This document shows, piece by piece, positions 1 to 64,000 of a DNA stretch of 64,000 bases. Each line of letters begins with the position of its first letter. The first letter of the stretch is position 1. The translations under genes and the position numbers were made by a program. The stretch comes from Tubulanus polymorphus. Taxonomy: Eukaryota; Nemertea; Palaeonemertea; Tubulaniformes; Tubulanidae. A model generated the notes under the pieces. The model did no database searches. It was given only the letters and a program-made list of their open reading frames with translations, and had not been told where the DNA came from. The DNA lies in NCBI RefSeq assembly GCF_964204645.1, contig NC_134029.1, positions 3,977,001 through 4,041,000 of the forward strand, read 5' to 3'.

Positions 1-34
1 ATCAAACTCAAAACGCTCAGATCATTTTGCTTAC

Positions 35-795
35 CTCCGAAGCTGGTCGTAGGTTTTGCTCCGAATGCTGTCGCTGTATTCGGAGTGCCGAACAGACCAC
101 CTGTAGCACCGGTATTCTGACCAAATAAACCTCCGGTAGCAGGCTGCTGAGTCTGCTGACCGAATGCTGAAAAAAAAACAAACAAACAAAATGCTAACGA
201 AGGCCAGTTTTAAGACAATAGGGTACAGAGGTCAGATGTATGAACTCTAGTATTTTCACATCCTGAAAATCTTTTCTTTTAATGAAAAGTATTATCACAA
301 TATTTTTTAGTAGACGCTTCTTTCACCACTTTCGAATTTTTCCCCCATTCTTTAGGCAGAAATCCATTAACACATCATCTGGGACCTGCGACTGCTTAAA
401 TCCAATGCACAACCAGGGAGGGGAAAACAAGGTCCATTATAAGCTATACATGCTTTCTAAGAAACGAATACTCACTAAAGCCAGTATTTTGCTGCGGTTG
501 ACCGAACGTAGTATTTCCACCACCGAACACGCTGGACGCCGTACTGGTATTAGTGTTACCGAAGAGTCCTCCCGTAGCGGGTGTTTGGGCTCCGAAAGCC
601 GGGGTACCGAAGCCTGTACCTCGAAAAAGGAAGCGACCAAAAAATCAGTAATCAAGTTTTTCGGACACCTTCAACCAAAAGCAAAGAATTCGAAGGAAGC
701 AATCTTTTAATTCTTAATAAAAAATTTTACTTACTGGTAGTATTACTAGTACCGAATCCGCCACCCCCGAATGGGGTTTTATTCTGTCCAAACAT
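35..795 (-). CDS. Nup98: Nup98-type FG/GLFG nucleoporin, first three coding exons (partial)
   Basis: Nup98 is the GLFG-repeat nucleoporin that lines the nuclear pore channel and binds transport receptors. Three minus-strand exons join in frame: 735-795 (ATG at 795-793), 476-619 and 35-166. Donors are GTAAGT, GTGAGT and GTAAGC; acceptors follow TTCGAG and a T-rich tract ending in CAG. The joined peptide begins MFGQNKTPFGGGGFGTS and is dense in FG dipeptides, with three GGLFG motifs among Gln/Asn/Thr/Ser/Gly linkers and no other domain. GLFG repeats are characteristic of Nup98 among animal nucleoporins, and an N-terminus with FG in the first residues is typical of it. The gene continues off the left edge, so the Gle2-binding segment, autoproteolytic domain and any Nup96 part are not visible. 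Another FG nucleoporin is possible but less likely. Confidence 0.8.
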
Positions 796-3144
796 ATTCC
801 TAGTCGATTCCCTATACTTTATTAACGGCAGTTAATCTATATCAATGCCACTGCAATTGGCATCAGATCTCTTGAGTTCTACCTTTCAAATCGTCACTTT
901 ATAATCTATCCACAGTCAATATGATTGATGACAATTACCTGCAAGTATAACATATCGACACATTTAAGATATATACTGTTTAAAAAAACCTTAAACGTGA
1001 GAACCATAAATTTAGAAAGTGGCATCCAAGTCAGATTTTATGCTTAAGTCAAAATAGTGCATACAATTGTCACCTAAACCTCAACAACCCGTGAATATGT
1101 GCATGAATTATTTTCCACCTATGTCTGACTTTTAACAAATCAACCAGGAGCATTTATTTAATTCTGCGAAGCAATTCTAAGCTGTTTATTCACATATCAG
1201 TCATATGATAAGTGCGACTTCATCTAGGGGTTTGCTGTAAATTAATCCTCAGCTCAATAAATAACTTCATCGTGTATCTTCCATGCAAACAAACAAAATG
1301 CAATGCATACTCATGATGATGAATATCATCCGATTTTGCGATTTTGATAGCTACTTATATAATAAAGGCCAGGCCCAATATCACTAAAAAATTTAAACAT
1401 CACCATCTCAGGCTTATCTAGAAAACTCAATCATAAGGTCAACCGAACAGCCCACATTTGATTTATCTGTAATTGATTTTAGATTTAACTCCATACCACA
1501 CGACAGACACGACGTCGTCACCACCACACGTCGTTTTTGAATTTCTACCGAAGAAAGTGGTAATTATTACACTTACAACTGCTCAACTCGACTGAATATT
1601 AACTTGTCGCCAGCCTGTTCATAACGCAAATATTAACGAGCCTTTATAGCGTTGCGTTGCATAACTCAGACAGGTAAAATCCAGTTTAAATCGGTTCAAT
1701 TCAAGGCAATTTTCGGATTTTGTACAAAAATGGCGTCACGCTGGATTCCCCGCTAAAAGCGCCACCTGACAGCGGCTGAATGAGATCGTTTATTGATAGG
1801 TTCGAATCCCAATTAACGCGGATTGCATATCGTTCACACCTTCCTTGCAAATTTACATAGAAATCTTGTCAGTCTATATTCATAGGATTTCTCTTTACCT
1901 TATATTCCCTAAAATGATCCTTATATTTTCTGAAATAATATATTTTTCTAGTTCACATGAGATGAGTAATAAATCTAATTTATATTGATTAAGTCACTTC
2001 CCTGAGAAAATGAAGGCACACGGAGCAGTCCCATTCGATGAGTGCGTGGTACGCGGCGCCTTGTGACCGGCAGCGATTTTTCTCGGCGCCCACATGCCTC
2101 ACATGCTGCTTATTTGCATCGGATTAAGGAGAATTTTACTGATAAAGCCAACTCAGCCACGTCTTGAGGATTTTATTAGAGATAATTTACAAAAAATTTC
2201 TTGCACCGCCGAGATATTGGCATTTGCTTAATCGAAAAAGTGGTCCAAATCGCGTTACAGGTATATCACTAGTCCTAAATTTATATCACCTGGGAGACAC
2301 CATAAGGAAATGAAGGAGGGCAACAATAACATAAAAATATTCTTTATTGATATTAAAATACGTACAGCATAATAACAATTTATTATCGAGTATCAATAAT
2401 TCGCGGTTTTAGGTATCAAAGGTATATGAGCCAGTTTGTATATACATTGCATGTGCACTAGCCCTCGAGGAGGTGCCGTATATATGCTCGAGTCCGTAAT
2501 GAAGCGATACTTGGAAAAGAAATAATCAATACCCTGTTTTCTCTACGCACAATACTTTTCTCAAACGTCTTTACTTAATTCTAGCAATGTCTAAAGCTGT
2601 GAGCTATAAACGTACTTTAAAACAATTCGACCACATATTCAATGGGCATACGTTGAACTATTCAACAAATCTGACCTTTTGAAAATGTTATATGGTAAAT
2701 TCTTTTGTACAATTTTTCAACACGCGTTTTAAGGTCTGGTTAATCATTTATTTGACCAGACCTATGTCTAATACCATCCTTTTATTTCATTTAACATACT
2801 GATATATACATGTACATACGTCAAATAAAGTTTCTTTAATACAAATATGCAATCTTACGTTGAACTGTGGTGGACTGAGTTGAAAAAATCCAGTACGAAA
2901 AACAAGTCACGACAATGTACATGAATACATTTGAACCACTATGTAATAATGATTTGAAAGCGTTTTCATGAAGTTGTATGAATCAATGCATTTAGATGTT
3001 ACCGATTAAATTCAAACCGGCGATACATCTCCATTGCTGAAAAAAGAAGAAATCAAAATCATAAAATTAATGGTTATGTTTATCAAATTATCTTATAAGA
3101 ACGCCATTGCATTCGCATGGATTTTGATTCCAAAATAACAGCGT
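796..3144. other. Intergenic: 5' flank of the nucleoporin gene and 3' flank of SLC16 copy 1
   Basis: No coding exon is recognisable. The segment should hold the nucleoporin promoter and 5' UTR on its left and the SLC16 copy-1 3' UTR on its right. A TATTAAA-poor, AT-rich stretch is interrupted near 1730-1790 by AAAATGGCGTC and GC-richer sequence, which resembles a YY1-type core promoter motif of housekeeping genes but is unproven. Minus-strand AATAAA hexamers (TTTATT on the plus strand) at 2781-2786 and 2343-2348 are candidate polyadenylation signals for SLC16 copy 1. Confidence 0.4.
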
Positions 3145-5386
3145 TTACCCGATATTGTCCCAGCTGAGAATGACTGAACCCTCCGTTGGTAAAATGACGT
3201 CGGGCTCGTGCGGAGACGGCTTCATGCATTTATAGGACGGCAGTAAACATATCGCAGCGATCATCATTGTAGCACCGCCGACGTAAAACGACACGTCATA
3301 ATCTAATGTCAAATCGAATAGCCAACCTGAAAATAGAGACATAGTGATGACAAATCGATCCCGTATGGATCAGAAAGATACTCATTCAAGAAAAGAACAT
3401 ACCTGCTACTGGTCCTCCTAGCAGAGTTCCTGTTCCTTCGTAGACCAGCAAACAACCATAACCTACGGCTAAATGATGGATGTCCAGGAACTTGATCACC
3501 AAGTCAGGCATGTAAGATCCAATGCAACCAGTGAAAAACCCAAAAAGGATGGATAATACGATTAACACAGTGTAAGATGTTGCGAACGGCATCACGATTG
3601 TAGCAACCCCTCCAACGAATGTTGCACAAGCGTACGCTAGAATAACGTTTATTTTAGGGTGGTGCCCTAACAAACCGAAGAATAAACGTCCGGCGAAATT
3701 CGCCAGACCCAAGTACGAAAATAACAAGGCACTGGTGTTATCGTCTTGAATGTCGAGTTTGATTTTTGCGAAGTTTGAAAGATGGCCGTAGACTACTGCC
3801 ATTCCGAAAAGATACAGTAGATTGTTCAAACTCAGCAACAGGTAGCGCTTTTTGATGAGGATGTGATGATTGAATAATGAATTACTGTTGGATTGGATAA
3901 GTTTTTTGTTTATGTTTTCATCGCGTTCGTCTTTTGGTGATGGAAGCATGAACATTGAGAAGACAATTATGTTCAAATTGATGCCAGCTAGCACGAGTAA
4001 AGAGCCGCGCCAACCGTAAAGTTCGACTAAAAATCGAATGAGCCTAGGAAATACGAATGAGCCAGCTCCACATCCACTGCACGCGATACCGATAGCGAGC
4101 GTTCTGTGACGGTCAAACCATGACCCAACAGCAGTTATTGAGGGTACATAGGCGATCCCTATACCCAAACCTGCAATAGATGGTTTAAACAATGTTAACA
4201 TGTATTTATGTTGATAAGAATCTGCCTAACATTGATGGCCAAATTACCTGTTAATATCCCGAATGTTGCATAAAGGTGATATATGGAGGTAGCGAACATA
4301 CTCATCGTGAGTCCTAGTGAAGCGAGCAGTGTACCAGCCACCATCATCGGACGATAGCCGAATCTATTCATCATCACGCTGCCCAGGGGACCTGAAGAGT
4401 ATAGAATACAACCTTAGGAGTTAGAATAAAATGACGGTACCGCAAGACCGCTGTAAGATAGCCTACAGAATTCTCCCGTTCGCACACGGGAACCTGGTGA
4501 AAAATCTGATCCTCTCCCATTCGGATGTGATCGGGTTACTTTACTGTCCGATTCACATAACACCGGTCGAAATAGTAAGTTTATACTTACTCCAGGTGTA
4601 ACGTGATTCATCTACGTATCTGTTAATAATTCATTGTGATTAAAAGTTTTCCCGAAGGAAAACCCGTCACCCGGGTGAATCATTCATTTATACTTCATTT
4701 CTTTCACATCTAAGAGGAATATAAGCTTGTTTGGTTAACACTGTCTTTCATTCTGTGCCACAAACACCTCCATCCCCATCTCTTCTATTCGTCGACAGCC
4801 CGTTGGGAGGTGTTTGCAAATGGTCTCCTGAAAATTTATTCTCTGTTTAATTACTCGAGTCGCAAAGATGAAATGACACTGTAACTTCGCCCTGCACGTG
4901 GAAACTGAGCTGGAATGATCAAGATGTAAAGAAAAACCTATAATGTAAAAATTCAGTACTTTTTGGAAAGTCCCTGACCTGCAAAGATCTGCTGAATAAA
5001 TTAACAAATCAGGTAGAAAATAGACGAGTTAGTTTACCTGAGAAATAGACAAATGATACTTGGATAGCGCCGATCCACGATGTTGCCCCAGCGTCTTGTT
5101 GAAATTCTTCGAGGAACACGACGTAATATACACCGACTGACCAGCAGACGCCGTATATGAGGAAATGACAGAAGAACGAAGAGACCATCACGAACCACGA
5201 CCAACTTGTCTCGATTGATGACATCTGAGAAGTCGTAGATTGTTTTCTTTTCTCATTATCATTATCAGCACCACTCGGTTGTGTTTGAGGTATTAGCGGT
5301 ATGCTCGAAATTTTCCTAACACCATTCGCCATCATTTTTGTGTATTCGGGAGGGGGTTCCTCCAAGAATTGCTCGGACGTTCGCAT
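3145..5386 (-). CDS. SLC16-type monocarboxylate transporter, tandem copy 1
   Basis: Predicted plasma-membrane proton-linked carrier of the SLC16/MCT family (12-TM major facilitator fold); the substrate cannot be read from sequence. Exons are 5038-5386, 4248-4391, 3403-4170 and 3145-3326, all joined in phase 1, total 1443 nt = 480 aa plus stop. The true ATG is at 5386-5384; the longer open frame upstream begins with TTG. Exon 1 encodes a polar cytosolic tail and TM1 (from about residue 62), with SWSWFVMVSSFF as the family's TM1 motif. Exon 2 continues GPLGSVMMNRFGYRP. Exon 3 has the MCT signature at residues 182-201, WFDRHRTLAIGIACSGCGAG. A short charged loop (PSPKDERDEN) separates the two six-helix halves. 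The protein ends in WDNIG-stop, with TAA directly after a GG. It is a near-duplicate of the gene at 9209-12720. Neighbouring introns 2 and 3 are only 77 and 76 nt. Confidence 0.93.
4591..4709 (-). other. Candidate cassette/poison exon in intron 1 of SLC16 copy 1
   Basis: Read on the minus strand, this 119-nt block follows a pyrimidine-rich acceptor ending CTCTTAG and ends at a consensus donor GTAAGT (4590-4585). Spliced after exon 1 (one base left over) it would read eight codons (DVKEMKYK) and then TGA, so inclusion would truncate the transporter and invite nonsense-mediated decay. The island containing it (about 4567-4737) is almost identical to 11740-11904 in the paralogue, while the rest of intron 1 has diverged strongly. 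It contains a perfect hairpin with a CGAA loop (4647-4662). It could instead be an alternative 5' noncoding exon or a conserved intronic regulatory element. There is no transcript evidence here. Confidence 0.45.
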
Positions 5387-5486
5387 TTTCTGTTTCACTC
5401 CGCGAGAACTACTGCTATAAACAGAACTCGAATAAACTGGTTTAAACCGGCTGGCAGTGGAGTAGCGTCGTGAAATTGTTTGCAAG

Positions 5487-8400
5487 CGGGACCAATGCGC
5501 TTATAGTACAGCTGTTAGAAACAACCCTGGAGCATTCATAGGTTACGATTGAATATGAAATAACCCGAGGGTATTGAGGTCAACCATAATTCGAGCTTGC
5601 ACATAAAAAGATAAATCTTCACGAATGGTTTAGATGAAAATAATGAAAGTTTTAGCGCTACAATGAAGGCTTTCTTGAGAAGGTTTGCAATAAAAATGCA
5701 CGTAGATAAATACTTCAATGTATTCGTTTTTTATCACTTTTCTACCTGTGAATCTGCAAAGACCTTTCATCGACCCCGATACCATGATAACGTGTATGTA
5801 ACACGTATATTAATGTGTACATACGAATCGTTTAAAAATGAATAGAATTTCTTCGGCGTGGTCAGTGTAGTCAGGGTGTATTTATCATAATAAGTTTTCC
5901 TCTCACATTACAGGACAGGTGAGCAAATTACGAAACCATTTACATGATTAAGGAACTATTCGCTTCAAACGCAGCAAACGCTTTTTATTCAACATTCATG
6001 ATATTCTAACTCAAATTAAGATTTTTAATTGTCATCCATAGTATCTAAAATTCATCGAAAATCACGGCGAACCTTGAATAAAACTATTTTTTAAATTTTG
6101 TATGTAATTTCTAAAACATTTGTATCGGCGATGTTCGTTTTTTATGATATTTATCTATAATTTCCCTTAAGACGATAACATAACAGGATAGGCCTATACA
6201 TATATTGGTTCAGGTTTTTCGTTTATTCTTTAGAATGCTGAAAAAAACAAGACATCATTAATCAACCTCAGATTAACCGCCATGAGGCTCAGAGTCGCCG
6301 GACAAAATAGAGAATGAAGTTCAGTTCAGAAAAGCTTGACCCCCCCCCCCCATAATGGCGCCCCCATTGCGCGCCATTATGCAATAATAATAATAAAAGT
6401 AATCATGATAATAGTGTCAGTCATCTCTCATTGGGTACCATCCGAGCAGCTCCTGCGCGCTTTGGAGTCATCTATCAGGCCAGGTCTGGTTGAACGCAGC
6501 GCAATGAACCAAATATGCAACAGGGACGTACCCCACGACCTTTCATTTTATATTCCGAACTACAAATGTTGTTAATTCAGCCGAATATTCCAGATTTATT
6601 TAAAATTAACAAAGTTAATTAATTATACGGTAGACGCTATTCCTTGTTTAGAACTCCGGAGAAGCCGGTTCCATTTGAGTTTTTTGAGATATATAGATAT
6701 TGGAAACGTTGAATAATCCTCCTCAGCAATCTGAATACGATACTCTGGCATGACTTCCTCTAGATTGCGAAACGCAAAAAAACACAGATACAACATTTTT
6801 TGGTCAAAAATATTTATTCAATAATATTGATTATCATCAATCAACGATATACTTGTATATTTGTCGGATACATTACACATTATATACATATGTACACGGA
6901 TAGCCTAGAACAGTTAAGTGTGTAACGATTACTGATCTCAAAAAAGAACTATGTAATGAAAATACAATATTTATAAAACGTAATAAACTTCTTACATATA
7001 TGAATTCGAGTGGAAAATTTACCAAAGGCGCCACTAGATTGCGAGACCTACTTCACATTTAAAACTTTACAACGAACAAGAAAAATTAACCATGCATTTA
7101 TAGAGTTTAAAAAAAATGTGTGAAAATATATATTATTTAGTATCTACAAATAATCTAGTCTTACGTTTCTATAGTCATGTCTGCTCAGATCATTTTAAAG
7201 ACGTATTCACAAAAAAAAAAACATTTTTACAAACCGTGCACGTAACCTCTATGTTAAGCAAATAAATCGAGGCAGTACTTTGGGCACTGTTAATGTATAT
7301 GAAGCGAGCAAATCTTACCGTAGATTTAAATCGTCGATAAAAGGGACGAATTAACCTAGTGTCACCAGCTAATGGCAATCATTTCCACCAGAGTAGATCC
7401 TATTTTTATTTTTCTAAATATTTTCTTGAGAAAAATGAGAAAACATTGATTGCTTCGCAGCTTTAGTTTTTTTTTTACAATTGCAACTATTCCACACATT
7501 ATATATTCCATTCCTTCCAATTCACTGTTTTTTCAATTTCTTTTTAGAAATGAACAGATCCAATATGATACCTGTACAATTCTCCTCGATTACATTCATG
7601 ACTCATCACCAATTTGAATGTATTTGTCATTTGAACGCATCCGTTCACGAAGTAACACAAAATGAAAGCCAATTGGTAATCAGTTCACGATATAAAAATA
7701 TATACCGTATTTACATTATATTGTATAAAATGCTGCAGTAACAGGAGATTCTTTGCGCCATCAACGCCGCCAATAATCTATACATAACAACCGCTCAAAC
7801 ATGATCAAAAGTGAGATATCCATAGTGTAATTACCTGAAAACCCTTAGTACCTGAAAAAGTCGATATCACTGATATTCAAATGAATCAAACTACCTACAC
7901 AACAGCTTTCGATCCCGAAGTTATAATGGAATTTCATCGACTGTGGATCCGATGCTGGAACCGGTTTCCCAGTCTCGAGTTGAGCGTTTATTCTGATAGG
8001 TTCATTCGAAATAGAGTCAAATTTCAACCTGATTGAAACTTGGTTCTGATTCTTAGCACATTTTCTACATCTAAGCATTAATTATCAAGCACGCATCGTT
8101 CTTTTTTAAATGCTCACTGCATTCATGTCAGTAACAGGTGAGCAGTCTTTTAATATAATAAACCAGCTGTTTCATAACAGCATATACATGTACACACATA
8201 TATGGCAATTGAATATTATGCATAGGGCATATACAATACGAAACACTGTTGTTTTGAAAAATAACTGTATAAGCACAAGCACCAGTATGTGCAAATATCC
8301 AGTTCTTTTTCTATCAGTTGTATATGATAAATGATAATGGTAACAACAATAATAACGATTAAGATAATATTTATCATTTTACTGGCATCAATTGCAAGTT

Positions 8401-9208
8401 TGAACCTACGGAAAATGTCCAAATATTCGAATGAGATTCATCAACAAGAAAAAAATGATGATCACAAAAGATACTCTAGTAACATAGATAACGTAATTGA
8501 TGACGCATCATCACAGCAGAATAATAAACTGACGAGAAAAAAAACGTCAGCGCTATTATGTCGTATTGTGTTGCATCAGTTTTGAATGGCACCGCGTGTA
8601 GAATGAAGACTGGTTGGCGGTGGCCGGGTGCAATAAAAGCCATTTTATTCGCTCATACAGGAGACTGCTCGGCGTTTCTAAAAAAAGCAAACACAAAATT
8701 CTTATGTAAATATGAGTCAATTTCGTGGGATATACTTTTTATTTTTTACTACGTGTAATATGCAATCGTATATCACCGCGCATGTTATTTCGTTCCGTGC
8801 ATTTCAAAGGCTATTCAAAGTTATTCAAGATGAACCGAGTTTTACGTGTTTACTATGAATAAACGGTCTCGAGCTGTAATGCACTTTCACAAATTCAATC
8901 TACCGATGAATAAATTACGAAGCCAATGGTAATATCTAACGAGGTTTCACGATCTATATTATTCTAGGTTTTGGAAGAATTATTATCTGGGTCAATTTCG
9001 TCATTAATTCAAATACTGTGCAATTTGTGAAAATTATGTTGTTCTCGGGACATATGTTACAGTTATAAAAATTCCACTTGCCAATTAGTAATTAATTATG
9101 TATGAAACAGCTTTAGAAAATGGATAGAATCTTTCTTATTTGATCTATCTTCGTAAATGATGGCGATTATACTCATAAGGGAGGTATAGAGTCAGATTTC
9201 CGTAATGC
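5487..9208. other. Intergenic between the two SLC16 copies
   Basis: AT-rich spacer containing the copy-1 promoter on its left and the copy-2 3' flank on its right. No exon is recognisable. It contains a 12-C run (6340-6351) that runs straight into a perfect 10-bp hairpin at 6352-6380. A minus-strand AATAAA (plus TTTATT) near 8738-8743 is a candidate copy-2 polyadenylation signal. Short open frames in this stretch look like chance. Confidence 0.4.
6340..6380. repeat. Poly-C tract followed by a perfect 10-bp hairpin
   Basis: Twelve consecutive C at 6340-6351 are followed by the inverted repeat ATAATGGCGC (6352-6361) and GCGCCATTAT (6371-6380), with a 9-nt loop. No gene is associated. A degenerate mobile-element terminus or simple sequence expansion are both possible. 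Confidence 0.6.
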
Positions 9209-12200
9209 CTACCCGATATGCTCCCAGCTGAGAATGACCGATTTTTCCGTCGAAAAAACGGCGTCGGGTTCGTGCGGAGACGGCTTCATGCATTTATAGG
9301 TCGGTAGCAGAGAGATCACGGCGGCTATCATTGCAGCACCGCCGACGTAAAACGACACGTCATAATCTAATGTCAAATCGAATAGCCAACCTGAAAATAG
9401 AGAGATAATGATTCGTATGCTTTTTTCAAAATAGGAATGTCGAGAGGCAATCCAGTGTATGACTATTCTAAAAAAGTGGTCTATTAAAAGCCAATTACCA
9501 CAAACACTCTTGACGTCACTCGACAGAATGTCAAAAGTCAATATCAATATCAAGTAATGTTTAGACCTTAAATATCGCTGATTGAGGGCTTTCAAAGCAA
9601 TAAGTTTTTTATGCGTTTGATTGTGTCATATGTACTGAATTCGATAACATGACAAACTTACAAATTCCAATCACGATCAAATATATCTCACTATTTTGAC
9701 GGTAACAATTTACCCATATATTATATTACTGTAATCGACTTGGAATTTTCCTCATTCGATGCATTTTAGTATAAACAAGTGTTCAATTTTCATTGAAAAT
9801 CATCAGTTATAAGCTTTTTCAAATTCATAAATCATCATCAGAATGGTAGCTATGAATGAGGGCTAGTTAATCATCCATCATGTTGTGAATCAAATGAAAA
9901 ATCCAGGACCTGTTTAGAAAAAAACCATCGAGCCCTGGGTGGTTGCGTGGTCTATCAAATTGAGGACGAATATTAGAAAAAAACAAGTCATTAATACAAA
10001 TGGTACCACCAGCATGACGAGCCTAATATCTAATAATACATGCACACATTAACAAATGATTCGATCAAATGTCAATTATACGATGTAATGTACATTTAAT
10101 GAGAGCTCGGTAAAATCCTTTTTAGCTTATGAATTAATATGCATCTATTCAATACATATAGGAGCAAGTTCGCCGTATATAACGTGATCATGACTTTATG
10201 TCTACATCAACATCTACTAACTAGATTTGATAAATTCTTAAATTTGTGTCACTTTCAAGTCATAAGGAATTTGAATTTATTTGGTAATGATAAACTGTGA
10301 CAATGGAAATCTATATGAATATATGAATTTTCATAATTTGTTAATGCATACATTTTGCCAAAATATGAGCCACCTAATACCAATCAAGTTGTAGATTGAG
10401 CTCCACGTGGAATCCTCAAGTTTTCAATGTCATACATACCTGCTACTGGTCCTCCTAGCAGAGTTCCTGTTCCTTCGTAGACTAGCAAACAACCATAACC
10501 TACGGCTAAATGATGGATGTCCAGGAACCTGATCACCAAGTCAGGCATGTAAGATCCAATGCAACCAGTGAAAAGCCCAAATACGACGGCTAATACGATT
10601 AACACTGTGTAAGATGGTGCGAACGGCATCATAAACGTAGCTATCCCTCCAACGAATGTTGCACAAGCGTACGCTAGAATAACGTTTATTTTAGGGTGGT
10701 GCCCTAACAAACCGAAGAATAAACGTCCGGCAAAATTCGCCAGACCCATATACGAGAACAACAAGGCACTGGTGTTATCGTCTTGAATGTCGAGTTTGAT
10801 TTTTGCGAAGTTTGAAAGATGGCCGTAGACTACTGCCATTCCGAAGAAATACAATAGATTGTTCAAACTCAGCAACAGGTAGCGCTTTTTGATGAGGATG
10901 TGATGATTGAATAATGAGTTGCTGTTGGATTTGATGAGTTTTTTGTTTCTGTTTTCATCGCGTTCGTCTTTTGGTGATGGAAGCATGAACATTGAGAAGA
11001 CAATTATGTTCAAATTGAAGCCAGCTAGCACGAGTAAAGAGCCGCGCCAACCGTAAAGTTCGACTAAAAATCGAATGAGTCTAGGAAATACGAATGAGCC
11101 AGCTCCACATCCACTGCACGCGATGCCGATAGCGAGCGTTCTGTGACGGTCAAACCACGACCCAACAGCAGTTATTGAGGGTACATAGGCGATCCCTATA
11201 CCCAAACCTGCAATAGATTGTTTAAACAATGATAACATGTATATATGTTGGTAAGAATCTGCCTAACATTGATGGCCAAATTACCTGTTAATATCCCGAA
11301 TGTTGCATAAAGGTGATATATGGAGGTAGCAAACATACTCATAGCGAGTCCTAGTGAAGCGAGCAGTGTACCAGCCACCATCATCGGACGATAGCCGAAT
11401 CTATTCGTCAGAACGCTGCCCAAGGGACCTGAAATATTAAAATCAACACCTGTCAATATTAACAGGTAAAAAATATCGGGTTCATTTTTGCCTTGGTGAC
11501 CAATCTGTGGCGATTGGAAAACTCTGGGTGGGACCACTTATTCTGTGGTGTGCCATATACTTAACTATTGAGCAAAAATCACTTTTTCAAGTCGTGAATA
11601 TATCTTTGAAAATGTCATATGACACACGCAGAATAAATGGAATGGTCGACAGAAATACGGTGTTAAAGTCGCGACTGGGTCCTCTTGTATGCTTTACCGT
11701 GTGATAAATCCTACTATGATCCGTCCAAAAAAAATCCGTTCGAAATGGTAAGTTTATACTTACTCCAGGGGTAACGTGATTCATCTATCTGTTAATAATT
11801 CATTGTGATTAAAAGTTTTCCCGAAGGAAAACCCGTCACCCGGGCGAATCATTCATTTATACTTCATTTCGTTCACATCTAAGAAGAATATAAGCTTGTT
11901 TGGTTTTAAACGCTGTCATCTGGTCTAGGATAGGGAGGACCTGTGTCATCGCCAACAATCTTGGAACATCTACACCGTCAGCCAGTAGGGAGGCGTTTGG
12001 TTTAATGGATAGGTTTTCTGAAAATTTAACGTCTGAAAGATTAATGAAGGTTCCATAGCTCGCTTTGGGTGACAGAATTCATGGTGAGGTGGTCGTGTCA
12101 GAATTCCCGCTGGAAGAGATAAAGAAAGAAAACTGTTTAAAGCATCGCATCACAGCAGTTATAAGTGCGGTTATAGGATAAAGCCTGTGTTATAAGGCAA

Positions 12201-12720
12201 TTATCTGCAATTGAAATCAGATTTACATATTACTTTCTGGAAAACGCTCACAAAATGTTATACCATCTACCCAATTCCGACGAGTCAATCATGAGGTTTA
12301 AGTGCAAAGCGCGTGTTTTCGAAAAAAAAAAACAAGCTACATAACCCACCATACTGCAATTTTTTTACCTGAGAAATAGACGAATGACGCTTGGATAGCG
12401 CCGATCCACGATGTTGCCCCAGCGTCTTGTTGAAATTCTTCAAGGAACACGACGTAATATACACCGACTGACCAGAATATACCGTACAAAAGCAAATGGC
12501 AGAAGAACGAAGAGACCATCACGAACCACGACCAACTTGTCTCGATCGATGACATCTGCGAAGTCGTGGATTGTTTTCTTTTCTTGTCCGAAGTGACCGC
12601 ATCACTCGTTTGTGTTTGTGGTATAAGAAGTTTGCTTTGCGACAGATTTGCCGGATGTCCGTTTCCGTTCATAACGGGAGGAGTCGAGGGTACCTCCAAT
12701 AGTTGCTCCGATTCTGCCAT
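9209..12720 (-). CDS. SLC16-type monocarboxylate transporter, tandem copy 2
   Basis: Paralogue of the gene at 3145-5386, in the same orientation and with the same exon plan: 12369-12720, 11285-11428, 10440-11207 and 9209-9390, total 1446 nt = 481 aa plus stop, all joins phase 1. ATG at 12720-12718. Exons 2, 3 and 4 have identical lengths in the two copies (144, 768, 182 nt). The MCT signature WFDRHRTLAIGIACSGCGAG is unchanged. Exon-3 proteins differ at only about a dozen positions (for example FMMPFAPSY against IVMPFATSY), and most divergence is in the N-terminal cytosolic tail (MAESEQLLEVPSTPP). Intron 2 is 77 nt in both copies, but intron 3 is 1049 nt here against 76 nt in copy 1. The stop is TAG rather than TAA, again right after a GG. 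This is probably a recent tandem duplication of a functional carrier. Confidence 0.93.
9391..10439 (-). other. Enlarged intron 3 of SLC16 copy 2
   Basis: The intron begins with the same bases as copy-1 intron 3 (CTGAAAATAGAGA on the plus strand) but is about 970 nt longer. No open reading frame of note, no clear terminal inverted repeats and no tRNA-like head are visible in the extra sequence, so the inserted material is unidentified AT-rich DNA. A loss from copy 1 is equally possible. Confidence 0.6.
11764..11878 (-). other. Candidate cassette/poison exon in intron 1 of SLC16 copy 2
   Basis: Counterpart of 4591-4709. On the minus strand an acceptor ending CTTCTTAG precedes a 115-nt block closed by the same GTAAGT donor (11763-11758). 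Read after exon 1 it gives DVNEMKYK then TGA, with the stop in the same place as in copy 1. A 4-nt deletion relative to copy 1 lies after the stop, so the block is not constrained as a coding frame, as expected for a poison or noncoding exon. Function is inferred from conservation only. Confidence 0.45.
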
Positions 12721-13053
12721 ATCCGATCTACAAGAAAATCCCCAGCTAAGTGTGAATAACCTCTCTGGCTATTTTTCGCACGAAGCGACAGCGACCAGAC
12801 GGATTGTACTTATGAATATACCTTTATGCGTATATGGCATAAAACCACGGTCTAGAGCACCGTATGGCAGCGCGCATAATAAATAATAAATTTCATTATG
12901 TACTGGCCCTTTCATGAATTATGCATACGAATCAGGCAGTATTTAAAATGCTAACCGACAAAGACATCCCCTATAAATTCTAATTCTAATTCATTGAGGA
13001 CATAGGTAGGCGGCTGTTGCGTGTATACAACTAGTATCAATAGTTACGACTAT

Positions 13054-13088
13054 AGCCTGATAAATTAGTTAAACTAATTAATCAGGCT
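13054..13088. repeat. 35-nt near-perfect palindrome
   Basis: Two 17-nt arms around a single central A: the left arm starts AGCCTGATAAATTAG, and the right arm is its reverse complement with one mismatch. The core contains opposed TAATT/AATTA sequences. It lies about 330 nt upstream of the SLC16 copy-2 ATG. It may be a cruciform-forming remnant or a dimeric binding site; nothing more can be said from sequence. Confidence 0.7.
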
Positions 13089-14847
13089 GAAGATGGCATC
13101 ATGTTATATGATCAGGATCGTTTTTTTTCTTCTCTAAGTTGGAGAATAACTTCACGAAGTCTCGTAGCAGTGAAAACTAGAAGCAAAGTTTTAGAAATTG
13201 AGAGAGACACTATGGGGGTTTGGTTCATAACTCGAAAAATATAATATAAAACATTTACGTAAAATTGGAAACAAGCCAAAAAATAAAGATAAAGAATATT
13301 GCTAGGATTCAATTTCGATGTATTTAAAGAATAAAAGATTAGCCCGTCGACAGATTCACTTGAAAAAATAAAAATGAAAAGAAATCAAACGTATATGCTA
13401 TAGCCTTATTTAGAATGGCATTTCAACGAATTCATAAGCAGAGGAACAGCTTGCTAATGAAAATATCTTATTTTCTATCAAACTATACTAACATATTTGA
13501 AATGGAGCAACGAAAACCGGTTTTTATTGATCAAATTAGATTTATTTTCGTTTCATTTTGGGTCAGCGCGTCATGAGTGACATGTGAATTTGAATAAGAA
13601 TAAGAATTGTAAGAATGTTTTCTAATATCCCTCAATACAAACAGGGATAAATCATCTTCTAGATTCAATAAGGTATCCCTCCTCAATTATTATCATGCTC
13701 CGAAGAAACGTAAATATACGCTCGGCGTATCGTGGGGGGCAAGTATTCGCTTTCATTCTGAAGCATTCGGCATATCGAAAAATGTATGTTGTCGTATAGC
13801 GCGAAAGAATTTTTCAGTGGTTGAGTCACCGAACCATCACAATCAAAATCTTAGTTATTAACCTATAATCCTAACTCAGAAATGTTCGTTTTGAAAAGGC
13901 ATTCAAGGACTAAACTGACTCATGCTCGCACCTGCTTTCTCGAAGCACTGTATTGTAAAATACGAAAGATTTCAAAGCGACTTTTTATGTATTGTATGCA
14001 TATAAGCATATACGTCTTGATATGTGGCAAAATCTGTCATAGAAATCTTTACACAACAGCTGGTTTTCAATCACCGTACCTTAAACAAGTACATTAATAC
14101 TGGAAAAATCTCAATTTTCTGACATTCAATTGTTGCTCGGATGTTACAAATATTTCGTTTATTTTCAGAAACGAATAGGCCTACAACATGAAAAGGCAAA
14201 TTCTAGATTTCTTCACCAGCGAGTTCCATATAACTTGGGATTAGCATGTATTTTAGACAACTCGCGAAGTTGTTAAGTTGTTCGTTTATCTCCCATATAA
14301 GCGCGCCGTTTTAGATTTCTTTGCAAGTGAACGCACGCTGTTCGCGTTAGCGTTGAAAAAGTTTCTCGAAGAGAAAGTTTCTTTTTTTTCACCCGTTGAT
14401 GTTATCGCGTGGTTCCCATCTGATAATACCTCGATGCTTTTAAATGTGTTTCCTGTGAGCGGGGAAGTTTGAGGGCATCGCCCAGTGTGAGCGACGATTC
14501 TTTTTGACACATGATAATAGTGTCGTAATAAAAAGCGGATATTTCTAAACCGGATTTCCTACGAAAATGATTTTTAACGGACTATAAAACCCACATCGAG
14601 TACTTACACCGTCCAATAAAGAAAATGTACTATTAGGCATTAATAGCAGATTGAACTTTGCATAAGCCTCGTCTCCGCATTTAAACATGTATAATATGTA
14701 TAGGCCTACATTTCTGCAATAACGGATGGACGCTGGTTTAATCAATTGAAATTGTAAAGGATTTCCTGGGTTGATGTTCAATACCCAACCACTGCTGGTC
14801 GAATCGACCTAACGCTTACCCGGATTTCGCGCACTGTACGGTATTGC

Positions 14848-14861
14848 GTTTCCATGGCAAC
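14848..14861. promoter_or_regulatory. RFX X-box-like motif
   Basis: The 14-mer GTTTCCATGGCAAC fits the X-box consensus (GTNRCC, short spacer, RGYAAC) except for the fourth base of the left half-site, where T stands for the purine. RFX factors bind such sites in promoters of ciliary and other genes. No start of a gene is recognised within 300 nt, so the target is unknown and this could be a chance match. Confidence 0.35.
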
Positions 14862-15970
14862 AGTTTGTATGATCGCGTTAATTCATTGGTGATTATCTTA
14901 TATCATTGAATCAAAGGATAAATCAAATTCAGACTCATATTCACATTCTTCAATTCTGTATATCTTTGTCTATTTCATTTCCAAGATTTTAATGTATGCA
15001 GTTGCCTAAGGTGAAAACGCCTAAGAGTTCAAGGGCACACCATTGCGAAGAACAACCTTCGTATCATCCGTCACCAGGGAGTCATGTTGCTGTCTTGTGC
15101 TGTGAAATCAACGCCATTTTGAAGAGCGAGGCGAAATATGATAGAGTTTCAATCGCCTAATAAAAAGGGATTCATATATCTCATAAGCTTATATCAATTA
15201 TATAATTCAGCTGTGCGACTGCCATATCAATTTACTATATCGAATATTTAGTATTAGGTGATATCAATTACTTGATATTTCATAATGTATCGGATAATGA
15301 ATATTTCATCGACTATGTATACTCTTAACAAATTCAACTGACAAAAATGAATTTGAAAATGTAGGCCGGTAATTGACCACAATCACGAGACATAGTCCAA
15401 AGCAAAAACGCTTTCATTTGCCAGTATTATTCGTGGAGATCTTTAGGGGACGCCTAGTTGGTGATAAAACGAAAAGATGATCAGTCGAAATTTTGCAATT
15501 GGAAAACACCTAAAAACTATACGCTATAATAAATAAACTATAATGATCATACGTACAATAAATCACCTACCTAGAGTAAAATGTGCTTTGGATAATCTTT
15601 GAAGTGATTAAAGACCTTTGTTTTCGGATTTTCGTCTGGCTTTTTTTTCGTGTTTTGCTACAGCTGAAATCCTTCTTCCGTTCCCAATAACCAAGCCAAA
15701 CTCGTCAGTATTTTCATTTTATCGTAAGAATTTTATTTGCCCCCAATGGCGTTGTTCTTATGTATTCTGCGCATTAACTGAACGCGAAATGCTTGTCGAC
15801 AACAAGAGAACTGACGTGCGATCGGTTGGCTTCAGTTTAGCGCGCCGTGCGCTGTTGTGTGTGCCAACTGGTTCGAACTGGATTGAACTGGTTGAGCATA
15901 CATTAGTGATGGCATAAACCGGTAGAAATACAAGAAAACTGTTTAAACACACTATTCTACTGTCATACCT

Positions 15971-16000
15971 AGTCAGGTGGATATATATATATAGTCAGGT

Positions 16001-16086
<86 letters not shown>
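15971..16086. repeat. (TA)n microsatellite with a duplicated 10-mer
   Basis: A pure TA/AT run fills 16003-16086 (about 42 units). Just before it the unit AGTCAGGTGG followed by a short TA run occurs twice (from 15971 and from 15993), which suggests slippage or an unequal-exchange duplication at the repeat edge. Confidence 0.95.
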
Positions 16087-16088
<2 letters not shown>

Positions 16089-16315
16089 AAATATCAATTT
16101 AGGCTTTCGCCAAAGGAGAACTTGATTTAAAACAATAAATTTGGAGATCACAATAAATTCGAAGATCACAATAATTCCATATTATGCTTTATTTGAAGTT
16201 GCGTCATTTCTACCAATTTACAAAAGCTTAAAAACAATGCAGCAATGAGAAACATGGAAGACGTACATTGGAAAAATGCAACAATGTGAAAGAAGAAAAT
16301 TGTTGGTTAAGGAAA

Positions 16316-16388
16316 AGGTTTCGGCGGGGCTCGAACCCGCGACCTTCTGCGTGTGAAGCAGACGTGATAACCACTACACTACGAAACC
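16316..16388 (-). tRNA. tRNA-Val(CAC)
   Basis: The minus strand folds as a cloverleaf. Acceptor stem GGTTTCG (16388-16382) pairs with CGAAACC (16323-16317). The D region contains GTGTAGTGGTTATCAC. The anticodon stem TCTGC/GCAGA encloses loop TTCACAC, giving anticodon CAC. The T arm GCGGG-TTCGAGC-CCCGC carries the B-box TTCGAGC. A TTTT run begins at the discriminator position and can serve as a Pol III terminator. The discriminator base would be T rather than the usual A, which is slightly unusual. No intron. Confidence 0.9.
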
Positions 16389-17016
16389 GGGATATCTGTG
16401 CTGACATTAAAATTATAAATAAATTTTATCTAATAAGAATCCGCTCAGATTCTAATTTTTTAAGATATTTAATCAATCCTTTACAACAAATTTAATTTTA
16501 AACCAAGACTATGTATATTGAGTAGTATTATTTTTCTTGTAAAACGGTTTGTTTTTTATGCCCAGTATTTTTTCAATAAAGCATATTTATTTAAATTTTC
16601 AATAAAGTTTTATTTGACCCCATTTTTCAGATTTTCTCAAATTGTGACGTCTAAATTATTAACCTGGGTAAATATCAGAGGTAAGCTCTTATCTATATTA
16701 GAATAAATTTGAAAGTGTAATTGAATTATAAGAAAAAATACATTTGGAAGGACTTTTTGGCACTTTCTTTCCAGTTGTACCCCAATTTTCTTCCAATCCA
16801 TCTTAACTCGAGTAACTCTACTAGGGAGGTCTCTATTCTGTCTCTGGATCTGGTCAGCTGGTTGGTAGTACGGTAGATCCCCAGCTTGGCTAGGTTCACA
16901 TTGCCAAATTTTTCCATAGCCTAGTTGAATTAACACTGTGTATTGCTTTTCATATTTTCATTTCATTCATACGCTCTTCACTTAGAGACTAAATATTAGA
17001 ATCCAATTGCTGAAAC
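16389..17016. other. Upstream region of the WHAMM/JMY gene
   Basis: AT-rich sequence that should hold the promoter and 5' UTR of the gene starting at 17017. No TATA box or GC box is convincing. Open frames on the minus strand (16637-16936) have no family resemblance. Confidence 0.35.
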
Positions 17017-20000
17017 ATGGATGAACCTGATACTCTGGAAGATTGGGTTGCCGTGAAGGAGCATCCATTCCTTGACGAATCTCCGAAAGTACGTCTGAAC
17101 TTCAACATCGCGTGGAACGAAATCGAGCAAAAAATCGCGATCACTTGCCGCGAACGATCTCGCGTTGTCAGCGATAAAGTCCCTCAGGGATGGACAGGGT
17201 TATTCACGTTTCGTGATTTACAAGGAATCCACGATCAACTGTGTTTGATACACCCGTCGTTATCCTTATATCTACCGAATCTGCCACTCGAGCCTCGCGG
17301 AGTCTGGGCGTATCTTAGCAATCCGCAACTCCCCGACGAAAACATCTGCGCGCTACTGGAACAGTACTTTTTGATCGCCTTAGAAATTTGCGGCCAAACT
17401 TTACTGACGTCGACGCTGTTCGAAGAGCACACCTACGACGAATATTTCGAAAATATCTCGGCATTAAAGCGTCGAAATTTCGACGAAGCCGTAGCTCAAG
17501 CCGAAGACGAACTCAAAAACGTTTTATTCCTGCGCGAAAGTTCGATTAACATGCTCGACATGGCCGAGGTTTATTTACAAGAGGACGAGGCTTTGTTTCA
17601 TTTGAACATCGCTCTGGCTCGTTCTTATAATTATCAACTGCAGCCGTTTTTAGATTTACGAGAATTAGCGTTCAGCAAACTGCAGGAAGCGAAGAGTTGT
17701 CTGAACAATGCGGATTTAGGCGCGCGAATCAAGAAGCAATACGCGACTGTGTTCACCGAATGGCAGGAACAATACGTACAAGCTTTAGACACGATACAGG
17801 AAATCTATAAAAACTATTACAGCCGAACGTCGGAGTTAATGGAAGCCGTGCGATCGCGGATGATCGAAGATAAGAATAAATTTGGAAATTCGGCTTTCGA
17901 AGTATCGGCTTATGACCGTCTATGCAGGTGAGGAACCAACTGTCGAATAGTTGATCACTTAACCCTATCATCATAATGCATAATGCAATTTTATTTGTAG
18001 ATTTCTCTTTAGTGTCCTGCAATGCCTGGAACTTGCATCAAAATTTTCCTTTAGAGGTTTCGTGCCTAAGACGGCACTGGTTCTGCATGGATACTTGCCC
18101 TATGCCTCTTTCCAATTTGTGCTTTTATCAAAGTCTGCCCCTGGACTAGTTAGTTACCTAATCGTTGGTGGTAAGCTTTTTATAATCGGATGTGGTTTGT
18201 GAAAATATCCGATCGTGAAACTAAACCACAGACAGGTTACTGACTAGGTGAATTGTATATCGACTGGACCACAATATGACCTTTATTAAAAATAACTTGT
18301 GAATTTCAAGCATTCTCTAAATTTCTGTTTCATATTTTCTTGGTTTTATTCGCAGCTTTTTCGTGCTTAAAATTGAATTTTTTCTTCTAAACGACTTTCA
18401 GAATTGAGGAAGATCTTTCGTTAGAGAAACAACAAAAATTGAAGGCAACAATGAAATGGTTCGAGAACCAGCGCGATAAAGTAAAACAAGAGGTAAATTG
18501 AATAATGAAGCGTTTGTGTCTAATTAGTGTTGCTTTACGTCACTGAGCATTGTTATGCATTATAGATCGCTAGTTTAGATGAAAAAGACAACGTCAAACT
18601 GGAAATTGAAAAGTTAGAAAAAAAGGTGTTCGACTGGCAGAATAAGCTGTACAATGTTGAATTAACACTGATGGATGAAGAAGAAAGTTTAGTTAAAGTC
18701 TACATCCAACAAGTTCTGAAACAGATTGCAGGTAAAATAAAACCACCGAATTTATGAACAAGGGCTTGTTGTTCCACCGGGTGTTGTCATACAGTCGTTT
18801 CTAAATGCTTCAATTATTGCTATGGAATTATGTTTCCCAACCAGCTGTACTTGACTGGCTTCTCAGTCAAGGCCCTAAAATGTTTTCTTAATCGTGACAA
18901 GTATGCGGCAACAAATGGGCGGCACAAGGCGGTAAGGCGAATTCTACTGGGGCATACTTAAGACTTCAGAATCATGGGGAAATGCTGTGCATTTTTTACT
19001 GACTTTACATACAGTAAGCCTATTGAACAGTATACTGTGTATCTTACTATCGATTCAGAAAGTGAAGATGAAATAACATTTCACGACGCGGTTGAAGACG
19101 TCGAAGATTTGAGCAGCGAAGACGACGACACTAAACAAGATCATCATAAAACGCATCCAAAACTGAAACGATTTAAACAACGTCTGATGCTTATAAATCG
19201 TAAACGAGCGAACATTCGAAATCGACAGGTCTGGAAACTGATTTCTTCCCTCAGGGGTGACCCCCAGGCGCCGATCCAGGGGGGTCTTCAGCATTACCCT
19301 CTAATGAATTGAGTTGCCTTTTTCTGAATGAACTTCTCTACATTATTGGTAGAATAAGGAAAAGTTCCAACTGGGAATTGCAGTAAAACCACAAATTTAC
19401 AAAGTCAATGTCTTAATTGTTAATATCTCTTTAGATATGTCACAAGACCTTCATAAGCAGGCTTTGGATCAACCACTGGACTAGAACTTGTTTAAAATAA
19501 TCATAGTACACAAGTACCGTTAATACTCTTATGTATTATTTATAGAAATCTTATCTGAAAAGTATTACTGACAAAAAGAACCAGAAAAAAGAAGAATTGA
19601 AAAACTTAGAGCGACATCGTGTCGTACAAGCTGTAAGTTAAGATGGTTAGAATCTTCTCTGTACGACTGTTTTGATATTTATTTCCGTTTTAATTTGTTT
19701 CTATGTATTCCTAGAAACGAGAGGCTCAGAAAGAAGAATTGTCTGAAAAACAAGAATTTATCAACAAAGAAAGGAAGAAAACGTTAGAACGATTGCGCCA
19801 GCATAAACAGGTGAATCACTGTAGATTAAACTCTTATTATAGAAACTCTTTCATTTTCCTCACTACACTCTGTATTAGGTAACAAAATGATTTGTTTCAG
19901 AACCTTTTTCTCCATCAGTCACAACTTCCTTGCATTCTGTAAGGACAGTTTCACTGTTCAGTATTAACATCGTGCATTTTCTTCAAAAACCAAATTTGAA

Positions 20001-20906
20001 ATCTTCATATTTTTTTTTTATTTTCAGAAATATCCTAATCGTAATCCTCTGCATCCATCAAGGTATTCATCGAAATCTCAAAAAAGAAGATCATCGGATA
20101 AACCAGACGGAACTGATCGTACAGATGGCACCACGAGTCAGACTAAAAATACTCCCGTACCTCCAGAAACAGTACCTAGTAGTAAACCAGGTGCCCCTGT
20201 CCCCCCTCCACTTGCCCCTCTCGGGCTCATGCCTCCAGTTGTACCACCACCCCCTCCCCCACCTCCCATTGCTCCTCCCCCACCACCAGCGCCACCAGTC
20301 CCTCCAGCTAATCTTCCATTGAAAAAGACCGACGATGTTAAAAAGACTGGTCGTGCTGCGGAGTCTAAAAATACTGATCAAATGATCAATCTATCGGATA
20401 TACAATCAGCTAGGACTAAACTGAAGAAATCAACAGAACCTGTTCATACTGGTCCATCAAAAGGTTTGCATATTATCATTTAGTTAATGAATCTTTTAGG
20501 GGTTCATTGATTATTGTGTTTGAATTACCGATTTAAACCCGTTCTATATATAAACGATCTTAAGCACTGTGGATAGTCCCCTCCCCCGAGGATGCACACT
20601 TCACGAGTGACCAGCCTTTCATCTGTCATGAAATGGTTTTCGATATTATTGATAGATGGCGTATTTGTAGGTGAAGATCCGATGTCTAACATGATGCTAC
20701 TGATACGACAAGGTGTGAAATTACGACGCGTAGTTACCCCTGCTGCTGCTGATGGCGACAGTCCATCGATGACGTTATCAACTCCTAGTGAAAGTCACCT
20801 ACAACATTTACAACAGGCTTTAGGCCGTATACAGAAACTTACTGCTTCATTTTCCGATGATGAGGAAGACTCCAGCGAATTCACTGATCAAGATTTTGAG
20901 GATTGA
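17017..20906 (+). CDS. WHAMM/JMY-family actin nucleation-promoting factor
   Basis: Activates the Arp2/3 complex and nucleates actin, in vertebrates on ER-Golgi and autophagic membranes (WHAMM) or in motility and p53 response (JMY). Eight exons: 17017-17927, 18402-18492, 18566-18731, 19059-19228, 19546-19632, 19715-19810, 20028-20463, 20671-20906; total 2193 nt = 730 aa. The ATG has good context (GAAACATGG). N-terminal family domain: EDWVAVKEHPF and IAWNEIEQKIAITC (residues 8-42), then GLFTFRDLQGIHDQLC. A long coiled coil spans about 300-510. A proline-rich stretch lies at 561-600. WH2 motifs lie at about 626-643 (INLSDIQSARTKLKK) and 657-673 (MSNMMLLIRQGVKLRRV). A connector helix (HLQHLQQALGRIQKL) and acidic tail (SDDEEDSSEF) finish the protein. 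The usual Arp2/3-binding tryptophan near the end is a phenylalanine (F728). Donor of exon 4 (CAG|GTCTGG) is weak, so that boundary is the least certain. Two WH2 motifs resemble WHAMM, and the sequence fits both vertebrate paralogues. Confidence 0.93.
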
Positions 20907-21264
20907 TTTTTAAGAATATTTCATTGAAGGAAATTCGTATTACCCGGTAAATTAGGCACTATGAATTTGGCACTATTTACATCAGAAGTCTACACTGATT
21001 TGGAGAGAATAATGAATTAAGAATTAATTTTGTATGGGTTCTATGTATTGGTTCAAGGTGTCTGTTCATTTGCTGTGTATTTCTTGAAAATATATCTGTT
21101 TTAATGTTCCTCAATTGTTGGATATATTTCTTTGATATCTAGTCATTCTGTGCTTGTTCAGTTCTTGTTTGTAATATTTTTTCATTCTATTGTAAATTTG
21201 CTAATTTATTTAAGTACGTGTTGTAATTGAATGTACACGAAAGTTAGGTTATTCCGATTGATAC

Positions 21265-21270
21265 AATAAA
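21265..21270 (+). terminator. Polyadenylation signal of the WHAMM/JMY gene
   Basis: AATAAA lies about 360 nt after the TGA of the gene ending at 20906, in an AT-rich, T-rich 3' UTR-like stretch, and is the first canonical hexamer at a plausible distance. Confidence 0.6.
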
Positions 21271-21663
21271 CAAATTCTTCAAATTGATTAAAGCTTGTAA
21301 ATTAATTTCTATCTACTTTGAATTACTATAACACGGTTAATGGACCGTCAGCTAAGTCTTCTCCGGCGCATTCTCAAGGAACTAACTTCACTGGCTCCCA
21401 GTAAAATACCGAATCGATTATGAAATTACTCGTTTGGTTTTCGGCTATTCTCATCGTCAAGCCCCCAAGTATGACGACTGAGAATTGTGTGCTCACTGAT
21501 ATTACGCTTAGTCTAGTCATGATGTTTTTAGAGTGCCCTGTGCATTAATGGTGATTAAACGTTGTTTTGAATTTTGTATTATCTGGTAATACTTATTAAG
21601 ACAGATATTCTTCTGACAGGAAAATTTGTTCGAGGAAAATGTTTTGAAGTCGAAAAAATTCTG

Positions 21664-21735
21664 TGCGTTCGCCGGGAATCGAACCCGGATCCATTGCTTG
21701 GAAGGCAACGATGCTAACCTTTACACCACGAACGC
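21664..21735 (-). tRNA. tRNA-Gly(TCC), copy 1
   Basis: 72-nt cloverleaf on the minus strand. Acceptor GCGTTCG pairs with CGAACGC, with A as discriminator (21664). Anticodon stem GTTGC/GCAAT encloses loop CTTCCAA, giving anticodon TCC. The T loop is the standard TTCGATT. A T6 run shortly downstream (minus strand) is a good Pol III terminator. The sequence is identical to the tRNA at 37463-37534. Confidence 0.97.
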
Positions 21736-24700
21736 CAGTTATCTGCCACGCCGCTTATTTAGCTTATGAATGACAATCATCATAGACGGCGTCACTGAAT
21801 ATGTCGTTTGCGACAGTAAGCTCGGTTGGCGTCTATTAGCATCGATGATACACCGCCATACTAGGATTATACATTCTATTTCGTGCTGACGCAACTTTAC
21901 GATTTTGAGGCGCTGCCAATGTAGACTGCTTCCTACACGACGTTGGATTCTAGTAGCCGCACATATTTCCCAATTTTGAATACGATAATTACTATATCAA
22001 AATAAGATAGGGTTGATTAAGTTTTTGCGTTTGAAGTGGTGTAGAAGTTTTACGGAGATAATGTATATCTGATTCCTATCTATACCCGAATACTGATAAA
22101 ATAGATCATCATTTTTCGGTCGGCGTGGTCGTCATAACGCCCGGCGTATTGCATCAAAGTTTCGACTTCGCCGAACGAAATTAGATTATACGTTGGCAAA
22201 AAGAGAGACCATTCATCCATTAAAATTACATTCACAACATATTTGGCGCGCAATTATAGTTGATAAGATTAGTTGATTAGCTGGTTACAGGGGGACATCA
22301 ATTTTCTGGCTCGTTTCGTCGCAGTCTCCGCTTTCAAACGGGCTAATTTTCGTTCCGTGTGCCACGAGTAATCAGGCACGACTAACGAAGCCGAGTTCTT
22401 TCGCGCTCTGATGCCCTAAATACGATTACGGATGCATCAAAACGAATATACAAATGAACTTAATGAGATAAGAAATTTGTTATCTTTGTTGAGCAATGAT
22501 GAGTGAAAACGCGCGAATTACGTGTAATTATAGCTCGGTGGATGTGGACGGATGAGCGGTGTATGCCGCCCCGGTTTGGTGATGTGTTTTTTACGAGCGT
22601 CTCTGGAGGAAAACCAATTTTACACGTGTCAGTGCTCAGAAATAAGAAGACAACACTTCAAGTCGTGTGAAAATGTTAGGTACGCACAGTGAAGCGTTTA
22701 TAGTAACTTGTCCCTCAAAATAGAGGCTGGTGATTGAATCATCTTGGTGGTGCCATTTCCTCTAAATATTACCATAGAGTAACCTGAGATTTCAGTCATC
22801 AGTTATGAAATGTATTTCATATTGATATTCTGAATTTGACTTTCAGCATAAAGTCGAAACGTTCAATTGAATAAACTTTTAGCTCAAAGGAAACATTTTT
22901 GACTTTATTTTTTCATCATTAAAAAGAAGGGAAAAACGTATAAGATTGCCGGGATGTCCCTCCTTTTCTAATGAATTATCCATTCAGACGAATTTCCAAT
23001 AAACCCCCTCTTATATGTCTTTTCATGTTTAATCTGTAAGAGTTTGAGCAACTGTGTGACCGATAACTGTCATGTTTCAGCCCGACATCAACCTCTCAGA
23101 ATTAAATCGGCGCTCTCATCTGTCTACTAAAGGGATTATTCTGTTAGGACTGAGAGGCCGATTTAATTTCGATCTGAAACTAATTGATTGTCGACTCGAT
23201 AATAAGGATTTAAAGTCGAATAGATGTAACAAATCAGGCGTCCGTCATTTGGCTCCCTCTAAATTGTCGACAAAAAGCTATTTTGGTCCAATCAACGGGT
23301 GTTAACGAAAGAAGAATGCTATTTGTTGATAAAGCATAACGAAATGAAATTACCGGTATATGAAAAAGGAAAAATCGATTACGAAAATGGTTTGATCGGT
23401 GCAATCTAATGATTACCGCGAGTAAGGGATAGGTTCAGTCCAAGACATTTAGGCTTCGAAGTCGCAAGATCTACGCGTGTGTCTGAATGGAAATAGTCAA
23501 CCACACTACTCACCCTCTCTTACAGCGACACAGGTTTCTATAAGGTTTCTTTGATTGAGTTTTGTTACACGTTGCAACATCTATTTCCTTTGACAGTTAG
23601 CTAGTAAAATGCATTGGAGTCGACGGCATTCTCCCGAAAAGCGACAAATTAGATAATATGTATGTTAATACGTAGCTGACGGCTCACATTCGTTGTAACA
23701 TCTTAAATTCCCAGGAGAACAACGGCAAAAAGCGAAGTTATGGCTTATATAATGAGATAACGAGAAGATTGCTGCGCTATCAGCTATAACTGGTATTCCT
23801 GGTGAACCTGGCAGGTCGGAACTGTCATCGCCCATCAGCCAATCTTGTCTGAAGTTCTAAGAGGGCATTTAGACCCAATAAAGGCACTTTGGGTTCGCAA
23901 AAAAGTCCACTAATAGGATCGCGCTTTGGTAATATGATTTGCGGGTCGATTAATAGGAAAATGATTTAATTATATCTGGCTATGTTAAAGGCAAATTGGT
24001 CGACGTGTTTATCACCCTCTTGGAGCTAGGAAACATATTTGAAGTGTAGGTATATTTCTGGCAAACAAAGAATGTACACTGAAATTCTTGTTCATAAAGT
24101 ATTCATTTATGACTCAATATGTCAGAGATGTTCAACGACACTAAATCTAAGTTGGTTTAGATTCAAAATTATATTTCGTCGAATATTTCTGCACACATTT
24201 TGCTGGAAATATTTCGTATATATACATCATGATCTTTGACTGTATCTTATCATTCTGTGCGTATTACGTCGCGTGACTGAAATCATGCATCGCCATTGGG
24301 CGAAATGAACGCGGGCGAAAACAACTTGATCAGCGTGTAGCAGATTGAGCTAACAAATTCAATTTGCCGTTATGTACATCAGCCGTATTTCGGGCATCAA
24401 TTTCGTTGTTGCCGAGACGTGAATCAAGTTGACAAATACGTCAGGCAGAAAATTATAACCGATAATAGGCTAAAACAGCGCGTAATGCATCGTAAAGAAA
24501 CAGAAGGAAAATGCGTGGAACGTTAAAACTATGATATAGAAAATATCATACTCACGAAGAGAAACTAAAGTCAAAACATGTTTTCTTTAGTTAATGGTTT
24601 ATTTCCGAAGTTTTGACTTAATCCTAATGTTATAATGTAGGATTTTTGATTTTGTGCGTAATCGTTATAACGCGGGCACAGCGTTTTATCAATTAAAACA

Positions 24701-27700
24701 AAAACGGCACTTGCAAAGCATGATTTATGGACGTCCTTTAGAGGTTACCTTAATCAGACAGAGCGAGTTGAATGTTTCAGGTTTACACGGTGAAAAAATA
24801 AACTCTTTATTGTACTGACTCGCCCTTTACGGGTCGAGATGGATAGAGTGAAATTTACAAACCGTGAACGTGACGTGAATTTTGCATTTGTAAAATGGAC
24901 ATTCTTTTCGGATCGAGGGCGCAGGGAATGATAGGGACATCAACGCATAAGAAGATATATCATACACATGTCGCATTTTACAAGGACGGGGTCAAACCTG
25001 TCGAGCTATTTACCTCGATTACTTTTAATGAAATCGATTGTACTTAAATCCGTATTTCTTTGAATGGATATAATTCAAAAACATGTTTTCTATACAATAC
25101 GAGATCGCTCTCATTGCCAGCAGACGAACGAATAATGGAGAAAACAAATTAAATCACTGGAATACACTACTTGTATTAGCAAGAAGAACATTCAACACGA
25201 ATTTTTATAATAAGTTCCTATTTCTTCGCCCGATGCGTACATTATCCATTCAATGTAGATTGACGTGTATTGCCGAAAAGGGATTATATTCGTAAACCGC
25301 TTACGAAGAAACCAAACGATTATTCAATTAAACGCCCAGTTAGAGATCTTTGCGGGTCCGTCGAAATTTGTAAAATCTCATTATGGGCTCGTTAAATATT
25401 CCTAGAGGCCCTGTTTGTGAAGGGCTCCACAGCTGGTTGCGTTTTCTGCCCGGTTAACATCTCGAGTGGCGGATTAGGAATCGCGCGCAGAATACATCGT
25501 AAACAATAACGATCGGCAAGAGAGAAAAAAGACTCATTAACCGTGGATAATGATGGTTCGATGAACCCGACCAAATTGTCGTATTCGAGATGAAAAGAAA
25601 TCACAAATAATAAATCATAATACGAAACTATAGCTCATAAAAGTGTACATAATAGAATAATTTGATAACTGTGATAACTGTGTTGTCACGTATAGAGTTA
25701 TGAGCTACCACATTCTAGATACTGATATAGAGGAATCACATTTTGTTCTCCTTAAAAATGCGTATTGGGGTATATGTATTACGAATCCGCGAATCACTGC
25801 TTGAATACACTTTTTCTTGTAAAGGATGAATTTACATGTTTGGTGTAGAAATGTTTACTTTTGGTCACCATTCTGTCGCCTTTTTCGAAGAGAACTATCC
25901 CCACGACGTAATTTCTTTGAGTGGAAAGCTCGGCTGAGGCAACATTGAATGATAGTCGTGGTCCCTTAGCAAAGTCCGTTAATTTGTACCTGACCTTTGT
26001 CTGGCACTGACAATTCGGAAATCTAATTGAAATGTCTTGAGTGCTTCAACGGAGGCCGAGAAACGCATTTTCTCTCACGTCATCTCCTTCTCGATTGGCC
26101 TGGTTTCCAGTCGGTCGTGCGAACGATTCTCTCATCTCCTGGTACAGATGGTGAGGAATAAAAGCTATAAAGACTTTACACAATAACCAGTAACGAGAGT
26201 GGATTGCTTTCGAACCGTACTCGAAATACTGAGCCGATTACGGTAAGCCGTGTTCGACAAAGTCACCATTTATCGACCGTGAGTTTCTCCCTCTTGGTGG
26301 AGATTAACTGATGAATGTGGCAATTTGTCTTTGATTGAGCCTAAATGGCGAATCCGATCAGGAATGATTTAGGAAATTATCGGCCATGATAGTCGGTCAT
26401 TGTCAGACAATTATATTCCCATACACTCATCTGTAACTGGTGCGGCGCAGTAGAAATTAATGAAGACGCTCGATTCCCATTGAATCGACGCAAAACAAAT
26501 GGAAATTCAGAGTCAAATCAACGACGTTTCATGGCTAATTAAGCCAATTGTAGGCCTCGAGAGGATGCGATTTTGTGCAGCCGGAATTCAATTAAACAGT
26601 CTTCGATACTGCGTCTGTTAGAGTTACAATAAAAATCAGTAGCGATTGGCCAATTAATTTGGTGAACTGGTTGACGTGTGCGCGGATATACATATACAAT
26701 TTGACAATACTTCATCCGTTTCGCATAGCGTGATCGTAAATGATTTCTGGCCATGGATGGGAATATTTAGTGTCACGGAAGTCAAAGTTGGAACGTGGAC
26801 TGGTATTTCGTTATGTAGTTTACTGTAATTCCGTTCTTTTGTGAATTTTCGGTCATCGTCAAAATACTTACCGTGCAGATCATCATTTGTCTATATAGTA
26901 AAGTAATTTATAAATCAGAAGCTGTTTTAAGTTGACTATTTCAAGGATGGGTGATATAATAACATAACATCGCTATTGACTGGGCCTATTATTATAGACA
27001 AGCCCTGGAGTAATACCTCAGGCCTTCGGGGCAGGACACTTTAAAAACAAGTTTACCGTAGTTGATCGCTCCACACGGATAGCTAATGACTTCCGTTATC
27101 TATCAAACCTCGTAAAATTATCAAATAATGACGTAATAATGACACTTTATGCATCTAATTCTCATGTATAAATGGTTCTAATGTGCCATCTTTGGTGTGG
27201 TGCCCGAGGACAGACTTCGGGCTTTTTCTTGCCAAAAGCCATTCGGTGATGTAGATATTAGCTTACTTAATTTTGTATGATGAGATTTGTCACCCTTTTT
27301 ATGTGTATATTTAGACATAGCCCTTTTCACAGCGATACCAGAATTTTTCTTTTACAGAGCTGTTAAGTTCAGAAAATAAAATGCACAAATGCTTATATAT
27401 AATTACATCAATTCGTCTTTATTCGTCAATGGTTTTTCTTTCATAACGGAAATACTCTTTGAATGAATATAAAGCTTTTTTCGTAATTTCGTATATAATA
27501 CATACATGATATTATCGTAATCTAACATAAATTACTACATAATGTTATATATTTATGGTGACGCAGTGAACGATGATGTGACTGACTATGAGATGATGAT
27601 TTTTACTGCTTCATATAGATGAAATGGGAAATGTAAGAGATGGGCTTTCTCTCAATCTTATTAAGATCTATCCTTGTTCTATCGATTATGTTTGAATTTG

Positions 27701-28288
27701 GCACCACTCAGGGTGATGCTCCAAACAAAGAACATTTGTAACACCGTAAATGCCTCTTTAAACAAACATGTTTGAGGAAAAATTCAGGAAAATTTGTAAA
27801 AATTCGATGATACTTTTTACGTGTCATACGAGAATCCTATTTCACATATTTTCAATATTTCAGTGAACAGAAGACTAGTAGAAACTGTGCATTATTGCAC
27901 TAACGATATAAATGTGTGGAATACAAATATGTGAAATCATGTCATATTTCACAATAGAAACATGTAGCTGAAATCCGTTATTTTCCACCTAGGACCTTGG
28001 GAGCTAGTCAACGATAAATTGCTCGAAGATTCCAGTTTGAAAAACTGTGGAATACCTTATACATATACGCATCATTCAAAAGCACCTTTCTTAGCAACCG
28101 AAGTCCCTTGCCTTCCCAACTTAGAAATAATCATTCAAGTGCCACTTGAGCTCTTTAGCTGGTTGAGGTTTCACATTGAAGGTTTTTGATGGTTTTCACG
28201 CAGTTTGGTTCACGCTCCATTTCACGATACTCTTTTCGAAACGTCTTATAGCACATTGTCCCGTTTTTACAGAATACTGTTGAATTAG
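21736..28288. other. Intergenic: between tRNA-Gly and the 3' end of rx
   Basis: About 6.5 kb without a recognisable exon. The right end should be the rx 3' UTR; a minus-strand AATAAA (plus TTTATT at 27418-27423) is a candidate polyadenylation signal. A short hairpin followed by GAAACGTT at 22838-22863 resembles retroelement-associated hammerhead-like motifs. Open frames here (for example 23072-23305, 26539-26754) show no family resemblance. Confidence 0.4.
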
Positions 28289-31200
28289 TTACGATAAAGT
28301 CTGTCCGGGGAAGAATCGTTGGAAATGATCTATATGCTCTTTCGCTTTGATTCGTAAAGCCGCTATACTCGTGTTACGGGGATCGTGTTCATCGAATTTG
28401 ATCGAATTCGGCGACGGGAGTGATCCGAGTCCGCCTGCCGCGATGTAGGGGGGATATGTACCGGGTGAGAAGAATGCTGGAATTGACGGATGGGCTGCAG
28501 TGCTTATGATCGGTGACGTCATCCACGGGTCTAACGGTAAGGCCCCGGTTAAACCGTTACTAGTCGCACAACGAGGTGACAACACACCCATCGGAAAGTT
28601 CTCGTTTATTTTCAACGAACTGCATTCCATTTTCTCCTGTCGGCGCCATTTTGCCCGACGATTTTGAAACCAAACCTACAAGATAAAAAGAATTTGACGC
28701 TTGAAAAATCTTTTCAAAGAAGATTCTTAAACTCCATTTCAAAAACCTGAAGATGAAGTCATGTATTACATCAATATTGGGATCCGATGTTTGAAGTATC
28801 TTTATTTGTGGATTCAACAATAAGTGGATAATGATGATGAGTTGAGTTTTAAGACGATCATCGCTCGGGGGAATTTCATTAAATGATCACGCTTTGGTGC
28901 ACAATTCAACCGAATAAGTTCCATCCCTTCACGAGTCGTTGTACTGCCAGGTGTCATAGTCGTGACCTTTATACGCAGAAGACATGGCGTTCAATAAAGC
29001 CGACAATTACCGACAAATGATCTCCGAAATTATCTCCGTTAACCCGTCAATTCAGGCCCGTTAATGGGCGCCCGTCTTTTCATTACGAATAAAAGCATCG
29101 ACTACAAAACTGTAGAGTGTACCCGGAATCAATTTTGACTCTCGGGATAATTAGGCGAGGCGGCAACAAATGGATGAAAGATTAAAGACAATTTGGCGCT
29201 AACCAAAATGATTGCAGCTTCACAGAACGCGGATAAGATCAGTAAATTGTAACCGGGTTTCAATGGCGACAATTTTAAATCATGTTCGTTGTACTTTTAC
29301 GGCCAGTGTTGAAGAGATGCATCTGTTCTCTAACAAAGAACGCAGCGTGTGGGTTCGTGAATGGGTTCTTTTCTGTTGGAAAATTAAAATTAACTTAAAT
29401 TCAGACGACACGCTGAAAACCACGGTTCCAAGCCTAATAATAATAATGATAACAGATTCTCGTACTACTCTCGTGGAGTTCTAATATTCCTGTGCAATTC
29501 TCAAACTCCAGTGGAGGGTGATTAGCCCGAAATTAGAATCTTGATTCGTCTTACCTGTACTCTCACTTCTGGCAACTGAACTTTGTTCGCTAGCTCTTCT
29601 CGACTGTACACGTCTGGATAGTGAGATTTCTCAAAAGCTCGTTCCAACTCGTGTAGTTGATACGTGGTAAATGTTGTCCGATTTCGGCGATGTTTTTTCT
29701 TCTGTTGTTGATCGGTTGTGTTCGAGTTATTCGTTAATGAGCAATCGGAATGGTCGCTTTCGCGATCTTTCTCATCTGTAATGAAAGAATAGATAAAAAA
29801 TCAGTGATTAGATTTATAGATTTGGGCAAAGTACAACATGGTCTTATCATACATGGGATATTATTGGAAGAGCACATTAGCTTAAATGCGGTCTCTGAAA
29901 CACATGTTTGAGTCCATGGTTTAAGGTACGAGGACTTTCTAAACAAAAACTGCGAAATTGACCAGTACAGTTCCGACCTCCGTGACTTTCGTGGTGAAAT
30001 AGAGAATTGAGAAATCGACATAGATCCGATTTTACTCGTTTCATTCGGGATTCATCGGTCATAAGTCAGCGCAAATAAAACGAATCCCCTTACGGTATTA
30101 CCGTAGCGCATTTCAGGCACAATAAAGCATTTATGGTAATCTTCTTCGGTAAATTACTTTACCGCGCACTGAGTCCATTACGTTATTACGGTCCTCCTCG
30201 CTCCTAAACTGCAACCGTCATCCGTCTTAGATTTGAACAGGTCGCTAGTATGACAGTATGCGCTGCAGCGTTTAAGCGGCTTTGCTTCTGTCGTTACCAG
30301 TTAATGAGGTGTCGAGGTGTTTAATGCGGCAACCTTGATGATTTGTGAATCATATTTGTTGGGTTTTCTGATCGTGAACGCTAATATCTCGTGTCATGAC
30401 CCCCCGGGGATCTACGAAGACGTTCTGTCAAACTGACAAATGTGTTTTACTTATTAATTCGCGATTTCATTTTATCAACATCTAATGCGGGGATGATTTA
30501 ATCAAACCAAATGGACGCGAGCTCCCGCGGGATTTGCCTTTTTAGATCCGGAATTTAGTTGATGGGTTTTTGTTGTTTCGCAGAATCAGAGAAGAGACAA
30601 GTCGTTCTCTGAAGACTCATCGAGTGGGATGACCTTAAGTGGCTTAAAAGTGAGAAGTCCTCTATGTGTCCTCATCCTCGTGAGGTTGAAAAAAGAGTCC
30701 ATCTCTCGTCGGAAAATTTCTTTCGAGTACCTCATGTGATCTCATTGACAAACTCTTTATGATGTGTTTATTGATCGATTCGACAATAAAAATACATTCT
30801 TAAAAACCAAAATAAATTAGATAGTTTATTAATGACGCTGTCCGTGGTGTGTATGAACAAGACTCTTTCAAGAAAAACTGTTGGAGGTGGCCATGCATTG
30901 CACATTCGTCCTTTTATTGCTCGTCAAACAAAGCGTGGCCCATCGTATATCAAACGACTATATGAAATTCAAATGCAAAAACTAACGACATGTTTTGCCG
31001 AAAGAAAGAGCAGTGTTTGAAACGAGGTGCCCTCCTGCAAAGTACGATTGCGATTTTCAGAGCCTTATTCGCCATTTTCACAAAAAACATTTGTATTGAT
31101 ATGTGCTTGTATTGTGGTGAAGCGAGCGGCAGTTGGATACACGCTGGGTACTTCGTTGTCATCGCTGAGGACCCGTTTCATTTTTTAGGCCGCGGAAAAA

Positions 31201-34200
31201 CAAGTACCCCGCGGTCCATTAAGGATCTCCTGTGAAATATCGCTGTCGGATTTCTACGCTATGACCTATCAACCTGAATAATCGGCGGACGCGCTTTTTG
31301 TGGAAAACTCATAATACAAAATGCTATTCTTCGCCGTGCAAATTAAAAAGCAACCTAGTGGTGTTGTTAAATTGAGCGCGATTCCACGACTGAATAGAGA
31401 GATGCGAGCGGATTTTCGGGGGTAGTCTAACTACCCCGGAGGCGAGGGACGGGTGTGGTGATTGTCATTGAATTGGTTCCTTTTTACGAGCGCTGTTTTC
31501 AGGTTTTGTGTTAAGTGTCAGAAATAAATTAATTTGTGGCAACAGGCGGGGGGCAAATCGCTTAAGTTTAATTGTAGGGAGGTGATTCGTAAATGGCCCA
31601 GTAGCTAATTACCGAAGCAGAAAAGCTAGGCTAGCTAGCTGCTGCTTTCACTGGCGGTTCCTGGAGCAGGGCTCTCAGATTCAGTCGTCGGGGCCTCTTC
31701 AGTCTCCGTTCTATTGCGAACAGTGAAAGAGGTTCACTGCGTAGCCATCTGTTGGGGCAATGGGGCAGGCGGGTGAGATAATCAGGTCCACTCGAAACAA
31801 AACAGTCTCATCAGCGGTATCAAAAGACTCGATTATATCTGATGTACTTCAATCAACGAGGTGAGAGCCAGCGAGTATCGCTGCCCGCTGAGGCTTAATT
31901 GGTTTTTCCAAACAATTCTATCTGAAGTGGAAAATAAAGCGAATTAAAGAACATTGTCTCAATTGCAAATTTAGCTTACTGCTGACCAGACCATGCGATA
32001 GAAAACTCGAGGACGGTTGTCTTGATGAAAAAAGATTATCTGCCTGTCGATGCGAAAATAGAAAGCTGTCTTCTATTTTGCGAAAACGAAGGTATTGATA
32101 TTGAAGCATAAAACGCAATGACATGCAGATTTCTGCACGGCTAAGAACATCTCGTCCGTTAGTTCGTGTTTTTCGAGTTGGTCTTCGAATAGGAAAATGA
32201 GAAATAATTCATACATAATAGAACTTTTCTGCGGACAGAATGATAGCGAAATCAAAAGATAAAGATGAATCGAATCTTTCTATGAAATATATCTGCATGT
32301 TGAGGATATCTGCTTTTCCGCAAATCTGCACGTGGGATCATTTTGTCGAATTGTGTTTATTTGGTCGCGAAAATGAAATTAGAATCAGTTCAATACGTTC
32401 TCATAATTGGCCTCGACATTGAAAACAACAACAATACCGGAAGTTCACCAGGGCGCTGCGCCATTGGTCAATCTCTGCAGGTAGCCAATCACAGAACATA
32501 ATTCCTGCGGTCATGTGATCCCATGTTGAGAAGTTAACAGTGTCGAACAGTTCGGGTTGTAATTAAATTTCGTATATTGATCAAATTTTAATTGGAGAGG
32601 CGTGTCGAGGCAAATAATACGCGTATTTCGCTGGAAAAAGAACGCTTTGCGCCCTATAGAGCGGCAAATCTACGAGAATCAATTGCCACAAATGAGATTA
32701 TTGGTAATAATGCACCGGATCAACTCGCGCAAACAGAGCGGGATCGCGGGAACTGACCAGATTTCTGTTTGCTTTCTTTCGTCAGTTATTGTCCGAATTT
32801 CCCATTGTAAGTTTCCCATCGCCATCACCTGCTTCTGCTACAGCCTTCGGGAAAAATATCTTTTATCTATTCTTTTTATTAGTCAAATGATTTGTGCACA
32901 CTTTCAATATATCATCTTAGTGGCAGAACACTTCCGAATATATGTATATCTACTGCACTTAAAAGCTTTAATCGCTTTGTGGAATTGATTTTATCAAATG
33001 CGAAAATCATTTGATTGAATGTCGCTATATCATTCGCGATGCACGCGTTTAAAATAAACCTTTCAAGCACTTAAACTGTCGTTTAAACGTTAAGTTATTG
33101 TTTGTTAACTTGGGGCGTTAAAGACACACGTTTTTACCTGTGCAGAGTGGTGCCGATTTATATTCGACATGAAATATCATAGACGTTTTGTCTCCAGAGA
33201 CGTAAATAAGAAACTGTTTGACAGGCGTTATGCATGTCGTACCCCGGAGGCAGGTGGCCAACGGGTTTTTGCTCTGAGCAAACAACACCAAAAATGCATA
33301 AATACATTCATCTCTTTATAATATGCACCTAATTTTTGGATTGATACTTTCGAAACTTGAAACACCCTCACCATACATACCGCGCCAGGAAATTCGCGAA
33401 GAGTATTTTCATGTTATGTCTTTCAATTCAAAGTTTGTTTAGTCAGTTTTTGAAATGTTGATAAGACAGCGGGATAGGTACTCTTCAATGTAGATATATG
33501 GACTTTCAGCCGCTAATGGGAGTTTCCGTTGAAAATTGCGATGACTTAAAACGTTAAATGGTGAATTTAATTTTCAAAAGGTGCTAAATCGATATTGCAT
33601 TAAGGGGTGTTTTAAGATTAAATGAATTGTAAAAGTTTTGGTTCAGTTGTCCGCTCTGAAAGGTAATTGATTTGAATGCGCGCTAAAAAGCGTATTGATA
33701 TTACGTCCGTGTGTATGTATAATGGGCCATGAAAGCAAACGATTCGATTTTTGAAACTCGACGAAGACAAAGATTAAAAACCTTTTTCCATTTGTTCCAG
33801 AAGATCAGAACACAACGTATACGAATGGTGAAAAACCACGCCTCGTCGAGATGACACAAGATAAACTGATCCATAAACATTTTCAAGGGGTATTTTTAGG
33901 TTGATTGTCGTGAAGTGAATTCAGATTTTTTTTCGTTTCTCAAAGCGAACGAATAAGAGCTGAATCTATATAAAATACGATCGTTCTCACTTTTTCAATA
34001 TATCATGCATTGGCGATATAGAGCATAGTTTAGAGACCCTAAGAGGGTCTATAGGAGAAACTCTCAATCAGATAATCACAGACAACCCATCCGTTCCAAA
34101 TCCATACTCCTCGCAAACAGTTCGCAAAATCGAAATAAAAATCAGGATGCCTTTTTCATAGAAATATTCTAAAAGTAGAATGTTTGAATATACGTATGAC

Positions 34201-36047
34201 TTTTTGAATTTGCATGCTTTGTTCCGCCGGTTTTTTTTGACTGATGGTAAATTGTGTAAGATCATTTTCCAGTTTGTATACATGTGATGAATAAAATAAA
34301 TCTATTGTGTACTATACTAATAAAACTTGATGAAATGCCACCTCCCTGAAATACGTACTAGATTAAATCAATGATTATGAACATCGTTTGTTATCTGCAA
34401 CTAAGGGATGATCACTTTAAGTTAGAAATAGTTCTTCGTATGAAAGATTCGTAGAATATACAGAGACTTTTTTAACCGGTCTTCCGCAAGGTTCATTCAT
34501 GAACTCTAGAACGGTTCGGAGTCTAAGATTCATTCTCTAGTCCAACTTCCCCCAAGTTACTTTAGTACATGTAGCTATTCCCACTATAGTCAGCGAAAGA
34601 CAGTGTTTAATAAATGAATTAGTTAATTGTAACGAACAATAAGTAATGTATACGACATTAATTGGACGCTTGTGAGAATCTACAGTTTCTAATGATTAGC
34701 CTTGGTCGTTTTAATTCGCATGAACGACTATAAACAGTCAGTGCGAGCTCTTAAATCGAAAACGATTGGTTAAATAATTAATAACCGTACGTCCTAATTG
34801 ATTATCGGAGCAATAACGACACAACATATATTGACAATTCCGAAACATCAAATCGAGATGGTAAAATATGTCGAATACGATGCATATATACTGGATATAC
34901 CCATGCCAGTCTCTTTTGAACTTTGAATCCAAGAAATTCGTGTTATTCAAAATTGAATGACTCGAGTGCCAAAATCAATTCTCATTCTGCTACCGTTACA
35001 AATCTCATCTCTGCAAATGCTATTCTGCTTATAACTATCATTTATACATAGCTTCCTTTTATTTCATCATAGAGTTGGTTTATTCTGCATTTTTTCCAAT
35101 TTTGATATTCGTGATAGCTAATTTCTGCTGCCCAGTCGTGAAACATACATCGTCTGTGTGCCACGTGTGTCGTCTTGTGTCTAGTAGATTAAAATCTAAT
35201 TCATTGTGTCGAATTGCTTGGTGGTTTTACAGATCAAATTATGATATCAGGCGATTAAATATCAATAAATTTCCGTTATTTCTGTTGCAGTAGATCAGGT
35301 TTCGGAAAGGAATTAAAGAGAATGTAAGCTGTGAATTCATTCTGTCAAATGAGTTCTGTGTCTGGGGCGTGGATGCGGGTGAAATCACAAAGGTTGACAA
35401 CCAATTTTCAGGTCCTCAGGATTTTTAGCCGTAACACCGATTAATTTGTTTCGACGATGCAATGGTCTGATAACCAGGACCACTGTTAAACAGGGCGACC
35501 GAGGACTGGATAGTTTTTTCTTTAGAGCAGAAACCATGTCTACCCGTGAATCGTAGTCATGGTTATGCTTCTGTTTTCATCAATGGAATTTGAGCCTCTT
35601 CAGTAAAAGTATTTCTAACAAACTAAAACCCATTGAATGCGAGAATGACAAGAAGGTTTTCGGGGTATTTTGTTTTCAAAGAAATTAGGGTTCAAAACAT
35701 GAACAAACGTTGTTTGGACAGCGATACTTACATATATTTGGGTCTCCTGCACTGGGGCTACCACTCCTGTATCTTGTCTTCGGTGACGCCTGCATTTGTT
35801 TCCATTTCTGCTCGGAGATTTCTTCTTCTAGACGCATTGGTTCCTGGCGTTGAACAACTGGCGATATTCCGGGGTTCGAGCCTAATCTGTCTTTGAGTCC
35901 GAGTATAACATCGATCGAATGCGAGGGACTAGTTTTACCCCCTCCACCGCCGGAAGTGTTCGTTTCCTGAAAGCTCGGTCCAGATTTTGTCGGTTCATTA
36001 TTGTAGTTACACCTCGTATCAGAGCTATTTCCCGAGTCGCAATGCAT
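28289..36047 (-). CDS. rx: Retinal homeobox transcription factor Rx/Rax
   Basis: Paired-like homeodomain regulator of eye-field and anterior brain development. Exons 35732-36047, 29555-29775 and 28289-28675 (924 nt, 307 aa) join in phases 1 and 0. The ATG is at 36047-36045; the in-frame codon two positions earlier is GTG. Exon 1 has the octapeptide HSIDVILG (residues 43-50). The homeodomain (134-193) begins [20 protein letters not shown], carries Q50 (Q183) and is split by intron 2 between homeodomain positions 46 and 47, the ancient paired-like position. Flanks KKK before it and RRQEK after it, with [10 protein letters not shown] and PEVRVQ inside, are diagnostic of Rx. The OAR motif [17 protein letters not shown] ends near residue 295. 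Introns are 5956 and 879 nt. The gene is head to head with hbn. Acidic/poly-Gly exon 1 is otherwise low complexity. Confidence 0.95.
29776..35731 (-). other. Large intron 1 of rx
   Basis: 5956-nt intron between the octapeptide exon and the homeodomain exon. No coding sequence is recognised. A promoter-like cluster of ETS and opposed CCAAT motifs sits at 32437-32489 (separate entry). Large introns of developmental homeobox genes often hold enhancers, but none can be demonstrated here. Confidence 0.7.
32437..32489. promoter_or_regulatory. Promoter-like ETS + two opposed CCAAT motifs within the rx intron
   Basis: CCGGAAGT (32437-32444) is a consensus ETS site; ATTGG (32463-32467) and CCAAT (32485-32489) are two NF-Y boxes in opposite orientation 22 nt apart; TCATGTGAT follows at 32511-32519. 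The arrangement is typical of TATA-less promoters, so an alternative rx promoter or an intronic transcript start is possible. It could also be an enhancer or chance. Confidence 0.35.
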
Positions 36048-36250
36048 TGTCACTTACACTGAAAATCCGTACAAAATCCACTATTTCTACCTGTTATACG
36101 TTCTACGCGTGAAGTTCAGCAAAGATCACCACCAAATTTCCGTCGCAGTATTCACTGATAAATCGGCAAAAATTAATCTGAAGTAGCTGCAAACCTCTTG
36201 AAAATCACTTGAAGTAGTTTCCCATACGTCAGTGGCGATAGTTAACATGG

Positions 36251-36333
36251 TTTATATACACAATAAGAACGGCTATTTGCCGGTAAGCTCAGGTAACGAG
36301 AGGGGCGGGACCGGCGGGCGCTCGCCGACCAAT
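36251..36333 (-). promoter_or_regulatory. rx core promoter candidate (TATA, GC box, CCAAT)
   Basis: Reading the minus strand, TATATAAA occupies 36258-36251, about 205 nt upstream of the rx ATG. Further upstream are a GC box GGGGCGGGA (plus strand, 36302-36310) and a CCAAT on the plus strand at 36329-36333. The GC-rich patch stands out from AT-rich surroundings. A T-rich acceptor-like TTTTCAG just before the ATG would also permit a 5' UTR intron. Confidence 0.5.
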
Positions 36334-37462
36334 AAGCTCGTTATACCGCCGTTACTTGATGGGCTCATAAGCGTGAGTTGGTTTGCATTAAAGAACTCGC
36401 AATAAGAAACATATTAAATGCCTAATGGGGCAAACTGTAACTGAATAGAACAAGCAACTCGGTATAGTTAACCGTAGACAATAGCTGGGTATGTCGTGGG
36501 TCGCTAATACCATTAATGTTTAAAGCCAAACATCGCCCAATATTAGAAATGATTGTAGTCGATTTGAATCACTGATTATCCGTACACCATGGCTTCTATC
36601 TATTTGTGACCTTACCAACAATTTACTCCCTGAAAATCGCTTAACTTCACGTTTAGTTTGTTCAGAAAAGTTGAATTTACCAAACTAATCGAAAGTAAGA
36701 AAAATCCGTAGGATTTAGTTTTTTGATCAGCGAACACATGGACATTTTGAGTCCATTAAAGGATCTTTTCAAAAGCAAATGCAATATGGACACATTGCTA
36801 TTGTGGTGGTTGGGTGCGGAGTCTGGGTATATGAAAACTGATAGGTAAATTCATATGACAGCGCAGATAATACTTGGGTGTCCACAATATCACTTGGACA
36901 GGCTGGGCGAGATAGTCGAACGAGATAAAGTGCGCGAATGAATACTTCCCTAAAAGCGTCGCGTTGAAGATAACATCGAATCCAGTCTTTCTTTTCAAAT
37001 AATTTGCGCTACTGTCGATTTAATTACGGTTCAGTATTGTAACGAAGCGATGGTCTCCACCATTTTCTATCTCGGTCTTGTCGCGTTCTAATTGGCGACT
37101 AATTATTTGGTTCGTGCACGGCGCAGACCAGTCTTTTGTACGAGTTAGCGATGGAACTACGACAATATTCAACTGTTTCTCTGTCGGTGTAAACTGTCAA
37201 TCAATAGTCGTTAAAGTGCGACAGATACGATGTGCCTAATTGAAAGTTAAAAAATAAATTCAACCACACCATTGTGCCTTCAAATATCGTTAAAACCGCG
37301 TAACGATTCTTTTGCATTATGCAGTGTTGATACGAAAGATATTCTATTTACAGATCGATTTTTCTCATCATAGATACTGAGTGAAAATCTGACAATGTCA
37401 TCAAAATATTGGTCAAAGCAATTCTGAGGAAGTCGACCCTCATTTCAAGCGGTAAAAATCTG

Positions 37463-37534
37463 TGCGTTCGCCGGGAATCGAACCCGGATCCATTGCTTGG
37501 AAGGCAACGATGCTAACCTTTACACCACGAACGC
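37463..37534 (-). tRNA. tRNA-Gly(TCC), copy 2
   Basis: Base-for-base identical to the tRNA at 21664-21735, with the same acceptor pair GCGTTCG/CGAACGC, anticodon loop CTTCCAA and discriminator A. It has its own downstream T5 terminator. A few flanking bases on each side (CAG after the 3' end, AACTG before the 5' end on the minus strand) are also shared with copy 1. It lies inside the rx-hbn intergenic interval. Confidence 0.97.
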
Positions 37535-37818
37535 CAGTTGTCGCGCTGACTGTGTTTGACAGATCAGATTTTATGGAGCTATACGTCGCGCTCTTACACG
37601 AAAGGCCAATCACGCGGGAATATTTGAGTTCTTGAGCGAACTTTAAAACCATCGTGTTCAATTTGATATGATGGTTTTTATGACCGCGTACCGTTCGGAG
37701 GATTTCTCAGTCGAAACTTGGTTTGATATAATCTGTTGGTTACGTTTTACTCGAGACTCGAAATTAGTTCTTTTTTCAATGATTAAGTATTGAATGAAAT
37801 ATCTACCCACAGATAGAG

Positions 37819-37954
37819 ACCTGGGGCCGGTTGCATAGTAATGACTTAGATTTAAGACCAACTTAGTTCTATAGCCAATCTAGCAACTTAAGACCAGTCT
37901 TAAGATTTAAGACCACTTTTGGACTTAAGTCACGACCGTGCAACTGGCACCTGG
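37819..37954. mobile_element. MITE-like element with GGCCGGTTGCA termini
   Basis: Imperfect terminal inverted repeats: GGCCGGTTGCATAG at the left (from 37825) and its approximate complement CCGTGCAACTGGC at the right (to 37948). Short CTTAAG/TTAAGAC palindromic motifs recur inside. The hexamer ACCTGG flanks both ends (37819-37824 and 37949-37954) and may be a target-site duplication. Non-coding, about 124 nt between flanks. Elements with this sort of terminus are common in marine invertebrate genomes. Confidence 0.6.
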
Positions 37955-39394
37955 TTCCAGTTCAACAGATCCGATTTAGAGTTAGATTTACTCTATTTTC
38001 AATGAGTAAACCCCGAGTCAAACCTTTACTCAAAACTGGGCAAAGAGTGTTCTCGGGAAAACCTTTCGTTTTCGACATTTGTTCCAGTAGTTGATTTTGA
38101 TTTTAGTTGAAAGATCGCCACACGAAAACAACATGTGAGGTTCATGAGTCGTCATTTCCACAAATATCTACCGGACTCGGTCTGTAATTATGTGATTAAT
38201 ACTGTCAGGTGAAATTACAGTACGCACCACGTCGTCAGTCATTATAAGATATATATTTACTTCAAAAACTGTCCCCACGAGACCGAACCCAGCAGGTGAA
38301 TAAATTAATTCATTAATTTGTTTGCAAGAAATGATTTAGGTTTCACGGTTTGGTTAGCGTCAGTGGCTAGAAGCGAATATCCCAGACCACACGACGGGTG
38401 ACCACCGATTATACTACGGGTAATGCATAATATACACACTGCAAACTCTATCATCGATGTCGTTGAAATTGCGTAAAATCCTCTTGTGGTCGCGAAACAA
38501 AATTCCAACTGGGAATTTCACGATACTAAGAATTATACAAAATATGTGATAACATGTCTCCTCCGCGAACACGCCTACGATATCAAATGAAAACCTCATA
38601 CCGTATGATCATTTTTATTTAATTGGGAAATTCTCTCTCAAGAGCGTGACTACCGTATCTTCTAGATGTGCCGAATACTCTGAATCGCTCATGGTGGCCG
38701 AATAGCTCATTATTTGAACATTAGTTGTTGTCGGAATTTTAGTTCAACTTAAATCTACAAATATGCCACCATTTACAGAATTCGTCGTTATTCATTCGTC
38801 AAAAAAGCCCGAGCCTCTAGAGACAGATTACCAACTAAATTGGCGCCAATAAGAGGATAAAAGTCTACTCTCAAGAAACGACCAGCAAAATATTGTATCA
38901 CGGAAATCCCCGGAGGCGCTTCACCGAATTTATTAATCTAAAAATTGACAGATTCTTTACAAAGGTTATAACGATATGAAATGAGAAAACCTGGCCCGGA
39001 GCTATGTTTATAGGTTTCAAGAAGCTATAGCATTCTAGGGGTATAGGCTACGACGACACAATCACACTCGTGAAATCTACGTACGTGTTTTATTCGAGAA
39101 TAACAGATTTCCACAATGAAACTTATTTGTGAAGCGCAGCGTGTTGCCTCCGCGTTTTCATTATCCCACCTACAAGTTTAGTATTATCTTACTGAAAAAA
39201 ATATAGTCGAAACATTCATCGGGCGTTCGTCCATTTTTCGGTTGTAAAAATATAGGCCGTTATTTCTTTAACCTTTGTCAACTTGAGCTTTTTTAGTATT
39301 CTCGACCCGATTTCCAATTAAGGAACATGTAGGTGTTGGATGGATACGTCACATGAGCACATTTTTGTTTGGTTGTCGACTGACGTAAACATCA

Positions 39395-39555
39395 GGGCTG
39401 GGTTTCATAGATGTGGAAGAAAAATAGTCCCTGGGAACATTTTGAAATTTGTCCGTTATAACCATGGTTTCTCATTGTTACTATGGTGGTTGTCACCCAG
39501 ATTGAGGATTTACCCCTAGGGATAACTTTGATACCCAGTCTATGAAACTGGGCCC
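39395..39555. mobile_element. MITE-like element with GGGCYSRGTTTCATAGA termini
   Basis: About 161 nt bounded by inverted repeats: GGGCTGGGTTTCATAGA on the left and, reading inward from the right, GGGCCCAGTTTCATAGA (14 of 17 identical). The inside is non-coding with further short dyads such as CCCTGGGAAC and CCCCTAGGGAT. No clear target-site duplication is visible. A non-autonomous DNA transposon is the best reading. Confidence 0.65.
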
Positions 39556-39731
39556 AGATATGGAAGATTTACAGAGACTAGTCAGTACGAATGATTGCTT
39601 CTGTTCATTAAATCAATGCAAGCAATATGATTTTGTCAAACGATCGTATCGTAATCAGTTTAAAACCCACTATAAACAAAATTCAAATGATTAAAAACGA
39701 ATCGCATTTGTCAAGCGTTAAAATCAAATTT

Positions 39732-39768
39732 CCCGACGTTTCGAACTCTCACTAGAGATCATCGTCAG
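39732..39768 (-). ncRNA. Hammerhead-ribozyme-like motif, Penelope-type retroelement remnant
   Basis: On the minus strand CTGACGA (39768-39762) fits the hammerhead CUGANGA box. It is followed by a short stem-loop ATCTC-TAGT-GAGAG and then CGAAACGTC, which fits GAAA plus a GUC-type site. Penelope-like retroelements are known to carry such minimal hammerheads in their terminal repeats. No reverse transcriptase or GIY-YIG domain is nearby, so this would be a solo remnant. Bulged bases at the foot of stem II make activity doubtful. Confidence 0.4.
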
Positions 39769-40753
39769 GTGAGATGGTAAAACTAGTGACGAGGGGTACA
39801 TATACAGTGGGAAACAAATTTAATTGGTAAATATCTGAGTGAGTAGTAATTAGCGGGTAGCTGCAGTGTATATTTTGCCGTAAATTGATAAGAATATAGT
39901 TCCGGAGCCTTTTCATAGATGTCGCTGGTGTATAAGCTCTCGCGGCGCGCTCCTCAAATGAATTAGATTTAGCGTGTATAACGCCGACGGTTATTCTAAA
40001 CTAATGCCTTGTTCGAGTGACATCCCGCATTTTCTCGTGACTAACGAATCGTGAATATCGTTCGATTAAATCTTTATTTTCAATAGAAACTGAAATTAGC
40101 TCCAACGAAATTACACTGGCTTAGCAAAAACGAGTTTTCTGTAAGCGAATAAATTTCGACGGCCCGATAATTACTAGGGAGGGATAGACTTTTTATACCG
40201 GTTTGCTGGTTTAAAGAAACTCTGGCGCCACAAACTTTTGGCGAATTATCAACAATGAAACGATATATTGACGCTAAACTTTCGTCTTTAAATACCGAAA
40301 CAAATAGTTGGTATTTCCTTACTCTTAATTCGCTATCAAAATAACGCCATATTCGTTGAAATACGCGAATAGCTGCTTTTTCCATTCACAAGTAACAAAT
40401 GGATATTCAAATGAAAGAGATATTTGATGCAGTAGTTAACAATACTTTGGCAAATAGAAAACATTATTTGGTGATGGGTACCGTTTGTGTCTCGTATCGT
40501 TATCGTAGGAGCGTCCGATTCACATCTGCCTTTTCATACATGCATAAAGAAAAGAACCACCGTGAACTGAATCATAAATATCACCGACTCAACGGGATCA
40601 GATCAGATGGGTGTGTCCAGCGACAGAAGAAAATAACTGAAAATGGTAAATTGATATTTACAGATTCAATCATTTCATTTATCTGTGCATCAAGTTGAAT
40701 AGGGTCTGTATTCAATGTAAAGGCTGGTGAAAATGAATGTGTATGAACGTTTC

Positions 40754-41110
40754 GGCTTTTAAGGTCATAAGTTATATCTAAACTTCGCCAGTTGTCCAGT
40801 GTCTTAATTTACAATATCTTGTATTTCCTTGTCATTGTAGATTAATTCGTAAATGAAATATGTATAAAATTGTCCAGCTTCATTTTTACCCCAATAATTC
40901 GAACTATACGTAGTTCGAACAACGCAGAAAAACTATAGCAATATATTGCAACTTGTGTGAAGAATTGTCATGAATTGCGAGAATATGTGGGCTTTTGGGC
41001 CTTTGGTTTATAAAAGTTATCTTCTAACTTCACCAGTTATCCAGCATTTTATTCCTTCGACTTCTCTCGGTAAATTGATTCGTAAATAAAACGTATACAT
41101 ATTCTAGTAT
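40754..41110. repeat. Degenerate direct repeat, about 235-nt period
   Basis: Two diverged copies begin near 40754 and 40989. Shared blocks in the same order include GGCTTTT, AACTTC(G/A)CCAGTT(G/A)TCCAG and GATTCGTAAAT(G/A)AAA followed by a CGTATA-like end. An old tandem duplication in rx-hbn intergenic DNA; no coding content. Confidence 0.55.
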
Positions 41111-44100
41111 CTACGATTTCAAGGTTCTCTATCATCGCGTTTATTTCTCGCCTTAAACTCATCTCGATTGACACCGAGTAGACCATCAAATCTCCATCAA
41201 ACAATTTCTCTACGCTGTCTCTTCTCGTCTGCTCAGCGCGGCGGCAAAAGCTTATCGATTTCCCGCCAAATTGGATTGTTTCATTTGCCTCGTTATCAAA
41301 TCATCGTAGCGAACTCAAACGCTCGGATAATAGAATAAATGATTAAATACACGGCTATAAAGCCTTGTATTTCGACTCGTTTGTAGCGATAACGCAATTT
41401 CGCCCAACTCAAAGACGATCTATATTGAGTAATTGAGGGAATTGCTTGGAAATTGGTGTTTGATTGGACTGTACGGTAAATTAGAATCCAATTTGCCAGT
41501 TTCGGCGAAGATAGGCGACTTTTGGTGCTAGCGAGTCTCGTTGAAGTGGTCTAGTCGTAAAGAAATTGTCGAGAAAATTGGAGCTTTTACAATGAACACA
41601 CGCATCGAGGATACACAGATGAATGAAACGTTGAGAACTACCTTCATTAGAATCGTATTGACGACCGGGTTTTGCGAAATGGAGACACTGGAAATTCGGG
41701 AAATTTCGCTGAAACGGGGATCTAAATCTCACGTAATAGACAGCGGACAATGGACGGAAATTCAAAATTACCAGCAATTGATAGAATTCAGTTAGACCCA
41801 ACTCATCCTTAATAGAGACTTGAAGCCTAACTATACATGGCTCTAAACGCGGCCCTATGATATATATATATCGATGTTATTTATGCAATATGTAGTATCG
41901 GTTCGAGATATTATCACCAGGTGTCGCCAGTAGGGAGATCCTCGAGGCAGCGGTGATTATCTTGTCAGCAGAAATAATATCGTCTGCGATAATAATACGC
42001 TTACTGATTCATATCAGCGACAAATTCGCCAGATTAGTTCGACTCGAGCCCGCGGCGAGAAAATACCACATCATCAACGGTGGTCGTAAAATATTGGAAA
42101 TAAATTCAGCAAATAGAATCGAGACTAATGTAGAATTTTTGGCCGTTATTTATTTATGGTCTATTCACACGTATTCTATTCACAGTTATAAGAAACTTTT
42201 TTTTCTGTAACCTGTCACCAAACACACGGTCTGAGATGCGAAGTTTCGATTGTTAAGGGTAACTTGTCATCATATCTTTATGAACTTATTTCATATCGAT
42301 AACCAAGCGAACGACCCACCTTTTTAGACCATAGAGCCATTTTCAGATAGGGAAAATATTTCGTAAATGAAGCAATGTTTCCATTGATCTAAGACAACTA
42401 TTTAGATTTTAATATATGCACATATTAAATATCAATTAGACTATGGCCTAGGTTGGTTGCTACGTTGAAATCTGTGGATATGGGCCTTTAAAACAGAAAT
42501 TTGACACCTTGAAAATTGCTGGGGACGCCCAGATAACCGTATGTTTACTTGAATATACCTGATTGGAAGTAACGACTCAGCACTGACTACGAATAACACT
42601 GCTATGACTCATCTTACTTTTCACCGATAACTTCGTAAGAAACTGACATTTCACGAAGACCAATGATCTCGGTAAAAAACGAGACTAATGGCAAGAGTTC
42701 GACTGGTTAATCTTGCAATCTAATTTCTCAATATATAGGGGAAATGTTTAATTGACCCAGTACTGGTTTCCGATTATCCTTGCGACTGATCAAAAATTTA
42801 TCGAATGAAAAGTTGCGTTGAAACCTATTTGAAATGCGGCAATATAATGCAATCATAAAGATCCAAATATCAATTGTTTTGCTGTAATAGAATTTTAACG
42901 ATCCCGCTTAGAATGAATACAGAATCCACCTTGGTGCAACGTGCAGCACGCGAGGCGAATTTTATTTCGTGATGTTCAGCGGCAACACCTGTCTAAAGTA
43001 CACATAACTAATCAGGTTTCATTAAATACCAAACATAACAAATTCTCCTCCGTATTGATTTTCGTTCGTTCCTTGTTTTTCAGGCACCCGTCGTAATTAC
43101 GGCGCTACGAGCGATGATGAACGATCGATAGTCATGCGATTAGCGTCGTTTGTTTTTTGAACAGGTGTTTATAAATAAATTATTGCCGAACCTTCGTTTG
43201 ACGTCGTAATTGGAATTTTCGTGCGGATTATTAGCGTAACTCGGTTAATGCGCGCAATTAGAAATGAGAAATTGAAAAATTTCACCCGCAACACCGAACG
43301 CCTACCGCCATCATCGCTATGGTAATCTCATGATTGAGTTTTCGATGAAAAAATATATCTCGGTCGTTCTATTTGAATATTGGTTGATTATGATCGCAGT
43401 AGCCATACTTCATCATTTTTACCGGAAGTATCTATTGGCGTCATTCTTGAATTTCACACCATCAAGTGGCAAGGTGCTTCTCATTTTTATCCTATAAGTT
43501 TCTTAACTCAGAGAACTGGTGAAAATGGCAATTTTCTCCCATTTATCATCAATATGATGCCATTCTATACCTTAAAATGACAACGCAAGAATTTCAAGTG
43601 TAGTCTGTGTGTAACGCGCTAATCAGTTAAAATCTTGCTTATAATTGATTGTTAAATACGGTAATGGGTAAACTACTTGACAACAGCAAGTCGGTTATGG
43701 CGTTTATGGGAAGCTAATGAAAACATTATATTCTGATAAAGATCCAATATTGGCAGAGCAGTTAGACGTACAACGTAGCCGTAATCTACATCAAGATTAG
43801 TTTTGAAGTAGCCAATTAATGGTGACGCAGTTACTTCCACGAGGACACATTATCAGACAAGATCTCTGGCTGCGCGGCACGATGTGTAATAATCGGAAAT
43901 GTGTCGACCAGACCTGAAAGGAGATAGATCGTAAATATAGCTACAAAGCAGCGCTAACGGGTTTTCTGCCAACTACATCACCGGGGCTAGAAATTACAAA
44001 ATGAGAACCAGTTCCGAGCACCACCTGGCGATCAAATCCTTTTGTATCTTTATTGATTCGCAGTTGGTCACGAATTGACGTTCGTATTTTCTAAGCATCG

Positions 44101-47100
44101 AAATACATCTTCTTCACCGAGATAACTAGTTTTCATTTATTCCCCGAATTTTTTTACTAAAAGGAAACAAAGGCAATATGTGTTCTATTCCGCAGCGCCG
44201 CTTCATACTGAGACAACGCTGCGGATGCAATTTTGACGTCGTTTTCTGGTTAACGTATGTCCGGGTGCAACGTCAGAAAACGCGCCGCATATTAACTAAT
44301 AAATTGATATCTTTACGTCGTGTCAATATTTACCCCGGCTAATTTTCCAATTTGGTCGATTTCGTAGTAGATCCTAAATTGCCTCTAAGCTCTTGATGGG
44401 AGAATATAGTCTTTGATAATGATCACGAAATTCATATGTGAAGATATGTCAATATTTGCCGATACGGCGTCGCGAGATGGTCGACCAATCGAAGCGCGAA
44501 TTACCAGCCTGAGCTAGCGACAGATCCACGCTTGTGCAAATTAAAGACCGAAATTAAGGGATACTCGAAACAGGCAAAGACGCGTGTCTGGGGATTAATT
44601 TTGAAAGCTTACAATTAATTTCGCTCCTTGCTCCGCATATCGCTCGAAGCTAATAGAATTCTTGGCGAGGATGGGCGCTGAGTACTTTGATTCTCTATTC
44701 CGTGTCGTCTGTGTCGATACCGTGCGGAGAGGCGGTTCACGTGTCGACCATCAGATAACGCCACCTAGCGATTGATTATTTACATCAGTACAGAATGAAG
44801 ACACAACCTTATATCCCAACATTTTTGAATCGAAAGCTTTTATTCAGAAGCATTTGAATTTCAACCGTTTTCTCAATCCAGTTAAAATCTTTAAGTTACT
44901 CGAAACCGTTAGCTGTTAACGTATGATATCATAGCTATTTTGTTCCGGGCAAAACTTTATACTTAACTTAAATATGTCTTAAGGATACGGGGATAATAGA
45001 CCGAATAGTTTAAAATCAGGGCTTTTTATTAGTCGGCCATATTCCATGTTTTAAGTTTTCTAAAACTTTAAAACCTCTTCGCCGTGTATGTGTACACCGA
45101 TACATAGAAACAGGTATAATATATAAACTGAAACAAAAAGTAGAAGGGGAATGAAAGGCTTGGGCAGAAAAAAGAGAAAATATCATTTGCAACTGACATC
45201 CGCGTGTACGAAGTTTGGTTCGACTAGTTGTAGTACCGCGCAAATAATTTCATTTCGACGAACCAAAAGAAATCTATAAAACAAGTCGTTAAAGTTGAAT
45301 GCCGCCGGGCAACATCATAACCCAAGTAACGAGCTGCTAAATGTGAGTTACTTTAAAATGCATAACACAATCACAATAATATGTCGTCTTGGCGCGTTTA
45401 GCCAATAACGTCTAAATCAAGCAAAGATTGGATAGGCTTTTCGTAATTTCACAGAATTGATTCGGTTGAGCATCGTTCTCCGGTAAGCCCTACAAGCGTC
45501 GATTGGTTTTTTTTCGTAAATCGTATCAGAGCTCAGAAATCCATTAGTTAGTGCATTAAGGAGCAAATAAAGTAATGAACATAGCCAGGAATTAATAAAA
45601 ACCTCATTGGCAGCTGCAGACCGTTAATTCAGCCGCAATTACATCTGAAATTTCAGATATTTGTACAGCCGAGAAGGCTTGATTGCTGGCTTAAGGCGCT
45701 ATCTAATCGGCAATGAAGTTTTTCATATTTTATACGCGGAAAAGTTTTCGCGCTCGCGCCATTCTGCGGAAGCGCCCGGGGAAATTTTCTCCGATTGGAT
45801 ATTTGTGACAATATCAGTGTGTTCCTAACTTAAACATAATTTGTAAGGGTGTTATATAAGCTGCTTCCAGGTAAACCTTTTAAAATAAATCAATTGCCTA
45901 TGATTTACAAGTCATTTTCTAGAATGAAGAAATGTGAACATTTTGGTTTTCTTATTTTTCGTTTAAGGTCACTGGTCTTGGACTAACGCTACAAATATGA
46001 CACAAAAAGTTCGAGTAATGTAATAGCAACCATGCTGAATACAACGCCACACGTCCAACAAACGCAAATTTAGATTCGGGCGTCATTTTGACGAGTTAAT
46101 ATTTAAATGATGGAATATTTCAGTATTGCTAAGGACTGTGACATGAACCACAAAGCTCAGAAATCTTCGGTAATTAATTACTGTCTTGGAGCGATAAAGC
46201 GAATAAATAAAGCAAATCATGATTGTGCAACGTTCGTGGAATGTGAATATTGGAAGCAATATCTGCGGGCTGAATAGCTAAATCAGCCTAATCACCGCCA
46301 GTATAGACAGTAGCAATTAATCCGCGTAGTAAACTTGATAGAATAACTGTCGTTGAGAATGTGGAGAATGTACGACTCGAACTTGTCTCACTTGAATTAT
46401 ATTTGATTCGTTACTAAGGATCCTAACAACTCATTTCCTTTCTGTATATACACCATCACCATATCGGTGATTAGGTATATCATGAACTCTTGTTTATGCG
46501 TCCATGGGCATGTAGATGAGATGACTTGACCACCTACATGACATGACTGTGTCCCAAATGAATATAGATTCATGGAACTACCTTGTTCATTCAATTATAT
46601 GGATGTTATTGTTTAAACTTATTGGCTTATTCGTGAAAAGTGTCATCATACGTACGTTGAGTAGCTCTGATTACTGAAATTTTGGATCTTCAAAGGTTTC
46701 AAGCAGTTTTAAGTTAGTTTGGTTTCAGTATCAATGATTTATGATATGAATAGCTAAGTGTGACATGAACGATCCCACGTGTTTCTTGTACGCATATCTG
46801 AAAAGTATGTACATCATTTTGAAACGTTTCAGTTTTTTGCACTCCGTTAGTTTCATGATTCTAGTCTGTCCTGACAATATTGAGTTGTTATATGGCGTTT
46901 CGTTACTTTGCGTCGGGGTTATTGATAAAACTAACATTATGTTTCACAAAGAATCCGTCTTTTCATCGCTGCGAATCTCATCAGTTTGCGTTTATCAAGT
47001 AATCACTATCGCGTTTCAAGATGTGGTTTAGCTTTACTTTTTGTCCGCGATAAATAGGCAATCATCGAGAATAACGCTAATCTCAGTCGATCTCCTCTGA

Positions 47101-50100
47101 CAAGATCGATACGGCTCCCAGTTCTCTCAGACTGGGGAGTATAATCCTGTCTCTCTCACGGTATCGATGGCACGCATTCCGAGAGCGCTTAGGCCGCAAA
47201 CGGTAGTCAGAAAAGCGAGGCCCCGCGCGTTACGAATACACGTGTTATACCATATCAGGATCAAACGCCTTTGCAGTATCGACGAAAATAGCGCGCCGTC
47301 TGCGATTGTTGGCATAAATGGATACTTCGATTTTGCTCTCGACTCACAATGGAATCGATGCAGGAATTAGATATCAGATAAACCTGATCAAATATAGTGG
47401 TTAAATCGACAGCGATTCCTCAATCTCTCTCGCGACACGACACAAATCGATCAGGTCTATATTAATAGCGAATTATATAATGTTTCTATTTATCGTTTGT
47501 GTGATTCCTCTCCACGTGATATCGGATCATTTCGTGTTTACCCACATTCGACGAGCGGCGCTTCATTAGTCACCATTGTCGTCGGGGATTTTGTTCCCAA
47601 TGAAAATTGTGGCAGTTTAAATTGCATTTACTGCCGTTATTATAAACACGTTTGTTCGTACGTTTGAATATATACATACGTGTACGTGCTGATATCTATT
47701 TATTCGTACTATATCAGAGAATCCACCCGTATTCCATCCGTAATAATTCATTACCATGAAACATAATTAATACCTATGGCGCGTACTTTTGAATACACTC
47801 CCTCGCAAATGAACATCTGAAATCACAAAAGATCTTCATCCATACGCGTCTGCCACGAGTCCTATGAAACACTCAATTGCAATATTTAACCCAATTTCAA
47901 ATCGTGTTGGTCAATACGAAGTTTGTGACCTTCCTATCATGGTTTAATGATTTGAATTTTTACCGAAAAAAAATACGAAATGAAATAATTTTTCCAATCT
48001 ACACAAAAGTGTTTATACAGCTTTGTGTAAACAGAAAAAGAATCGAAACCAATTGAAACGAAACCGTGGAAACCCCGAAATTTCCAGAAAATAGCCACGG
48101 GCGTCGCCATCGGCTATCTTCACGATTTCTGAGATTCATTATTGGAAACAAAATATACCACTGATGGCGTGTATTTCATGTATCGTTAAATTCATTACCT
48201 AATCCACGTAATTCAACTAAAACGTTTATTTGTCGGCCATTGAAATTCGAATACCCCTTAATAAGCGGTATTATAGTGACTTTAAGATGATAATCTGTAC
48301 ACAATGCGTCCTATTACACGACACTCTAAGACGTTTTCCAAATCTATTCAATGTCTACGGGTTTGATAATTATTTCACCTGTTTTTACAAATTCGAGATT
48401 TAAATTAACCGATAATCGTATCGGGCCGAGTTTGTTGAATTATATAAGTCACTACAGGGAGCGAGGACCCCTATAGTTTTTACATATTGTTGACCATTGA
48501 TATCTGTTAAATCTCTACCATATTTTCTTTAACCTAATGTTCGTGTTGCCGCCTGTTCATGATTCTTGTTTTGACCGTGGCTAAGCGATCAGCATTTCCT
48601 CGCTTCCCAGTGTGGGTGTCGGTGACGCTATTACGCGGACGGACTATTAGTATTGAAACAAACTATCATTAGTCAATTTTATCGAAATCTAAAGGTGACA
48701 CTTTCAGCAGCACTTTCGGCAGCCTGAGGTCTCCACAGTGACAAAGAAGCTTATTGACGATTCGCACGTCGATTGTGGATCCTTTTTATTTTTTGTTTCT
48801 TTGTCAAAAGTGTTCTACCTACGACGAGTTTACTGATCTGTACATAATAATCACGGGAAAAAACGCGACGTACTTTTTCGGTCAATAGACATTAAAGAGA
48901 GTGTATACCGAATATTGCCAGGAATCATCACAGAACACACCAATAAAGCTCCGTCATCTTTGGTACGTTGCTTCCTCTCCGTATCTTCAATATCCGCCAA
49001 CTCAGGCTCTATCGGATGCATCGGCAAGCAGAGTCGGAAATGTACATTCTTCCCTCTAATGTAAACAATGCGGAATTTAATTAAAGGTCTTCTAACCGAA
49101 TATAAAGTCAGTTAATCTTAACGTACGGCTTTGATCGTTAATCGTGTTCGCTCGTCGTCTGACGAGAGATGCGGATTGTAAATATACATTCCATAACGAC
49201 ACAGCAGACACAAGTGCAGCCAGCAACATTAATTAAATTCCCATCAACTCGGCTTTAATCTAATGCGTACAAACGACACATCAAATTGAAATACGATGTT
49301 TGAGGTAGACGCCGGGATAAAAAAATGGAGCATTTATTTTTCCATAGCTTATCATCGATCAATTTCCGCTATGAATTTGTATTATTTCTAAATGACTCAG
49401 TAATTAAACGATATGTGGTCCCTAACCTCACCAAATTTATAGCCATCTGGCTCGGCCAAAAACGGGATTGTTGAAACCACTGGAGGAAAACTGATCAAAA
49501 ATGTTTCAAAACCCCGTTATAAAGTCAGATCCCTCGAAATATTAGATGAATTGCTTTTGAAATGATGTGGCAGATCGTATGTAGAGCAGTTGGTAACATA
49601 TACTATGATAGAACAGGTGAACAGGTGAATTTCAGTGGGTTTATTGTACAACAGGTGCTTTATTCAATAGAAACGACCCCCGTGAGTCTAACATGAGCGT
49701 GCGGTCAAAATCTTAATAATGCGTTTGTGATGATGGTTTTGAATATCAAATGACCAGTCGGGGTCACTAACCTAACTGACCGATTTAAATATGGTGGTCG
49801 ATGTTCCTTAAATCGGTCAATGCGCCACTGTGCAACAGATGCTCCAGTAGAACACCCTATTGTGTCTTAGAATACTGATGTCGAAGGACATGAATAAACG
49901 AACAATTGAAATGAAATATGGCAAGGCAAACCAGCTGGTGAAATTTTTTTCAGTTCATAAAAGTATGTTATGAGTACACTATTGAATAAATGTATACGAA
50001 CAGTTCCGAGGTAACTTAGATAAATTCTGGGTGACAAAGAGTTGGCAGAGGCTAATTGTTGTGATTGCGGTTACAGCTCAATCTGTTAGAAAGATTATCG

Positions 50101-53100
50101 AAATTTCAGACACTTTTCACGTATTTAAACTGAGTTTAAGTATCATTAACATCTTCGTGTTTCGGAGTAATTTTCCGAGTTCGAAAACCATAAACGAGTG
50201 TGATCAAAACCCATTACGAAAACATCAATTTCCCTCGTTGAATCCCTTAGTGACAAAACACTGCCTTATCGTCGTTTCATTGGACAAAATCCTTCCGAAT
50301 ACAGATTAGACGATTTGTAATAGATAAAATCTGCGTGATCCAAACAAAATTATAAGCGCTTATCGTCTTCGAGACAAAATAGACATCGAAAACAATACAA
50401 GATTAAATATAATCCATGAAATATGTTACGTAAGTCATATATGAAATACAAGATTCGTGAAATTTCATTCGTGCCCAAATATGATAATAGAGCGATTGGT
50501 TTGAGCGCGAGCCTGCCGTATGGTCCGTTCAGTGAACTATTCACAGGCTGCCGTAGCAACAAAAAATATTAATGCGAGTTCTCAGTTAATCTCTCTGAAT
50601 CTAATCTGTTGAAGATGATGTTATGATTTGTGCGGTGTCATTGAAAGCCATACGGGCTGCAGGCCATGGTGGTGTTTGTATTGTTTCTTTGAGAATTCTG
50701 TTATAATTCAAGTTTTGTCGCCTTAGTCATGATGATTGATATAGTACATTGTAACGCGTCACGGATAACATCACGGACAGATAGATAGATCATGTAGATA
50801 TCCATCTATAACGCGCACGTTCCTATGATGACAGCCTTTATTTTGCGAACTTCACCACATTCGAATAAAACTTTTGAAAATTCTGCCCGCTAACTTATAT
50901 CCCACCAATTCCGAACGTAGAACATACGATTAGTAGTTTGACGGAAACTTTGTCATTGCGCTGAAAAAATGGCTCAATCGATTCTCAATTCATTAGTGAA
51001 ACGGAGACTCTTCACAACTCTATACAAATCTTGTCGTAGGTATCTAATCAATTCTCGAATATATTTCTCATGAAATGATTCAGATAACGCATTCCAAATT
51101 CTGTATCGCAGATCCGGTGTGCTTGAGAGGGTCGCATTGTATAAACGATAATATCGTTAGTAACTAATAAACCAGTATTGTGTTCATAATCAGGTTTATT
51201 AAGGGGTGAAACTATGACCAACGAAAGATTATCCCTTGTAAACAAGTACACTTGTTCAATGAATGAGCGGACACGAAAAATTCCAGCAAAGGCGTTTAAT
51301 TGTTTTGATTAGAAAATTGTATAAGCTCATATTTCTATAGAAGAACTCCCTATTAATTTCATCCGATTTAGATTACGTTTGTTTACAGTCTATATTCGCA
51401 GTGACGCTTATTTTGTGTAAATTCTTGCATGTATGGTTGTGTGAAATCTGTTGATAACGTAATGAAAAATTATCCCGACAATGAGCTACAGGTCACGGAT
51501 GCATCCAGTTCCGCACTTGAGAATTTAGATTCAACTTGAGCTGATTGAAAATGGAAACTAATACTCAAATTACAGTATAACCATTTTGTTTAGATTTCCA
51601 TTGCGATTTACAACCCAACCACATTTCTTCTTCTTCTTCCGATATCTGTCAACATCAACATTTAACAGGAACCCGACCAAAATCTAAAACACCGTTGCAC
51701 TCTGATGATACAAATTTTTTTTTAGTTATAAGCACGTTTGTCGTTCCTCGCGCACTGAAGCAGTATTATCAGAATATAGCAGAATTATCGGGAATGAGAA
51801 ATAATAGATATGTACCTGGTGCGATCACGAGTTTCCGCGACATTGTATAGATGATGTAAAGGTTAAACGATGGAGGAGACGGCTTCATAATAGATTTCCC
51901 GGAGTTGAATTTAAGTTTCATTTGAACAATAGAATCGACACACGGTTTCGTTAAAGACACGTGATGAATTTCAGGCACCATTCTCATATCATGATGTGTC
52001 TGTTTTTGACATGTTTTCACTGTAAAATGATTCCTAATTGAATTATATTCAGGTCCAAGTATTAATTGAAAGGATGACAGATTTTGCTGACACAACCACT
52101 GATGACACAACCGCCCATATTAAAGGCATCTTAAGGCGTGGCAACTAAGATATAATGATGATATCTATTTGTTGCGAGTGCTGTTATAAGTAAATTAATA
52201 TTGATATATCAAATTCCATCGTGGACACAAAAGACTTTTAAGTAGTGAAGTAAAGGGGTTAGATCCCCCCCCCCCCTGTAAGACTCGTGTTTGGAGACAT
52301 GTGTCCATAAACTAGTTCAAACTCGAAGCTGGCTCTTTTCAACTTGGTATCAATCTGGACCGTCGATTTAATCAGGTAAACCTCCCCGATCTTATCAACA
52401 CAACGACCTTTAATTTTTCTCAATGATGAGTTTTCCGTGCTGACGGGTAATGACAAGAAAACAGCGCGCCTTGTCGCCGTTATTTTCTGTTTGCCGGTTT
52501 GAAAAAAAATCCAACCCAGAAAGAAATCTAATATTGATTTCATTACCGGGAAGCCGCATTTCAATGGGTGATTCGATCAGAATAAATAGTCGGCCATCTT
52601 TTGTGCGGCGTACGAGTGTATTTAAAATTAGTATAAAAACGTATCGAATTGCCTTTCAATTATATCCTTGTCAACTTTATACGCATTCACCGAGTTTTCT
52701 AAGGCGAATATATTGCGACAATAGTAAAAAGCTTATTATAACTTCTTTCGATTGGTAGCGACATAATAAGATCATATCTAGTATAAAGCGTTTGCAAATT
52801 GACATATACGTGGTACTTTGTGACTCTGAAATCAGCTATTGAACGCTTTTGTAGGAATGTCTATTTTGTTGTATGATTACATAGTATTCACAGGTGTTTT
52901 TTCTACATAATGACCACGCTCTTCAGTTTGGAAATAATTTTATAGGAATACCGTCTTTTATTATTCGCGAATGGGCTTCTTGTGAATGCTTACAGTGGCC
53001 AATATGAACTGGCTATTGTACACATCGACAGTGCTTTGGGGTTTAGGTCTGTTCTCCAAATAGGATAACCATGAAGAGGTCCTCCGATAATAGACCTAAA

Positions 53101-53914
53101 CGTCAATCACCTTAAGTGGCTTTTGTTGGTAAGAAATTACTCCTGAATTTGTATTACATATCTTTTCAAGTTGATAATAGCTGCCTTTTGACACGCCAAA
53201 AACTCGTCCGCGGCTTCAGTTGAGTTGTTCTTAAAGAAGCTGCCGAGTGCACCCCGAAGTTTGGACGAAAACTCCCATTTAATCAATTCATCATCACTGT
53301 GTATAGCGAGTTTAGATAGTCGCAACTCGCTCGGGGGTTCGTATCAAGGACTGTGGTTGGATTTAAATCCTGCTTATGATTTTAGCCAGAATCTAAGGAT
53401 AATTTGCTGGGTGGGGAGCCCTATTGAAAACGGTCACAATACTTCATTTATAACTGTAGCGAGCCTCTAGGCCGATTAAGTCCTAAGTAGCTTTATAATT
53501 CAAATAATATAGCTTTTCAACGCTAATTATATAAACTATTATCCAGTGTCCTCTATACCGTAATTTTCAATTTTCCGCTTAGTTTTGTTTGTATGGGAAT
53601 GGCGTCCGGGTTGAAGGAGATGGAATCTTTCTTGATTCGGGAATTTTTTTCATAGACAGCTGTTCATTCGGTTTCTAATGATAGGTTTGACGTGAAATGG
53701 AAAAAAATTGTGGTTTCCGGCAACGGATCACTTTTTATCAACGGATTAACTACGCTGGTCATTCACCAGGGAGCCACTTTGACCTTGACATTGTCAACCT
53801 TTTCAACGTCATTGGTTTCACTGTCATCATCAGTTTCCTTTTTTCACATTTTAGACCTTATTTTGATACTGCAAAAGTGCATTGGGAGATTTAGATTTTC
53901 TAACCTCTGATTGC

Positions 53915-54240
53915 TTCACGTGAGGCAGTTTAACCCCAAGACCCTTCACAATGTTCCCATAGAAAATATAATACCAGAAGCAATAAAAATTAAGCAATAT
54001 TTGGTAAAAAGGTATAAGGAATGCATCTTATCGTCTTATTGTTAACCGTATAGGGGCACTGATAACGAAGCAATATTTGCAAAAAGGGCATGAGCGATGC
54101 ATTTTCTTCACGCGAGACAACTTAGGCACCAAGATCGACAGAGGCAGAGGAAATACAAACCAGAGGCAATAAAAAAAAGGTTACGTACAATAAAAGCAAT
54201 ATTGGTAATATGAAAGTAATCGTCTTTATCAGTCAATGTT
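53915..54240. repeat. Degenerate direct repeat upstream of hbn, about 190-nt period
   Basis: Copies start at about 53915 and 54107 with TTCACG(T/C)GAG(G/A)CA and share ACCAGA(A/G)GCAATAAAAA and AGCAATATT(T)GGTAA further on. An extra partial GAAGCAATATTTG unit lies at about 54067. It sits 250-600 nt upstream of the hbn TATA motif, so it may be a duplicated regulatory element or plain decayed tandem DNA. Confidence 0.5.
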
Positions 54241-54506
54241 AATGTGTTGTGGTTTTTTTTCGTAGGAGTTATTCACGGGTAACGTGGATGCGTTTTCTCG
54301 GTTTACTGGCGTACAGTTAATATCCGTGCAATTATCGTTAATCACCGCATATCGAACGCCGTAATTACAGTTAATCGTGACGCGAAACGACGACCAGCAG
54401 ATCGAACGTCGAAACCACGCCTTCGACGCTTTGTACGTTAGAAGCGGCGTTTATCATCTAGCTAATACAGCGACATGTCGCGAACGCGATCATAACGAGC
54501 TTTTGT

Positions 54507-54591
54507 CCAATGAGCGCGCGACATTTCATCGGCCAATCAGTTAGCGCAGCGCGATTGGTAATGTCGGTCCAAACAAACATTCGATTATAAA
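54507..54591 (+). promoter_or_regulatory. hbn: hbn core promoter candidate: three CCAAT boxes and a TATA box
   Basis: CCAAT at 54507-54511 and 54533-54537, reversed CCAAT (ATTGG) at 54554-54558, and TATAAA at 54586-54591, within a GC-richer patch. The TATA motif is 195 nt before the hbn ATG (54786). The 20-26 nt spacing of the CCAAT boxes suits cooperative NF-Y binding. Transcription start is inferred, not seen. Confidence 0.55.
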
Positions 54592-54596
54592 CTCGG

Positions 54597-54613
54597 ATTA
54601 TTGTTACAATAAT
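54597..54613. promoter_or_regulatory. 17-nt perfect dyad resembling a paired SOX site
   Basis: ATTATTGT and ACAATAAT are exact inverted copies around a single central T, giving two opposed ATTGT/ACAAT cores, the core bound by SOX HMG proteins. It lies just downstream of the hbn TATA motif, within the probable 5' UTR or initiator region. Confidence 0.5.
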
Positions 54614-54785
54614 GACTATTTAACGGGAATTGACGCCAGCGATCGCCACATATCTTTTTCGGACGTCGAAAAGACCAAATCACGGATTACTTAGCTCTCA
54701 TACTTAAGCGCACCGAAGAACTATCTCGCATATTATATCCATCACATCTGACTGTGCACGGGTGGTAAACTATCCAAAACGGAAA

Positions 54786-57700
54786 ATGATGACAGAACGA
54801 CCGCTGCAAACCTCAATTCAGGGAAAGTCGAAATCGTACAGCATTGATAGCATATTGGGCAACATTAGATCGGATAGGAATCCGGACCCACCGTCCCCAG
54901 TTCGTTCACCGTTAGGATCGGAACACTGTTCTCGTGGTAAGTTACCGTTCGACCGAATAGTTTTATATTTTCATAACTTGTTAAGAAATACATATGGCAC
55001 GAACTTGATATCATTTCGCTCACAAATCTGATTGAATTAAGCACTGAACTATCTTAGATTGAATTCTCTTTCAAATTAGTTGTTGTAATTTAGAATTAAT
55101 TTCGTTAATACTAACGCAGCGTTCTGCTATAGTTTCAGTGATTTTAGCATTTTCTATTTTCACTTCCGCACAGTTTTAATACATCATATTCAACCTGAAA
55201 ATGAAGTTTGTCTGGTCGTCTACACGTATGCCATGATTTATCAAATATCAATACGACATGGTTATATCTGAGCTCTGTGGCCGAGTGAGAAATGTTAATT
55301 TGTTTGTTCTCTTCTTCCCTCGACGAGTGTACACTCAGATGATCATAAAACCATTTCGGGTTGAATGCTAAGAAATAAGGAGTTTCTCTTGTCATTAAAC
55401 GTCGTTAATTTTCCTTGGTTCGTTTGACTATAATGGACACAACAAACTGGATGAAACATAGTCCATTCTGTCCATGGTTCAGACCAGTGCAATAACAAAA
55501 TCGTCGTTTATATTAATGCGATCATCTTTATGGTTCACATCGCGTCAGATGGACCCCGCTTTCAAATCGTAATCTGCCGATTATACTAATACCCGATGAC
55601 CAGTAAACTATAAGCTCGAACCGGTGATACCAGCCGCGTATCCTACCCCCACATAAATCTCTCCTCATCCGGTCGGCTCAATTAAAAATCGGAAGTAATT
55701 TGCGGCGCAGTAAGAATTACTAATCTAACTAATTATCTATAATACAGTTCGCAATGGGTGTGGTTGACTGTTTCCGTATCGGGACATTGTGTGGCTCGAT
55801 TACTTTTGAAATAGACAGATTATCCCCACGAGTTTACGACATTTTCACCAGAAATAATAACCTAGGAAATGAACTATAGTTCTTACGCTTCTTTCGTCAC
55901 CTAAAATGAGCTATTACAATATTGGTTTCATCTCTTCGTTAATTCTTTCCATGTATAGGATAATGAATAGGTTCTCTATAACACCTTTGTAATCATCTTC
56001 GTATAAACGACCGCTTTTTAAAGTTTACGCATTGTTAGCTTTTGACGTGTCATTTAAGTCATTATTTGATAGGAATGAAAATCATTATAAGAATACCACC
56101 CCCATCTATATGTGCTCTGTCGTTAATTCTTGTAGACCAATGAATAATTTACAATAGATAATGTCACCGTATATTTGGTTTTATTACCGGTATAAATATT
56201 CACAAAACCTTTATTTCGGAGACTTTTTAGCATTAAGGTCTACTACTTAGTTTGAAATTGCGCTGACTAAAACTATAGATGTAAAAACTCACAACCTGTT
56301 TAAGATACTGTATCGCTGCTTAAGACAAATTGTAACAATTTCCTGAATTTAATTCAAATTCCTTTACATCGTTCGATCGTGAGAGTATTGTTTCTCAAGT
56401 TACGCATTTACTGATAGTCCCAGCGTTTATACAGCGGTAAAATATCATTATCCGTGGTGGCTGCAGTTTAAAGGTTGTTCTTGGTTATCTTTTTCAGACG
56501 TTATCCAGGACACCCCGTCTCCCAGATCGCCGCATAGCGAAATCAACGATTCACTGGACTCGATCAAATCTGGAGATGACGGTCACATGGTCGAAAACCG
56601 AGATTGCTCGCTGATGAACGGCGCCGACAATGCGATAAACAACAACAATAACAACGATAGCGGTGAATTATCGGATGGAGGAATGGGAGGCGATAAACCG
56701 AGAAAGATTCGCCGCAGTCGAACGACGTTCACCACGTACCAGTTACACCAGCTAGAACGAGCTTTCGAGAAGACGCAGTATCCTGACGTGTTCACACGGG
56801 AGGAACTTGCGATGAGACTTGATCTTAGTGAAGCTAGAGTTCAGGTAAATATTCAACATTGCCTGATTTTCTTGTCTTTCGCACATCTACTGAAGTGTGT
56901 TCCACACGTATACAGAGGTTCATAGATGCTTAGGTACTTTTTCGAATAAGAGTTGGACACTGATCTGCGTTTATTGTGTATGCGATAAAACACATCTTTT
57001 TCTCAGAAAAGTCGGTCTGTTCAATTTGTCTGAAGTCGAATGTAAGATTAACGATTCATGAGCTTCACACACAGAAATTAGCGCATTTTGTTTCGTAGAC
57101 AATGAGCACCTAATATACACTTTCATTGGTAATGCTTAGAAGAACCAACTTACGTAGGTTTCTAAATCTAATTCATCCGCCTATCCTACTAAATCAAATA
57201 TTCAACAGTCTATTTGAAATGTATTCAAAATGTGTATAATATGCAGTTTCCGTGGATTAGACAACTGATATTTCGCATAAGTCTCATTTGAAAACCGCTT
57301 TGATGTATAATCACTCACCTGTGAATCATTAATGAACACAAGCGGGTCAAACGTGCTCGTAAGAATAACCACTAGATTTCCGCATCTTTAAATTCAAACT
57401 ACTTAAATTCGTCGAAATTAATAGGTTTCATCATCAGCTTAAACAAACGGTTTGTGACTTCTCATCTGATACGAGCTATTGTCCGGAATTTGCCGACGTT
57501 CTCGCGTTCGGCTTAGTGTCATGGTAATGAACATCGAATGGATTTCGTCGACAGCTCGTGAATCGCTTAATTAGCCATTCAAATTAATCGATATCGTTAA
57601 CGATAACGATTGTATGTGTAATCAGATCCGTGCCAGCAGCTGATTGTCGCCGCATCGTACTCGTTGAGATACATATGCAGAAGGTCTCTACCACAGAACG

Positions 57701-60191
57701 ACCCTATTTTCAAGGAGTGAAATTTATTTCGAGCTTGCAATCGAAATATACGCCCTCATAAGTAAAAAGGCTAAAAAATGATACACACTCTCTCATTTCT
57801 GTCCTGAGCATTTAAGTTGACCCGGCCGGCAGCCTGTCTACCTTCTCTAAACTATGATCAGGCTTGCCGTAACAGACCCGCCAACTTCAGAAATGAATTG
57901 ATTACAAATTGTATTGCGGTTTAGAAAATGACCTGGTCAATTATGAGAAACAAGGTATCATTTTTAGCAAAAAATTGATGATGTTTTTTAAAACTCAACA
58001 TAGAGCTGAAAACGGAGTTCTTGATTTGCGTATATGTTTCGATCGAAGAATGTTATATAATAATACCGGCAAATCTTCAATATAGCATCGATCAGAACTC
58101 AGATTTCATAAAATTGCTTTCATGGCCCTGATTCATTTCTAACGGTTCTCGTTTATTCCTGATTTCAACATTCCACTACAAGGGGAAACAAAATGCACTT
58201 TATTTTTGATTATCTTTGACGTTAAGCACGAACTCGCTACGGGTTGGAAATGGAGTAGATGTAAAAATTCAAACAATAGACAACACATTGGAAGACAATC
58301 TGTCGGGAAATTGCTAATTTAACCTGCAATTTATATATTCAGAAAAACGTCATATTCGACGATTTATTACTTGTTATTCAAACAATCAGCTTGTCGTGTA
58401 GGCATATATATAGATACGACACGTTTGTTAAGACAAACACAAATACGTTAATTAGTGGCCAATTTACAATTCTGCCCCATTAATGAGTCGATGTAACCGA
58501 ACAAGTATTTCTCCTTGCGCGGATCATTATACCCAGATTCATGAATAAATTGCTGCCGCATTATTTAATGAAAATATTGTTCAAACATAATTCAAAGCGT
58601 CGAATCATACATAGTCGATTTTATTCAAAACTATATTTGTATATGCGCACATGAAATCAGACGATTACAATTAATTAATTTTATAAATTCTATCGGGTAT
58701 CATTTATCATAGCATTGAACTTTTAACGTCAGATGGACCATAGTCATTTAAATCATAGATGTTAAACTAGATTAAACGTCCATGTTTGAATACAGCAACA
58801 CCCATTCAAAAGGTTTGTTGTAAAAAAAACCGTGAAATCGTTTTAGTTGAAGTAAACACGAAATATAGTAAATTTGATATGTAGATAAGACCTTATATAA
58901 GATACAAAAATCAAATTAGCAAAGCAAAGCAAAGTGCCGTCATCTTAGGTTTGGCAGACATCTTGGTTTTTTTTCAGATACGCCTCTCTCTCATCTCTCG
59001 ATGCGAACGACAATGTGCAATAAAAACCGACTTAAACTGTTACTTCCGAATGTCTGCTCAGAATCACGTGCTTGTCGCATGGATATGAGGCTCGGTTGTA
59101 TCTCACTGTCAGCACAAACTTTCACCGTTCGCTGCAATAATTGGCGAAGCTTGTAGTCTTCGGGGCAAAATTCCACTATTGGCTCTTGTCAGCTAATAAA
59201 GAGCAATAAAAGACCGTTTACCCAATTCACAGGAGCACGACGTCAAAGAAGGCAATATAAGCGGGAACAAACATCGCAGATAAAAGCTCCCCTCCAGTTA
59301 CAACAAATTTGATTCTCGGTGATTAAACAATAAAACAATTCGTGCTACTAATTGAAATATAAGAAGCGTTCGGTTTTTGTCATTCGAGGCGTTTTCAATA
59401 ATGATTCTCCTTTTGCGACATCCAACTCCTGGAATGTCAACACTTCCTGTACGATACAATATTAATGTTTCAATATTGAGTCATTCGGCAATTACATTTT
59501 ATTCACTGTTTTGTCATTTTTGGACAAATTGCAAATGAGATGTCGTTCTTTCCTTTTTTGAGGTAATAAGCTAGAATTTGTTCACTAATAATAACAAAAT
59601 TTTAATGTCAGCCTTTCAATTTTTGTTTTGCAGGTTTGGTTTCAAAATAGACGCGCTAAATGGCGAAAGCGCGAGAAAGCCCTCGGCCGCGAAAGTCCAA
59701 GTTTCATGCACGGAGATCACATGCCACCGATGTCGGAACTGCCCCATATGATGGGCCATTTACCGATTCCGCTAGGTGGCGATCCTCTCTGGGCGGCGAG
59801 AATGCAGAATCTTACCGGACTAAATCCGCTTTTAGCGCTTCAACACGGAGGTCTATCAGGAATGGCAGCAGCGCATTACGCTGGTCAGGGTAAACTACCA
59901 TTCGGTGGACTGACATTACCACCAGGTTACCTGCCGGGCTTCCCGACCGGTATCCCAGCTTCATTTATACACGCCAATAACACGGCCATCAGTGCAGCGT
60001 CGACAAACTCTCCTCTAAATCTCGTCAGTTCGAGATTTCCGCTAGAGGGCGCTGGCTTCGACGTGCGGAAGTCCAGTATAGACGCTTTACGAATGAAAGC
60101 GCAAGAACACGCGGCCGCTGCATTCGACCATCAAAAACAGTCGTCAACCAGCAAATCAGCAGCAGTTCAACAGGAATCGGCAAAATCATAG
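54786..60191 (+). CDS. hbn: Homeobrain paired-like homeodomain transcription factor
   Basis: Anterior neural regulator of the PRD class. Exons 54786-54936, 56498-56844 and 59634-60191 (1056 nt, 351 aa) join in phases 1 and 0. Two ATGs in tandem open the frame (54786, 54789); a longer frame begins with GTG. Octapeptide YSIDSILG at residues 18-25. A polar linker with a six-Asn run (98-103) follows. The homeodomain (121-180) begins [20 protein letters not shown] and continues [21 protein letters not shown]50 is Q170 and intron 2 splits it at position 46/47, as in rx. KPRK before and [11 protein letters not shown] after match homeobrain better than Arx or Alx. The C-terminal half is Gly/Pro/Leu-rich, and an OAR-like motif [16 protein letters not shown] is at about 313-328. 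Introns are 1561 and 2789 nt. Arx is the main alternative, but the [15 protein letters not shown] block favours hbn. Confidence 0.92.
54937..56497 (+). other. Intron 1 of hbn
   Basis: 1561 nt, donor GTAAGT, acceptor TTATCTTTTTCAG. No coding sequence or RNA gene is recognised inside. Confidence 0.85.
56845..59633 (+). other. Intron 2 of hbn (splits the homeodomain)
   Basis: 2789 nt, donor GTAAAT, acceptor TTTGTTTTGCAG. It lies between homeodomain positions 46 and 47. The short open frame on its minus strand at 58991-59176 has no support. Confidence 0.85.
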
Positions 60192-60381
60192 TTAAAAATA
60201 CCCTCTCAAAATTTAAATAATCTCTAGTCAGAATATCTTATGGTGACACAGCCTGTAGTTGTGGTTCGACAATATGATTTTTGAATATATCGGTCAAACA
60301 CAGCATGTAAAAATGTATCTTCTTCGTCAGAGTATGAATTGTGTAATCATGTATATGCCACATATTTGTTAAGTATTCAAC

Positions 60382-60387
60382 ATTAAA
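60382..60387 (+). terminator. hbn polyadenylation signal candidate (ATTAAA)
   Basis: ATTAAA, the commonest variant of AATAAA, lies about 190 nt after the hbn stop codon and is followed by a T-rich stretch. Position fits a short 3' UTR. Confidence 0.5.
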
Positions 60388-63300
60388 TTATTTTTGTTAT
60401 CAAGAAATGTTGGTTAACTTACGCTTTTTGGATCAGTATTCGAAACGATCATATAAGCCTACTCTTCAACAGTACGTGACAGGGCTCTTTATTAGGTCAA
60501 GATTTGGACGGACATAACTGAATACCCTACGGAATCTCTGACACAGGACCTATGTTTATGTTGATCTTAAAACGCTATTCGCTAATTTTTTCTTAGACTT
60601 AAGAAATTATTTGCCACAAGACTGAAATGATTCAACGGACATATTAATAACATGAAAGCCAATTTAACTCCACATGCAGCAGAAACAAGTTCCGACGAAG
60701 AAATAATAGCCTTCTTTGATATTGAAACTAACCTACCGATTAGAATGTTGTAACGATTTTCATGAAAAGATCGACCCTGGGGTTGAACTCCCGCCAGTTT
60801 AAGTTAACGAATTGTGTTTTTTATGGCGAATTACTAAATAGTAAATAGGATAATTTTCTATGTAAATGTCGCCCGAGGAAGGCGGATAACACTGGGACAC
60901 GCTGCATGGGGCCTCATCGACATGAAAGAACGCGGTTCTGTTCTGATCAAAATCTAATTTGTGGAGTTAAACTAATATCTACAGGGAGTGATCTAAAGTA
61001 GAATATTCTTAAGAATATTCTTTGTTCACTTTGCCATGAAAGAGTATCTTCACCTATAACGACGACGAATTAATAAGTGGATATTAAAAGCTTTTCGTAC
61101 AATAACAGCCAGTTCTAATCGACATCTTATCTATGGGACGAAAAAGTCGGGCAGATCTCCATTGAATGAGAATTCAAGCTCGAAATAACTCAGTTGAATA
61201 CACATTAAGAAAGCACTTCGAAACAGCGAAAGAAACACCTTTTTGTGTAGCTTTATCTCAAACCACAAACTGTAGATCTAATAGTAAAATCAACGAACTG
61301 CTTTGTCAAGGTCGTCCATGGTCAAAAGAAGCGTCGAAGGTCACAATAGGGCCTACGCGTTCCGTTGTTTCTACAAACATGAAATTTCACTCGGATAAGA
61401 TAAGATTAAGCCCTGTTTAAATTGACACAGTTTCGACTATCCATTGTGCGCTAACAGTTTCGTGAAAGCCTCGTGAAGCCATTCTATTTTATGTGCACGG
61501 ATGGAGAGATGGATTTCCTTGAAAAGCCGTAAAAGTTAGATATTTTCTTCTTTACCGAATCCAATTGAGGAGGTAATTCTCGACCAGCTGTAAGGAATAG
61601 AGACACATTTGACATCTAACGTGGCTTATTTGACAAAAAGTTGACAATGGATTCGATAAATACTGAAATCTACAGGTCTTTTTTGTCGTGTGCGATTTTC
61701 ATCCAGCGTATATAAAATGTAATTACAATCATTATTACATGATGTAAGCAAGTATGACCAGCGACAAACTGCATTGTAATTACCCTAACTGTCGCCATGG
61801 TGCAGTTGCCAGCATAAGATGTATGAGTTTTCAGTCATTTGCAGTCTATTAGTCGCCTATTTATCTAATTGTTATGTAGTCGACCCCTAGGTAGATTGTA
61901 ATTGCGCAGGGACAGGGGGCGTCGTATTTTCGCAGACTCAGTAAATTAAAGAAGCTGCGATTGCACTGCTAATTCAGTTTTATTGTGTTGCTGTCACCAA
62001 CAACTGGACTGTCCCAGTAAACGGTGACTGAAGAGATGGAACCCCACTGCCTTTTACTCTCAGCCTATCGCCCTCGACACTTCGTGATTGCTACACAGGT
62101 TTAAACGATATCGGTTAAAAGAAAACGTTATACCATTATTTCGGGTTAATGCTGAGATTTAGCTTTGCACTCAATAATTCATTGCTGCCAAGTTCGATAC
62201 GCTCAAAGCAATCCAGTTAATCGCCAATGTTATATCCAAGTGAAAAATGAAGATTGATGAAAAGTAACGTTTAATGTGTCTTTATTGGCTGCCATAATTA
62301 ACAACTGCCTTCCATAAAAATGTGCATAACAACGTACAAGTGTATGGCAAATAGGCCAATGGTCAGTGGGTGTATGAAACCTGTCCAAGTCCCTTGACCA
62401 ACACGACAAATTAGCCATTAAGTCCAGCTGGATAAATGATCATCATGTTGAAGCAAAACTGTGATTGATTGCCTTTACCACCACCGGTCTTTAGCAGGTT
62501 TTCTCGGCCGTGTGGGCAACGATTATCAACTATTTCTTACATTTCTTACCTAGTTTTATATGCCTATAGTGTAATGTGATGTTCAGCATGGTGTTCTTTT
62601 CGTATACCACCTATTGTGTCATAACTCTCGCTTCTCTTAAGCGGCTATTAATCTACCCCTAAACCTAAAACAACACATTTTGAGGGTTAATTTGTATATC
62701 CAGATTTTTCCAAAGACTAACATTGATCGATTAAAGTTGTAATATTCAATGCCTTATTCTAGGCGTACATTATTTCAGAATTACGATTCAAGAACTTGAA
62801 ATATTTTTACATAAACTGAATTCTAGAAAATCCTTATCATGGCACCTTTTATGTCATCTATAACCGGGAGGTCTTCGAACCAGCGGTGACCTGAAGTTGA
62901 TAATGAGAAACAGATATCCAGGTGGGTCCGTCAACCGTGGGAAAATGAGCGATGACCGGCAAGAAGATGAACAGGTATAAATGCCATGGCGTGTGTCCGG
63001 CACATTGAAATCAACTCAACAATGTATACGCGCGTATAAAATATGAAAACACGGGCGAATACGCGTGTATTTCTAAAATGAAAAAGACGCATTGAACATT
63101 GGACTAAAATTCGAAATTGAAAACATTGAATCGTCAAACCGAAGTTCTCACGAACACGCACGTGCGCGAACCATCTGAAATGTTCATTTAAAAATGACAA
63201 ATGACCACTGGAGAAATATCTAGATGGGAATTTACTTGTAAAAGATTTTATCAAGTTGATTTACGCAATGACAACCAAGAGGAACAACAGATGAGATAGA

Positions 63301-64000
63301 TATAAGCCCGACGTCAATTCATACAGTAAACCTCGCTTGACTCGGTAACCCGGAAAAATCAGTCCGAGGTAAGCTAAGTCTAGGATAGGAAAATATTTTA
63401 GAAAGTCGCGGAAATGATTTCGCTTTATCCGAGTTAGTCAATTATCCATGTTGACCGTGTTTGATAAGGCAGAGGTGTGTGTCAAAGGAAAAAGTCCTAT
63501 ATTTTCTATGGGATTCAAGGTTTAAAATAGAGGACGAACAGCGCATAAGACAAAGCATATTCAAACAATGATCGCTTGAAATGACTAAACGACTATATTT
63601 TACATGGAAAAAATTCAACGGGACAATCTGCGAGGCACGTGTTGTCTGTCCCGAATCACGGGCCCGTATCGCGCGTTAACAGAATAGATATTTAGTATCA
63701 TATTTTGTGCAATTTGACTGTGAATAAACAAAAAGTTGTGGGAATAACAAGATGACTGACAACAAGTCATTATTTTCCGTTAGCTGGTGGAACGAAGGAA
63801 CGGTGGTCACTAAACATGAGGGTGGACTGTCGATGGTCGATATCGTGGGAATTGCTTTAATTTTTCACCGTGAGAACATTTTACCGGAGATGAACAAAAC
63901 AAAGAATCAGAGTGAACAATTCAGATGCTGTAACAAGTATCCCTAATAATATGGCCAGTGACACCCATACTTTCGTCTCAGCACCATCGGAGGCGCAATA
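60388..64000. other. Intergenic downstream of hbn
   Basis: About 3.6 kb with no exon, RNA gene or repeat that I can support. The open frames at 61166-61420, 62931-63254 and 63752-63946 lack splice context and family resemblance. No orthopedia homeodomain sequence is present. Confidence 0.45.

Follow-up and report, generated by a model that had tools for sequence, protein, structure and literature searches.

The locus analysed here is almost certainly the homeobrain-rx-orthopedia (HRO) cluster of a lophotrochozoan. As a cluster it is of a known kind, a typical lophotrochozoan HRO with the limpet-type order and ordinary for its kind, and the part that deserves most attention is a fourth PRD-class gene, here called X, inside it.

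Gene content and order of the cluster

The window, i.e., the whole analysed stretch of 64,000 nucleotides (C5:3977001-4041000), comes from a host genome of 267.8 Mb in 77 contigs. The genes follow one another on contig C5 as rx(-), hbn(+), X(+) and otp(+), and the genome-wide homeodomain scan (matches above the Pfam cut-off) returned four PRD homeodomains in this single run. The chance of finding four PRD homeodomains within ~69 kb is ~1e-6 by a crude estimate that assumes random placement of ~28 of them in 267.8 Mb. The head-to-head rx(-)/hbn(+) pair reported in the preliminary description was confirmed, with start codons 18,738 bp apart. Its attribution to the known HRO linkage also held, as rx, hbn and otp lie together on one gap-free contig in about 77 kb, counted between the stop codons of rx and otp. 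As otp is absent from the window, the description had left two explanations, a position beyond 64000 or departure from the cluster; the first proved right and the second did not, for the same contig carries otp about 34 kb beyond the edge of the window, transcribed in the same direction as hbn. The search to the right of the window, proposed in the same description, thus yielded otp and also X, which lay outside its view. The sequence count gave 0 N in the 114 kb from the window start to C5:4091000, and otp is present in this interval at the expected place, so an assembly artefact behind the linkage was ruled out.

The Hox genes, from labial to Post2, are located on C6 and include Lox5-, Lox4- and Lox2-type homeodomains; judging from Hox signatures, we take this Lox5/Lox4/Lox2/Post2-type set to be lophotrochozoan. 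The looser linkage of HRO with Isl is present as well, with an Isl-type (LIM) homeodomain at C5:21.39 Mb, on the same contig and 17 Mb apart.

Table 1. Features of the HRO locus and its neighbourhood (positions without prefix are those of the window; C5 marks contig positions)
Feature	Position	Strand	Remarks
JMY-like gene	17014..20906	+	adjoins rx, convergent with rx; conserved-synteny neighbour
rx exon 3	28289..28675	-	homeodomain 47-60, OAR (PF03826), stop
rx exon 2	29555..29775	-	homeodomain residues 1-46
rx exon 1	35732..36047	-	ATG at 36047, octapeptide HSIDVILG; open frame, donor GTAAGT, phase 1
rx-hbn divergent gap	36048..54785	.	18,738 bp, ATG to ATG; 0 N
tRNA-Gly (TCC)	37462..37534	-	inside the rx-hbn gap
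hbn exon 1	54786..54936	+	octapeptide YSIDSILG
hbn exon 2	56498..56844	+	homeodomain residues 1-46
hbn exon 3	59634..60191	+	homeodomain 47-60, SPLNL motif, OAR (PF03826), stop
X exons	C5:4044966-4045086, 4045196-4045458, 4047805-4048320	+	canonical splice sites, no internal stop
otp homeodomain exon	C5:4074801-4075081	+	homeodomain
otp last exon	C5:4081460-4081984	+	otp tail RGTSIASLRRKALEH, OAR

Identification of rx, hbn and otp

The phylogenetic analysis was performed on the PRD homeodomains of the host genome together with reference homeodomains, and support is given as SH-aLRT/UFBoot. The same references served for the tree and for all identities; a search of papers for printed copies of these sequences found none.

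Both genes of the divergent pair gave complete three-exon models with canonical splice sites (rx, 307 aa; hbn, 351 aa), each with a phase 1 intron after exon 1 and a phase 0 intron at homeodomain position 46/47. The octapeptide, OAR and 46/47 intron that the preliminary description had assigned to both were therefore recovered in the gene models and by PF03826. The rx homeodomain is identical to the RAX reference at 59 of 61 positions and groups with RAX (94/99); as the gene also carries the octapeptide and an OAR (PF03826, 1.1e-8), it has the features expected of an Rx/Rax member.

The hbn homeodomain shares 58/61 residues with Drosophila Hbn, 53/61 with ARX and 46/61 with ALX4, and it forms a clade with Drosophila Hbn (96.6/99), i.e., it groups with Homeobrain over Arx or Alx. 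Moreover, the genome has Arx/al-type genes at C10:10.28 Mb and C9:14.71 Mb and an Alx-type gene at C11:4.19 Mb, all separate from hbn, and for these reasons the placement of the plus-strand gene with Arx or Alx, which the preliminary description had considered, was ruled out.

The otp gene spans C5:4074801-4081984, and its homeodomain exon begins about 37.6 kb from the hbn stop. Its homeodomain matches the OTP reference at 59/61 positions and groups with OTP (94.6/99), and the Orthopedia homeodomain, the KKRKKTTNVFRTPG tail and the OAR are all found on the same contig.

Comparison with known HRO clusters

The cluster resembles most that of Lottia gigantea described by Mazza et al. (2010) (PMC2938728) in the otp-hbn-rx order, the opposite strands of hbn and rx and a similar hbn-rx spacing; however, a fourth PRD gene lies between hbn and otp here, with about 37.6 kb separating the hbn stop from the otp homeodomain exon, whereas the text of that paper mentions no such gene in Lottia. 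According to Mazza et al., the Lottia order arose by an inversion in the lineage of the lophotrochozoans (PMC2938728). The hbn-rx spacing also resembles that of the fly (about 17 kb), Lottia and the urchin (about 22 kb) (PMC2938728). The same three genes occur in Drosophila, Apis, Tribolium and Lepidoptera as hbn-rx-otp, with rx central there and hbn central here. The spider order (Rax-Hbn-Otp, PMC10726417) is the one found here; however, it has been interpreted as an independent rearrangement in which orientations also changed.

The fourth PRD-class gene

Gene X (C5:4044966-4048320, plus strand), the fourth intact PRD-class gene of the cluster, is located between hbn and otp, starts 3.97 kb to the right of the window end and is single-copy in the host genome. 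It encodes a protein of 299 aa with the octapeptide FSMDRILG and a homeodomain with the expected core residues as well as Gln50, and its introns are in phase 1 and phase 0, matching those of rx and hbn. Neither the gene model nor the OAR search revealed an OAR in X, whereas rx, hbn and otp are all OAR-positive.

The homeodomain of X shares 44/61 residues with RAX, 41/61 with hbn as the next family and 40/61 with ARX, and the ML tree placed it as sister to Rax (81.7/92). However, the AU test rejected no alternative, and its confidence set keeps all nine placements, with rx, hbn, Arx, Alx, otp, Phox, Prrx, Hesx and Drgx. Outside the homeodomain the similarity is to hbn, with shuffle P values of 0.008 for the C-terminus and 0.048 for the N-terminus and with SPLNL common to both proteins, while the similarity of the flanks to those of rx and of otp was not significant in the shuffle test. 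The comparison with solved structures returned generic PRD matches only. The likeliest origin of X is tandem duplication of rx or hbn followed by divergence.

PRD clades specific to lophotrochozoans (I-VIII) have been described (PMC5322547, PMC6118893). X, compared with them by description, is likewise a lophotrochozoan PRD gene, and one that is hard to place; the clade VI motif SPQQVRS is absent from it. In Biomphalaria, the HRO clusters contain one additional PRD gene, Arx-a, as is the case here (compared by description only), and the authors leave its occurrence elsewhere open (PMC8848322); these were the only further four-gene HRO clusters found in the open-access literature. That X is this Arx-a, and hence an old spiralian fourth member, is an unlikely reading. 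It would agree with the presence of X as a fourth PRD gene within an HRO cluster, with the Arx placement kept by the AU test (0.43) and with the best match of X among host genes beyond the cluster, the Arx-like gene at C10:10.28 (54% over 75 aa), on account of which pipelines could label X Arx-like. However, the ML tree and the identities lean to Rx rather than ARX, and no further homeobox gene was observed in Capitella at distances of up to 40 kb from hbn (PMC2938728). We consider still less probable the broader proposal that part of the lophotrochozoans have a four-gene HRO, in which a fast-evolving, OAR-less PRD gene derived from rx or hbn was added between hbn and otp, was kept and corresponds to Arx-a.

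The rx-hbn gap and the maintenance of linkage

The Pfam scan of ten of the longer ORFs of the rx-hbn gap gave no matches, and a protein gene in the gap was rejected on this basis. Clustered homeodomain sites were rejected as well, as their counts equal those of dinucleotide shuffles and show no enrichment. A search of the region for duplicated regulatory blocks turned up just one 37-bp match besides the tRNA-Gly copy; the two tRNA-Gly (TCC) genes, at 21663-21735 and 37462-37534, are 97.8% alike over 89 bp. With a tRNA-Gly, no Pfam match in the ten ORFs and sites at shuffle level, the gap sequence by itself does not point to a block of enhancers shared by the two genes.

Judging from its relatives, each HRO gene would encode a homeodomain transcription factor that acts in patterning of the anterior brain or in neurosecretory patterning. 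Interleaved regulatory DNA of several HRO genes may lie in the introns and in the long non-coding gaps, an arrangement that would make breakpoints costly and keep the genes together. There is about an even chance that the linkage results mainly from such interleaving, an explanation that does not require one enhancer set common to rx and hbn, possible as such a set is.

The strong form of the preliminary description would have bidirectional enhancers in the 18.7 kb gap control rx and hbn jointly. In its favour are the head-to-head arrangement and the length of the gap, whose scanned ORFs show no recognisable protein domain; however, Nematostella expresses the three genes in territories that do not overlap and has hbn and rx tail-to-tail (PMC2938728), and separable local enhancers, within or adjoining the hbn locus, reproduce the hbn pattern in Drosophila (PMC8728971). 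Joint control by the gap is improbable, and because of two of these observations, the local fly enhancers and the non-overlapping expression in Nematostella, interleaved private regulatory DNA is preferred over a shared set.

The main rival to interleaved regulation is inertia, by which the genes would have stayed linked with neither shared nor interleaved regulation. It draws on the same sufficiency of the fly's local hbn enhancers and on the lack of motif enrichment in the gap, as well as on the uneven fate of the cluster, which is intact in one and broken in the other of two close relatives, B. glabrata vs B. straminea (PMC8848322), and has its genes dispersed in a sea spider (PMC12220506). 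The tight linkage retained in cnidarians, insects, spiders and molluscs (PMC2938728, PMC10726417, PMC9977156) argues against it, and we regard inertia as somewhat unlikely, and interleaved regulatory DNA as the preferred explanation.

Surroundings and other homeobox loci

The first ORF of the JMY-like gene (17014-17931) matches PF15871 (3.2e-36) and PF15920 (4.6e-25), while the ORFs at 19968-20906 have no Pfam match and owe their assignment to JMY solely to their position and to a stretch rich in proline. Provided that the gene extends to 20906, about 7 kb separate JMY from rx. JMY, SCAMP, AP3B1 and TBCA are neighbours of vertebrate OTP. The sole matches in the genome to SCAMP (3.60 Mb), AP3B1_C (3.59 Mb) and TBCA (1.73 Mb) are all located on C5, which under random placement has a probability of about 8e-4. 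In amphioxus, SCAMP and a tubulin chaperone are found between otp and rx (PMC2938728). The window also contains a tandem pair of minus-strand MFS genes (3386-5500 and 10384-12768), which are monocarboxylate-transporter-like and resemble each other.

Several other groupings of homeobox genes were observed in the genome. Gsx-type and Cdx-type ParaHox homeodomains are 20 kb apart (C5:5588362-5608787), 1.6 Mb from HRO. Gsc-type (C1:29552238) and Otx-type (C1:29571848) homeodomains are ~20 kb apart, on a different chromosome from HRO, and this pair is left over from the PRD/LIM mega-cluster that has been proposed. Three Vsx-type homeodomains are located within 33 kb (C1:10438346-10470776), and a Shox-type and an Arx/aristaless-type gene are separated by about 21 kb (C9:14690836-14714585). 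The Arx-like homeodomain on C10 (10283397-10283567) is uninterrupted at 46/47, with no OAR match on C10, and may be a retrocopy or else a paralog that has diverged.

Significance of the locus

The locus supplies a gap-free lophotrochozoan HRO cluster with the limpet-type order. The JMY-SCAMP-AP3B1-TBCA neighbourhood ties it to the vertebrate OTP region and would ease the tracing of hbn loss and rx separation in chordates. Gene X provides a second kind of case for the question raised by the Biomphalaria authors about additional PRD genes in HRO clusters, and if it is an old member, the gene content of the cluster and the idea of a 'frozen trio' would need revising.
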